Source: Moniliella sp. 'wahieum' (lineage: Eukaryota > Basidiomycota > Moniliellomycetes > Moniliellales > Moniliellaceae). From it: a stretch of DNA of 64,000 bases. The DNA is taken from contig RSEE01000006.1 of assembly GCA_003971905.1 (NCBI GenBank), positions 744,001 through 808,000 on the forward strand, in the 5' to 3' direction. Both the position numbers and the translations under genes were made by a program. Positions 1-64,000 of the stretch are shown here, one piece after another. How positions within the stretch are numbered: position 1 is the first letter of the stretch; each line of letters begins with the position of its first letter. Under the pieces are notes generated by a model, which did no database searches, had not been told where the DNA came from, and saw only the letters and a program-made list of their open reading frames with translations.

Positions 1-58
1 GCCGTCCCAGCAATGTTGGTGGGTTACGGGCACGGCCGCGGTTCGAAGGGGTGGCTCT

Positions 59-2521
59 TTGCCATCCACCAGGACGACGGCCAAGTTGGATTCCGTTGGA
101 AAAAGCCGTCCACCTGGACGCATGTCCCGTACACCACCGAATATCCCACGCACTTTCATCTGGACCCCCTTGTCCCTGCTGGTGGCGGAGAGGTGCGGGG
201 GGCGGAGAAATGGGTGCTGGTGGGAAGTCAGACAGCTCCCCACCCGGCGTGTGCGTTTTGCGATAGATGAACTGACCCGCGATACTAATGGTAAGAAAGA
301 CAATGCCCCATGGAAAAAAAAATTAAAAGAACGAAAAACAGAGGCACATCGCCCGGCTCAAGCCAACGAAAATGAGAATTCAGAGCCTGGCCCCACTCCA
401 CCAACTCCAACCCCCCACATGTATCCCCCCAACCTGTTGCATCTGACCCGCAGCATGGCACAACGCCAGGCAAAGCAAGCCGAAGAAAATGAAACTATCA
501 CAGAAGATGCCGTTGACACTGGCCACCAAGTCCTGCTTTCCCCTCCCTCTTCCACTTCCCCTTCTCTCCCGCCCTATCCCCCCTCCCCTCTCTCCCCCAC
601 CGACACGCTCGCCCCCGTGACCGTGCCCCTGACCGATACAGCCGTCCCCGCACTCGTGCGTCGCAATCCCGTTCGCCAAGCGCGTATCAACGCTCCACCC
701 CTCGACCTGTCCATTCCAGCCAACGACAATTTGCGCGATGGCACCTTTTCCCTGCTCGTCAACAAGGCCCCTAGCATCTTTGGCAACCCGGCCGCCCTCT
801 CCGCCCTAGGAATGCAGGCTTTGGTGAGTATTTTCGGACCAGCGCCGGACACATCCATGCTACCTGCTTCGGAGCCAAGCTCGCCCCCCATTGCACTCGC
901 AATCGAATCCGCGGCAAGTGACACCGAGGTCATACTGACCACCGATGGGGTCCCGGTGGCCCCCAAGAACATCAAGAAGTTGGTGGGTCACCCTGCCTTT
1001 GATGGCGTACTCGAGGCAATGCGCCTCGAGCTTCGGCGTTTTGACGAGCGTGACGTGAAGGAAGTTGTACCCATCCCCCCAGGGATCAAACCCCTTCCCG
1101 GCATGTGGGTCATAGGTACTAAGACGGATGCGGATGCTAACTTCCTCAAGTACCGTGCCCGCTACGTTGTGGGAGGGCACCGGCAAGTTCCTGGCACATG
1201 GGCGAAATCTTTTGCTCCTGCCGTTCGTACTGCTGCCGTCAACACGCTAATTGCGTTGGCCGAAGCTGATGGCCTCCACTTATTTTCTGCCGATGTGGAA
1301 GCTGCCTACCTCTATGCCGATATCAACGAGCTCGTCTATGTTCGACCACCCCCCTTCTTCCCAGAAGCGCCCGGTCATTGCTGGAGACTCAAGAAAAGTC
1401 TCTATGGCCTGCACCAGAGCGGGGCCAACTTTGGAGATTGGCTCCGCACTTTCCTTTGCGACCGACTCCACTTCACTAGCCTAAAATCAGAGCCTTGCCT
1501 GTTCATACGTCGCACCGAACCTCTTGGCCTGATCCTAATCGCCGTCCACACTGACGACTTTTTGGTCGCGTGTCGGTCCCAAGAAGCGTATGATGAATTC
1601 TTAGTGGAATTAAGGCGCAGCATCCAAATTAAGTCCAACGGCCCCCTACGTTTCCATCTCGGCTGCCAATACGACCGTATCGATGGACGACTGTACATCA
1701 GCCAACCCAAATTCATCGCTGAGACGCTTGCCGCGCATGACATATCACCTCACCGGCCCCGCTACCTTCCAATCGGCCACCAACTTCCGCCTCCCAAGCG
1801 ACCCGAACACGAAAAGCGTGCCACTCGAGACGAGCACCGTGCCTACCGTTCTATTGTCGGATCCAGCTTGTGGGCGGCTCGTATGTCCCGGCCTGATGCC
1901 CTCTTTGCGGCTACCTTTTTAGCGCGGTTTATGGACGACCCGTCCGCCGCCCACCGACGCGCAGCGGAGGACCTATTACGTTTCTTCGCCGGTACGTCTG
2001 ACTACTCTTTGTGCCTCACACCCAACCGATCTCGCCCTCTACTCGAGCTGCACACCGATGCCTCCTTTGCATCAGACAAGAGCAACTCTCACTCCGTTTC
2101 GGGCCATGTTGTTTTTGTTTTCGGTGTGCCTGTATCCTGGGGCTCCAAGTCCCAAAATCAAGGTGTGAGCAACACAGCAGCATCTGAATACCTAGCCATG
2201 GGAGATGGCCTTCGAGATGCTCTATTCATTCGCAACATACTGTTTGAACTTGGTGTCTGCAAGGCTAATCACCCGATTGAGCTCTTTGTTGACAACACCG
2301 CTGCCAAAGCGTTGGCCGAAAAGCTCGGCAGCCTAGGCAAAATACGGGAGATTGACGTCTCGTACCACGAGGTGCGGGAACGCATCCACCGAGGCGAAAT
2401 TAAAGTCCACTACACTCCAGGTGCACACCATCTCCCTGACTGGTTCACCAAACCTCTTTCTCTTCCCAAGATCATTTCTGCGCGTAACAATTTCGATTTG
2501 GCTTCTCTTTCTTCGCGCTGA
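59..2521 (+). CDS. Copia Pol fragment: reverse transcriptase and RNase H
   Basis: An uninterrupted frame of about 820 residues. Residues from about 300 to 590 match the Copia-type reverse transcriptase (RVT_2): the W-V-x-x-T-K-x-D-A segment, the F-A-P-A-V-R motif, the SLYGLHQSGANF segment and the catalytic pair in VHTDDFLVA near residue 495, where HTDD replaces the more usual YVDD. RNase H follows at about residues 660-810 (LHTDASFASDK, TAASEYLA, LFVDNTAA, ADWFTKPL-like ending LPDWFTKPL). The first 250 residues are low-complexity and Pro/Ser/Thr-rich, and the listed start is only the first in-frame ATG; the true polyprotein begins upstream. The preceding integrase tail is in another frame, so there is either a frameshift or an indel near 200-250. 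It copies the element RNA into cDNA. Confidence 0.88.
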   Translation: MPSTRTTAKLDSVGKSRPPGRMSRTPPNIPRTFIWTPLSLLVAERCGGRRNGCWWEVRQLPTRRVRFAIDELTRDTNGKKDNAPWKKKLKERKTEAHRPAQANENENSEPGPTPPTPTPHMYPPNLLHLTRSMAQRQAKQAEENETITEDAVDTGHQVLLSPPSSTSPSLPPYPPSPLSPTDTLAPVTVPLTDTAVPALVRRNPVRQARINAPPLDLSIPANDNLRDGTFSLLVNKAPSIFGNPAALSALGMQALVSIFGPAPDTSMLPASEPSSPPIALAIESAASDTEVILTTDGVPVAPKNIKKLVGHPAFDGVLEAMRLELRRFDERDVKEVVPIPPGIKPLPGMWVIGTKTDADANFLKYRARYVVGGHRQVPGTWAKSFAPAVRTAAVNTLIALAEADGLHLFSADVEAAYLYADINELVYVRPPPFFPEAPGHCWRLKKSLYGLHQSGANFGDWLRTFLCDRLHFTSLKSEPCLFIRRTEPLGLILIAVHTDDFLVACRSQEAYDEFLVELRRSIQIKSNGPLRFHLGCQYDRIDGRLYISQPKFIAETLAAHDISPHRPRYLPIGHQLPPPKRPEHEKRATRDEHRAYRSIVGSSLWAARMSRPDALFAATFLARFMDDPSAAHRRAAEDLLRFFAGTSDYSLCLTPNRSRPLLELHTDASFASDKSNSHSVSGHVVFVFGVPVSWGSKSQNQGVSNTAASEYLAMGDGLRDALFIRNILFELGVCKANHPIELFVDNTAAKALAEKLGSLGKIREIDVSYHEVRERIHRGEIKVHYTPGAHHLPDWFTKPLSLPKIISARNNFDLASLSSR

Positions 2522-2586
2522 TCCCCTTTCTACTTTTCTTTTGTTGATGGCCAACGGGCTTCTTTCGTTCCCTTGGCCCGGGGGGG

Positions 2587-2831
2587 TGTTGGGACCCGTG
2601 GTCCCGTACTTAGGCCAAGGCGCCTCATCACCCTTCACCCCTGATTTGTCCTCCGAAGCCTCCACGTGTATACTCAGGCTTGTCTGAACCCCTGTCTCTA
2701 GGTGTGGCACAAGGCTTAGACCTTAACCACCACCATCGCGATTGCATTGCTCTACATTTCCAGAGGTTCTTCACCCAATCCCTTGGGTTCCTCCGGTCTT
2801 ACACACATCTCACCACAGCGGAACATCGACA
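2587..2831 (+). repeat. Probable 3' LTR of the Copia element
   Basis: The sequence TGTTGGGACC starts directly after the polypurine G run, 65 bases past the RNase H stop codon, as expected for a 3' LTR. It contains a short palindrome (GGGACC-CGT-GGTCCC, 2591-2605). The right end is placed at ...CATCGACA because it closes with CA and is roughly complementary to TGTTG. That end is a guess, since the 5' LTR is not in the window. Confidence 0.5.
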
Positions 2832-3386
2832 TGTGCACGGGCCTAGGGCCGGTTCCCAATGCAACGGCTCGCGATGCGCCAAGAGGGCAGGTGAACCCAG
2901 TTTCCGTCCTCCAGGCAGGTCCGACCTTGGCTTAGCGATCAGTGATCGATCATCCTGGTTTGCAATGCCCTGGAAAGGGAAATGCTGCCTCCTTTCCAGC
3001 TAGCAAAGACCTAGCTTTGGCGTGGTACCCTTCAAACCCCGCCACAGGCGGAGCGTAAGACTGATGCTGTAGTTTTCTCTCGCTTTGGCATGCTGGCGAG
3101 GCCGATGATCAATGACGCCGGGAGTTGGTCTGCTGCTGGAAGTTGAAGCTGAGCGCGGAACGTTTCGAAACCAATCTGCCGTGCTCACCCCGCGGAATAT
3201 GTGGCGTTCAACCAGGCAGTTCTAAGGACACGAAACTGACAAAGCATCCATGCCAGAGCTACAATTGCTTATGGGTGGTACACGTTCATGCGAGTGGAGC
3301 TGGGTCCTGGCAGCTGCGAGCCATCGCCCTGATCGTCGTCAAGCGCTGGCGAGAACTGTGATGCGGGCTGTGATCATGGCATGGAT
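2832..3386. other. Intergenic, Copia LTR to cofilin 3' end
   Basis: No supported gene. It should contain the 3' UTR and polyadenylation region of the cofilin gene read from the minus strand. Short frames on both strands show no recognisable motif. Confidence 0.5.
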
Positions 3387-3954
3387 TCAGCCCAAGAGCA
3401 ACTTAGTAGCGCGGGCAGCCTTGTCGAGCACTGCGGTACCACAAGAAAGGAGGTTAGCCGATGGGAGGGGGGGAGGGCAAGGTGGGGGAACAGAGGACGA
3501 ACCGGTCTCGTACGACACCTCCGAAAAGTCGGTGCCTTGGATTTCGGTGGAAATGCCAACAAGCGCTTTGCGGATGGCGTCCTTGGAGGACGCGTACACC
3601 ATCTTTTGCTTGATCTTGGACTCGTCTGGGGACCAGGCAAAAAAGCAGATCTTGTTGCGCTTCCCCTCGCCTGCCTTTTCAAACTCGAGGTCGTAGATGA
3701 TGGCTAGCGACAGTCCTGGGCGGGCAACTCAGCGAGGAACTCGTCGTAGTCGGGCGAGTCAGACGTCTTGGCGACTACGATCTCCGTGTTGTCATCCGAG
3801 AGCTTGTAGATAATGTACTTGGTCTTGCCCAGCTTGAGCGTCTGGAACTGATCCAGGCACTCGGGGTTGACCTTGAAGCCGGAGGACTGGGAGAGCGAAG
3901 GAGGGGGCCGCGTGGTCAGTAGCGCTCGGGGGGCCGGATACGGCAACGCACCAT
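3387..3954 (-). CDS. COF1: Cofilin / ADF actin-depolymerising factor
   Basis: Small cytosolic protein that binds and severs actin filaments. Three exons on the minus strand: 3954-3952 (the ATG alone), 3886-3503 and 3430-3387. Introns are 65 and 72 bases with GT...AG borders and CTGAC and CTAAC branch points; a first intron directly after the ATG is common in fungal cofilins. The protein starts [12 protein letters not shown], has the KTKYIIYKL and [11 protein letters not shown] segments, the actin-binding helix [19 protein letters not shown], and ends [14 protein letters not shown]. The exons sum to 431 bases; one base seems missing near 3708 (DCR / A-I-I-Y-D), and restoring it gives 143 residues, the family length. 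The gene is otherwise normal, so I read this as a sequencing deletion. Confidence 0.93.
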
Positions 3955-3977
3955 AGGGAGTAAAGTGCGGGGAGGAG

Positions 3978-3998
3978 TGGTGGTGGTGGTGGTGGTGG
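3978..3998. repeat. (TGG)7 microsatellite upstream of cofilin
   Basis: Seven TGG units on the plus strand, i.e. CCA repeats in the presumed 5' UTR of the cofilin transcript, 24 bases before its ATG. Confidence 0.85.
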
Positions 3999-4165
3999 TT
4001 GGGCAGAGTGCAAACACCCAAGTCAAGTGTTGGCCAAGTGATGGCAGCGCCGCAGCGGCTGCTTGCCACCAAACCAACCAACCCCATCTGGCGCCACGCG
4101 CGGGGCCTGTGCGGTGGCACGGGGCCAGTGTGACCGACGCAGGACCAGGGGCGGGCAGCGGCGGA

Positions 4166-4203
4166 GCGCTGAGCGCTGACGCGTGACGCGTGACGCGTGA
4201 CGC
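4166..4203. repeat. Heptamer array: (GCGCTGA)2 then (CGCGTGA)3
   Basis: Five adjacent 7-base units of two different sequences kept in the same register, followed by a partial unit. Both rotate to odd palindromes (GCT-G-AGC and CGT-G-ACG). It lies between the divergent cofilin and aldehyde dehydrogenase genes. Confidence 0.9.
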
Positions 4204-4352
4204 CCCCACGTGACGCTGGCAGGCAGGGTAGGCTACGCGTGTGGCCTCGTGTTGCTTCGGCCCCGGTCTGACGTCAGCGTCACCTCCACCCCATCCGCGG
4301 AGCTGCTGAGTCAGCCACAGGTGCTCACGTGATGCACGTGATGGCCGGGGGT

Positions 4353-4415
4353 GATCGATGATCGGTGGTCGATGGTGGATGGTGGATGGTGGATGGCCGA
4401 TGGTCGATGGTCGAT
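4353..4415. repeat. Drifting heptamer array, nine units
   Basis: Nine consecutive 7-mers in phase: GATCGAT, GATCGGT, GGTCGAT, three of GGTGGAT, GGCCGAT and two of GGTCGAT. Neighbouring units differ by one to three bases, so the array looks like stepwise drift from one heptamer to another. Confidence 0.9.
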
Positions 4416-4823
4416 GGCGCTGCCCCAGCGGTTTCTGAAGCGGGAGAGGTGATACACGCGATGCCCGCTGTCGCTGCGCTCGGCCGCCTCGGCCTGCCTC
4501 GGCTGGCCACGTCGACAGCGCAATGATTAATGGGGCAAGCAGCGCCAGCAGTCAGCAGCACTACTCAGTAGGCCGAGTGAGCTAGTGGAGGGTCGGTGCA
4601 AGTTGCCCGTGCGCAGCGCCCATCCGGCATCACGCATCATCACACATCGCATGTTCGTGCCCTGCCATTCACGTGCACGCGCCCGGCCCAAGCCTGCCCG
4701 GAAACGCAGCATGCCCCAGCGCGTCCTGCCGCCCCACGCCCCACGCCCCACCTGGGCCCGTCTTGCCGCTGAAAAGACCCGCCTCCGCACTGGCCTGCGT
4801 GCTGCTTCGGTGTCCCCCACACC

Positions 4824-6455
4824 ATGTCTGTCTCTGCTGCCGACCAAGCCCGCGACGATTCCGGCCTGATCTACCCCCTGTCGACCAGGTCCCCGCCATC
4901 GTCGACCGCCTGCGCACCACTTCCTCACCCACAAGACCCGCAATGTCGAGTACCGCAAGAACAGCCTCAAGAACCTGTGGTTCGGCTTGAACGAGCGCCG
5001 CGCGACCTCTGCGCGCTGTCCGTCTTGATCTCGGCCGCGAGGCCAACGACACCGAACCTCGAGCTCTCTGGCATCGAGAACGAGATTGTGGAAATGATTC
5101 GACCATCGACAAGTGGGCCGCGACGAGCGTGTCTGGCTGGTATGGCCTGGGTCACCCACGGCACGGTGATCCGCAAGGACCCCAAGGGTACCACTCTGGT
5201 CCTGTCGGCTTGGAACTACCCCCTGGCGCTCGCCCTCACCCCGTTCGCCAGGCCATTGCCGCAGGCAACACGGTGTTCTCAAGCCAAGTGAGGTGGCAGC
5301 CAACACGGCGCGCGCGAACTTAACCATCCTGGTTGAGAAGGTACCTTGACCCCGAGGCGTTTGTCGTGATCAATGGCGGCATCCCCGAGACGACCGCGGT
5401 CTGGATCAGCGCTTTGAGCACATTCTACACTGGATCGGGCACGTGGGCCGCATCATTCAGGAAAAGGCGCCAAGTGGCTGTGCCCGGTGACGCTCGAGTT
5501 GGGTGGCAAGTCGCCCGTTTGGGTCGACCCGAGCGCGGATCTGACCGTGCCGCCAACCGGATTCTGGGCAAGACGGCCAATGCAGGCAGACGTGCATCGC
5601 CCTGACTATGTCCTGACCACCCCCGAGATGTTCCCAAGCTGGTTGAGGCCATCAAGAAACCGACAAAAAGTTCTGGGCTAACGAGGGTGGACCAAAGAAA
5701 TCCCGCTACTACAGCAACATTGTCAACAAGAATCATGCCAGCCGTTTGGCCAAGGTCTTGTCCGAGACCAAGGGTACCATTGTCATTGGCGGAGAAACAG
5801 ACGTGGAAGCCAAGTTCATTGAGCCCACAGTCGTGACCAATGTCACTGGAGACGATTCGTTGATGCAGAGTGAGCTCTTTGGCCCTATCCTGCCTATCAT
5901 TTCCGTGCCGAATGTGGAGGCTGGGATTGATTTTATCAATTCGCGTGACCAGCCTTTGACCCTGTACGTGTTTGGCAACAAAAAGGTCGCGGACCAAGTT
6001 TTGTCCTGCACTCGGTCGGGCTCAGCAGTGGTAGGGGACGTGCTGCTCCAATTTGTCATTAGCGCGCTGCCATTTGGAGGAACAGGCCCTTCGGGTTCCG
6101 GCGCCTACCATGGCAAGGCTGGGTTTGATCTTTTCACCCACCAGCGCAGTCTACTACTCGCTCCGCACACTGGCGTACTCGGCAAGGTGGTGGAGATGAT
6201 TATGAGCGTGCGGTACCCGCCCGTGATGGCCAAAGACCTTTTGCTTTGGCCCTCCTGACGAAAAGGCCAGCTTTCTTCCGACGGCCTACGAACCCTCACG
6301 AACTGCCTGCCACTAAAGTAAGTCTGATGAACATGCATGTTACTAGTAACTCAAGGGAAGGATATTGACTTTACTTTGAACAGCGTCGCGGATTCAAGAA
6401 GCTTTTCCTTCTCATTGCTTTCTTGGCGGTTCTGCTCAAAGTTCTCCGGGGCTAA
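4824..6455 (+). CDS. HFD1: Fatty aldehyde dehydrogenase, membrane-anchored (frame disrupted)
   Basis: NAD-dependent oxidation of long-chain aldehydes at ER or peroxisomal membranes. The start ATG gives MSVSAADQARDDSG. Readable family landmarks across frames are LVLSAWNYPLALAL, the TLELGGKSPVWVD motif, the catalytic loop around AN-AGQTCIAPDYVL, SELFGPILPI and LPFGGTGPSG. A 66-base intron (6318-6383) splits off the last exon, which encodes RRGFKKLFLLIAFLAVLLKV, the C-terminal membrane anchor typical of Hfd1/FALDH. The exons total 1566 bases, close to family length. At least eight frame changes lie between 4850 and 5700, while 5700-6240 is open. Either local assembly quality is poor or the gene has decayed; conservation of the intron and anchor favours the former. 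Confidence 0.85.
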
Positions 6456-7721
6456 TCGGTCATCAGCGACACGCAACAGCCAGCACTTTCTGGGATTCTG
6501 CGTAGCCCCCTAATCTGCCCTCATTAGGAGGCAAATCAGTAAAATGGTGCCTTGGACTCCGCTTGCCTCCTTCTGCTCTATGCCTTGGGTCTTTTCCTTG
6601 AATCCATGTTTCCTTCGTCCGCACTTTTTTGAGATGAGTTAGGGGAGCCCTTCTCGAGATGTGGTTGGGGCAACCCAAAAGGCGGTGGAAGAAACTGTTG
6701 TCATCGGCTTGTGCGTTGACCAATTCTGCATAATGGTGTCTTGGGCCTTAGCTGGGAGTGTGTTGCATGCCAACGTCCGACGTGAAAAGCTGAGCGGATG
6801 GCCGAACGGGTTGAATACCACCGGGTGGCCCTTGCATCGGGATGCTAGCACCCTGCCCCCCACGCCTGGTGCTTGTTTGGTGGGGGCATACATCCCTACT
6901 TTCGGTGCAGCGTCACTGTCGAAGGCAGCAGAGCCGCCTGGCCCAGACCGACGCTTGGCTCTTGCTCGTATCCTGGCACCACAGCTGGGCTCACCAACGC
7001 CCAATCCGCACCCCATACAGACCCAGAAACGGACGCATCCTGTTCGTCACGCATGCTCCCCTCGCTCGCCCCTGGCGGGTTCCACACCGCAATACGATGG
7101 GGTTACCTTGATCGCGCTATAAGCACCCCCTCCCAACAATACATAGCGAGAGTCGGGAGATTGAATCGACGGAAGCGCACCGAGATCAGCCGGCGGGGCG
7201 CTACTCCCCTGCCGTAGTCCAAAGGGAAGAGATCGTATAGTGCCAGCAGAGGCGAGCAATGAAACGAAGGAAAAGGGGGAAAGGGAAAGGGAAAGGGGAG
7301 GAAGGGGCATGAAAGTGGATGGTCAAAGCAACGAGGGGGAAGGCATGTAAAAGGAGTGAGCAAAGGTAGGTGGGGTACAGTGACAATAGAAGCGAAGGCA
7401 ATGGAAGAAAGGAGTAGACAGTTTTGGGCGAGTAGAGAAAGGGCGACCTCTTCCCCAAGGAACAGGCGTCGGAATGGGGGATAGGAAGGGAACCACGATT
7501 TGTGTGGAGCCAAAGCCGGCACACCTCAAGGCCAGGTTCCAGGGGATGAGGCCAGGGGAAAGCAAGACGCCCAAAGACGGGGGGGTGGTATCGTGTCAAT
7601 GTAGTCTGCAAAAGGGGGTGGAAGCCAAAAGTGGGAATGGGATGTGGAGCACATCCACGCCGAAATGGTGAAACAACGTCAGGGCCTTAGACGATGAGAG
7701 GGAACAGGCAGCTACTCTTCC
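6456..7721. other. Intergenic between convergent genes
   Basis: 1.27 kb between the 3' ends of the aldehyde dehydrogenase and the minus-strand membrane protein. It includes a purine-rich stretch around 7260-7440 that gives long but low-complexity minus-strand frames. No supported gene. Confidence 0.5.
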
Positions 7722-9980
7722 TCATGGAACGTTGGCCTTGAACGGCCAAATCATGCATCTCACCCCGTCACGCGCCAATTCTTGGCGTAAGAGTTGAGCC
7801 AGCGTCGGGCGCGGTGCGGATGCTTGGTTGGCCGCCAGTTCTTCCGATGTTTCCCCGGAATTGTCCATGACCGAATGACCGTCGTGATCCCACCTTCTCC
7901 ATAGTGCGCGTGATGGGGGAGCCGGCACCGGACGCTTGTCGTACAGAGGCGAGCGCAGGGGAAGGAAGCGCATGCGCACTTTCGCCCCCCACAGCGGGCG
8001 AACCAGTCAAGATCGAGGAAGACTTGGCACGGATGCTGCCGTGTGGTGGACCATTGCCCGCTGCCCTGTGCTGGTTCCTGCGCCGGCGCACGCAGGAAGC
8101 AGGTGGGAGGTGGAAGCGTTGGCTGGGTCTTCGGATCCAGCAAACGAAGGTTGACGAAGTGCGTTGCGGAACGCATCCCATCCGGCTGGCCTCATCGGAC
8201 CAAAATGTGGGGTGAGGTTCTCCTCGGGCGGGGGCGCTGTGCTGCCATCTCTTGCTCTGGCCGTCGCAGCGCTTGCGCCTAACAAAGCAGTGGTCATCCC
8301 AGCTGACTCTTCGGTACCTGTCCCCATGGCAGGAGCGACAGGCGGACCGAGGCTGATGGGAGACCGGGATTCGTCCGACATGCTTGGTCCACTGGCTGCG
8401 CCGAGGATGGGCGATGTGGATCGCATGCTGGTTTGTCCCTGTCCCCGACCAGCAGCGGCCAAAGCTTGTTTGCGCCTCCATCGACGAGAACGAGGTAGGC
8501 GCCAACCAGCGCGAGGAGCAACGCCAGCGACCCAAACACAACAAAGCGATCGCGTAGCCGGGCAGATGATCCGAACCGGCTATGCCATTGAGCGTTCCAC
8601 CATTGGCCTCGGCGGTGGCCGTGGCGGTGATGATCTGACCATTGGACAGGGTAGTGGTTACAGTGGCTACCCCCGTCTCGGTTCCAGTGAAGCCATGACT
8701 GCGCAACGAAGACTCGATCGAGTTGCTGATCGATGAGATCACCGAAGCCGTCTCGGAGGATGGCCGAGATCGAAGAGAGGTAGGACGACAGAGCTGTCCC
8801 GGTCAACGTAGCTGTGCGAGAAGCGATCGAAGCAGACGCGACAGACGCCGAAGACCAGCCGATACCGACGCAGCGGAGAGGGACGAGATGTATCCTGATG
8901 ACAGGGACGCGAGAGAGGCAGAGGATAGGACGCGCGACGCAGAGGACAACGAGGCGGACGCCAGCGACGCAGATGACAACGATGCCAACGACGCAGAGGA
9001 TGCGGAACGCTGAGATGCGATCGATGAGGTAGTGCGGTCTCTAAAAAGCAGATGGTCAGTCATGAAGAATGGCCTGCGTCGCGCAGCCAAAGGAACCGGA
9101 CGAGCACTTACGGATTGCGGACCAAGTGGCAAGTCGACTAATGCCACTTTCCGTGCCGAGGCCAGAGGCAGTGATGACAAAGTAGAATGGCCACGAGATG
9201 TTTTGGTTGGGCTGGATGGTGGCGGCCTGGGGCAAATTCTGCCACCAGAGGTCGTTGGGGCTAAAGGAGATGCGGCCCAAATTGTTGTCGATGCTAGACC
9301 AACGGTCTGCAGCACGTCGCCATCGTCGCGGAAGAGATAAATGTCAACCGCCCCAATTTGCTGGAAGCGAGGGTAGTTGGAGTTCCAGATAAATTTGGAC
9401 CACTCCCCTGGACGACCTGGTGCCGGCAACGGGGTAGCAGCTGAGTACGTCGTTGCCAACCCAACATGTGTTTTGGGAGGAGGACTGGCGGCGGAGTACT
9501 TCCTCGGGTGGGGGTGGTGGCTCGCCTGGGAGCCTGAGGAGGAGCGGGAAGAAGAGGATGAGCGTTGGCGGCGAGATTGCTGAAGCATGCGCTTGACCTC
9601 CAGCACATCGGCATTGCTACGCGCGGCAAAGGGGCCGTAGAGCTGATGGGAGCTGTGGACCTGCGGGAGGGCGGCGAGACGGCCACGCGGTGTTCGATGC
9701 GTGAGCCATCATCAGGGTCGGCGAGGATGCGAGGCGCACGGGTGGCCGCCGGGAGCATGCCTGAGGTGCGGACTGATGGCATTGAGGGCGGCATAGAAGG
9801 CGGGGCTGGCGAGACAGACGGCAGCGCTGAGCTAGACAGCGAGCTGGGGGGAGGCGGGGTCGGGCTCAGACGCAGACTCCAGCTCGGGCCACAGTGGAGC
9901 TGACGCGCAGGGAGAAGGACGCAGGCGCAGACGGCAGCGCGATGGCGAGGGAAGGGCAGCAGGCGGGGCGCGCGCACGGC
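7722..9980 (-). CDS. Ser-rich single-pass cell-surface protein (frame disrupted)
   Basis: No known family assigned. Read from the minus strand, a hydrophobic Ala/Leu/Pro-rich N-terminus (about 9980-9900, possible signal peptide) precedes a globular part with WSKFIWNSNYPRFQQIGAVD, IYLFRDDGDVLQT, ISFSPNDLWWQNLP and NISWPFYFVITASGLG. A 5' donor GTAAGT near 9110 and an acceptor TTTTTAG near 9045 mark an intron. After it comes a striking Ser/Ala-rich stalk (SSASLASLSSASLAS...), a GTETGVATVTTTLSNGQ segment, one membrane helix (about 8560-8490, FGSLALLLALVGAYLVLV) and a cytosolic tail ending LARDGVRCMIWPFKANVP. This is the layout of fungal wall sensors and Skg6/Mid2-like proteins. At least four frame changes interrupt it, and the exact start is not resolved. 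Confidence 0.6.
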
Positions 9981-10070
9981 CGGAGGGTTGCCGTCGGTCC
10001 ACGCCAGGTTCTACAGTCCACGGCCAGGCGGAAGGCGGAGTCGTGCTAATCTCAGGCTGCAGGGGCGGCA

Positions 10071-10100
10071 GACGCTGTGCGACGCTGTGCGACGCTGTGC
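10071..10100. repeat. (GACGCTGTGC)3 tandem repeat
   Basis: Three perfect 10-base units, followed by the partial unit TGTGC. Confidence 0.9.
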
Positions 10101-10585
10101 TGTGCGCTGGGAGCGCATGCGGCCGCTGAGCACGCGCGCACACTGGCGCCCGGCCGCACAAGCTTTGCAGATCGCTGCATGCTGGCTCCGGGCCGCTCCA
10201 CCGGCACCACACCACTCTGGCCCATTGGCTGCTCCCGCGCGAGCAGGCGCGCTGCACGGGCTGCAAGGACAGGGGCAGCCATGCATGCGGCAGCGCACTC
10301 GCAGCACTCTGCCTCTGCCCCGCCGCGGAGCAGCGTGGGCGCGTTCGCCGCTCGGCGCCAGTACCCGCTCACTCGGCGCGCCAGGTGCTAGGGTTGCACT
10401 GCCGCCTGCCCCTTGCATTTTCTGCACAGGCAAGCTGACCGGTGACTGTCACCAATCAGGTCACCGGTGGTCATCGGTCACCCTGGTATGCGCGACTGAG
10501 CTCCTGCAGAACTTCAGCGCTCAGCCAGGCTTCGGCACGTTCTTGAACGTTCAGTTGAACGTTGCACTTGAACGTTGAATTTAAT

Positions 10586-10634
10586 GAAGCTTGAAGCTTG
10601 AAGCTTGAAGAATGATCGATGATCGGTGATCCCC
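10586..10634. repeat. Heptamer array: (GAAGCTT)3 then GATC-type units
   Basis: Three GAAGCTT units (odd palindrome CTT-G-AAG), a short spacer, then GATCGAT, GATCGGT and GATCCCC in 7-base register. Just upstream (10540-10580), TTGAACG occurs three times. It sits about 200 bases before the MCMBP start. Confidence 0.88.
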
Positions 10635-10831
10635 TGATTCGTTGTTCGGAAACTCGGCACTGCCCACGATTGGCTTCCCACAGCGCGCCACCGAAGGACT
10701 GTGCGGGCGTGGGTGACGCGGTGACGCGTCGCGACCGCGTGGCTGCGCGTGCACCCACCCGCCACCCGCACCTTCCACGTTTTTCCCGTTGCCTCTTGCC
10801 CAGCACCTTCCTGTCTCTCCGCTCTGCCAGC

Positions 10832-12398
10832 ATGGTTGTACCCACCGACACCGACTTTTCCATCTCTCTATCTGCCCCCTTCCATCGCCTGGATCAGCTG
10901 TTTGCCCAGGCAGTTGGGGACGATGACCAGGCACGAGTTAGCGCCGTTTCCTCCGCCTTTGCCGAGACCTTCAACACCCGCCCACGCATCGCCAAAATTC
11001 CCTCCTTGACTTCCCTCCCCCTTCCCAATGAGGCTGATGCCGGTCAGAGGCCAACCGTTGTGCGTTGGCGGTGCATGATTCAACAAAACTGCCGCGTCAG
11101 CCGAGATGTTCGTTCGCACTTTGCCCGAGGGAGGATGGGGTACTTTGGTGCAGCCGATTGGAGTGCTGCTTCGAACCCTACCGAATCCTCGGCAGATGCA
11201 GCCCAGCCCGACTATACCAATCTGGCCGAACGCAACGTTCTCTTTGGCGTATCGATCCCGGTGTGAAACGGCCTGGGACGCCGATGCTTGGGACCTCCCT
11301 GATCCTTCTACTCTGCCCCTTGCTCCCCCTGGGGTGCTGGCGCAAAAAACGCCTCTCGAAAAGGGTAGCGCTTCTGCTCTGCTCAAACTCTATGATAGTG
11401 CATTGGCCGATTCGGTCCGTGTGACCGACATTGTGGAGGTGGTGGGCATCCTGGGTATGAAAAGTATGCTGCCGTGAATGACTTTGAAGAACCTGTGGCC
11501 GACGCTCCTCTTGTTCAGTCAACGTCATTTTTCTCAACCAGACCCACTACCAAGCTCCCCAAACCTATCGACGTTGCTATTCCCGAGGATGTTGAGATCT
11601 TGGTTGACTACCTCACCTCTGTTCTCGAAGGAGACAAGGTTGCAGCTCGAATTGTCTTCTATGCACTTTTGGCGCACGTGCGCGGACAGCGCGCGGGTGT
11701 GACTTTGGGTGTGCTAAGCCTCAACTTGTCCGACTTGGCACCCGAGTCCACCGTCCCCCAAGCCCTCCCCAAGCCCTTTCCAACTCGTGCCGGCACTGGT
11801 GTGTCAACCCTTGTCCATCAACGCGTTGAATGCGGGGCGGTTCTTTCCCTCGTCCGACGGAGATGTGTTGCGTGCGGGTCGGCTCCAGCTCGCCAAGGGA
11901 ACTACTCTGCTTATCGACGAAACCCAACTGCAAGAAGGGAAATTGGCAGATACGGGGTGTGCAATGTGCGCTCATTGAACCATGCTTCAGACTCACAAGT
12001 TGGGCTATGCCTTCCCCTTTACTGAGTATGAGTTCGATGGACGTCTCTACCCTCGTCCTCTCCCGTACCAAGAGCATGCTTCCTACTGATGTGCGCGTCG
12101 TCCACCGCCCTGCCCCTGTTCAGCTCAGACCCCAACCCTCATCAGCTTACTGCCTGGCGGACTCATTCTCTCGGCGCGTGAGGCGCCCTGCCGGCCCTGC
12201 CGGAAGCTCTGGCAAAGCAGATTACCGAGGAATTTGTTGCAGCGCGGGGCAGAGCCCCAAGCCTCTGGCCAGGAAGATCTGCAGCGGAGGTTGAACCTCG
12301 CCCGCTTGGCGGCGCTGGCCAAGGGGTCGGAGCTGGACGAGCCGCTGTGGCGCTCGATTGTGCAGCTGGACGAGGAGATCCAAGCTCGCCTGGTGTAG
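10832..12398 (+). CDS. MCMBP: MCM complex-binding protein (frame disrupted)
   Basis: Nuclear protein that binds MCM subunits and helps load or unload the replicative helicase. The start ATG gives MVVPTDTDFSIS. Family landmarks in order are the N-terminal RWRCMIQQN segment, MFVRTLPEGGWG, the NLAERNVLFGVSIPV segment with the following W-D, a central VAINDFE-like segment (YAAVNDFEEP), a helical PEDVEILVDYLTSVLEGDKVAA region followed by LLAHVRGQRAGVTLG, and a C-terminal RLNLARLAALAKGSELDEP helix ending in EIQARLV. No intron was recognised. At least five frame changes are needed to read all segments, so the exact protein cannot be given. Identification rests on the ordered blocks. Confidence 0.8.
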
Positions 12399-12582
12399 GC
12401 AGCGGCTGGAGCAATCGTATTCTTGCTACTTAGCAGTTACTAGGTGCTGGTGGCCCTAGATCATGAAAGTTTCAGTGAATAGAAGCCTTCGCCACCGCCA
12501 TCTACTCTGGCCGAGATGCATGGAATTGAGCAGGCAATCAGCAAACGCTAAATCACCCTACACCACCACTCCTGAGCTCGCC

Positions 12583-13055
12583 ATGGAGATTGGGCACCAC
12601 TGCGATCTGGTCTCCTGCAAGCAGCTCAGCTTTTTGCCCATCAAATGTCCTTGTGTGGGAACACGTTCTGCGAACGGCATGGCAAGCAGGACGATCATGC
12701 CTGCCCCGCCGGCCGTGCCACCCTTTCTCCAGCGGCGCAGAGGGCGGGGGCAGAGCAAGGACGCAAGCGCTGCGCCAAGGCCGGATGTAAGAACACGTCG
12801 CTCGCCCTTCACACCAACAAACCCACCAATGGATTTACCCATATCGCCCCCCAATGTGCCCAGTGTCACCTCTCTTTCTGTCCTGTCCATGCTCCCCCGA
12901 TCAAACACCAGTGCACAGCCCCCCTCCCCCCCACGTTGGGAGATGCCAAACGCGCCCAGTACGCTGCGGAGGATGCAAAGCGCGATGCTAAGCGGATACA
13001 GGCACGTGAACTTCTCGCCAAGCGGGGTTTCAAGAAGAAGACGAATCCCGCCTAG
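12583..13055 (+). CDS. AN1-type zinc-finger protein
   Basis: Small ZFAND2/Cuz1-like protein with two AN1 fingers, a family linked to the proteasome and Cdc48. The start gives MEIGHHCDLVSCKQLSFLP; the first finger continues CxxCxxxFCERHGKQDDHAC and the second runs from CAKAGCKNTS through CAQCHLSFCPVHAPPIKHQC. The C-terminus is a basic helix (AKRDAKRIQARELLAKRGFKK). The region is 473 bases; one base seems missing near 12648 (C-S-L-C of the first finger), and restoring it gives 157 residues. It follows MCMBP on the same strand by 185 bases. Confidence 0.88.
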
Positions 13056-14128
13056 CCTCTCCAACGGTCTCCCACCTCTTCCGCATGTCATCTGCATTGG
13101 GTTTTCGTCGTCGCCCTGGCTGCTTGTACCGCTTTCTTGCATCCTGGTCTCAATACCACTCCTACTGGACCTTAATTCATCGTCGAGCCAGGGCGGGGGC
13201 ACCACCCCCAACGCGCCGCCCTTGTGCCAACTGCTCCCTCGTGTATCATTGGCCATACTTCCGTTACACCCTGCGTGAACTCAGTGTTTTAACCCATGCG
13301 GGATCAGTACGATCAGTAGTTGCTACTAAGACACGGAGCCGGTAGCAGAACTGAGCAGACAATATGCTGAGGAGGTACCACCGAACATCCGCATCGCAGC
13401 GGGGACTGGGAACAAAGTTCTCATCATATGCGCCATGCATCTTTCTTTTCAGACCTCAGGCGAGGTCAATCTTCCATCCTTTGAGCGTCAAGCCTCTGAC
13501 AATTTCAGGTGCCACTGGGCACGGTGCTTTGCGAACGGGCGCATCAAAAAGAAGGAGCGATCTTCATCAGCTTCATCGATCATCATTAATTATTAACCAC
13601 AGCGCACGTTTTAGCTGATGCGCAACTTGATTCTATTCGGGCCGCACCACCCAAGAAAGAGTCCCCCTCTTAGCATCGACAGGCACCAAGTCAATCATAT
13701 GCTGAGATCAAGGCTTCTGTTTGCTGATCAAAGAGACAGCCAACCTGCACCTACTCTCAGCGATCTCAGCAACAATAGTTTCTTACCAAGCTGAGGGGCT
13801 GGGACTGAGAAAAAACCTTAGCGCACTCGCGCTCACTGCTGCTGCACAGAATGATGGCTTGCCGATTATCGCCTTACTGTCTTACCGGTAAGTAAGGGAC
13901 CTTACCAACGTAACTTGCCCTACCACTTGAAGGGAAAAACGCTTTTATACCGCTGGATCAACCCCTGTGCTCTCTCATTTTGTCCAGTGCCGCCTTCGTC
14001 CATCCAGTGCTCAGACCTTTTCTAGTGCTCGCTCTTGATGTCAACCACCCCTAGTGACCGGTACGCGTTTCCCCCTCAACTCATGCACGATTCCCTTGGT
14101 CGTTGAGACTGACGCTTCATGAAGCAGT
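13056..14128. other. Intergenic
   Basis: 1.07 kb with no supported gene. Base composition is more AT-rich than in genes from 13600 on, and a TATA-like GCTTTTATACC occurs near 13941, upstream of the small Cys-rich frame. Confidence 0.5.
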
Positions 14129-14254
14129 ATGCGCCTGTACCGCAATCAGATCTGCTGGCGCTGCGACAAACCAACCTGCCCAGATCTTTCGGGGACCAAG
14201 TGTGCCGAGTGCGGACATGCTTACGGAGCACGACCTTTCTTCGTTTCGCCTTGA
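14129..14254 (+). CDS. Candidate 41-residue Cys-rich peptide
   Basis: A short frame encodes a basic peptide with the pattern CWRC...C...KCAECGHAY, i.e. five Cys and one His spaced like a small zinc ribbon, ending in ARPFFVSP. It is intact, has an ATG, and a TATA-like element lies about 190 bases upstream. A GTAGGT donor-like sequence lies just after the stop, so it could be a first exon rather than a complete gene. I recognise no family. Support is limited to the Cys spacing, which could be chance. Confidence 0.35.
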   Translation: MRLYRNQICWRCDKPTCPDLSGTKCAECGHAYGARPFFVSP

Positions 14255-15895
14255 CATGTTCAGTAGGTCCGGCATTAGCGGGAATGCAAGGAGAGAACGG
14301 AGGTGCCCTCAAGACCTACTCACCCGAAACAAACACATCGGCCATCGAGGAACCCTTTCACCCCGAACGGACGTTCCACTATGATATCAAGACAGCCGCT
14401 TCGTCCGCCGTCGCTCAAACGGGAACACCCGAGCCAGAAACTGTGTGCAGGTGTGCAACGCGCGCTACAGAAACGATCGGAGCAGAGAGGTTTACACAAT
14501 GGTGCCTCGTTCTGCTCTCCTATCTTGTTCCATATGTTGACACGATCCTCCACTTGATCCTTGCCCGCCCCTGTCCATCTCTAGAGCGAGATGAGTATGT
14601 TTAATAATCCAACACACCGTGTCTGACCGGATCGATCGAGTCCAAACCTAGGCCTCATCCTCCGTCGTCAATCGTCCGGGGCAGATGGCATGCGTTGCTG
14701 GGTGGGCCAAAGCATTTTTTTCACGCTTGCCACAAGCTTGTGAGCTGACGGGGGATGACCGATGGTCGATGGAGACGTTAGTAAGAAAACAGGGGTGAAT
14801 TATAGTGTCCATCTCGTCGATGAACTGGCAGGAGCGAAGATGCCAGCGGGGCGGAGAGCTCTATATATGCACACGATATGTGCTTCGCAGTGGAGATGAA
14901 ATCTCCGTGCCGTGAAAGGACGAAGATCGGGAGCAATCTTCTGGAACTGGGCGGTGGGGGTGGAGCGTAACGTAGAGGAAGATTGGTATACTGGCGCCAA
15001 GTGAAAACATCGTGTGAAACGAGAGGGTTGTTTGGATTGAGGAAAAGACGGAGGGAAGGGGTGGAAAAAGAGCCTCGGGCACGATACTGCAGCCTCTTTA
15101 TTAATTGTGGTTACCCTTGTCGCTGTGTCTAGAGATAGCGGGTACCCCTGAGAGGGTAGGGAGACGTGGAGAGGGTCGCACACACGCCGCAATGGCCCAA
15201 TAACAGTAGTAGTAACTAATAGTAACCAGTATCCGCTCCGGTATACGGACCACGCCGGCAGAGACATATAGAGAGGTATTATACCAGTCAGGGTTCAGGC
15301 TGAGAGAGGGGAGGAGGGGCACCCTCGGGCAGTGCATGCCTCCCGATCGGAGAGAGCATCAGGCCCAGCGGGCAGGCGCTGAGCGCTGAGGCCGCGCTGA
15401 GGGCTGAGGTTGCCGATGCGCTGAGGTCTTCTAACATCTGAGATTCTCAGATCTGAGATCCAAGATTGGACGAATTGGTACCAATCAGAGCGACGTGAAA
15501 AGGTCACGTGATGGGCACGGCGCCAGTGTAACGTGGGGCTGCTAGTGTCCATCATGAGATTAGATAGCGGAAGAAGATCCGAGCAATGCTGGTAGGCCTC
15601 AAGCTTCAAGCCGCCACTATCTCAAGGCAGTCCATGTAACATGCTACCAGTTACTAGGTTTGCGGCCTTAGGCCTTATCGATCATCGACTCAACCAGAAT
15701 TCGTCCCTAATGACGGCAAGTAACCCGCTACCCACACCCTCCTACCATCTTTAGCGCTCCCGTCAGCTTGTGCGTGGACCACCAGCAGCTGAGTGCAGTG
15801 CCTTTGCATATATACCCCCACCTCAGCCCTCGCCTCCAGCTTTCAACCACCACCCACCTCGTCACCGTGTATCCCTTGGGCCAAAACCCACCAAG
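14255..15895. other. Intergenic upstream of MFS gene
   Basis: 1.64 kb. It contains GATGACC-GATGGTC heptamer-like units near 14756, (GCGCTGA)2 near 15374, and several palindromes (for example CTGAGATTCTCAG near 15440). A minus-strand frame at 14800-15267 lacks any motif. Confidence 0.5.
15807..15816 (+). promoter_or_regulatory. TATA element of MFS gene
   Basis: CATATATACC about 80 bases before the presumed start of the MFS permease. Confidence 0.5.
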
Positions 15896-17563
15896 ATGCA
15901 GCCCCGTCGAGCTGGTAATCGCCAGCATCGCCATCAATGCGCTGACGGCGGGCAGTTTGTTTTGCTTCCCACTCATTGGCCCTTCGCTCATGGCGGATTT
16001 TGCCCTGGATCTCAAGCAAACCAACATCCTATGGTCTGTCACCGTGCTGGGCGAATACCTTACGGCAGCAGGTTGGGGCTCTCTCGCAGACCGTTTTGGC
16101 CCAGCCCCTTTAAGCGTTGGTGCGAGTGTGCTCTTTGGTCTGGGGTACAGTCTTATGGCGCAGCGTGCGCCGGCTGAGGACGATGGTCTTGGCGCGTCAG
16201 TGGTTCTGGCTCCACTGGGGCTGGGATCCACTATCTACCTCGGCATGTGCTTCGTCATTGTCGGAGCCGGTGTAGGAGCGGCCTACTTTGGCTCCATGAC
16301 GGCGGCTACCAGGGTATGGCCCCAAACCGGGCTTGCCATCGCCCTGCCTCTTACGCTCTTCAGCTTGAGTTCCATGTTCCTCACTGCTGTGGGGGAGCGG
16401 TTCTTTGTGGACCCCAGTACTGGTGATCTGGACACTGCCCGCTTCCTCACCTTTCTTGCTGTTCTCTTGGGTGGAACCAACGTATTTGCTGCCTGGGGAA
16501 TGCTCTCCGCTCCCAAGGTCGACGAAAAGAGGACGAAGCAAGCACACGGACAAGGCGTGCGACATGAGCAGTATCAAGCGCGCGCCCGTGCAGCCGCTAA
16601 GCAAGCTCGGATTACTGCTCAAGCTGACGAGGCAGATGAACGGACGCCTCTCGTTTCTCCTTCCCTTGACCAAAACATTGGGTTTCCTTCCGACCCCGAA
16701 AGTTCCATGTGCGATCCAGGGGGCGAGTGGCTGGAGTGTGCGGTCCAGCACGTCGATGCTCACGCCTCGTTCCGAGACTTTGCGCGACTTTATCACTTCT
16801 CCCTCGGTCTGGATTTTGGCCCTCATCCTCGTCACCGCTGTGGGGGCCGGAGAGATGGTGATGTCGAATGTGGGATCCATGGTCGCTGCACTTTACCCAC
16901 ACGAGAGCAACATTGGCGATCTGGCGGACGTTCCCGGAGTGGCACGAGACGAACTGCGCTGGCGCTCTCGCGTCATCTCTCTTCTCGCCATAACCAATAC
17001 GATCTCCCGTCTGCTTGCCGGCGTGGTCGCCGATGCCGTAAGTCCTGCGCGGGCAGTTGAGGAGCGGGCCGTGCCCGAGGGAACACTGGCTCGGATCAAG
17101 TACACACTCTCCCGGGTGCGGATATCGCGTGTGACACTCCTCATGGCCGCCACTGGTTCCCTTACGCTCATATTTACATTTGCCGCTGTCGGACTTGGCA
17201 CGCTTCGCGGGCTGCTCTTCTCGCGGCCGCAGTCGGGTTCTTGTACGGATCGACGTTCACTCTGGTGCCTTCCATTGTAGCTTCCGCCTTTGGCCTGTCT
17301 ACCTTTGGTCGATCCTGGGGGCTGCTTTCATACGCCAGTGCGCTCGGATCGTTTGGCTTTCCCATGTTGTACGCGACGGTTTCCGATGCCGTGGCCAAGC
17401 GCCCTCTGCCCCATGGCCTGGTTGTTTTGGATGAAAGCCCACAGCCCGCCATTTGCCATGCCGGTCGCGCTTGCTCTCTCTCTTCTCTGTGGCCTCCATC
17501 AGTACCTTGATTGCCACCTTACTCCTTCTTGTTCTTCGCTCCCGCTGGCACAAGTACCTTTAA
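15896..17563 (+). CDS. Major facilitator superfamily permease (frame disrupted)
   Basis: Integral membrane transporter resembling the Nodulin-like/monocarboxylate branch of fungal MFS proteins (YMR155W-like). Segments in order: VELVIASIAINALTAGSLFC (TM1), LWSVTVLGEYLTAAGWGSLADRFGP (TM2 with the loop 2-3 motif GxLADRFG), GLGYSLMAQ, MCFVIVGAGVGAAYFGSM, a long charged central loop (about 16500-16700), then VWILALILVTAVGAGEMVMS, SLLAITNTISRLLAGVVADAV, TLLMAATGSLTLIFTFAAVG, LYGSTFTLVPSIVASAFG, GLLSYASALGSFGFPML, and a final helix SISTLIATLLLLVLRSRWHK ending KYL. About five frame changes occur, the first within a few codons of the ATG. The substrate cannot be inferred. Confidence 0.8.
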
Positions 17564-17758
17564 TTTGTCATCTCTGTGTCCCTCTCTGTCTCTGTCTCTG
17601 TCTCCCCGTCTCCCCTACCTTCACCGTTGAGGCCCTGCTTGGCCATTGCTCTGCTCAACGTTTCGCTATTGTGTGCCCTACTACTAGTATGCTTACCCGC
17701 TTGGGCTTGTATGGACATGAAACAAGCATGAAATCAATTTGGTACGGGTTCAACCTAT

Positions 17759-17786
17759 TCAACGTTGAACGTTCGTTCAACGTTCT
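17759..17786. repeat. TTCAACG/TTGAACG heptamer cluster
   Basis: TTCAACG-TTGAACG-TTCG-TTCAACG-TTC: units built on the odd palindrome GTT-G-AAC and its complement. Confidence 0.8.
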
Positions 17787-18420
17787 ATGTTGACGCGTCA
17801 CGTCCAAGAACCCACTCCCAACTGAGGTGTATATATCCTCCTTTTGCAGCTCTTCCTAGTTACTATTAGTGACTAGTGACAGTTACTAGTCTCGGTCGAC
17901 TCCGAAAGGTCTACACTTGCACTGGTGTCGAAGAGCAGGGTGGTGGTTATGGTGGGCGATGGTAGCCATGGCGCATGGACATGCGTGGGAACTGAAAACG
18001 CGACCAGCTGGGTACAGGCTGCTGGTACAGATGAAATGCATCAGGCAACTTGCAATCATAATGGAGGCTGCATAGAGTGAGCTAGTGCCTGCGCTTCGTG
18101 CGCAGCGTGGCTGATGATCGGGGCCAGAGAGAGTAGGGGTGCACGGATGCGGCAGCAGCAGCACACAGCAAGCAGGCTCAGAATGTGGGGTGGCCAATTG
18201 CTGTTGCCTGAGAGGGCAAAAGGCGCAGCTACAACAGCGCTAATACGCGCATACGCGCTAAATCGGGCCAACATGCCGCACCGGCTGCACGACGCCGGCA
18301 CATACGTGGCGGGTGACATGCGTGACATGCTCCCCCGTGCCGGAGAGGTGGCACCGGCCCGCACACCGTTCCTGTGCCGACATGCGGCAGCGCGGAGGCA
18401 CAGGCACCCAGCCATGCCGA

Positions 18421-18470
18421 CGATCACCTCGATCACCATCGATCAACGATCACCGATCACCGGACGATCA
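18421..18470. repeat. CGATCAC heptamer cluster
   Basis: CGATCAC or close variants occur six times, partly back to back (CGATCAC-CTCGATCACC... CGATCAA-CGATCAC-CGATCAC). Confidence 0.8.
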
Positions 18471-18587
18471 TCGCTGGTCGCGAGTCGCGTGGCGCCAGTC
18501 ACCCGTCGCTAGTCTTGGGGGGGCGTGCGGATTGGACCAGTGTTAGGTGTAAGACCTTAGACTTCGGTAAAGAGCCCAGGCCGACCC

Positions 18588-18604
18588 TTAGGCCTTAGGC
18601 CTTA
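18588..18604. repeat. (TTAGGCC)2 heptamers
   Basis: Two perfect units plus TTA; the unit rotates to the odd palindrome CCT-T-AGG. The same array recurs at 38247. Confidence 0.85.
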
Positions 18605-19102
18605 TTAGACTTTACCCGCTCCTTGGGCCTTACCCGCTCCCTGGGCCTTAGAGCTTGGGCTCTACCTGGCCTTGGCCTTACCGCGAGAGCTACGCGTGAC
18701 GTCACGCGTCACTTGCGAGATTTGCTATAGGGTTTGACGTTTGCCGCGAAATACTGGTCACTAGATCACCCACACCACGGCCGCTCCACACCACTGTCCT
18801 GGCCCAGCTGGTCGCTACGCGTTGACATGCCAGAGCTGGAATGTAATCACCGACAAGGTCAAGGACTGCTGACAGTGCCACTACAACACCATATCCCTTA
18901 CAGTCTCCCATGATGCACTAGCAGTACAGCAGGACCATTTGGGTGTGGGAGGCCAGGACGCCCTACCACCAGCAGATCCATCTTTCTCCTCCTCTTTCTC
19001 TCCATCTCCGTCTTCCTCCTCCTGCTATTCCTCCTACTCCCCCTCCCCCACTCTCTTTTGACGCCCCCACGGGCACCTCGACTCCCATCCCCCCCTCGGA
19101 AA

Positions 19103-22100
19103 ATGCGCTTCCGTCGGCGCACCGTTCAGGCTGCCACAGCCGCCGCGGCAGCAGTCGCCACCACGCTCCTTACCGCCCATGCCCAGACCCAGGTCTCCCT
19201 CACGCCGGCCGCCAGCATTGCCGGTATGGGCAACGGCGTGTCGCCCTTGCTCGATGGAACCTACATGGGTGTCGGTATTGCCCAGCAACCTCCTTTCTTT
19301 TACCGGCATTGACACGCCCAATCGTCTCTCCAACCAGCTCCTGACCAACATTGCCAAATACATGGCGCGTACCGCCGCACATCCGTGTCGGGGGTAATTC
19401 AGGCGACAATATGCTTTACGACGGCAGCAACACATCACTTGGCATCGTTCCCAACCCCGGTGCCAAGGGTCAGGGCAACCCAGGGAGTCAGACTGACAGC
19501 TGGACCTATGGTCCTGGTTACTATGCTGCTCTAGACAACTTTCCCAAGAACACGCCCATCACTTTTGGCCTCAACCTGGCTTACAATAACGCTGATGCCC
19601 TGACCCGCATTGTTGCCCAAGCACAGTCTCTCTTGGATTCGATTAAGAACGTTCAGATTAGTTCCCTCGAGGTGGGCAACGAGCCGGATCTGTTCCTGGT
19701 CAACAAGTATCGTGATAGCACCTGGACTGCAACGGACTACGGCAACGAGTGGTTTGCCCGTGCCGATGCGGTCTACAAGCAGGTTCTAAAGCCCAAGGGG
19801 ATGCAGACCGACATGTTTGAGGCAGCGAGCACAGCCACCACAGCAACCAAAACCGGACACGCCTACCGTATCGCTAAGTTGATGCAGACGGGTGTCGCGT
19901 CCAACAACGGACAGTATCTCAAGGGCTGGTCCCAGCATGACTATTTTTGTGCGTGTCACCCCCTCTGTCGACCGCTCTGAAGAAACTGACACGCCTTCTT
20001 CGCTATTGTGCAAGATTATGTGGGCGTCTCCAATTGGAACTTGACCATCGACCGGCTGCTGAGCGTGCCAGCCATGACTCAGCAGTACACCGAATGGACC
20101 AATCAAGCCAAACAAGCCAACGCAAGCGGGAAGCCTTACTTTGTGCGCGAGATGGGGTCGGTGGGCCCAACAGGCATTCGGGGCATTAGCGATACCTTCG
20201 GTTCGTCGACCTTCCTGAACGTATTCATCAGTGGCACAACCACAAAGTACTGACATTTTGTCGTCCTGCAGCCAACACGCTGTGGACACTAAATTACTTC
20301 CTCTTTGCCTCCACGGTCGGCGTGGCAAGTACACAGATCCATATGACCGACAACTCATACGGCTCTCCTTGGCAGCCCAACCTACAGAATGGGGAAGGCC
20401 CCCATGTACGTTCATCCTACTATGCGTTTGCCGCGCTGGCCCAGCTGCTTGGAACAGGTTGCAACACCAACTTTGCCGCCATCGCCCTCAATGGAGTGCC
20501 GGCTGCGTACAGCACACGTCTAGCCGCGTACGGCGTCTATCGACACAACACATTGCAAGCCGTTGTACTTTTGAACACCAACCCTTACGGTCCCAACACG
20601 ACCTATGCCCCGCCCCAGCGCCGGTCGCGTCTCCACTCGCAACACCATGACTCGTACCGTCGTCAAGGCGCGCCCACGGTCACATTTTCTTTGTCCTTAC
20701 CCAACCACAGTGGCAAAACTTTCTTCCTCTCATCCTTGACTGCTCAATACGCTGCCAGCACCACCAACACTACCTGGAACGGAATGGAGTACGAATCGAG
20801 TGGCGATGGGAGCCCCACCTTGGTCAACGCCACTAGCTCTGCTGCCAAGCAGCGGTCTGTTCAGGTCGGGACAGATGGTACCCTCTCGGTTACGGTGCCT
20901 GACTCCTCCGTCGTTGTGGCGAACCTGAATGTGGTACTAGGTGCTGATGATCATCATCCCTCGCTCTGCTCCCGCGCATCAGGGAGTTCAAGTAAAAGTC
21001 CCTCAGGGGCAGGTTTCAGCGGCTCTGTCAAAAGTGATTCCTCCCCGCTCAGCACGACGGCCATCATCGCTATCGCTGCCGGTGGGGGCGGCGGCCTCGC
21101 CCTCCTTGCCCTCATTGCCGGCATCGTGGCCTTTTGTTGCGTGCGCAAGAAGCGTCGCAATGCCCAAGTCAAACAAGCCATTGCGGATACGGTGTCATCC
21201 AGGCGCGACTCGATGGCAGCCAAGGCTGGTGGATATGCGTCGGGTCTGTTGGGTGCCGGGCTCGGTATGGGAGGATACCAAGGCAACATGACATCCAGTC
21301 GAGAGGGATTGCTGACTTCTTCATTCTCCTCGAATGGTGATGAATATGCCCTTACCGATCGTACGGGGGCTCGGTTCGCTCCGAACCATCCTATGGGCTC
21401 TTCCACCACGTTGGTCCCTTACTCCAATGTGCAAGGTGCATCAAAGACATTGGATGCGAGCAATGGATACGGGTATGAGCACGGGTACGAGCATGGGTAC
21501 GATGCTGATCCACACTCATTTACCACCAACAGTGCCCCTAAACGTTCCTCCACCTCCAGTGCAACCACTAAGGATCACATGAGTGAGGGGCACGATAAGT
21601 ACGATGCGCTTCTTTCAGAGATGACGCCCCAATTGGCGTACGGGGCTGGCCCCAAGTTCGATTCCCCCCAGCCATACCAGCGAGACTTTGACGATTACGG
21701 TGCGTCGCCCGTTGCATTGCACGCGGCCCCACGGGCGCCGATAGGTCTGGATACAAACGGGTATGACGCCGTACCCACCTCTTCTCCCTTGCTGTCGAGC
21801 CCCTTGGCGCCACCGCTGCCACCCGCAGGCACCTCTGTCTACCCTCACTCCTCTTCGCCTTCGGCATATCGAGCACCAACAGCGGATCGGTCCCAATATG
21901 AATACTACCAGGGCCTGGGTCTATCGGAAATTGGCTCGGAGGAGCCACAGGCGAGCCACCATCCGGCTTCCTCCTCCATCAGCCCTGCCTACCGATTCAA
22001 GCAGCAGGCGGCGGGGGCAGCGAACCCGCCTTCCTACCACATGGAAACATCCGTGCCTGGTTCGGGGGGAGGCTGACACGGGAGACCAACCCTTATGCAG

Positions 22101-23089
22101 TTTCACCTGTTAGCCACCCCGGACCGGAGGAACGGTTTGGGACCTCAGATACCTACCAGGGAATGAGGGGGTACAATGTCCGCAACGATCCCGCCTACGT
22201 TCAATATGCCCGTGCCACAGCACCTTCTCCCTCGCCCACACAGCAGCCAACGCGCCAGTCGCGCATGCTCGTCAGTGCTGGGGAGACACCTGGGCGCCTC
22301 GCCAACACGCATCCCGTCCGTCCTCTTTCGCCACCCCCAGCCGACCTGGCGAGGGAGAGGGGGAGTTGGGGAGCGAACGCTCCACGTCCAGTCAGAGGTG
22401 GCAGAGCACGTGAACTTGACCCATCCGACGAGCTGCAAGGGGGGTATGTCGCTCCAGTTACGCATGTGACCGAGGCGTCCCAACACTCTACTCGCCCCCT
22501 TTCGCAGACACGAAATGCGCAGTTGGGCACCACGGCGCATGGTGGAGAGGCCCAACGTCGCTCATTGGCCAGGAGGGGCTCCCGGCCAGGCTCGCTTTCC
22601 CAGCCTACAACTACAAGTGAAGGGGATGGCGAGGCCTTGGGTAGAGGTAATAGCAACCTCGACTCAGACTGGCAGGGAGATTCCGGTTCGTCTGCGCGGC
22701 GGCGCACACGGTCCGTCAGTCGCCCCATCTCTACAGGCAGAGGTACTGGAGAAACGGCCGCTCCCTCGGGTGGCACACGTCAAGACTATGCGGCATGGTA
22801 CGAGGACACGTATGGCGTCCCTACGTCAAGCATGCCCTGGGCCCCCGCGACAGCGGACAGGCTAGCAGCGACCTACCCTAGCCAGGAGGCTTACAATGCC
22901 GCGTACCATGACTACTACGCCCGATACTACCAAGCCCAAGCCCGTGCGGCCGCCGAGGCAAGCCTGTCGACTACAGAAAGAGACGGTGCGCAGACGAGGT
23001 CGCCCGGATCAGTAAACCCTTCTGTCCACCAAGCCAGAAACCCTCGGGAGGCAGTACGGCAAGCGAGGGAGGCGAACCGAAGGTCGTAA
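19103..23089 (+). CDS. GH79 glycoside hydrolase with membrane anchor and long tail
   Basis: Extracellular enzyme of the beta-glucuronidase family. A signal peptide (MRFRRRTVQAATAAAAAVAT...AHA) is followed by the GH79 catalytic part: HIRVGGNSGDNMLYDG, the acid/base motif LEVGNEPDLF near 19680, and the nucleophile motif VREMGSVGPTGI near 20150. Introns lie at 19949-20014 and 20201-20271. A Ser-rich stretch precedes one membrane helix (about 21055-21145: AIIAIAAGGGGGLALLALIA) followed by CCVRKKRRN, giving a type I topology. The tail is long, disordered and Ser/Pro/Tyr-rich, with GYGYEHGYEHGYD near 21470. A missing G in the G run at 22064-22069 creates a false stop at 22074; the frame clearly continues (TRETNPYAVSP...) to 23089. 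Two more frame changes occur near 19290 and 19370. Confidence 0.85.
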
Positions 23090-23898
23090 ATTCTGAATCA
23101 GTTCGGTCCCCCTCAGTCCATATCATATACCTCTCCCCCCCTTCCTTTTTATCTTCGGTTCCTCCGATGCTCTTTTGTCTCTTTTAATATCTGTGTTGTG
23201 CCTACGCCGGGCGAAGGCAGAGCCGTTCCCCGGTTGGATTGAATCGTCTGTATTACCATCATAACTGGCCTTCGTCACATTCGTAACTGGTCGCGCAGAA
23301 AACAAACCTCTCTATACTCTAGTACAAAATCCCTGAACCCTCTCTAATGATGTGTTTTTTTGCTACGTGTTTTTGGCAGCGAATGACAAAACACTTCCAG
23401 AGCTGCGAGAAGCTGGACTGGGAATGGAGACGGTGTAGCTGGAAGGGAACCCACACCGCGGGACTGGACTTGGCTTCGATGTAGCATGAGGAGGGCACAC
23501 GCGACTCGATTGGACGAGAAGTTGAGAGCGAGATATGGGAGCTGGAGGACGAGGCCGAGGAGCAGGGAGAGCAGTTAAGAACTTAGGGAAGAAACGCTGC
23601 CTGTACTGGGTCGAACAATTGGCCAGAGGACAAGAGGGGAAGACGCCATTGGACCGTGGGGGAAAACCACGAACCATTGCTTACAGACTGTCTCCACCAC
23701 TGTTTCCTCTCCCTTCATCACTTCACATCCGTCATTGGACATCTGTGTAACACAGTCTCAATAAGGCCTCGAGCATTTAATGCTTTACTAGCCATCTTCA
23801 CAACTTGGAGCTGAGAGGAGTCCTACGGGTGACACAAAAAGGAATTGGTATGAGTGCAATGCCAGAGAGACGAGATTTGGATCGGCAGCATGATGGGC
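23090..23898. other. Intergenic between convergent genes
   Basis: 0.8 kb between the GH79 and formaldehyde dehydrogenase 3' ends. A minus-strand frame at 23363-23677 has no motif. It probably holds both 3' UTRs. Confidence 0.5.
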
Positions 23899-25136
23899 TT
23901 ACTTGTGCATCGTCACGACACAGCGGATCGACTCTCCGCCGGTCATGATCTTGAATGAGTCATTGATGTTGTCGATGTCCGTCGAGTCGGTGATGTACTC
24001 GTCCAATTTGAACGTGCCGTTTAGGTACTTATCGACCATGCCCGGCAACTCGGTGCGGCCTTTGACGCCTCCAAAGGCACTGCCTTGCCACTTACGACCC
24101 GTGACCAGCTGGAAAGGGCGCGTGCTGATCTCTTGCCCGGCAGCAGCAACACCAATAACAGTGCTGACGCCCCAGCCCTTGTGACACGCCTCTAGAGCAG
24201 CTCGCATCACATTGACGTTGCCCGTGCAGTCAAACGTGTAGTCCAGCCCGCCGTCAGTGAGCTCGACCAAGTAGTCGGTGATCGACTTGCCTTTAGGCAA
24301 GGCGGCCGAATTGACAAAGTCAGTCGCACCAAATTTCTTGGCCCAAGCCTCCTTTCCAGGATTAATATCCACTGCAATGATCCGCCCAGCCTTCTGGTGC
24401 ACGGATCCATCAATCACGCCCAGACCAACACATCCGATACCAAAAACGGCTACCGTGCTCCCTTGCTCCACCTTGGCCGTCTTGACTGCCGCGCCCCAGC
24501 CGGTCGTGACACCACACCCAAGAAGACAGATCTTGTCCATGGGAGCCTTGGGATCGACAGCCACGAGCGAGTACTTGCTCACGACTGTGTATTGGCTAAA
24601 AGCACTGCATCCCATAAAGTGGAAAATGTCCTTGCCTGAACGAAAATGGTGACGAGATGAGTCAGAAGTTAAGGGACACGAGAAGAGGGAGCAGAAAGGA
24701 AGAATGTGTAAAGGGAGTAAGTCAACTTACCCTGTGCATGGAAACGGACTGTGCGGTCGGGCATCAGACCCTGACCTTGCGTCGCACGCACCGCCTGGCA
24801 CAGGTTGGTCTTGCCCGACAGGCAGAACTTGCACTTGCGGCACTCGGCAGTGTAGAGGAGAATCACATGGTCGCCCACTTTTACATTGTCCACGTGTTCT
24901 CCCACCGACTCGACGATTCCGGCGCCTTCGTGGCCGAGAACAACAGGGAAGACACCCTCAGGGTCCTTCCCTGAGCCACCAAATCGGTCGGTTTCGCAGA
25001 CGCCAGTGTATTCGACCTTGACTCGGACCTCATCAGCTTTGGGCGGGTCGACCGTGATTTGCTCAATCTTGGCGTCCTCGCCAGGGCCCCACGTAACGGC
25101 TGCGGTGCATTGGATGGCCTTGCCAGCTGTGGACAT
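23899..25136 (-). CDS. SFA1: S-(hydroxymethyl)glutathione dehydrogenase (class III ADH)
   Basis: Cytosolic zinc- and NAD-dependent enzyme oxidising the formaldehyde-glutathione adduct to S-formylglutathione. Two exons, 25136-24731 and 24635-23899, flank a 95-base intron and give exactly 381 codons. Class III landmarks: catalytic Cys in [22 protein letters not shown], the structural zinc cysteines [16 protein letters not shown], the glutathione-site Arg in [41 protein letters not shown], the Rossmann motif [18 protein letters not shown] and [18 protein letters not shown]. The His normally after the catalytic Cys (VCHTD) is Glu here. The frame is intact, unlike most neighbours. It is divergent from the copper amine oxidase. 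Confidence 0.95.
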
Positions 25137-26168
25137 GACGGGGGGGTGCGTAGAAAAGGGGGAGTGGGAGGGGAGACGACCAAATCTGGTGGTGGTGGGA
25201 ATTTAAGATGATGGAGCCACGCCACAGTTGGTGCTGGAGGCGGGGGCGGGTGGGAAGAACAATTGACCTGCTTTAGCTGAAGCAGTCAATTGGTCCACGG
25301 CATCTTCCTAAATCTACAGGTGACGTTAACGAAATGGACATAATGTTGACAACCGGTCGAAGCCTGAAGCAGCAGTGGCACGGCCTTGGGCCTCCCGGCC
25401 CACGCAGCTCTCCAGATACTCTGCACAGGACCCGTGTCACCGCGCTTACTTGGCTCGCTATTTAATCTCTTGATCTAAGCGCGATGTCTGGCCCAGCGTC
25501 AGTGTCGTGCTGGGTATTTTTGGTTTGCGAGGCGATTGAACGGTGACCCGTCCGGTGACGTGACGGTGACCAGAGTTACCAGTGACTAGTGACTAGAGTG
25601 ACTAGTGACTAAGATATTATGTGTGATGATTAATGACTACTGTCGTAGTGGCTGGTGGCTTAGCTAGTGGTCGCAGTGATCAATGATATTGATAAGCGAT
25701 GGTGCGGGGCGCTTCTCTGCTGTAGCAAGGCTACAAGCCAGACATCTGCTTCTTCGGACACTGTCATCAAGCTTCATACGCCGTATCTGCACCTGTCCGC
25801 TCTTTTTGACACAACAGTCTCTCCGCATTTTTTCTTTCGGTGGCTATCAACTATCAGCCCTCGAGCATCGGTCACTCAGCCTGATGCATGGTGAAGCCGG
25901 TGAAGCGAAGTGCGGCACACTTGCGCCTGTCCGTCCGCACGGCTCAGTGTCGAGTATCCCCCCTCTTCAGTGTCTCAACCGAGGACCTGGTCCGTGTTGG
26001 ATTTGTGGACAGGAAACTGCCGAAGCAAGGGAGGCCGCGGTCCCACTCCTCGCCTCTCTGCGTGCGCCACCTATTTAACTGTCCTGCAGTGTCTCCTTGC
26101 TTCTTTCCTACAGTTCTCCCATCGTCCATTCACTGACCCCAATCCACTCGACTTCCAGACTACGCCCC
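25137..26168. promoter_or_regulatory. Shared divergent promoter, formaldehyde dehydrogenase / amine oxidase
   Basis: 1.03 kb between two divergent starts. It carries the (GTGACTA) array at 25582-25611 and related GGTGACC/GTGACGTGACGGTGACC elements just before it (25540-25572). Co-regulation is inferred from position and linked metabolism only. Confidence 0.45.
25582..25611. repeat. (GTGACTA)2-GA-(GTGACTA)2 heptamers
   Basis: Four perfect copies in two pairs; the unit rotates to AGT-G-ACT. It is located in the divergent promoter of the formaldehyde dehydrogenase and amine oxidase. Confidence 0.92.
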
Positions 26169-28530
26169 ATGTCGCTCCCCTTCCACCCTCTCGACCCGCC
26201 CACACCTGACGAGATTGCGGCTGCGGGCGCGGTCGTCAAGACCCACGCCGTTGAGAAGCTAGGTCTCAAGGCCTTCAAGATCACCAACGTCTATCTTAAA
26301 GAGCCTGAGAAGAATGCAGTCATCGAGTACATCCGGTGGCCTGGCGGTCCTGCAGAGAAGCCAAAGACCCAGATCCAGCGGCAGGTCGAGGTCCACGTCG
26401 TTGACGCTGTCAATGGCCGTGCATACGAGGTGTACGTCACCCTACCCCCCTCGGCACCTGTGCCCACAGTGGTCGAGGTGGTCCTCCTTCCTGAAGGAGT
26501 ACAGCCTGCAATTACCGTCCAAGAACTCGAAGTGGCGGAGGCGAACCTGCGCAAGTCCCCGAGGTGATTGAAGTACTCAAGGAAATTGGCGTTGAGCCGC
26601 ATCAGCTCTATGCTGATGGCTGGTCTGTTGGTTGGGATGAGCGCTTCCCTGGTCGCCGCCTACAGGAAGCCTATTGTTACGCCCGCTTTGGCAGCCCGGA
26701 CGACAACCACTATGCTCACCCGCTTGACTTTGCTCCTGTCCTGGACAGCAATACGGGCGAAGTGTTGGCGATTGACTTCCCTCCTATGCGCACGCAGGGA
26801 CCCAACCGCGACTTGTCCACCTCTGCCACCAGCGCTCCTCCCCCTCCTGGCTTTGCCAAGCCAGACCCTGCCTTGCGTCCCCGTTACGGCCCTCCTCGCA
26901 AAAAGCACGAGTGGCACCCCAAGATGCTCCAGACGCCGGATGGCTCTGCCCCCAACGGGTTCCGTGACGATCTGAAACCCCTGCAGGTCGTTCAACCGGA
27001 GGGCGTCTCATTTGTCCGTACTGGTAACTTGCTGGAATGGCAGAAGTGGAAGATCCATGTTGGATTCCATCCACGCGAGGGGATTGTTCTTTCGACCATT
27101 TCCTATAAGGATTCGGAAGCACCCGGTGCCAGCCTGAAGAACCCTGAGGAGCGGCCCTTGTTTTACCGTGCCTCGTTGGCCGAAATGGTTGTTCCCTACT
27201 CACACCCCGATTACCCGTGGTACAAAAAGTTTGCATTCGACGTTGGCGAGTACGGATTGGGCATGCTGTCCAACTCGCTTTCCCTTGGGTGTGACTGCTT
27301 GGGCAGTATCGAGTACATGGACGGTCATCTGGTGCAACACGATGGTTCGGTTCGTACCGTCCAAAACGCGATTTGCATCCACGAGGAGGATGCTGGCACG
27401 GCCTGGACCCACGCCGACTTCCGCCCTAACGGTTTGCGCGCAACGGTGCGTCAACGCAAGCTAGTCATCTCTTCCGTCTACACGGTAGCGAACTATGAGT
27501 ACAAAGTAAGAAATCATCCAACTGTGCCGCTTCGCACCCCTTCTCTTTTGCACGCTACTCTCACCGCATTACATTGAGCTAACTATATCACTTATTTGCA
27601 CAGGCCTCGTGGGAATTCTTCCTTGACGGGACGTGGGGTTGCAAACTTAACCTCACTGGCATTCTCAACCTTTCGCCTCTTGGGCCCGGCGAGACGACTA
27701 CATACGGTAACGAGGTTGCTCCCCGGATCAATGCCCAGTACCACCAACATCTGTTCAGGTATGTCTCTTTCTAATCACGACTTTCTGAGAGATTAACCAT
27801 CCCTACTGCAGTGTCCGCATCGACCCCCACATTGATGGTCCACTTAACAGTGTGGTGGAACAGCACGTCGAGTCGTCTCCCTACCCGACGGGACATCCGC
27901 GCAACTGGGCAGGCAACGCCTACATTGCTCCTCAAACCACATTTGAGACGACGGGAGATGGTGTTCGCGATGCCGATGCAAACTCGGAGCGTGGCTGGGC
28001 AATTGTGAATGAGAGCAAGAGGCATTATGCCAACAACAAGCCTGTGGGCTTCAAGTTGGTCATTCCTCAGCAGCCCAAGCTCCTTGCTCACCATGACAGC
28101 CTCGTAGCCACCCGCGCTCCCTTTGCCAAGCACGCGCTGTGGACCGTCCCCTACGAGGGACGCCTTTACCCTGCGGGTAAGCACGTGGTGCAGACCACCA
28201 AGACCCCTAAGGATACGGTGGAGGCTTGGGTGGGGGATGGTACAGAATCGATCCGCAACAAGGACATTATCCTCTTCTTTACTACCGGCATCACCCACTT
28301 GCCCCGGGCAGAGGAGTAAGTCCTTCCTCCCATCCCACTTATTGTTCATCTTACTGACCGGCGTTCCCCTGTCCTTCAGCTTCCCCGTCATGCCCTCGGA
28401 CGAGGTGTCGTTCTACTTTAAGCCCAACTTCTTCTTCCCTCGTAACCCCGCGATGGACATTCGCCCAACGGATGACCCTGCCTCTGTCCCAGCCAATGCC
28501 GGGGCGGCCTGCTGCAAATCTAAGCTCTAA
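26169..28530 (+). CDS. AMO1: Peroxisomal copper amine oxidase
   Basis: Oxidises primary amines to aldehydes, releasing NH3 and H2O2, with copper and the self-generated cofactor TPQ. Four exons: 26169-27505, 27604-27758, 27812-28315 and 28380-28530. The catalytic Asp lies in FDVGEYGLG, the TPQ precursor Tyr in NYEYK right at the first donor, copper His residues in HQHLFS and a third in GITHLPRAEDFPVMP. N2/N3-type domains fill the first 250 residues. The protein ends CCKSKL; SKL is a canonical peroxisomal PTS1 signal. The exons total 2147 bases; one C appears missing in the C run at 26557-26560, and restoring it gives 715 residues, a normal length. The gene symbol follows yeast usage and is tentative. 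Confidence 0.94.
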
Positions 28531-28812
28531 GTTCTCATGAGCGGTCCTGTTTTGGTTGTGGCTACTGCTTCTCCCCTTGCTTCCTCCCCCGGTCCCAGCG
28601 TTTTATGTGAAAATCCATGCGAAATGATACGCTCTGTTTATCAATCCCATCCCCTCTTCGTGGTTGGTGCGTTTGCACTGCAGATGGAGGGAACAATGAA
28701 CCCTCTGCCTCAACATCTGCTGCAGGGAACTGGCCTAGTAGGCATACGTTGGGATATGTGCAGGTGCGTGCAGTGAACAATAGTAACAACGAGTGTGTGC
28801 CCCGTTCTCAGC

Positions 28813-28826
28813 GTTGAACGTTGAAC
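28813..28826. repeat. (GTTGAAC)2 heptamers
   Basis: Two perfect odd-palindromic units (GTT-G-AAC). Confidence 0.85.
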
Positions 28827-28984
28827 GTGTGTTGTTCAACCCTCAACGTCTCAATGTTGAGCCTCAACGCGCACCCATGGCGCCAGGCTCGGTGCATGCT
28901 GACTGGCTCAGCGCCCAGCTCTGGGCGCTCAGCCTCAGCGCCCTCAGTGCCTCAACGGAGATGGATGGTCCTACATCGGTCACC

Positions 28985-29002
28985 TTCAAGCTTCAAGCTT
29001 CA
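28985..29002. repeat. (TTCAAGC)2 heptamers
   Basis: Two units plus TTCA, the reverse complement of the GAAGCTT family found at 10586 and 38144. Confidence 0.85.
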
Positions 29003-29983
29003 TCTGTTTTCTTGCGAATCTTGCCTCATCGATCATCAGGCCTCAGGCCTTGATGAGCTTGATGCCTAGATAGGCCGTGTATAGTTTGACGGGCGAGGAG
29101 ATGGGTCACCGGTCACCAGGCCACCGGACAAGCCCGGTCGCTCCTTGTCCCGTCTTGAGCGCCCTGAGAGTGAGTGATCGATTCCCTGCCGTTTTTGTGT
29201 CCGAAGAGAGAGCGCCTGGAAGTGTTGCGCAAAACTCGTCCAGCAGCCCACCCACCCCTAGTTTGATTACCCTCCTGACCCTAGCGCAATACCCCTGTGT
29301 ACCCCGGGACCGGGACCGGGGGACCCCTCTTGACGCATCGCACCCGCCCCCAACAGAGTGCCCTCCTCCCGCTCATAGCTCATCACTGATCGATCATCAA
29401 ACATCCTTAATCATAGCAAACGTTGCCAAGTTGCATACGGCGCGTATATCCTGGTGAGCCACCCGGTCGTTTCCGGTACCTTCGGGACCACCCGGGAACG
29501 TACCCCTGCTGGAGCTGCCCACGGTGGTCTGCTACCTGTTCTCTATAGAAGACCAGCAGCAGGTATGCCCCCTCTAATGCGCTCGCCGCCGGCGTTAGTA
29601 TGTCTGAGACATCGGATGGCCGCATGGAATTAGCGTTAGCGCGCACAAAGTTTGTACCTCACGCACCACACCGCTGATTCTCGGCAGCTGGCCGGCCACA
29701 AAGCAGCTCAGGGCGCTCAGGGCCAGTCTCGGAAGCGCGAACACCTCGCGATATTTTTTACACCAAACTTAACAGGTTTAACAGGGGCCGCAGGTGGCAA
29801 TGCACATGACGTGACGCTGTGCCTGTGGTCTCTTTTACCTGCTATCCCTGGATCCTCGTGTAATAAATAGCACCTGGCTCTTGATTGAGCATTTTGAGTC
29901 AGCTCCATATCTGCCCAAAACAACCCAGCCTCTTTCTCATTCCTCTCTCATCCTCGTCCATATCTGTGCTTGCCTTCGTCGAG

Positions 29984-32234
29984 ATGTTCTCTCGTCGATT
30001 CGGAAAATCTTTCAAACATGTTAACCGAGTGCCAAGTCCTCCCAGGGAAAAGGCCCCGATCATCCAGTTACGCGACACCACCAACAGCTCTCACCCGAGC
30101 TCTACGGAATCGCTCCCGCGAGTGAGCGGACATTTGCAACGGAGGCGAAGCATACTCCTCCTAGTAAAGAGACCGATTTCCCACCCAGCCGGCTGCCTTA
30201 TGGCCCTTCGCGCCGCGCTCGTCCCGCCAAGTCTGACTTTGGTACTCCCTCGGTCGAACGCACGGTCCACCCCAGTAACCCCCCCGGCTCTCCGCCTTTG
30301 CCCGTGCTCTATGTAAGTAAGCGTGGAGGTGAAGTGCTAGAAGACCCGATCAGCAACTATGGCGCCGCCCACAGCCAGGCCGAGCGTGATTCCCTTGGCT
30401 TGAGCCCCTTCTTGCCTTCAAGTGTTCATACCTTGGCGACGCAAGTCGAGCGGGCGTACAACCAGCTCAAACTACGTCAGCGGATTGCCCAGTATGGTGA
30501 CGATGACGATGGCAACATCATGCAGTACACGTTCCTTCGCTCGTTGAAAGACCAGAACTCGATTCTGTTCTACGCACTACTCCAGCGCAACCTGAAGGAA
30601 ACTCTGCGTGTAATCTACACACCCATCGTGGGCACCGCGATTCAAAACTATTCTCGCATTTTCCGTCGTCCGGATGGCACCTTCCTATCTTACCCCGCGT
30701 ATAAGAATGCCATCGACGCTGCCCGGGGCGACCGCGAAGCAGGACGCAAGTATATTCAGGATGCCATCACACACTACGGACACCTTGGAAAAGAAGATAT
30801 TGATGTCTTGACCTGCACAGACAGTGAGGGCATCCTTGGGATTGGTGATCAAGGTTCGTGTTCCGCTTCATTGTTTTGCTCCTTGTTGGAAACCCACGAC
30901 TGACTGCTTTTCGCTCTACAGGAGTTGGCGGCATCAATATTGCCATTGGCAAGAACACAATTTACGCCGTCGGGGGCGGGTTCGATCCCCAGCGCACCCT
31001 TAGTATCGGTTTGGATGTGGGAACCAACAATGCCAGTATGTTGGCCGATCCCTTATACCTTGGATGGCGCAACCCGCGTATCCGTGGGGAAGAGTACGAT
31101 GCATTTGTGGATGACTACGTTGGCGTCGCGAGCAAGTGCTTCCCTCATGCCCTTCTTCATTTTGAGGACTTTGGCACTCAAAATGCCCACCGTCTAATGC
31201 TCAAGTACCGCCCCACTTCAACTTTTTCGGAGATATGAGCAGGTGCGTATAGTGCATGATGTGGTTTGATATGGGTGGATTCTTTCTTTGCTAACGGGTG
31301 CATTTTCGGATGACAACAGGGTACAGCAGCAGTAACACTTGCTGCTGTTCTTTCAGCTGTCAAAGTAACCAAAACGACTCTCAAGGACCAGCGTTTCGTC
31401 ATCTTTGGGGCGGGTACGGCCGGTCTGGGCATCGCATCTCAGATTCGGGATGCTATTGCCATCCGCCAAGGTTTAAGCAAGGAAGAAGCAGTCAAGAGAC
31501 TTTGGCTAATCGACCGGGATGGACTGCTGGTCAAGGGTGAGGTGGAGATGCGGGACGCGCAAATCCCCTTTGCTCGCTCAAAGGAAGATGTAGCGAACTG
31601 GCCTGCTCCCAATGAGGGTCACGGCTTCCGCCTGCTTGATGTGGTGAAGGAGGTCAAGCCTACCATCTTGATCGGGGTCTGGACAAGGGGGTGCCTTCAC
31701 AGAGTCGGTGGTAAAGTCCATGTCCGAGGGATGTGAGCGCCCAACGATCCTTCCCTTGTCTAATCCTTCACGCTTATCGGAAGCGCGTCCGGACGAAATC
31801 TGCCAGTGGAGCAGGGAAAAGCACTTGTCGCCACGGGATCTCCCTTTCCCCCTGTTCCAATGCCTGGTTCAGAAAAGATGTACAAGGTGGCCGAATCAAA
31901 CAATGCGCTTGGATTCCCTGGCTTGGCGGGGGGTACAATTCTCGCTCGCTCACCTCGTTTGACGGACAAAATGATCATTGCTGGTGTTGACGCAATTGCT
32001 TCACTCAGCCCCGCGCTCAAAGACCCGGATGATGCTTTGTTACCTGACCTGACGGACATGCGCAACGTCAGCATGAAGGTGGCAGCGTCAGTCGCCTTAG
32101 CGGCGAAGAAAGAGGGCTTGGCTACCGTTGCTCTTCCCGATACAGTTGAGGAGTTGGAAGAGTTGGCTCGGCACCGGGCCTGGGAGCCTCTCTATCGTGA
32201 ACTACGGCCTTTGGAAGACGGCCCAGAGGAGTGA
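29984..32234 (+). CDS. MAE1: NAD(P)-dependent malic enzyme
   Basis: Oxidative decarboxylation of malate to pyruvate. The start ATG gives MFSRRFGKSFKHVNRVP, a basic N-terminus compatible with mitochondrial import. Family landmarks: LKDQNSILFYALLQRN, YTPIVGTAIQNYS (usual YTPTVGEAC), TDSEGILGIGDQG, GLDVGTNNASMLADPLYLG, EDFGTQNAHRLMLKYR, the nucleotide-binding FGAGTAGLGIA, and LSNPSRLSEA near the end. Introns at 30854-30921 and 31243-31319. Frame changes occur near 30080, 31217 (a missing C before TTCAACTTTTTC), 31690 and 31800. It ends ...LRPLEDGPEE. Cofactor preference (NAD or NADP) cannot be read with certainty. Confidence 0.92.
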
Positions 32235-33057
32235 GAGTGGTAACGAGTGAATTTACGGTCCACACTCTTAATGGCACAACCTCTTTATCTGTTCTCTACC
32301 CTCACGTTGGAGGACCACTTCGGTATACCACACGCTTGTTTGAGTAATGGGGGGCTATACCCCGTTTTGTGTATGTCTGCACCAGCTTTTGGCTTCGTGC
32401 CTCTCGCTTGGACATAATTATGACTGTGATTATCAACATCATTGCTATTAAGTGTCGATAATTGATTGTACAGGGACAAAGAGACGCTGGGGTTCCTAGT
32501 GGGTACCCAGGACATTCCCGCGGTAGATGGTCCGACGTGTCGCGTGTTGCTATATAATTGCCCGATTGATTTTGTTCCCTATGTCCGACGTGTCATGACG
32601 TGGAAGGCAAAGGGGGTTATCAGAAATATTTCAACATCACGCATGATGCATGACATGTGGCAGGCCACGGTGACCGGTGACGGTGACCTACCTGCTTCGT
32701 CCGCCACTTGCAAGCATCGCCAGCGCCGTGTTGCCTTTTGTAGCTCCACACCTCCACCTCCGGCCCGTCTTCCACCGCTCGTTTCGCAATGCCACCAGTC
32801 ACCAATGCCACCATCTCAGAAGACAATTTGGCTCAACTTCAAAAGCTACCAATTGGCCATATGCGTCGACCGTCTTGCCCGCAACCAGCTCAAGTCCAGC
32901 AACTGAGACGATAGCCACTTCCACATCCACTATCACACCCTCCTTCTACACGGCGCATTTCGGCTACGGCGTCTTCTGCCGTTTCAGCGCTCCGAGCCAC
33001 TCCCATATCAAGTCAGCCAGCCACACCGGCCACTGCTTTGCCGCTGGTACTACCGGC
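32235..33057. other. Region between malic enzyme and MPDU1
   Basis: 0.82 kb. Plus-strand frames at 32660-33050 begin near the MPDU1 gene and may be 5' UTR or an unrecognised upstream exon. GGTGACCGGTGACGGTGACC-like repeats occur near 32670. Confidence 0.4.
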
Positions 33058-33980
33058 ATGGCAGTCTGCCCTACAAACCATTACTCACAACATTCCTTAT
33101 TTTGAGGGCCCCAGCGGAGGCGATCATTGGCGAGGTGTGTTTTTCTTCCTGTATCTCAGCGCAATCCAACTAACGTATCGCTGTTTTCAGGAGTGCTACA
33201 CGACTTGATTTACGATGCGGATCTAACTTCAACTCACTGCATTCGCCTGTCCATTTCCAAGGGTTTGGGGCTAGGAATTGTGGTGTTCGGTTCGATTATG
33301 AAAGTTCCACAGATCTCCAAGATCATTCGCGGTCGTTCGGCTCGGGGCATCAGCCTCAGCATGTACGTTCTCGACGGTACTTGCCTACACCATCAGCTTG
33401 GCCTATGCCGTGCGAAAAAGGATCCCCTTTAGCACGTATGGGGAGAATGCTAGTCTCACCGTGCAAAGTATGTTCGTGTCATGCCATTGTTTGGTTATCC
33501 TCTGACGAGCAATTTTCCCTCTCTTCCAGATATGGCCATCACTCTGTTAATCATGCCTACGCACCTATCTGCTGATTTGAACAAGGAAGCTCGTCAAAGG
33601 CGAGTCGTGGTCGCCCTGCCCTCATGGTGGCGCTTTCCATATTTTTGTTCACACCTGCTTTGTGTGCCCCTGATTCCTTTCTTTTCTTCAAGCCCTTACG
33701 ATTCCCATCTCCCTGATCAGCAAGTGCCCCAGATGGTGGAACTACACACGCGAAAGGCACCTGGGCAGCTGAGCGCGATCGTGTTTTTGCCCAATTGGCG
33801 GGGACAATGGCTCGAGTTTTCACTACCTTGACTGAAACGAACGACTCCCTCCTCTTCTGGGGATTCGCTCTGGCCACGGTATTTAACGCCGTCATATTCG
33901 TCCAGCTGCTAATGTACTGGAATGGAAACGAGCGCACCATGATCATCGGTCTTGATGGCAAACCCCAAAAACTTGATTGA
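33058..33980 (+). CDS. MPDU1: Mannose-P-dolichol utilization protein, PQ-loop family
   Basis: ER membrane protein needed for use of dolichol-phosphate-mannose and -glucose. Landmarks: IIGE/ECYTT split by an intron (33135-33190), the first PQ loop ISKGLGLGIVVFGSIMKVPQ with RSARGISLSMYVL, YTISLAYAVRKRIPFSTYGE, a second intron (33468-33529) inside LTVQ/NMAITLLI, then GQLSAI, GTMARVFTTLTETNDSLLFW, and NAVIFVQLLMYWN before a short polar tail ending KPQKLD. Four or so frame changes are required. The start is uncertain: the ATG at 33058 is the nearest upstream candidate but is not in frame with the following exon as given. Confidence 0.85.
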
Positions 33981-34775
33981 GCATGACCTTAACCCCGCCC
34001 GCACCAGATAATGGACTTTTCAATGGACATTTTCTTGAACTACCCCGTATTCCTTGATTTGCATGCTATATGCTAAGACAACAGATCGCTCAGTTATCCC
34101 CATATTTTCTCTCAACGTATGTCTGATGGGAACAGGCCCAGCAACTAATGCCAGATGAATCTATGATGAATGCCAATAAAAGCAGATCTTTATGGCATTG
34201 ATGAATGGGGAGCAGGGGATGGTTAAGATGATTAAGGGTACAATAAGTACAGATGACATACTAGGCCAGTATATGAGTCTGCTCGAAGTAGGCAATGGGC
34301 TCTGTGATGCACGCGATCAGTGATGATGAAAGGAGATAAAAGAGAAAGTGAAGGGGGAGAGAGGATGGGATGTGGGGGCAGTGATAAACTCGCGTTTCTC
34401 CATGTCAAAAAACAGGTCGCATGTGCATCAACAGGGCCTCGGCAGAGGCATATTACAGCGATATGTGGCGGTCCGACGCGGGTGAAATGAAGAGAGAGAC
34501 AGCATACCAGCGGCAGCACGGCTAGGCCTGTTCCCACCCTTCAGCGAGATCCATAAGTGAAGGGACGTGTGTCGAATAAAAGTCGAAATCGATCGTTTGG
34601 GGACACAGGCTACCCCCGTATGGGCATCGCATTCCTGAAAAAACGGTGTGAAGTCGTGCCGCACACTTTTTGTTTGATGGATGCGGTCCTCGATGTCGGA
34701 CTCAACCTGAGATGCTTCGGTTTGATCTTGTCGGATCCAGCAGAGAAGTCGTTGGCATCGCCATGAGCAGCCATA
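33981..34775. other. Intergenic between convergent genes
   Basis: 0.8 kb between MPDU1 and the second MFS gene; presumably both 3' UTRs. Nothing else recognised. Confidence 0.5.
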
Positions 34776-36527
34776 TTATTCTCTTGCATTCTCTTCAGCA
34801 TCGAATCCAATTGAGGTAGCCATTTTAGAGTGTGCTCTGATGCGATCGCCAAAGAAAAGGAGAATAAAGGGAACGGCACCCAGGAGCGTCGCAATCCCGC
34901 GAGGATGGAGGTCATGTTCTGCGGCTTCATACCAGCGTACGCGTAAACGCCAAACAACGGGAAGACACCTGTGGGAGAGAAATGGAGAGAGGTCAGTCAT
35001 ATATCCCACACGCATTCGACCATGACAACGCTGAGAGAATGCAATAACATACCAGCCCACATGTTGCGAAGGAAAGAGCAAGCAGCGAGTGCGCTGGAAG
35101 CGTACTGTCGTAACAGTCAGAAAGGTACTCCCAGTCGAATCGTAGATGAGAAATGTCCCAGCTTGGCAAATCACAAGCCCACAATGCTACGACGGGGGTG
35201 AACTGATTTGATGCAGGTACGGGCGTACACCACAATCCGATAGGGTACAATACCCCCCACGCAACCATAGTATAGACGTGTCAGGGTTGACAGGCCATCT
35301 CGGCTACGGAACGGTCGCGACGAAAGAGGGACTCTTGAGGCAGGTGCAGGATCCAGGATAGGGATGCTCCAAGACCAACACCAAGAAGCACGAGGGATGA
35401 TTGGAGACTATTCCAACCATATGCGTCATTGAAAGCCACACCGACGGAAGTGAACATGAGGAAGAGCATGCCCCAGGAAAGGCGGCCCAGATGGAGAAGG
35501 CGGTGGTGATAGGTTCAAACATGAGCATGCGGAACGGACGGGTGCAAGATGGAGCATGGCCGCTTTGAGGGAAGACGATCCTCTTCCAGACGCGAGACAT
35601 ACAGGACGTTAATGCCCTGCTCGTCTGCCTCGCTTGCAAACTTGTTAATCGGCGACGGAGTAATACATTGGCCCGGGTCTCTTTGATCGTCGAAAAAATA
35701 AAAATACCATAGGCTGCAGATAGAATGGCTGATAACCAAATGGTCCACTTCCATCGCCATTCACTTCCGTGCCCGGAGATGATGGCGTTTACTGATGATT
35801 GGAGCAACAGATTGGCCCATGAAGTTGAACCACAAGTATACACTCATGGAATACCACGCTCATGCTGCGCCCAAAGGTCAGCAACCGAGCCGCCGACCAT
35901 ACAGTTTCCAGCGGAGCAAGCAATGCCTTGGAAAAAACGAGTGATAACCAGACCCTCCACGTTGTACGAAAGGGCTTGAGGGATGAAGAGGATAACGTAA
36001 AGGATGACCGAGGCCTGAGCAGAACAGTAGTATTAGCGTTGGCGAAGGAGCAGAAGAAGAGAGATGGTAAGAAAGGGAGGGGGTAAGTATCTTACACAGT
36101 AGAGTGGAACACGGCCCACAGTTTCAGAGAGCGGGGTGATAAACATGTCGGCGGTACTATTGGAGGACTGAAGAGTGCAGTTGCCAAGCAAGATCACAAC
36201 TTTGGCGACGTGATACTTTTTGCCCAACAGGCCAGCCAGGGGAGAGTATGCCGAGGCGCAAAGCGCAGTGGTGAATGCCCACATGGAGGCCAGCAAAGTG
36301 AGGTACCAGCGCTTGGAGTTACTCCAGTTCTGTGGGTTGCCGGCATCGTATGGACGCTCCCAGTCGACATAAATGATTTGGCGGCCATCAGGGGCACGCT
36401 GGCCAGAGGCGGCGGTGGCCACCTCGCCGCTGGAGCCGTCATCGACAACTGCGTCCGCGGTGGCCACCTTGGTTTGATCAACCTGAGCCTTCTTCAGGCC
36501 AGACCTGGGAAACGGTTGGAATGCCAT
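34776..36527 (-). CDS. MFS transporter, DHA1 drug/polyamine type (frame disrupted)
   Basis: Twelve-TM plasma-membrane exporter-like protein. The N-terminus is cytosolic (MAFQPFPRSGLKK...) and carries the family signature VDWERPYDAGNPQNWSNSKR just before TM1 (WYLTLLASMWAFTTALCASAY); loop 2-3 has PLSETVGRVPLY. The first intron is 36095-36015. The following exon reads SVILYVILFIPQALS and FFQGIACSAGNCMVGGSVAD. Later helices include WTIWLSAILSAAYGIFIF, the loop signature PFRMLMFEPITTAFSIW, GMLFLMFTSVGVAFNDAYGW and VGGVLYPIGLW. A last intron (35053-34969) precedes GVFPLFGVYAYAGMKPQNM, then LLGAVPFILLFFGDRIRAHSK and ...DAEENARE. Several frame changes lie in the middle. Confidence 0.85.
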
Positions 36528-36918
36528 TTCTGCAGGTTTTTAGGCGTCCACAGGGTCGGGCACAATGTTGGAGGAGGCGAAGGGCGTGAGGATTTATATG
36601 AGGGAGTTCAAGAGGGGCGTATTCAGAAAAGGAGAAGGGGGAGGCCTGAGCTTGTGCTTTTAATATACTACTAGCCTAGTATCCACCCACATGCGTCAAA
36701 GGACGGTGGTTACACTCAGTACTCAGTTACTCACTGTACGCTTGCAGTATACTTAGTCTGAGATCTGTGAGTCTCACAGCTCAGCCTGCGACATGCTCAC
36801 ATCATCAGTGCTGGCTGTGAGGCTGCGCTCAATGAGTCTGAGTAGTAGTACGTTTAGTGACTAGCGACTATAGTGAATCTGGAAGCTTGAAGGACGCAGG
36901 TTGGTGCCGCAGCAGAGA

Positions 36919-36969
36919 GTCACTAGTCAAGCTAGTCACTAGTCACTAGTCAAGCTTCAAGCTTCAAGC
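36919..36969. repeat. Heptamer array switching GTCACTA to GCTTCAA units
   Basis: In 7-base register: GTCACTA, GTCAAGC, TAGTCAC, TAGTCAC, TAGTCAA, GCTTCAA, GCTTCAA. Two different odd-palindrome families (AGT-C-ACT and CTT-C-AAG) are joined in phase through hybrid units. Confidence 0.9.
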
Positions 36970-37233
36970 GGCATTGCTTCAGAGGTCTGGGGGCGTAGGC
37001 CATTCGCGTAAAAGATGTGATGGATGGGACAGCATGTTCTCAGCGGGCCACATTTTTCGGTCACCAAGGTCATACACGTGGACAAATGCCACGCCGTCAC
37101 AGATCCTCACCGACATTCGCGTGCGCGTGACCGCACCTGAACCTAGTAAAGCTCCTAAGGCCGGCCTAAGGCCTAAAGGGCCTAGGCCCTGAGAGCCTCT
37201 GCGCGTGAGCACCTGAGCCTTTGAAGCATGACC

Positions 37234-37289
37234 GGTAAACGGTAAACGGTAAACGGTAAACGGTAACCGGTGACCAGTAACCCGTAACG
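37234..37289. repeat. Eight in-phase heptamers, GGTAAAC type
   Basis: Four GGTAAAC units, then GGTAACC, GGTGACC, AGTAACC and CGTAACG without any gap. Confidence 0.93.
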
Positions 37290-38143
37290 GATTGTGACTT
37301 GTTCGTCCCAGACTATTGTGCCGTCTTGCCACGATCTGCATCCATCGATCCATCGCCGTGCCCGTTCGGGAAATATGTAGAGCGCTCAGGCTGAGCGCCC
37401 CGTGTGGCGAGCCTCTTCAACGTTGAGATCTGAGAGCCGCTGGGTATGATGAATGATGTGCGCATATACTTTTTTCCCCTATATAGATCTCTCTCTGGCA
37501 GATACTATCAGTAGGTCTACACGTGTTATGCGCTGCTACCTCTGCTCTGCTTAATAATCCTCTTCCCAGTGATAGGTCACACAACCACACCAGATGAGAG
37601 GCGCTGTGTGTGAGTTGCGGGGCTCCGGCACCGGTAGCTTTTCAGCACATATAAGGCACACACACATGTACCTCCGCTCCCATCACATGTCGCACAGCCA
37701 TTATCTGCATCATCCCTGTGTGTGGTTTGTTGAAGATCGGTACGCCCGTTATGGTTCCTGGCATTAGTACTTAGTTAGTACTGAGTCTTGTCAGCGATCT
37801 TAATCATTAATCATTCTTCATTTTAACCAATCTCAGCAAGCTTCCGGCCGAGGTGAAAAAACGTGGAAGGTTGCCGTCGAACGGTGGCCGTACGGCTGCC
37901 GGTGACCCGCGGTGATCTGAGTTTGGACCTCCGGGGGAGAGATGCTCGATGGTGGAAGGCGATTTACAGCCAGGGTGTTACATGTTACAGAGGCGTTGCA
38001 TGCTTTTATTACGCGCTAACGCCGCGTAACGCGCAGCGCGTAACGGCTACATGTTACACGTTACATGTTGCGCTTCGCGTTCAAACGTTAATAAAAGCTT
38101 AAGCACTTACGCGCTCATACTGTAAGTACTCAGTACGAAGTAT

Positions 38144-38206
38144 GAAGCTTGAAGCTTGAAGCTTGAAGCTTGAAGCTTGAAGCTTGAAGCTTGAAGCTTG
38201 AAGCAC
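38144..38206. repeat. (GAAGCTT)8 heptamer array
   Basis: Eight perfect units followed by GAAGCAC; the longest perfect heptamer array in the window. Each junction creates an AAGCTT palindrome and each unit an odd CTT-G-AAG palindrome, so either strand can fold on itself in many registers. Confidence 0.96.
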
Positions 38207-38246
38207 ATATCCACGACACACAACATCGCCCGCCACCGCGCCACCC

Positions 38247-38263
38247 TTAGGCCTTAGGCCTTA
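38247..38263. repeat. (TTAGGCC)2 heptamers
   Basis: Same unit and copy number as at 18588-18604, plus a trailing TTA. Confidence 0.85.
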
Positions 38264-38367
38264 TAACATCACCGATGCAAGCAGTTCTTCTGTCCGCGCA
38301 ATGTCTCAGGAACACCGCACTCCCCACATATACGGGCACGAGACACCGGATGGGCGTCTTTTGAACG

Positions 38368-38402
38368 TTGACTAGTGACGCGTGACGCGTGACGCGTGAC
38401 GG
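38368..38402. repeat. TTGACTA then (GTGACGC)3 then GTGACGG
   Basis: Five 7-base units in phase, joining the AGT-G-ACT-like and CGT-G-ACG families. Same core unit as at 4180-4200. Confidence 0.92.
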
Positions 38403-38994
38403 TGCATGTGACCTCCGGCTCCCAGTCGGTAGTCCAGGTTCGTCTCGCTCATCGTGTCACGCTCTGTCCATGTGCCCTACAGTATCTCCTATGTGCCTCA
38501 CTGACCCTGTGCCCAGTCCGGCCTCCTATATAGATGCCTCTGCAAGCTGCACCCAGACCCACACGGGCTCCAATCCATCACCTTCTCCTCATCGATCATA
38601 TCCTTCTGCGCGTCCGGCTCTCCCTATAGGCCAATAGCTTCTGTGCTTTGTGTTGTTGTGTGGGGACGCTATTGCACAGAAAAACATTGTGCGAGCGTTG
38701 CGCGTTACGCACAGTCTGCATTGCATGTCACACTTACTGTGCTTCCGCCTTCCGCCTTCCACAAAAGGTTCAAGCTTCATCGACTTCAGCTTCATATATC
38801 ATCGCTCAGCCTCAGCGCTCAGGGCGCCCAACAGTCACAAAAGGCTCAGTCCCAGTGGTCAGTCTGAGCGCTTATTAGCCCGGGAATAGGAACTGTGTGG
38901 TACGCTGCGGTGCTGGCTGAACTGAGGGGGGTAGTGAGACATAAGGTGACGCCGTAAACCCACAAGCCTGGTTCCGTTCGGTATGCATTGTCAC

Positions 38995-39020
38995 GGGGGG
39001 GTCCCGAGTGGGACCCCCCC
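38995..39020. repeat. Perfect 11-bp G/C hairpin, 4-base loop
   Basis: Seven G followed by TCCC, loop GAGT, then GGGA followed by seven C: an 11-base-pair perfect stem. No U-run follows and no gene ends here, so a terminator role is not claimed. Confidence 0.9.
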
Positions 39021-39249
39021 TGTAGTTTAGGGGTATAAACCCTTGGACAGGTCAATCGGTGGCTCGTACGTTAGGTCCTGCTCCAGATCCTGGTTGAACC
39101 GAGCGGGTGTAGAGGCTAGGGAGAGACCCTCTAGTTTGGGTGGCTGCCTGCGTGCAAAGGCCGCAGTCCAGACCCTCCGAGGTAGGAGCCGTGTACGTAG
39201 GTCGTTAGACCAGCTGAAGGGGTCCAGGAGCTCCGGAGCTACTCTGTTC

Positions 39250-39848
39250 CTCGCCGCGTTACCACACTCGGTACGCTGTAGCCGGCGGGAACAGACAGAG
39301 TCCTAAAGAAGAGCAAGCGCTACTGATGTGAGTAACCGCGGCTTGCAGTGCACTCGACGTAAGTCGTAAATTCGTAAGCGTAAGGGTGGTAGAAGGTGGA
39401 AGGGCGAGAGAGGAACTGGTAGTCGGGGAGACCAACGGTAATAGACAGGATGGTCGACCAGGACCACAGCTAGCAAGCCTTAGACATGGCTGCTTATATA
39501 CCCACAGCAGAAGGAACCAGGCCTCGAGTGCCTCATGACAAGTATGGACAGAATGCGGGGCACTTCCCAGAAAGGTAAAGACTAATGTACAGCCCTTGCT
39601 TCCCAAGGCGCTGACGCTGCGTAGTCGGGCGCAGCAGTAAGGGTTCTGCCAAGACTGGACGCAATAGTCACAAAGCATCGTACCGATAAGCCCATGCGAC
39701 CATGGCGGGCCGCGGATGATATCCGCAGCAAGGATAAGGTGTCGACTGGCTCTCTCTCGCTAGTCTATCCGGACTGACGCGTGTTGTACTGAGATGTCTA
39801 CGACATGCGGGGCTCAGCGTCCGGAGATAACCGGAGCGCCCCGTAACA
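39250..39848 (-). mobile_element. Candidate LTR or solo LTR remnant
   Basis: Read on the minus strand, the stretch begins TGTTACGGGGCGCTCC at 39848, has a TATA-like GTATATAAGC about 350 bases in (39490-39500) and is followed near 39250 by TGGTAACGCGG, which resembles a primer-binding site after an LTR. There is no second LTR copy and no element coding sequence in the window, and the end does not show a clean CA. This is weak support. Confidence 0.3.
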
Positions 39849-41091
39849 TGCATTCTGATATTCCTTCCTGTTAGAGGACAGGAATAATTCCACAGCCTCT
39901 TTAGCTCTCCGATCTCATCATATGCACATGTGCTATGCAATACACTATCAACTGTTTTCTCCTTGGGTTTCTACAAAGTCAAGGTCAACAGCGCCCATAT
40001 ATCTTCATTGGTCATTTTGTATCTCACAGGCTCCAACAACGATAGAAGAGAGGACGATACTAGTGATGGCAGTTGAAAACTTTTCTCCTGCATAATGCAA
40101 TTTTCGGCACAAATCGGGCCTGTCTCCGTAGGTTTCCCCCCATCCGTGGTGGTGCATACATGGTAATACACCCACAGCACATGTTTTCAAGTCCGGGGTC
40201 TGAGGCCCCATCGCCTGAGGCCTGACAGGACTCATGGGTATCTCGATGTGAGAGAGTTGGCTGTGTGAAGCAGCCGAGCGTTCTTTTCTTTTCTATGAGA
40301 TATAGGTAGGGACATTATACACGAGCAAATATCGTCGAAGAGCCAATATGGCAGAAGAGTTCCGAATCTCGCAGATTGCGGTCCCCCTCCCCCTACTCGC
40401 TCCATCTCCCTTATCTGTCTCTCTCCCTACATAGTACATCAGACGTGCCACAAAACGCTTATTGAAGAAGTTGGAATTTGTAGCTCTCCAGTTTCGCCTT
40501 CGTGCTTTATCTGAAGGCTGCCCGGTATAGCTGCGCTGAGATAATCCCGTAATAGAGGATCCCGGAATGCTACTGTAAGTCTCATTCTAGCAGTTTATAC
40601 AGGGCCAATGGGGCAATAGAGCGGCGAAGGAGACTGCGTTGGACAACTGAGGCAGGTGTGCTATGATATATTAGGCGTCTTTCGTGGCCCGCTTTTCTCG
40701 TTCATCTTTTTTCGTCTGACGTTGATCGCTCTTAACTCTCAAGACTTCACCTCGGTTCTCCAGTAGTCTCCTGTATACAATTGTTAACGCTTGTGGTTTC
40801 TTCACGCTTCAAGCTCCATTCCTCAAAGCTTTGCCTATTTCCTCCATATCCTTTTCGTTTCGGCCTGACTACTTTTGCCTCGTCGGGCCCTGGACTGTAT
40901 ACACCCCAACTATGCACCACAACTATGTAAATAGCTTTTGAGACCCCTGGCCTGTGGCAGAGTCGGCGCATTAAGCAGTAGGGTTGTGCATTTGCATCTG
41001 TTTGAAATTGGAATACTACTCCACACACACTATTGTCAGCCGGTTCAGCGCGCTATCTTCCCACCACCACCTCGTTGCCAGTACAGCATTA

Positions 41092-42092
41092 ATGATGCTC
41101 GATCGAGTGTACGTCGCACGTCATGGTTTCCGAATGAACTGGCAAGGAAAGGAGATGTTCCCGCTCACCGGGCGCCCCCGTGATCCTGTCCTCACTGCTC
41201 ATGGTACGGTGCGTACGCTATCAGCCCTCGTACCCACTGGCTTTGATCTTGACCCTTCTCCATCACTGTCGCATTCCCCAGGAACAAGCAGAGCAGATGG
41301 GCCAATGGTTTGCGTCTCTTCCCGAAAATGAGCGTCCACAAATGATTGTTTCGTCGCTCTACTACCGCTGCCTCCAGACCGCCTTCCCTACCGCACAGAA
41401 ACTCAAGATGCCCATTATGCCCGAGCCTGGTTTGGCTGAATGGTACCCACCTGTCTTTCCGCCGGAGTCGGGAAAGCACCCTTTCCCACCACGCCTTGAG
41501 GATGTGGAAAACCTTTTCCCCCCTGGAACACTGAGTACCGAATGGACCCCGCTGCTGTATGCCTCCCCCTTGGGCGAGTCGACCGAGCAGTTGTACGCGC
41601 GCATGAAGCGTGTCTTCCAATTGCTGGAATCCCGGTGTGAGAAGCTAGGTATCAAACGTGTATTGATCTGCTGCCATGCAGCGCCGATTATTGCGCTTGG
41701 ACGGGCCATTATGGACCTGGACATGGGCCCTGGTGGAAAAGGCTTCTCGGTGGGTGCAGGCACTGCATCTTTATCTCTTTGTCCCGCTAGAAGCCAGCTT
41801 CCCTCTCGGGCTTGCCGGACCCAATGCACCGACCACTACCCCTTCGGCTGCTGGCTCGAAATACCGTTTGGTGCTCAATGGATCGGCGCACCATCTACGA
41901 CAGGGGGTCGAACGCAATTGGGACTTTGACCACTTGCCCGATAACCCAACCGAGCGGGGCAATGGCGAGTGGACCGACGATGCTCGGCCCTCGCGCGAGA
42001 CCAACGGGGACACGGTGTGGATGGAGGATGAACAGGCTGTCTTGCACTTTGACAAGGATGGCGTCTCGGTCTTTGAGGGTGTAAAGCTCTAG
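41092..42092 (+). CDS. Histidine-phosphatase-fold protein, Tfc7/YNL108C-like
   Basis: Phosphoglycerate-mutase-like protein. The start ATG gives MMLDRVYVARHGFRMNW with the RHG catalytic motif; the intron 41209-41281 separates LTAHGT from EQAEQMGQWFASLP. Next come SSLYYRCLQTAFPTA, LAEWYPPVFP and a second catalytic His in VLICCHAAPIIALGRAI. The C-terminal part (RLVLNGSAHHLRQGVERNW, FDKDGVSVFEGVKL) resembles the region in yeast Tfc7 and its paralogue YNL108C rather than metabolic mutases. Tfc7 is a TFIIIC subunit, so a role in Pol III transcription is possible but unproven. A frame change occurs near 41785. About 300 residues. Confidence 0.75.
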
Positions 42093-43298
42093 CTGGGCGT
42101 GTTCACGCTAATGGCAACGGCCTGGATTCGGTGAACGCGCCGCGTTTATCACAGAGTACTCCTTCTAAATCGCACTGAAGTGCGCGTCTACATGCATACT
42201 GCTTCCTGCATCATGGTGGGGCGAGGCCCCATGATGGAGTTTACGTGCCAGAAGGCGAGGGGAGGGGGCATCTGGCAGCGTGGACACATGTGACACTCGG
42301 CCATGGTTGATGTGAACAATCACGTCAGCCTGCGTACCCACGGCTTTTTCATAAAGTCGCCCATATTTCCTTCCCTCATGGTGTTGAGGAGACTGGAAAG
42401 CAGTTTGGCCAAGCACAGTCGTATACGAGAGGGTAGGGTCCTCGGTCTGACCGGGTGGACAGGCGATGTGCACAGTGTATTAGCGCAACCGAGCCTGCGT
42501 CCCGAAGAAGCCAACGTGCCACACCTTTCCCCGTCTGCCTTTTGTCGGCGATGGATTCATGTGGTGCGTAGCTGAATGGGTAAAGTAAGAGATCCCCCCT
42601 GACGCGTGACCGCCCAAGGTCGAGCTGCAGTGGTGGAATGCGTCCGCACCAGACGCCGAGTCCTGCAGCCATTACGCCGCTCTGGGCAGGGCAAAAGAGG
42701 GCGCTTTACTTGGCCCTATAGCCAGCGCGAACAGGGTCAACGACATGAACTGTCAAGGGTTTGTTCCGCTCAAATGCTCGCCTTCTCAGGTTTTGCGCGC
42801 CTGCTCGCGCCCCCCCAACCGCTCCACTTGGGTGCACTTCTTCCGTACGCCGCTCTTCTCTGCCTCTTTCGCATGATTGAACACATTCTTTGAGAGGCTG
42901 GTCAACCTTCTCATGCCCCATTCAGCCTCTCTGCAAGCTAGTTGTCCATGATGCTGGAACGGTGGACTGGAGCGGTGGACTGGACAGTGAAACGGTCGAG
43001 GATGAGCGCGATGAGCGCCCGATGAGCGCTGAGCCTCAGCGCGCTGGGCCTGGTCCTCTTGTCTCTGCTCATCGTATTGAACCAGCGCGCAATGAACATT
43101 ACCTTGCACAGTTTGCGCATATCGCACCGCTCGACATGCTTAGTCTGCTTCTGGCTGTTGGAGTGTTAGACCACTTGGTGTGATGGCTTGATCGGCCACG
43201 TCGCTGGCAAGCGGAACTGGCTATAGAGTTCCGCGACTCGCCCGCTCTGGATTGGTTACCGTCGCGTCCTCGTTCCCAGGCTCCTTCCTCTTCTCCCA

Positions 43299-43369
43299 GT
43301 TGCACTGCAGGTTGGACTAGCGTCAGTAGTTTACGAGAAGTTATATCTGACTGTTCCCACCCTGCACAG
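43299..43369. repeat. Diverged direct repeat, copy 1
   Basis: It shares GTTGCA-TG-AGGTTGGACTAG, ACGAGAAG and TTCCCACCCTGCACAG with the copy at 43434-43517, with a short gap in the middle. Copies are 64 bases apart. Confidence 0.75.
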
Positions 43370-43433
43370 GTGAGCTTCCTGTTCTCTCTCTTCTTGTTCT
43401 CGTCCTGTTTTCTGGCGCTTGTCCTTGTCCACG

Positions 43434-43517
43434 GTTGCATTGAAGGTTGGACTAGTGTCAATATGTCAATGGCTTACGAGAAGCTACTATCTCTGAGCGT
43501 ATTCCCACCCTGCACAG
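43434..43517. repeat. Diverged direct repeat, copy 2
   Basis: Second copy of the repeat at 43299-43369, longer by an internal segment (TATGTCAATGG-like). Confidence 0.75.
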
Positions 43518-43712
43518 TGTAAACGTCCTTAGCTTGGTAGGGTAGCTACTTCTCCTATACGGAATACTTCTCAGTTAACGTTAAAACGTGTAACGCGCGT
43601 AACGGACAACCGCGGTTCTGTCTGGGCTCCCATTGGTGTGACCGATTCATAGCGCTGAACCCATTGATCGCCTTGTCTAGTGTTCGACGTTCGCCCTAGT
43701 CGGCTAGCCCCC

Positions 43713-44011
43713 TGTCACCGAATGACTAAGCTCGCTCCAATTTCCAATTCCTCCTGTGTCTCTCGCTCTTCCCTTCCCTTTTGCTTCTGTTCTCTGCCTG
43801 ATGCCTTCTGTTTCCTCCCACGAACGATCTTGCCTTTCCCCCCGCCTCTGACAGGACCTTGGTCTCCCTCGTTTAGCCCCGACTGTTACATTATCGTTCG
43901 TGGGAGGAAACAGAAGGCATCAGGCAGAGAACAGAAGCAAAAGGGAAGGGAAGAGCGAGAGACACAGGATGCGGAATTGGAAATTGGAGCGAGCTTAGTC
44001 ATTCGGTGACA
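43713..44011. repeat. Long inverted repeat (116/119-base arms, 64-base loop)
   Basis: Left arm 43713-43828 and right arm 43893-44011 are exact reverse complements except for three extra bases (TGC on the plus strand) in the right arm near 43970. The arms begin TGTCACCG and end CGAACGAT on the left. A transcript across it would fold into a hairpin of more than 110 base pairs. It could be a fold-back element or a recent inverted duplication; no terminal transposase or clear target-site duplication is visible. Confidence 0.95.
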
Positions 44012-44597
44012 CCCCCATTCTTTCTTGAGCGACTAGTGAAAAAGTCATGTGACATGTGATGTGAGACTGGTCAGTTCGGGACTTCCACAGACGTGTGATT
44101 TGCGGCGGCGCCTGACGCTGGCCAGACGCCAGGCAATCCCAAGCCCATCGCGATGGCGGGCAGAGACGGGAGCAGCACTGCCCCTATGCCAGCATGACAA
44201 CACCGCAGGGTGCAACCCTAGTGCAGAACGGCAACAAATTTGTAAGCGCAGGCGGGCAGTGTGTGTGAACCCTTCTCTCGCCTGGGGCCTCGGCCTTACC
44301 CGGACAGCCACTAGTCACTAGCCTCCCTGCGCTGTTAGTTCCTTAAGCGCACATCATCACACGCAACCGACAGCTGCCCCTGCTGCCTCCCCCCCGTGCT
44401 TGCCTCCTGCTCGCCGTTCGTTGCTTCGTTCGTTGCGGCGTTCGTTGCGGCGTTCGCTGCTGCTGCTCTGCTCCTTCTGCTGCCGCCACCGCCCCCCTCC
44501 CCCCTGCTCCTTCTGCTGCCGCCACCGCCACCCCCCCCTTGCGGTTTCTGCCGCCGCCGCCGCCGCCACTCCCGCCACCAATTCCGCCACTGCCACA

Positions 44598-45963
44598 ATG
44601 CCCTTCGACGCCATGGACATTCCCGACGACGACTTGGACCTCGACGATGGCCTCTTCCCTGCTTCCCAGAGCCGACGGACCGGTTACGTTGCGGCTGCTC
44701 AACATGCCATGTCCAACCGCCGGTCCAAGCATATCCATGCTCACCAGCACAGCCTAGCAGGCCACCCCCAGTCGCCTTTGGCTGCTGATCCAGCGATGCA
44801 GGTCGACCCTTCGCTCGAGGCATTGGCTGCTCAGACTTCTACGTCTGTCTCCACTCACGCCTTACCCCCTGCTGGGGATGCTGCCTTGACGCGCAAGGCT
44901 CAAAACCGTTTGGCCCCGCGTTTCGTCAGCGCAAGCAGGAGTACATTCGTGCGCTTGAATGCCGTGTTGAGCTTCTATCATCTAAGCCGGCGACGCAAAT
45001 TGATCGTCTGCGGTGGCTCCTGCGGCAACTGATGTTCGAGAATGCCAAACTGCGGGTCATGCTCGGTGTGGCGGCACGGATCGCGGCAGATGGCAAGGGT
45101 GGGTTTCTCGGCGCCCACAATGATGTGCGTCGCGAACTAGAGCAGTTTGTGTTTAACCCAGATGAGCAGCGCTCTCTCAGATCTTGGGACCCCCCTCTGA
45201 CGACAATGATGGTCACAACGTACTGAATGTACTTCGTGCTCACTCTCAATTACCCCCTGAGGCATCCCTTACCTCCGTTCACTCCGGTCGCCATCGCCCT
45301 TTACCCACACTGCCCGATTTGCGCAAACCACCTCCCAAGCGACAGCGCAAACGATCGGCAGCTCGTAAAGACAGCAAAAGCGAACGCAGTGGTTCGGCTT
45401 CTCCTTCACCTTCGCCCTCTCAGCAGGAGACTGTATCTCCCACCTCTGGGTCTGTGCTTCCTCCAGCTGGTACCAATTCCTCTGCTCTTGTAGCTGCTGC
45501 CGCTGCCGCAGCTAAAGCTTCTCCTGCGTCTGTCGTTCAAGGCTTGCCCGCTTGGGGGTCCAATCCTTGGGGCCAAATAACTGACTGGTCGCCCCAAGGC
45601 ATGCTTAATGCAGCCTCAATGGCTGGCGCGCAAGGGCAGGGAATGGCTATGGGTGCATCAGTACCCGCGGTCTTTGCCGCACGCTATCGAGCCAGTATGT
45701 CTCTTGCGCCTGAGCAGGGGGCCCTCCCTGGGCTCGGCTCGTTCGGATCGATGCCAAGTGCGGCTCTCATGAACCAAGGCCAAGGCCAAGGCACAGATCA
45801 AATTCAAGGCCAAAGCAAAAGAGATTCCCTAAACACTACTGAAGGGGCGGCGCAGACGTATGTCGCCATGCCTGCGTCGCCTCCTGCGTGGTGGGGCGAG
45901 CATGTCGAGGGACATTCACCCGCTGCTGCCAATGTGTTCGATAACAGAGCCGAAGTTTCCTGA
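44598..45963 (+). CDS. AP-1-like bZIP transcription factor
   Basis: Nuclear DNA-binding regulator. The start ATG gives MPFDAMDIPDDDLDLDDG, an acidic N-terminus. The basic region reads LTRKAQNR-LA-R-FRQRKQEYIRALE across two frame changes near 44917 and 44930; the NxxAxRxFR core is that of fungal Yap/Pap1-type bZIPs. A leucine-heptad helix follows (VELLSSK, IDRLRWLLRQLMFENAKLR). Downstream there is a fungal Yap-associated segment (NDVRRELEQFVFNPDEQ), basic KPPPKRQRKRSAARKDSKSE and a long Ser/Ala/Gln-rich tail (GQGQGTDQIQGQ). I see no clear C-terminal Cys-rich redox domain, so oxidative-stress function is not assured. Confidence 0.85.
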
Positions 45964-46305
45964 TCTGCTGTGCGTTTCTCTGGCCTGCCCATGGCCGTCA
46001 GGCCTCAGGCTCCAGGTGAAGTCTTGGGCTTTATATGGTGTCTATATGCTGTTTCCCTGTTTTTTACCTCTCGTAATCCATCCGTCTGCACCGCATGCCG
46101 GCGAGTCGAACGTACTGCAACCCGACGACGTAACCTGTAACCACGTAACCATGTCCTCGAGCCAAGATAAGTATGTACCTCGAATCCAGAAGCGAAACGA
46201 GCATCACACATCACATGTCGCATTGATCTCGCTTGGTTGTAAAAGTATCAATTGTGGAGGGGCATCGCAGTGTGCGTTTTGGTGCCACACCTGCTCCTTC
46301 CTACC
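45964..46305. other. Intergenic
   Basis: 340 bases between the bZIP gene and the next plus-strand gene. No motif recognised. Confidence 0.5.
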
Positions 46306-49084
46306 ATGACGCCAGCGGCTGGCGTGCGGGTCCCACGCACAGCCACACGCACCGGCCACCTGGCCCTGGCTGGAGTTCCTCTCCCTCCACCGCGGAGGCG
46401 GCCAGCATTGACCTCGCCACGCCCCGCACTGCCTGCCTCGCTTCCGCCACTGCGGCCGTCTCCAGCACACGCATTTTCTACTTCTTGTGCCTCCCCCTCC
46501 CCCTCGACGCGTCCCGACCCAGGCCTCGACACAGCCCTCCTTCAGTCCTGGCTTGCTGCCGTCGGTGCACACTCTCTTCCCGATCTTTTCCGCCTCGCTC
46601 CCGCCCTTGAGCGTGAGTTGCGCTGTCCAACGATCCCGCAACTCTGATCCATTGTACGATCCTTCTTCTCGCTATCTCCTTGCTGTCCGTGATGGCCTTG
46701 AGTGTGCGCTCCAGGTCGCCGCGAGTCCCGAGATGAAGGGCGTTAGCGCCTGGCCTTCCCTATTGGCCCATCATCTTGCTCGCATGATCCCAAGGGATCT
46801 CCTTTAGTCTTCCTTTAGCCCAACGCACCTTTCTGCTTTGCTCCACGCAGTATCCAGCGAGGCGGGGGCTCCATTGGTCTAGGTCAACGCTCTGACTTTT
46901 CTGGAGGACCATGAGGACATGGCATGCGACCCATCGTGGTGGGTACAACTCCTGGCAGCTCTCGTTCTGCGAGGTGATCTGCAGTGGCCAAATCAGTGCT
47001 TGACAAAGTATGAGTCGGTTTCCTGTTCTGGCTTCGTTCCCTGACTCGGTCAAAGACGCATCTCTCTTGCCCTTGGTTGCCATTGCGGATACAATCAATT
47101 ATCAACTTGGAACACCCACCGACCTTCTCACCAGCGTGGTCGAGGCGTGCAACCTCTCCACCATCCCCACTGACGATCTGAGCCAGGCCCTGCACTTTTT
47201 GTCCCTTCCCAAACTGAAATCAAGCACAGGAAATCGGCTTTTTTCGGAACTCGCGAGCGTGCAGACCGGACGCAGAACTGTTATGGGCAGCTGGCCTACC
47301 TTGCTTCCGCCTTCGTGGATCCAGCTCAAAATATGGATACGCTCTGGTCAGCAATCTCACCCCCCAAGAAGGGGGATATGATACCAACGATCTGTTCACC
47401 AATCTCTTCCTCCTTTCCGTGTGGAACAGTATCGACCAAATTACAGACTACGATGAAGCCCTCGCCTTGATCCACCAGGCCGAGCATGTATTTGGCCGCC
47501 CAGCGCCCCCTATGGTATGGGAAGCCTGCGTGGAGGGTATGCTGGGAAACCAGCCATATGCGTGGTGGAGATCTCCCGTTTTCTCCTTGACCACCCTGTG
47601 GCAGGCAAGCACGGAGTGACCGCTCTCTCGCCCCTGCGCGTGATTGAGGCCGGCCTTCTTTTGGACCGAGGAACATCTGCCCATGGGCCATTGCCTGCCG
47701 GGGTGGACGAGGATCCTAGAGACGTTTGCAGGCTTCCTTGTTCCTGATCGCGAGGCCATCTTTTCTTCCTGGAATCACGTGTTAGTCCAGTACTCAGCCC
47801 CCCTCTCCCTCTCTGGTGGTGGCGGCATGTTCGAGGTGATGATTCCATTGGTATTGGAGCGAGAAGGGTTGAAGGGGCTCATCAACTTGCTGCGCGTGGC
47901 CGAGGCGAGGCAAGAGCTACTTTCTGTATCACAACTTGGCTCTCCAGCTGAATATGTGGCGTTGGCCACGACGGAGGAGGAGCTGCTTTCCTTTCACCGT
48001 ATCCTGGTCAAACTGGTTTGGCGTAGCCTGGTCGCACCGGAGCCACCTCGGTGGCACGTCGCCTACCTGACGGCTGTGATCAACCACCGATTCCCTCTGC
48101 ATAATCGAAGGGGTACGCTGCTTCCGTGGGACTTGCTCTTTCGGGAGAAGGTTTGCTGGAGGTATGCCGTGGCCTACGGAGCATAGGCCGTGCGCCTGAC
48201 GGAGTACAGTTTGTCAAGCTTCTAAACCATGTCAAGCGAGCTAGCGCACGGGAAAGCGATACGCGTCGCTCGATGGGATCTAGGGACGATTCGATGGCAC
48301 AGGCTGTGCTTCGCCAGACGGGAGAACACGTTGTGGCCCTGCACACTGCGATGCAGGAGGATGCAACAGTGGAGCCAGACATACGATTGCTCAATACCTT
48401 GATGAACGCCTACAACTTTGCTGGGGATGCCGACGCGCTCTTGGCATTTGGTTTTCCCTCTTACAGGATCGACATGCTATCACGCCTGCCACCCTGTCTA
48501 TTCTCTTTGATCTTTGTGGCTGGGCTCGGCGTCCACAACCGGCAACGCGAGCTTGGAATTGGGCTCGTTCGATGGATCGGGCCAAGGACGAAGCGGAACG
48601 GCCAAAGAGGCGATTGGTATCGCCACGGCTCCCGCCCCTGGCACCGACGCAGCCCAATGAATCCCTTTCCCGTCTCCGACCGGGACAGTCCAATGCACCC
48701 AATGATAACGCCAGCTCACGGCAGTGGATGGCACGCGACACGGCTCGGTTGGTCAACGATCACGTCAAACTGTCGTACCTGGAGATGCTCTGCCGCTGTT
48801 TCCTCTTCCGAGCCGCCTGCGATCTGGCGTGGGGGCTTGTGGAGACGGGCGAAATGGAGGGAAAGGCGGGGGTGGAGCGGGAGATGTGGAGCGTGCTACT
48901 CAAGTTCTTGGCGCGCAAGCGCGACCGAGTGTCGGATCCGTCCGAGCAACGAGGGTTGTACGATGCCCTGCGGGCGCGCATCCGCTCCGAACGACGGCAT
49001 ATTTGGGACGATGCGTTATCCCGCGTCGGGAAAGATCTGCGGCCAACAGGGAGAATTCGGGGCAATTACGATGATGAAGTGTAG
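46306..49084 (+). CDS. Putative mitochondrial helical-repeat (PPR-like) protein (frame disrupted)
   Basis: The start gives MTPAAGVRVPRTATRTGH, and a basic, Ser-rich leader with HAFSTSC looks like a mitochondrial presequence. The body is helical: LLQSWLAAVGAHSLPDLFRL, PLVAIADTINYQLGTPTDLL, DEALALIHQAEHVFG, VIEAGLLLDRG, LLRVAEARQELLSVSQLG. A stretch near 48360-48430 (VEPDIRLLNTLMNAYNFAGDADALLAF) fits a pentatricopeptide repeat. The C-terminus (LVNDHVKLSYLEMLCRCFLF...LRPTGRIRGNYDDEV) is well conserved in character but not identified. Probably an RNA-processing or translation factor of mitochondria, by analogy only. At least ten frame changes make exact boundaries of segments uncertain. Confidence 0.6.
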
Positions 49085-49272
49085 CATGGAGTATCGTCGG
49101 GTAGGCGTGGGAATGGCGATGGGGCTGCAGGGCAGTCAAACGGGGCGCACACCCCAGACAGAATAAATATGCCGCGTCCTACCGCACCCCGGCAGCTGCA
49201 ATTGAAACAATCCATCGCGCTTACCCGCAGCTCGTGCCCACCTCCATCACCACTGTCGTCGCGTCTACCACC

Positions 49273-52200
49273 ATGCCCGCCGCTGGGGGCAGCAAGCACA
49301 GACAGGGTGGTGCCGGACGCCCCGCTGGGAAAAATGCACCCGCTGGCAGTCTCAAACCCGAGCCTGTGTCGCTTGCCTCACTCAGCATGGACGACTTCAT
49401 CCGGCAGGCTCATATGGCCCTTCAGGTGCCTGGGAGCCATACTGACATCGAGCAGGCGCTGCAGACTCGTGCCTCCAATCTGCGCATCATCGACAACCAC
49501 TGGCCCTTGTGCGTGTTTTTTCGTGTTCATTTCCACCTCCGTCCCTGCCGCTGCCGCTGTGCTGCTTGCTGTTGTCGTGTTCGCCGTCGGACATACTGAC
49601 CCACACCGTCTCTCCAGCTGCCAGGTCTGCAAGCTGCCCTGCACCTGCAGCGCAGCACCAAATGCTCGCTGATGGCGTCAACCAAACATTCCCTTTGCCA
49701 ACCGCGGCGACGGCAGCGACCCAGTTCTCGCTGGCAGCGCTGGGGGGCTGGCTGCGGTGCACCGAGTGCACCGCCAGCCTCCACTTCAAGTGTCTACCCA
49801 AGGACCGCCAGTCCAGTATTCTTAGCGATATCAACGAGAAGAATGCAACGCTGGCGCCCAAGGGCCGCAGAGCACCCGTCCTGACCGGTCTTCCTTCAAG
49901 CATGGTCCGTGAGGACATCCCATGTTTGACGTGTTACGAAGAACCGGCGCTGTGCTTCATCTGTGGCCTGGATCCCGTTGGCCGTTCCTCTCGAGAGGCG
50001 GATGAAAAGTGGGGCCAAGAGAGCGATGACGACGTGTCGGAGCTAGGCGACTACGCGCGGCCCGTGTTTCGCTGCCGTCGGTGCAGGCGCTTTGCCCATT
50101 ACGAGTGTCTCGTACCCACTTACCACAGTGCACCGGGAACCGAGCATGCCGCTGCATTCCGTGCCCAGCTCCTGGAGCATTGGAATTGTCCGGATTGCTT
50201 CAAATGGCCGCAGGTGGAGAAGATTTTGGCCTGGCGCAAAATGGGCCCTGAAAGCGCCGAAAAAGTTCTCAAGATGTACCATAGCACTCCACCCGAGAGA
50301 CTTGAGCTGCTCACACGTGAGTATCTCGTCAAGTTTACCAACGAGTCGTGGCGTTCAAGCGGTTGGGTTCCGCATATTTGGTTAGAGCGGGTCTTCCCTG
50401 CCCTGCTCAAGTCCTTTCTCGCTGAGCCAACCCTTCGTTCCAAGCCAGGACCGGTTCCTGCCCAGTATCCCTTCGTGGACAGGCACCTACTATACGGACA
50501 TCGCCAATGCCGACAAATGGGAGCAACTCGAACACAACCCAAATGAGCCTTGGGTGCACTACCGCCCTCCCCACCCCATCGTAAGGACGCGAGTCCGACC
50601 AGCGGGGGTAAGAAAAGACCGGAAGCAGACCCATCGGCAGCGAAGCGCATTCCAGCCAGTTGGAAAGCACCTGAGCGTATTCTTGATGTTTTTTATCGCG
50701 CCACCATCGTTCCTGTAAATGAACAGCTGGCTGAATTGGGGGTTCGTATGACGGAGAAGTCGCTGGATCGATTGCGCAAGTGGCCAGCAGGTCTGCCCCC
50801 CCGCTCGGTCAACGGACTCATTCATATTTCCCAGCTGGAAGGTACCCAGCTTCTCAACCCGGCCGAAGCGCAAACTCGATAGCCCATGTTGCGTGGGTGC
50901 TTGTCAAGTGGGTTGGATTGGGCTATGGAGATTCATCGTGGATTGAGTTGCCGTGGTCCAGCCTAACTGACGGAACGTATCGCAATCAGCTACTCGAGGC
51001 TTACTACTATCACCTCAACGCCCGTGATGTCCTTGTTCGCACTCCCACACGCGACGAAAGGAAGGGCATCACCGAGACGGAAGCTAGTCTTCAGGCTGCC
51101 AATGCTGGGCGCGTTCTGGCCCAATACCAGCAAGATACGGTCCGCGAAATGATGCACTTATGGACCCAGATGCGCTCTGTCCTTCTGACGGATGATTCGG
51201 GGATGGGGAAGACGGTTGAGATTGTTCAGCTCATCTCATGGCTCTATACTGTCCGTGAGGTCTCCCCTTTCCTCCTTCTCGTCCCACGTCATACTGTTGC
51301 TCATTGGGCTCGCGCCTTCCGCCTCTGGCTTCCATCTGCCAACGTTGTGGCGGCTCACGGGAATCACAAGATACTGGAGGCATACGAGCTCTTCCATCCC
51401 ACATCGGAAATCACCTCCATGCCCGGCCTGACCGATCTCAAGGCGGAAATGGTAGTGGCAGACGCGAACGACCACGTATTGATGAAAACGTTGAACCGCC
51501 GGGTTAAACATTGGGAGCTGGTCGTCTTCCATGCTTCTGCCTGTGCAGATCTCGCTCGTGGAGAGGATGTGGGACGGATACCGTGTTCGAGACGCATCAT
51601 CTTCTCCGACACCACCTTGCCCCCCTCTCTTCTCCCCAACGTATTCCACGCCGTTCGTGCCGCCGAATCGTCTGGCCGGGCAATTGCATCTGACAGCGGA
51701 TCCCGACGGATGGAGATGGAAAAGGAACTGGAGTCTTACTGGCTCCGTCGGGGACGTACCGAGCTTTTGACCGGGCACGGATTGAGCGTGACGGAACTGG
51801 TGGTAGCGACAGCGCTAAAAGCTGCGCAAAAGGAAGCATATCAAGCAATTTTGAGCCGACACTTGGAGGATATCAAGAACCTATGTGCCCCGGCCGCTCG
51901 CGCTACCCCCAAAGCAACCAAGGATGGTATGCTTGCTATCCTCTTTGAGCTGCTTCGGGTGTGTCAAAACGCGTTTCTATGCGGGGACAAAAACCTCAAT
52001 AGGGATCACATTCCCAACCCCCCGGTGACCCGGTTGCTACAAGGGAGCGCCAAGCTCATTCTCCTCAGTCAGATTTTGCGTGGCTTGGACAAGACAGGGC
52101 ACCGGTGCGTGATTGTCACGTCCTTAACGATGGATCTGGATGTGATTGAGGAGCTAGTGCTTTCGGAGCACTACAACTATCTTCGGATTGACCGAGAATC

Positions 52201-52889
52201 TAGTGCGGAAGACATTGATCTGACCCAACGCGCTTGGAACCAAGATGGCGCGTCTGAATCGGTTCTTCTCCTTCACTCGCGAGTGGGATCGGCGGATATG
52301 AACTTGCTGGCTGCTGACACCGTGATCGTATGTCTTTTTTTTCCTTTTTGCTGCGGGTTAGGTTCGATTGCTAACGTGAGGTGCCCGGCCAGTTCTTTGG
52401 GCAGACTTGGTGCCCATGACCAATTGGTTCAATCTGGGCTACGTATGGCGTTTTGGGCAACACAAGGTACGCGTCCCCTTCTCCTTTGGTGGTCATGTGA
52501 CGGCGCTCTCTGACAGTGACATTCTAGTCGTTGCTGGTGCTCAATTTGTGACAGATGATAGTGCTGAGTCCCATTTGTTCTTGTGGACGCAAAGGGAGCT
52601 TGCCAAGCCAAAGATGGTCCGCAATTTGGATTCGTTCCCGACCAAGGAGTTGGAGCATGCTCTCAAGAATGGTCAACGGGACCTGTTCCTCGAAGGCGGC
52701 CTGAAAGAGAGTCCGTTGGACATTGCCTATTTGGACGAGGAAGTGGCGCAGCTCTTGGCACTGCGTGGGAAAGTGCAGACGCATGACGATGTCCCAAATG
52801 GGCTTCGGGGTCGGGTCGGGTTTGTGGGTCATCCTTCCGCCAGCGTCAAGCCCGTGGCCCGAGCACCCAAACCGACAAATGCCGGGTGA
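49273..52889 (+). CDS. PHD/chromo/SNF2-like chromatin protein, degenerate ATPase
   Basis: The start gives MPAAGGSKHRQGG; intron 49509-49617. Zinc-binding regions follow: CQVCKLP, WLRCTECTASLHFKCL, CLTCYEEPALCFICG and FRCRRCRRFAHYECL, i.e. tandem PHD fingers. Chromo-like segments: YLVKFTNESWRSSGWVP and AWVLVKWVGLGYGDSSWIE. The SNF2 part begins YQQDTVREMMHLW with Walker A DDSGMGKTVEIVQLI. The DExH position reads WELVVFHASACADL, lacking D-E-x-H, and helicase motif VI reads YVWRFGQH rather than Q-x-x-G-R-x-x-R-x-G-Q. Introns near 52327-52393 and at 52467-52527. The order recalls fission yeast Mit1 / CHD3-CHD4 proteins of repressive complexes. Frame changes occur near 49640, 50500 and 52420. Confidence 0.75.
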
Positions 52890-53442
52890 GCCGGGGAGCT
52901 CTCGAACATGTGTCTGGTATTCAGAGGATCGGCACATGCGAAACAGAGCTGTTAGCCTGAGGTCTGTGTCGAGGATCCTTCGCGCCGCCCGTGGTTGGGC
53001 CGTGTCTGTCTACCTTCTACCTATCGTGCACCGCATCCCATGTCACAGCCTGTAAGCCACCTCAGGCCCTCTAGCCCAGGCCGCCTCAGCTGAGGGCCCC
53101 ATTAATCAATCAAAATAATACATCATCCATCATCCATCCTCCGTCCTCTGTATCCTATCACCGAGACATGCTCGTTCAGACTCTAGTTTTCAAGACTTGT
53201 TTCACAGACCTCGCACCGCTGCCGCGCGGGTCTATAAAACGGGGCTGCGGACAAGGGGTTTCTCTCCTCCCCCCACCTCCATCAGTGCTTTGCGAGCCAC
53301 TTCTCACCGCTTGCCCCTTAGAGCCTGGTGCTCTTTGTGTCCTACCCCCTCTTCCCCCACAGCTGGATCTGTATCTCCCTTCTCCGAGTCCTGGTGACCG
53401 GTAAACCCCCCCCTCCACCCTTCCGCTCGCAACATCCACACC
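52890..53442. other. Intergenic with promoter of secreted-protein gene
   Basis: 550 bases, with ATCATCCATCATCCATCC microsatellite-like DNA near 53125 and a TATA box at 53233. Confidence 0.55.
53233..53239 (+). promoter_or_regulatory. TATA box of secreted-protein gene
   Basis: TATAAAA, 204 bases before the ATG at 53443, followed by a pyrimidine-rich leader. Confidence 0.55.
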
Positions 53443-55561
53443 ATGGTCGTCCTTTCACCCGCTCTTGCCGCATTGACTGCACTGCTTGCCCTGGTTGGCG
53501 GCAGCCCCGTTGATGCGGCCTATTCTCTGGGCCGCAGCCCTCGCCGCGCGCAACCGCAGCGGAAGGCGTCCCAGCCTCGCGGTGCACCCCTGCCCGTCTC
53601 CTCCATTCGGCTCAACCCGCATGGGCGAGGGCCCAAGGCCCCGGTGGCATCGGCGAGCAGCGCTTTGCTGCCCGCAAGTCTCATCGCTCCAACCGATCCA
53701 ACCGTCAGAAGAGGTCGGTTGTGAACAGGTATGTCTGCCCACTCACCCTTATTCTTGGTGTTCTTCCATTCTGACCCATCCTTACCACGCTCAGAGTTCA
53801 AACTGCAGACGTGATGACCTTTCGGCTGGCCCGAGCTCGATTGCAGGGTACGTCACGGTCTCACACGAGTCTCTCTTGGTGCTCCCGCCCGCGGCCAGCC
53901 CGGGGGAACGTCTGGTGGTGAGAACACCATCCTCGGCAGTATTTTCCTTCACCCTGTCTACAATGCCAGCCTTGCTCAGCCCAATGCCACCACAGTAGTC
54001 ACAAGGGAACCCAGGAAGCACACAAGCTCGCTCTCCTGGATGAGACCGTGACCAACTACACGCTTGAGGCCAGCCAGCTAGAGCGTACGCTCCTCTACAT
54101 TGTCCCGTCCGATGCCACGGAGCAGCACATGCTGGGTCAGATCATTTCCCCCGACCAGCGGGGTGACTTCGGACGAAGTGAGCGATGTGGTGCTCGAAAC
54201 GGTCACGGTCAACGTGGTTGTACCGATGCTCAATGCCACAGCTACAGCTCAAAACTGGTGTGCAACCTTTTCTACCGTGCCTGCACCACTGCATCTCGAA
54301 GCCTGCACCTACTCTCCTGGGTATGTGGGAGAGCTGTCTAGCCAGAGGTTCCAGTACTCTCCTACCACCGGAACGCTCTTGCCGCTCTTCGTCCAGGAAC
54401 ACCCTGGCTCAATTGCGACTGGCAGCTGGGGCAAATCCGCCAACAAACATGCTGGCGGGCAACGACAACAGAACCAGATTCTTGACCACCACGGTTCTAG
54501 CGATGACCTGAGCCTCAGCACCAGCATTGAAGCCTTGATGACCAACGATGACGCTTCGAGCTTTGCCGTATCGCAAACCATGTATTACAACTTGACTTTT
54601 GTCCCTGCGGCTGCTGAGCCACCTCTGCCGCTTGCCCCGTGCGCAAACGGATCGCCGACGAGCTCGGTGCCTGTTCCTGTGCCCACCGTCCGCTCGTCCG
54701 CGTCGGCTCGCTCGGGTGGAGAACGGGGCACGGCAACCAACTCGGCTAGGCCAAGTGGGTCTACGAGCTACAAATGGCACTCGCACAGCAAATCGCGCAG
54801 TGCTGCTCCTTCCTCCCTGGATTCACTCAAGCCCATCCGGCATAGCCATCACTACTCGGCCTCCAAGCCGAGCGAGACGGTTACGGTTACGGATGCCACC
54901 CCTACCCAGCATCAACGGAGCAGTAGCTCCCTGTTGTCTGTGCTGCCCAGTGCGAGCCACCACCGCCACCACCACAGCCATTCCATTGTCAACAGCCCGC
55001 AACCGGTCGCGTCCAGTGTGAGTCATTCCGCTCATCACCCGGGGAGCAGCAGCCAACCATCAACTCCATCGATGGAGTCGTCCGCGACACACCACCACCC
55101 CGCCCACTCGTCGGGTCACACTTCCCACCACCGGTCCTCGAGCGTGATGTCCGTTTCGTTGCCCATGTCATCACAGGTCACCAGTCTCTCCATTATGCCG
55201 CTCCCCGCCAACTCGGGCAGCGGGTGGGAGTCGACGGCGTCCTGGATGCCCATCTTATCTGGGTCGCTGCAATCATCGGAGCCGACCAAGAAGTCGGAAT
55301 CGAAGAGCAAGACGGAAGAGCAACCAACCAGCGCTTCGTCCTCCCCGGCCGGGCCAGCCCACGCTTCTACCTCGTCTTCGGACGGCAAGCCGTCCCCGCA
55401 CCCGCTCAGTTCCAACGCCCACCCCTCCAAGTCGTCGTTGGTTGTGTGCCTGCCGCCTCGTCGCAGCAGGAGACTTCTTTGACACTGGTACCTTCCCTCC
55501 CGGCTTCGTCCTTGAGCTCAGCAGTTCTGCGGGTACCACCCTCTTTGCTGTTCCTGTGTAA
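53443..55561 (+). CDS. Secreted Ser/His-rich protein of unknown function
   Basis: The start gives MVVLSPALAALTALLALVGG, a clear signal peptide, followed by a basic segment with likely dibasic cleavage (RQKR near 53710). Intron 53729-53794. The central part reads TLEASQLERTLLYIVPSDAT, VLETVTVNVVVPMLNATA and NWCATFSTVPAPLHLEACTY with N-glycosylation sites and a few Cys. The second half is low-complexity Ser/His/Pro-rich, including HHRHHHSHS near 54960 and KKSESKSKTEEQ near 55290. A frame change near 55440 hides the end, which reads GDFFDTGTFPPGFVLELSSS...LFAVPV and stops at 55559-55561. No TM helix or GPI signal is evident. No family recognised; possibly a wall or metal-binding surface protein. 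Confidence 0.6.
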
Positions 55562-56142
55562 GGGCGAAGCGCAACCAAGTAAGCCCACCTGGTTCTAACC
55601 GGAGCCATCGACGGTCAGGCCGCCTTGCCTCAGTGTTGATGATCATCTCGCAGGCGCACCTTGGCTTTTTGGGGGGTCCTATGCACTTGAATCCCTGACT
55701 TGTTACTAGCACATGCTCCTAGTGTCACTCTATCCACCGTTCAATGTATATTTCTGTCCATGCAACGGCTATGTACAAAGGGCATAGTATTCGGTTCGTT
55801 CTTCAGACGCAGCAATCGCGTTCGCTTCTCGCCCGCCTGCTGGGTCAATCCGAACCCTGACCTAAAATTCTCCCGCCTGGGGTCAAAGAAACTCAAGTAC
55901 CGTTTTTGTGTCGAGGCCAAAAGAAGGGGTGCATTGGTGTGTTTCCAAGCAAGAAAACATGTTCCGAGCAAGGGAGAAAGGATAGAAAGAAGGAAAGAAA
56001 TGGTGAAAAAAAGAAAGGCAGGAACGCTGGCAGGGGGGAACAAAGGAAAGACGGCAGCCAAGGCAGCCAGCGAAAGGATAAGAACGAATGGAGGAGTAGC
56101 CACGGCAACCAGCAGGATGAACGCAGCTGGGACAGGGTTGTG
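55562..56142. other. Intergenic between convergent genes
   Basis: 580 bases with a purine-rich plus strand (55920-56060), giving low-complexity frames on both strands. No supported gene. Confidence 0.5.
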
Positions 56143-59100
56143 TTAAGCGCTGGCCAAAAGGCGCTCCAGGGCCCGGTCCACACGGTAGTTGCTCGCCTCC
56201 AACGCGGCCAGCACCTTGACACGCGGGAAACCCATTGCGGTCAACTGCTTCACCGGCCGCGCATCGCCCGGCTGAGCGGCATCGGCCGCAGGGGCCGCAG
56301 CAGGGGCAGCGGTAGGGGTAGCGGCAGGGACAGCGGCAGGGACAGCGGCAGATGCTGGCTTCGAGGGGCGCCAAAGGAATCATCAAATGCATCAGCAAAC
56401 GGGGCGGGAGCCGCCGCCTTGGTGGCGACAGGGGCGGTCGAGCCAAACGCATCGTCAAACCCAGCGAACAAATCGGGAGCCTGGGAACGAGAGGCGGGTG
56501 GACCAGACTTGGCCGCGGTGACCGGGGGAGGAAGCAAAGGACGGAGCAAAAGTAAAGTCCGGTTCGAATGGATCCTCCGAGGCTGGCGCCTTGGCCAAAG
56601 CAGCCGAGGCGGCAGGGGGAGGCGCACTAAAGTTGGCAAAGGCAGAGTCAAAGTCGTCCAGAGCCGATGTAGTGGGCGCTGGCGCTGGCGCAGCCTGGGC
56701 ACGCACAGGTACAGCGGGCGGCGCACGACAAGTACTTCCTTCTTCCGGGCGACGGGCCGAACGCGAGCCGTTCAGGTCCTCGGGGCCTCCGTCGTCTTGC
56801 GACGAATTTACCGTCTGTGGCACTGGGGCAACACCAGTGAATGCATTGCCAAATCCATCATCAAAGCGACTCGGCACGGCGGAAGGAGCGGCGGGAGCAG
56901 GAGCGTCGAATGCGCCAAAGGCATCGTCAAACCCACTCGCACTGGCCTTGGGGGGTGCAGGTGCAGGAGCCGACGCGACATGAGAGGCATTGCCAAATGG
57001 ATTGGCAGCCTGCGGGTCCTCGCCTGCTTCCACTCCCCGGGCAGAGGGTGTGGCCGCCACTGAAGTAGTAGCGCCATGGCTTTCCTTTTCGGTGGGGGCA
57101 GCGTCAACCAAGGTGGTGGGTTCAGGAGCAGGGTTCTTGAGCTGCTCCAACTCGTGAGCCAAGCGGTCGTGATCGGCCTGGGCGGAGGCAAGTTGCTTTT
57201 GCGCAATAGCATGGAGCCCCTTTTGGTGGCGGGCGTCCTTGCGCACCTTGTCCACTTCCTCGCGCAGGGCTTGGGTTTGAGCTTCCACCTCCCCCACGCG
57301 AGTCTGCAGGGTCCGCGCTTCCTCCCGGTCCTTTAGTAGCGCTTGCTCCAACTCATCTTTGCTTGCCTTGAGGGCACTGAGCGTGCTCTCTTCATGGATC
57401 AACTCTGCCCGCACCGCCTTGACCTCATCCGTTTGAGCCTTACTTTTGCGTTCCAGCTCCCGCACCAGCTTCCGCTCCTTTTCCAACTCACTTTGAACCT
57501 CGCCGTACCGCCCAGGGCCGGTGGCAGAAGCCGCGGCATCAAAATGTTCTCACTCTCAGGGGCCACTGGGGTGGCTGCGCTCGGCGGGGCTGCCGAAGTC
57601 GATCGAGCCGCCGAGCCCGACGCGGCAGCCGATGCCAATGGGGCAGCCGAAGCGGCAGGAGAAGGAGCGGACGGGTTGAAGTTGTCTTCAAACCCATTCG
57701 TGGCCGGCAGCGGACTCCGGACAACAGCGGGGGATGCGATCGAAGGGGAGGCAGCGGCTGCGGGACCCATGCTACCCGTCCGACTGGGTGGGGGTCTGAA
57801 TGCCGAGTCGGCCCGAATCGGCGGCTGCGGCAGAGGCGCATCGTCGTCCATCAGCGAGAAGAGATCACGCTGTGTCTCATTTTGGGGCGCCGGAGCAGGG
57901 GCTGAGATGTGGCGGAGCGAAGGGGGGATGAGAGTCGAAGGTAGGGTGGAAGGAACTTCTTTCCCTCCCAACTTGCGGTTAATGAGGTGCATGGCAACCG
58001 CAAACTCGTCGCGGGAGAGGGATCCTGTCTGGGTAATATCGGCCAAGTCCCTGAAGAGCCACATTGAGGTTAGTCCCAGAGAGGAAAAAGTAGAGATGAA
58101 GGAAAAAGAAGGACGCACCAAACATGAGCCAGTGTGGCCTCGTCCAGCTTGGACTGCATGAGGAACGGGACGACAGCCGCTCCTTCTAGCGCACCCGTCT
58201 TGCCTGTGTCAAGCCCATCAAAGTACCGATCAAAGTTGCCCTTTTCAGCGGGGCTGATGTCCCATGCGGCTCCAGCGGACACAGGCGCTGCGGCAGCGGG
58301 GGCAACCGAAACAGGACGCAACGAGGTTTGGCCCGTGTGTTGGGCACTAAGCCCAGTCGTTTGAGGCCACACCAGTGTATTGCGATGGAATGCCAGTGTG
58401 TTGCGTTGACACGCCCGACACCCGTCGTGCTGCCACGGAAGGCGAACGGGCAAAGCCGGTAGAAGCGCCGGTGTGCTGGGCGGTGAGCGGGAGCGGGAAG
58501 AAGACCGTTCGTTGCCAAAGAAACCGCCCAATGCAGAACCGGAGCGGGTAGGCCTCACGCCACCAAGAGCCTGCTCGTAGAGACCAGGCGGCAGGCTAGT
58601 CGGGAGGGAGGGTATGTCGTTGTTCATGTGTGCTGATAAAGTACATGCCCAACGTAAAGTCGGTCAAGTCGAGCGCCCCACGGCTGCCGGTGTCGGCAAG
58701 AGTCAGATGGCGCCGAGCTTGTCCCAAGGCAAGTTGGACTTGACAAAGATGTCGCGGGCCTTGTCGCCCTCGAGCAAGCCGCCGACGGGCGCAGCAGAAG
58801 CAAAGATGCGGCTGTAGCGGGCACGGTCGTCGGCGGTGAGGGGCGGAAAGGCAGGGATGCGGCTGAGGGCTGGGGCAGAGTGATGCCGTCAACTGGGGTG
58901 GGGGGGGCGGGCTGGGCGATGAGAGCGGGTGATGGGCTGGCCACGCTGGGCATGGGCGACGAGGCGGAGTGCGACGCTGAAGGCGGGCGGGGTCAGGAAG
59001 CCGTTTCTTCCTGGTCGGCAGGCTCCAGATCTCGCTGAGGGTGGAGGCAGGCAGGCGGGGCGGGCGCGAAGAAGCGGACGGCGTCGGCGCCGGAGATGAG

Positions 59101-59184
59101 GCCGTGTTGGATGGGTCGGCGAGGCGCCAGAGATGGGCAAAGGCGGGCGCCTCGGGGCGAGAGCGCGATGCTGGGCACGGGCAT
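56143..59184 (-). CDS. EDE1: EH-domain endocytic scaffold, EPS15/Ede1-like
   Basis: Early endocytic adaptor that binds NPF proteins and ubiquitinated cargo at the plasma membrane. The start gives MPVPSIALSPRE. Three EH domains: the first AFAHLWRLADPSNTGLISGADAV...LSEIWSLAD; the second DKARDIFVKSNLPWDKLGA then LADTGSRGALDLTDFTLGMYF; the third SPAEKGNFDRYFDGLDTGKTGALEG...LDEATLAHVW, split by intron 58118-58051 and continuing DLADITQTGSLSRDEFAVAMHL. LPPGLYEQA follows EH2, as in Ede1. Then a coiled coil (57500-57120: ELEKERKLVRELERKSKAQ...), NPFG and repeated FDDAFGAFD motifs, and a C-terminal UBA domain (GFPRVKVLAALEASNYRVDR ALERLLASA). Several frame changes, mainly in EH1/EH2 and near 56500. 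Confidence 0.9.
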
Positions 59185-59638
59185 GCGGCAGGCACGGGGG
59201 GGGGCAGGCAGGCGCCGAAGAAGGCGGTTGCGTGGTGAGGTGAGTGGTGAGCGTCGCCTGAACGCTGAGCAGCGCCGAGGCTCAGCCTGGGTCTGGGTGC
59301 GCCCATCCGAGACGTGCTGAGTCCGAGGCGCGCTGGCCGCTGGCGCTGCGACGGAATGCCGCTCCCGGGCGGAAGCAGCGGGGCGGAAGCGGAAGCCGCT
59401 TTGGGTATTAGTAGTGGGTGTGGCGGATGCGCTGATGACGCGATGACGCGCTGCTGGTCGCTGCGCTGGTCACCTGATCGGGCTGCCCCGATAAGCAAGC
59501 GGTGATGACGTAGGCGGCGGCTCCTGTTTGTCCAGTCACGTGCACCCCGCCGCCGGTGGCGCAGCACAGGGCGACAGGCGCCAGGCCGAGGTCATAGGCA
59601 GCAAGTTGGACCTGACATATACTCCCACCCACCGCACC
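59185..59638. promoter_or_regulatory. Divergent promoter region
   Basis: 450 bases between divergent starts; contains GATGACGCGATGACGCGCT near 59434 and a GGAAGCAGCGGGGCGGAAGCGGAAGC repeat near 59370. Confidence 0.45.
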
Positions 59639-61915
59639 ATGTCCTTGGATGCCGATCGCTTGGCCGCCACCGTGTCTGCGTGTGCTCAACTCCATCCGGC
59701 CACCCTCCACAAGCCGCGCCCCTTCCCTCCCCGCCGCCATCCTGGTTGCCCGCTCCACGACATCTTCCAGGCCTCCCTCTACACCGTCTGCGAGGGCAAT
59801 GCGCTGTGGTACCCCTATGCGGCCGCATCGGCGATGTGGCATTCGAGTCGCGACGGCCCACCTCCAGGTCCTCTTCAATGCCCTCGACGGCCCCCCCGTC
59901 TCTGAGCCGACTGCGACCCAGAATGCCCCGCCCCACCCTTATCCGCCCGCCCGCCGCACCAGCAGGCGCAGCCACAGTCACAGCCCCAGCCCAGCCCCAG
60001 CCCCATCAGGCGCACCTCTCGTTCCCATCTCTTCCAGCCCCCGCAGGCGCGATGTGCCCGCCCGAATAGCTTCCTCGTCCCCTACCAGCCCCACCCCTCC
60101 CTCCCCTCCCCTCCCGCACTCTTTTCACGCCCGGCGTCTCGGGCCAGCTGCGTCGGCAGGCCTCTCTGAGAGATATGCTGCATCTCCCCCATCACCGATA
60201 CCCTGTGCACCGCCCTCCCGCCCTCGACCCGGCGGTGCTGAACCTGCAAAAACCACGAGATGGCCTAGTGCGCCACGCTTTTCCCGTGACGTGAGCTGGG
60301 TCAAAGCGGCCCCAGGTGGAGGCTTTCCTGTGCATGGACTCCCCGTGGGCGGTACGCTGGGGTTTACCGTTGGTCGCGATGATGGCGCAATCATGGTGTT
60401 GCGCAACCCCGTAGAGCGTGAACTGAGCCTGGCCCAAGGCGTTGTTCGAGCTTACCTGTCTCAGCACATGGGATGGATCATGCAAACATATGCTCCCACC
60501 TTCAATTTACGCGAGGGTGACGTTTTCTTCATCACCACCGTCGAGCGTACCTCGGATTGGGCCTTTAGTGTTCACCATAAGGCAGAGCGTGCCTTTGAGA
60601 TGACCTGTTACATTTCCCCCTTTGTCAACACAGGCTTCTGGGGGCATTGGGGCTGCCACTGCAAATGCCAAGCAGGGTCCTCCCCGGACGACGACGGGAA
60701 GCTATTCCAGCCCCACGCACAGACCACCCCCACTCTCACTTCCCATTCCCCCCACCTCAACCTCCCCCTGCAACACCCCTTCCAAACAAGCCACCTCGCC
60801 TCTTGCGCAAACGTATGCACATCCCTCCACGTGGTCCCCGAGACCGTCCCAATTCACCGCCTCCCCTTCCTCCAAAGGACAAAGCCAAAGACGCAACTCT
60901 CCACGAAGTGTCCCTGGGGCCTGTCCCTTCTTCGGACCAGTCATTATTTGGCTGGGTCCCCGCGCCTGTCACGCCCAGCTCTGTTGGGGTTATATTTGCT
61001 CCTACCCCTTACCAACTCAGTGTCCCCACCAGTGCCCCGCCCTCTGGCATCGTTCCTTCCCAGGCCCTGGGGCAACCTGGGTTCCAATGGGGGACTCAGG
61101 CGCAAGTCGGACTGACCGGTACAGGGCCCAGTGGAACTTACTCTGTTGGACTCAATGCCTCCTACCAATCGCCTCTTTCAGTGGGCACGAATTTGGGGGG
61201 CGGAGGACCGGCACCGTCACCTATGCCGGCCCTCAGCGTTGGCCAATCGACCCAGCCTCCCTTCTTGGGATCGGCTGCTCCAGCCGGTGCAACGCCGATC
61301 CCAATGGAACCTGCACATCCCGAAGGACTGTTATCCAACTGGTGGGCCATGCATCCTTCTACTGCCTCCTTACCCCGAAGCCAAGCGGTTGTCATTCGTC
61401 GGCAAAGTCTCTCCCGGCCCTTGTTGCTGCACGCGAGCGCTGATGACGGACGCCCCTCTCACTTGCCCCCCCGTCCGTCCGATGGCGAGGGTTGCCAGGA
61501 CCCGCTCCTCCATCTCCACTCCATCCTGCACTGGCACGCAGGTGCTGCCAATCCCACCTGGGCCACGGACCAGCTGGTTGCGCACCTGCTCCGTAAGACC
61601 CTCTCTTTCAGGAACGGCACGGTGGAGAAACGGTTGTGGGCGGCGGCACAATGGCTCGAGGTGTATACGGAAGATGGAGTGGTGCTAGGCCGGATGCGGT
61701 CTACCCCTCGTCCGTGGGTCGGCCCGGTGCCTAGGATTGCTTGTCAACAGACCTATAACGAAACTTCACCCCCACCTGCCAGGTCTCCCGCTGCGCCCGA
61801 GCAGCGCTTGGGGATACCTCTTGTCCTGCGCTCCGCTACTCCCCGCTCGTCGGATACCTCTTCGTACACCAGCCCACGCCGAAGTCCCTTGTCGCGCAGC
61901 CGACCTGTAGCGTAG
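59639..61915 (+). CDS. Basidiomycete-type unknown protein with two conserved modules
   Basis: The start gives MSLDADRLAATVSACAQLHP. The first module reads LHDIFQASLYTVCEGNALWY, then GRIGDVAFES and HLQVLFNALDGPPV. After a Pro/Ser-rich linker, a second module reads GLPVGGTLGFTVGRDDGAI, VVRAYLSQHMGWIMQTYAPT, and LREGDVFFITTVERTSDWAF. The order (a G-x-G/I-G-D-V-x-F segment with D-G-x-x-x-x-L-F-N, then a sheet/helix module ending in a T-x-x-x-x-S-x-W-A motif) recalls proteins common in mushroom-forming fungi, of unknown function; this is memory of the layout, not a search. The C-terminal half is Pro/Ser-rich with a further ordered segment (GTVEKRLWAAAQWLEVYTED). Frame changes near 59740, 59830 and 60660. 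Confidence 0.55.
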
Positions 61916-62057
61916 CCCAGATGCTGCAATCACACAGGAAGGAAGCAGGAATCACTATGAATGTGTGTGGATATATAAAACTGCGGTACCTGTACCCCAT
62001 CGGAAACCAATTCTGAGTGTGCCATGCATGAGGTAAGACAGCGAGGAGAAGGCGGTT

Positions 62058-62568
62058 TTAGGCCACCAGCTGAATCACACCGCCCGCCTCCTTGATCTTG
62101 TACTCGGCGGCAGCCGAGACAAAGCGAGCCTTGACAATGAAGGGGAGCTTGGGAAGGTTGCCCTTGGCGAGCACCTTGCCGTAGCCAGCGGCCAGGTGTC
62201 AATGACAGGCACCTCGGTCGAGCTCTCCGTCAGGCCCTCGCGCGCCGAAGCCGGGACCAAGGTCCAGAGCTTGTCCAGGTTGATCACAGGGCGCCAGTAG
62301 TGGTTGTCAAGCTGGTGGAAGTGGCGCATACCGACCTTACCAAAGTACCCAGGGTGGTACTTGTCAAAGTTGGTGCGGTGGTGGTGCTGACCACCGGCGA
62401 GACCGCGACCACCCGGGTGCTTGCGGTGCTTGCTGTTGTCGCACGGGTCAGCGCATGCCTTGGGCCAACAGCAAAGGCAGGAAAAGAGAGAAGTACGCAC
62501 CCGATACGGCCGTGACCGGAGGAAACGTGGCCACGGTGCTTGCGGGTGTTGTGCAGACGAGTGGGCAT
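62058..62568 (-). CDS. RPL28: Ribosomal protein uL15 (Rpl28 / L27a)
   Basis: Component of the 60S subunit near the exit and GTPase-centre face. Two exons, 62568-62501 and 62432-62058, flank a 68-base intron placed after [23 protein letters not shown], as in many fungal orthologues. Landmarks: [56 protein letters not shown], and the C-terminal [10 protein letters not shown]. The exons sum to 443 bases; one C is missing in the ACC(C)TGG context near 62195, and restoring it gives 147 residues, the family length. An essential gene broken by one base is strong evidence for sequence error. Confidence 0.95.
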
Positions 62569-63467
62569 GGCTGGTGGTGGCTTGGCTCGAGTGGGATCAG
62601 GCCGAGTTGGGGCATTCAAAGGCGGCCCTGGCCGCAGGCGTTGGCCGTCGTGTTGTGCAGTAGGGTTCCGCACAGGTGCACAGGGGCAGTGTGCTCCTAC
62701 CGCAGCATTTTATTTTTCCAATGTAGGGTTGTCTCCCCCTCTCAGATCTTCGTGACCATGGATTCGTCTTTGGATCGTGGTATGATTCGTGGTTCTACTA
62801 CCTCAGATCGACTACAGCACGGGTGACCTTCAAGCTTCACTCCGGAAAGAATCGGATGTGTTTGGATATCATATCTGGTCCATCACGGTTTACCTTTCCA
62901 AGTCCAACGACAACCGTTGAGATGTGACGCATTCGGTGCGCTGTGCCCTGCGCCACCTCGATGCTACGGCAGGAATTGAGCTTGCTGGCGGAGGAAGGGG
63001 CAGGAAAGTGATCGTGCAGCCGGCCGAGCAAGATCAGGAGGGGCTGAATCGATGGCAGCTGTCGATGGCGGGTTGCCTGTTGACCGTCGGCAGGTGAGGC
63101 AGCTGGTCAAGCATCTTTTCGAATTGAACGAGCGAGCTTAAATGGTTGTTCATCTCGAGCGAGCTTAAATAAGGTTGTTCATCTCTTGAGGCCTTTTAGG
63201 ACCCTGAGTCTGACTAGAGCTAGTCATATTCTTCTGCTGCATCGCCATCGAGTCATCACCAAAGCCTCAGCGATCCTTCAGGTATCGGATCTCTCATCTT
63301 CCATCTCTGAGAGGCCTGAGGGCCGGACGTGTAACAGACACGGACACTTGTTGTAGGATGCGAGATGTGAGTGGCGAGAGGCATCGATGATAGTACAGTC
63401 ATGGAAGTGGCAGCAATGCGGGGGGAGGGAGGGCAAGAGACCGGCGAAGCGGGTGCACCAACAACAT
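62569..63467. other. Intergenic
   Basis: 0.9 kb between the Rpl28 start and the SDHAF3 3' end. It contains a direct repeat GAGCGAGCTTAAAT(A/G)...GTTGTTCATCTC at 63126-63186. No supported gene. Confidence 0.5.
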
Positions 63468-63991
63468 TTACTTCTTCAGCGTCGCTGGGTGAGCATGAGC
63501 TGGTACATCTTCCTCATGGTCCGGATTGTAGATTTGGGTGGTGGCTTCCTTGAGCTCGGCAAGCTGGGCCACCTGCTCGTCTCGACAACTGGGCAGAAAC
63601 AGGTCAGAAGCGGTCATGGGAAGAGTACGAAAACAGCCCTACCTGGTCGAGGCGGCTGAGAACCGAAATGGGATCAGCGTCCACAGCGGAAGTTGAAGTT
63701 GAAGCGCGGGGCGCCGAGTGAAGGAGCATGCCAGGGGCAGCGTATAGACCGCGCACATATGCGTTCCATTCAGCAAAGAAACGATCCAGCTGGGCGGCTG
63801 AAGCACCGGTGCGGTGGCGGCGGAACTCATCCTTCACATAGGCGTCGCCCAGCGAGCGCATCTCGGGAGCGGATAGGTAGCGGTGCACGCGCAGGACCGA
63901 GCGGTAGAGGAGCGAGCGGCACGGCCGCCGTCGGCGGCGGGAGTGGCAGAGGAGCGCCGGCGGCAGCGCGCGCAACGAGCGAGGCAAGCAT
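63468..63991 (-). CDS. SDHAF3: Succinate dehydrogenase assembly factor 3 (LYR/ACN9 family)
   Basis: Mitochondrial matrix protein that helps insert iron-sulfur clusters into SDH subunit B. The LYR-type motif is LYRSVLRVHRYL, followed by the ACN9 signature MRSLGDAYVKDEFRRHR and a helix AAQLDRFFAEWNAYVRGLY. An intron (about 63642-63589) precedes RDEQVAQLAELKEAT and IYNPDHEEDVPAHAH, ending at the stop 63468-63470. The ATG at 63989-63991 gives MLASLVARAAAG but is not in frame with the LYR segment as read, so either a base is missing or the start lies beyond the window. Confidence 0.88.
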
Positions 63992-64000
63992 GGCAGGCGG

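Follow-up and report, generated by a model that had tools for sequence, protein, structure and literature searches.

The seven-base tandem arrays of Moniliella sp. 'wahieum' largely follow one rule, in which copies of the trinucleotide T-N-A are separated by a 4-base palindrome, and this palindrome is the product of an event rather than a recognition signal, the target being an almost arbitrary NNTNANN. The best explanation, to which we give about even weight, is that each unit is the scar of a single event at T-N-A, probably a hairpin-type break followed by end joining.

Seven-base arrays and the TNA rule

We analysed a window of 64,000 nt of contig RSEE01000006.1, the whole stretch in which a preliminary description had listed 15 coordinates with arrays of seven-base period. 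Re-inspection confirmed arrays with this period, with at least one exact TNA-palindrome-TNA step at 12 of the 15 coordinates and none at 17759, 18421 and 37234 (Table 1). Exact runs of at least 9 repeated bases, compared with 20 dinucleotide shuffles, numbered 20 in the window for period 7 (0.05 in shuffles), 10 for period 6 (0.55) and 8 for period 9 (0.2). In a 264-kb sample comprising the window and 20 stretches of 10 kb each, the same threshold yielded 13, 40, 80, 14 and 27 runs for periods 5, 6, 7, 8 and 9, respectively, confirming that the arrays are real and that 7 is the commonest of these periods in this sample, where the counts that would have refuted the preliminary description did not arise. 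The further claim that most units are odd palindromes held for 57 of the 80 period-7 runs in the 264 kb (56 with TRA plus a 4-base palindrome, 1 with another odd palindrome) and failed for the remaining 23, which were neither; that period and symmetry are shared beyond what ordinary microsatellites would show was supported.

The symmetry reduces to a sharper rule, namely T-N-A plus any of the 16 4-base palindromes. In 336 kb, TNA-N4-TNA pairs with equal N had a palindromic N4 in 300 of 578 cases, with about 18.5 expected. Among the 64 trinucleotides combined with spacers of 2, 4, 6 and 8, only TGA/TCA and TAA/TTA at spacer 4 stood out, and spacers 2 and 6 gave no signal. Palindromes filled 293 of 560 pairs when N was equal in both TNA copies versus 69 of 347 when it was unequal, and the opposite-strand forms TCA/TTA were as frequent as TGA/TAA. 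Extensions peaked at (0,2) and (2,0), with 37 and 35 of 293 sites, respectively.

Absence from coding exons, as first described, survives as depletion, scar density per TNA being 0.005 in coding-like DNA versus 0.029 elsewhere under a crude codon mask, and not as strict exclusion, given that 15 of 299 sites (61 of 299 at a looser threshold) lay in DNA that this mask called coding-like. A codon reading, with TGA and TAA as stops in three frames, was dropped because TCA and TTA are equally common and coding-like DNA is depleted of sites; the notion of a 'code' found no support. One non-palindromic exception, the TAAACGG array, may be a mutated TAA-ccgg array.

Table 1. Scars, arrays and exceptions located in the window
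Feature	Position	Strand	Remark
Mixed array gc TGA-gcgc TGA-cgcg x3 TGA cg	4168..4202	+	End palindromes match flanks on both sides
Single scar TGATCGATGATC (TGA-TCGA-TGA)	4352..4363	+	
TGG-TCGA-like period-7 units outside the TNA rule	After 4352..4363 scar, to 4417	+	
Array ct TGA-agct x3 TGA ag	10583..10610	+	
Single scar TGATCGATGATC	10613..10624	+	
Inverted AACGTT copies, without clean period 7	17759		
CGATCAC at mixed 9/7 spacing	18421		
Array cc TTA-ggcc x2 TTA, left-templated	18586..18604	.	
Two TGA-ctag-TGA scars, 16 bp apart	25581..25611	+	
Single scar around TGA-acgt-TGA	28812..28828	+	
Array TCA-agct x2 TCA	28984..29002	-	
Adjoining scars TCA-tcga-TCA and TCA-ggcc-TCA	29026..29047	-	
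Mixed arrays, TCA-ctag and TCA-agct steps, one phase	36918..36969	-	
Exception: TAAACGG period-7 array, non-palindromic unit	37231..37288	+	34 bp at 37234; adjoins TAACCGG
Single scar TTAGTACTTAGT	37764..37775	.	
Single step TTA-catg-TTA	37978..37987	.	Period 7 over only 13 bp at 37977
Longest array of the window: TGA x9, agct spacers x8	38143..38204	+	
Array cc TTA-ggcc x2 TTA	38245..38263	.	
Mixed array TGA-acgt TGA-ctag TGA-cgcg x3 TGA cg	38362..38401	+	Flank match at right end, not at left end
Mixed-template step cc TGA-cgcg-TGA cc	42598..42609	+	One flank supplies the outer pair, the opposite flank the inner

Templating of the palindrome by the flanks

The flanking dinucleotide together with its mirror image, that is, palindromic P nucleotides at the joint, was present at 252 of 293 sites; neither flank matched at the other 41, of which about 18 are expected by chance. 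At the 261 discriminating sites, where left and right flank call for different letters, the palindrome was right-templated in 46 cases and left-templated in 47 (about 1 each by chance), giving P nucleotides at 93, and the template was mixed at 8. Among 4929 sites with other outer letters, 37 were right-templated, 34 left-templated and 31 mixed; the expectation is about 19 for a single label and 38 for the mixed category, which combines two labels. In 22 kb of held-out random DNA, a flank matched at 4 of 7 palindromic sites, and the 9 discriminating sites included 0 purely right- or left-templated and 1 mixed; the most recently sampled 12 kb held one site, matching neither flank. Reconstructed pre-insertion targets had little in common beyond TNA, with no strong consensus and no symmetry outside it.

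Binding-site arrays for dimeric or multi-finger proteins, an early suggestion, would suit the mostly non-coding, clustered placement of the sites. Specificity shared beyond the spacing was not seen, however: all 16 palindromes occur with TGA, the reconstructed targets agree in little but TNA, and no binding model predicts either that the palindrome should consist of the neighbouring dinucleotide and its mirror or that N must be equal, so we regard this explanation as extremely improbable. We also rejected a plain 7-bp duplication followed by 'correction' to a palindrome, because TNA sites showed no excess of non-palindromic duplications: 12 of 261 had one, or 11.8 times the 1/256 expectation, versus a background of 436 of 4929, or 22.6 times, in cores with different outer letters.

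Template switching or polymerase-theta-type end joining, in which two bases of the opposite strand are copied and synthesis returns through a one-base match of the copied A to the T of TNA, yields both right- and left-templated products and needs a complementary T and A, as in TNA. It should, however, accept any complementary pair around N, whereas ANT, CNG and GNC cores were palindromic in only 6 of 238, 25 of 527 and 38 of 691 cases (at most 1 in 16), nor would it hold the copied length at two, as the empty spacers 2 and 6 demand; we consider it rather improbable. The replication or repair process proposed at the outset comes nearest of the three causes suggested there, but to speak of 'favouring' odd palindromes puts effect before cause, since the event itself makes the palindrome.

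Array growth and candidate mechanisms

In the mixed arrays, the end palindromes were those predicted by the flanks in 11 of 13 cases on the left and 11 of 13 on the right, and repeated events without slippage would produce 13.5 such arrays, versus 13 observed. Together with the flank-written palindromes, these results point to the arrays being serial 7-bp insertion scars, of which the genome would hold approximately 58,000 by extrapolation from the sample. Ordinary microsatellite expansion of seven-base units, aided by hairpins of the self-complementary units, could produce the uniform arrays, which reach nine copies at 38143, and other period-7 units do exist (23 of 80 runs). However, 177 of 223 chains consist of a single step, only TNA cores are involved, mixed arrays share one phase, plain 7-bp duplications at TNA do not exceed background, and the unit is not independent of the flanks, which dictate the ends; such expansion is very improbable as the source.

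The preferred reading, a scar left by each event, can be formulated as follows. An intact site is written V'U'-TNA-XY, where V, U, N, X and Y are any base and a prime denotes the complement. As the sequence statistics show, the event adds 7 bp and converts it to V'U'-TNA-XYY'X'-TNA-XY or V'U'-TNA-UVV'U'-TNA-XY, doubling TNA and placing one neighbouring dinucleotide and its mirror in the four bases between; further strikes on the new TNA copies would build uniform arrays, and use of the other flank mixed ones, in keeping with the fit above. Most likely, by analogy with hAT and RAG P nucleotides, a transposase-type enzyme would break the DNA so that 7 bp of target (NNTNANN) are duplicated and the flanking ends form hairpins; by our reasoning 7 bp are needed, since a 3-bp TNA duplication could not copy bases beyond TNA. 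Hairpins nicked two bases from the tip would give 4-nt palindromic 3' overhangs, XYY'X' and UVV'U', one of which end joining would retain while discarding the other. Such a geometry, with a 7-bp staggered break, hairpin ends and 2-nt P nucleotides, fits hairpin-forming transposases, although its single fixed form contrasts with the varied footprints known from hairpins.

In approximately 314–324 kb of the sample, scans for inverted ends with 4–10-bp duplications, paired NNTNANN and repeat families turned up no element flanked by 7-bp NNTNANN duplicates; elements without inverted ends could escape these criteria. A repeat of approximately 860 bp has, in our reading, 5-bp duplications, exact in two copies and 4/5 in a third; shorter repeat families in the sample showed no evident 7-bp duplication. 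Alignments of paralogous copies contained no 7-bp gap bearing the TNA signature, and a homeologous stretch contained 0 sites within alignable DNA and hence yielded no empty allele. Six DNA-transposase families gave 0 matches in the genome, four of the six also lacking a positive control match, versus 71 for reverse transcriptase; the hAT domains PF05699 and PF14372 and the KDZ transposase gave 0 matches here and none in the control genomes. In IMG/VR, TGAAGCT x3.7 occurred in 9 contigs, whereas reversing the pattern gave 1 and a TGATGCA array none; the 4–7 palindromic TNA pairs on each of the 9 were taken to be largely the array itself, and we therefore do not attribute these contigs to the process described here.

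The failure to find a transposon despite approximately 300 sites in 336 kb, the contrast between transposase and reverse transcriptase matches, the uniform product and the repeated hits at one place would all suit a host enzyme without a transposon. Such an enzyme, a nuclease of some other kind or a domesticated transposase, would cut TNA while a fixed mending route writes the same scars. No candidate enzyme was found, however, and an extinct, rare or inverted-end-less transposon would escape the scans used, so that we consider this possible but unlikely. With equal reserve, a host activity with no living transposon may have cut non-coding TNA sites, with mending by a fixed route (+7 bp) writing the scars and arrays, and would thus be a one-way insertion mutator. 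The literature searched, in which subscription journals were thinly covered, contained no description of such a mutator or of the TNA pattern.

Under the scar reading, this class of heptamer repeats gains a mechanistic origin and becomes a readable record, most sites stating their own pre-insertion sequence and which flank was the template. The process would be a source of one-way growth of non-coding DNA, at 7 bp per event. If the enzyme is found, the genome would become a collection of natural repair products, in the tens of thousands, of breaks that look hairpin-type; these products vary less than the transposon footprints compared and would allow hairpin opening in fungi to be tested.

Comparison with known systems

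P nucleotides in V(D)J recombination repeat a few terminal bases in mirror image, often 2 nt, and arise from hairpins opened off-centre. Their length is variable and the loci are programmed, whereas the scars have a fixed 2 nt at what would be tens of thousands of sites. In Fusarium mitochondria, palindromic (A)n/(T)n microsatellites lie between genes and are proposed to be mobile, according to PMC7218506; like the scars, these are short palindromic repeats between genes, but those described there have homopolymer arms, are mitochondrial and follow no heptamer or TNA rule. Gene content and genes broken by introns agree with a fungal, probably basidiomycete, origin of the DNA. The basidiomycete transposons hAT7 and Kyakuja, as described in PMC12730594, make 7-bp duplications and share with the scars the fungal division and a 7-bp target duplication, which for Moniliella would follow from the scars, no element having been seen; they differ in that searches of this genome for hAT and KDZ domains gave no match, as they did in the control genomes. 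In Candida albicans, the palindromic P-nucleotide joints that remain after Ac/Ds excision are attributed to hairpins, and the footprints are varied, with 28 kinds among 128 (PMC5873905). These hAT footprints resemble the scars in combining short duplications with palindromic P-nucleotide joints, for which hairpin ends and end joining are invoked, but they are varied and in most cases come from an 8-bp duplication, whereas the Moniliella scars have one geometry, a gain of 7 bp and a TNA target.

Period-7 arrays and their palindromic units

The preliminary description reported at least 15 arrays of period 7 in the window, with units that are mostly odd palindromes, and read them as an intergenic heptamer code. 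We inspected these 15 loci directly, tabulated exact and approximate tandem repeats, and sampled the 69.5-Mb genome (223 contigs, window included) through 20 ten-kilobase stretches at fixed positions, five more, 10 kb adjoining one of them, and a later 12 kb. Requiring at least 9 repeated bases, we counted 20 exact runs of period 7 in the window, compared with 0.05 in dinucleotide shuffles (n = 20). At the same threshold, the first 264 kb yielded 13, 40, 80, 14 and 27 exact runs for periods 5, 6, 7, 8 and 9, respectively, confirming the observation of period-7 arrays. Genome-wide, AGTGACT in three copies occurred 144 + 151 times, and its backwards version never. Separately, nine IMG/VR contigs (L037–L045; 34–41% GC) carry period-7 (GCTTGAA)n arrays, with the reversed pattern in one contig, likely an unrelated bacterial heptamer repeat.

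The unit rotated to T-R-A plus a 4-base palindrome in 56 of the 80 runs, to another odd palindrome in 1, and to neither in 23. Testing all 64 trinucleotides for palindromic spacers of 2, 4, 6 and 8 bases in 314 kb, we found outliers at spacer 4, namely, TGA/TCA (245/461 palindromic) and TAA/TTA (48/99), where 1 in 16 is expected; the next-ranked, CAT/ATG, reached 44/365. All 16 possible 4-base palindromes were present at TGA sites. Odd palindromes of arm length 6 were enriched at TnA centres (105 versus 16.0 in local shuffles), with 22, 32 and 43 at AnT, CnG and GnC centres versus 18.4, 25.6 and 28.6. Pairs with equal N in both TNAs (T, any base, A) were palindromic in 293 of 560 cases and those with unequal N in 69 of 347, so that the excess lies mainly in identical-TNA pairs, as if one had been copied from the other.

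A templated insertion at TNA

We denote the intact site V'U'-TNA-XY (primes mark complements) and call a scar right- or left-templated when its four inserted bases are the right or left neighbouring dinucleotide plus its reverse complement. The spacer had this form, from either flank, at 252 of 293 palindromic sites, and matched neither flank at 41. We counted as discriminating those TNA sites at which the right and left templates disagree at every one of the four positions. Of these 261, 46 were right-templated and 47 left-templated, with about 1 per label expected by chance; 8 were mixed, combining an outer pair copied from one flank with an inner pair copied from the opposite one (7 and 1 for the two labels), and 12 were plain 7-bp duplications. 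Control sites with other outer letters (n = 4929; about 19 expected per label) gave 37 right-templated, 34 left-templated, 31 for the two mixed labels and 436 plain duplications. Thus, plain duplication is common elsewhere, whereas the mirrored kind is peculiar to TNA.

Across the 293 sites, the two classes in which the period-7 match extended by exactly two bases on one side only, (0,2) and (2,0), held 37 and 35, compared with 15 for (0,0), so that run lengths tend to 7n+5. Isolated 12-mers of right-templated form numbered 110; among 59 longer runs, 15 had length 19 and 17 showed the two predicted end phases.

Undoing the event at 79 sites without an array neighbour (positions -13 to +13) recovered targets with little information besides T and A. 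Weak biases were G/C at +3 (60/79) and G at -5 (36/79). Over all events, N was G or C in 139/169, versus 74% for background TNAs; bases two and three from N were complementary in 19/79 and 20/79, the chance level. Such near-featureless targets imply that the palindrome was made by the event, not chosen, which rules out reading the units as binding sites.

The random held-out set, four stretches (22 kb) fetched once the rule existed, two of which also entered the template, target and chain analyses, is too small on its own as support: 7 of 18 TNA pairs were palindromic, 4 of these 7 matched a flank, and nine discriminating sites included one mixed and no purely right- or left-templated case. 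The newest 12 kb held a single site, matching neither flank. Around four array loci (12 kb, selected centre excluded), 36 of 63 pairs were palindromic and 34 of the 36 matched a flank; the 19 discriminating sites included 1 plain duplication and 5 templated scars, 4 of them from the right flank and 1 from the left. In that DNA, palindromic spacers numbered 5/17, 0/22 and 0/8 for CNG, GNC and ANT cores, with no flank matches.

We are highly confident that the arrays are scars of successive templated insertions, each adding 7 bp at a TNA; this anatomy sharpens the original observation and replaces the heptamer code.

Array growth, abundance and genomic setting

TNA-palindrome chains numbered 223, comprising 177 of a single step, 139 of which matched a flank, and 46 of two to eight steps. 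Of the 13 mixed chains, 11 began with a palindrome matching the left flank, 11 ended with one matching the right flank, and 10 showed both matches (1 in 16 expected by chance at each end). Simulated growth, in which each event takes a random TNA and a random flank, without slippage or fitted parameters, produced 13.5 mixed chains versus the 13 observed, so uniform arrays are explicable without slippage; 8 or 15% mixed-template events gave 14.7 or 15.3. Mixed chains were uneven by length, with 4/29, 6/11, 2/3, 1/2 and 0/1 at two, three, four, five and eight steps, and the eight-step array may include some slippage.

Palindromic pairs made up 300 of 578 in 336 kb (about 18.5 expected by chance), an excess of 0.84 per kb that extrapolates to about 58,000 genome-wide, slightly inflated because the window was picked for its arrays and its 64 kb contribute 69 of the 300. 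The distribution is clustered, with no site in 241 of the 336 one-kb bins and at least 12 in each of four. When coding-like DNA was delimited crudely by codon usage (a mask trained on 1533 codons, with no open frame in two of its six training pieces), 15 of 299 sites fell inside it, or 0.005 per TNA versus 0.029 elsewhere; a looser threshold gave 61 of 299, 0.0085 versus 0.0424. Since a 7-bp gain shifts the frame, selection suffices to account for this depletion.

Coordinates of individual features (L, sequence stretches; C20, a contig of this genome)
Feature	Location	Observation
Eight-step array	window 38143	
Homeologous stretch	window 20367-42672; C20:195001-215000	inverted; 70-85% identity; aligned blocks of at least 42 bp, with common gene order
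Long inverted repeat	window about 43711-44010	near-perfect; arms start TGTCACCGAATGACTAAGCTCGCTCC; perhaps a foldback element
~860-bp repeat	L018:8975-9829	about 90-92% identical copies
~860-bp repeat	L024:414-1281	about 90-92% identical copies
~860-bp repeat	L033:3561-4434	about 90-92% identical copies
18S match	L034:1-2430	2126 bp; model positions 127-1831

The homeologous stretch and ten malic-enzyme-like copies suggest a duplicated or hybrid genome. The ~860-bp repeat resembles a solo long terminal repeat: it has 5-bp direct repeats, and its ends read TGTCACGGGC...GCCCGTGACA. The 18S match suggests an insertion; 18S-to-5.8S distance there is only 89 bp, and contig ends carry several copies of 18S.

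A candidate mechanism and its relatives

When an arbitrary dinucleotide runs straight into its own reverse complement, with no spacer, it bears the signature of P nucleotides, left by a hairpin end that was opened off-centre; opening by Artemis falls about 2 nt from a hairpin's tip. At TNA, a break would duplicate NNTNANN and both ends would form hairpins; nicking two bases from the tip would leave 4-nt 3' overhangs, XYY'X' and UVV'U'. The two main products would follow if one overhang were ligated to the TNA of the opposite end and the second removed; repair of the mismatched overlap could yield the rare mixed product. T and A lie symmetrically about N, an arrangement that a dimeric enzyme's target would be expected to show. 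By analogy, we put at about even odds that a transposase-type enzyme acted through hairpins and P nucleotides.

In the sample, we found no element flanked by a 7-bp NNTNANN duplication. Genome searches returned no matches to Dimer_Tnp_hAT, hAT-like RNase H, KDZ or Plavaka, which also had none in control genomes, or to MULE and DDE_Tnp_4, each matched in some control genome; the 71 RVT_1 matches indicate that the domain search functions on this genome. No empty, pre-insertion site was seen in the homeologous C20 stretch because intergenic DNA there is unalignable.

Two known systems offer comparison. Palindromic P-nucleotide joints at Ac/Ds excision in Candida albicans are ascribed to hairpins (PMC5873905). 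The basidiomycete transposons hAT7 and Kyakuja make 7-bp duplications (PMC12730594), and the break proposed here would likewise duplicate 7 bp, NNTNANN.
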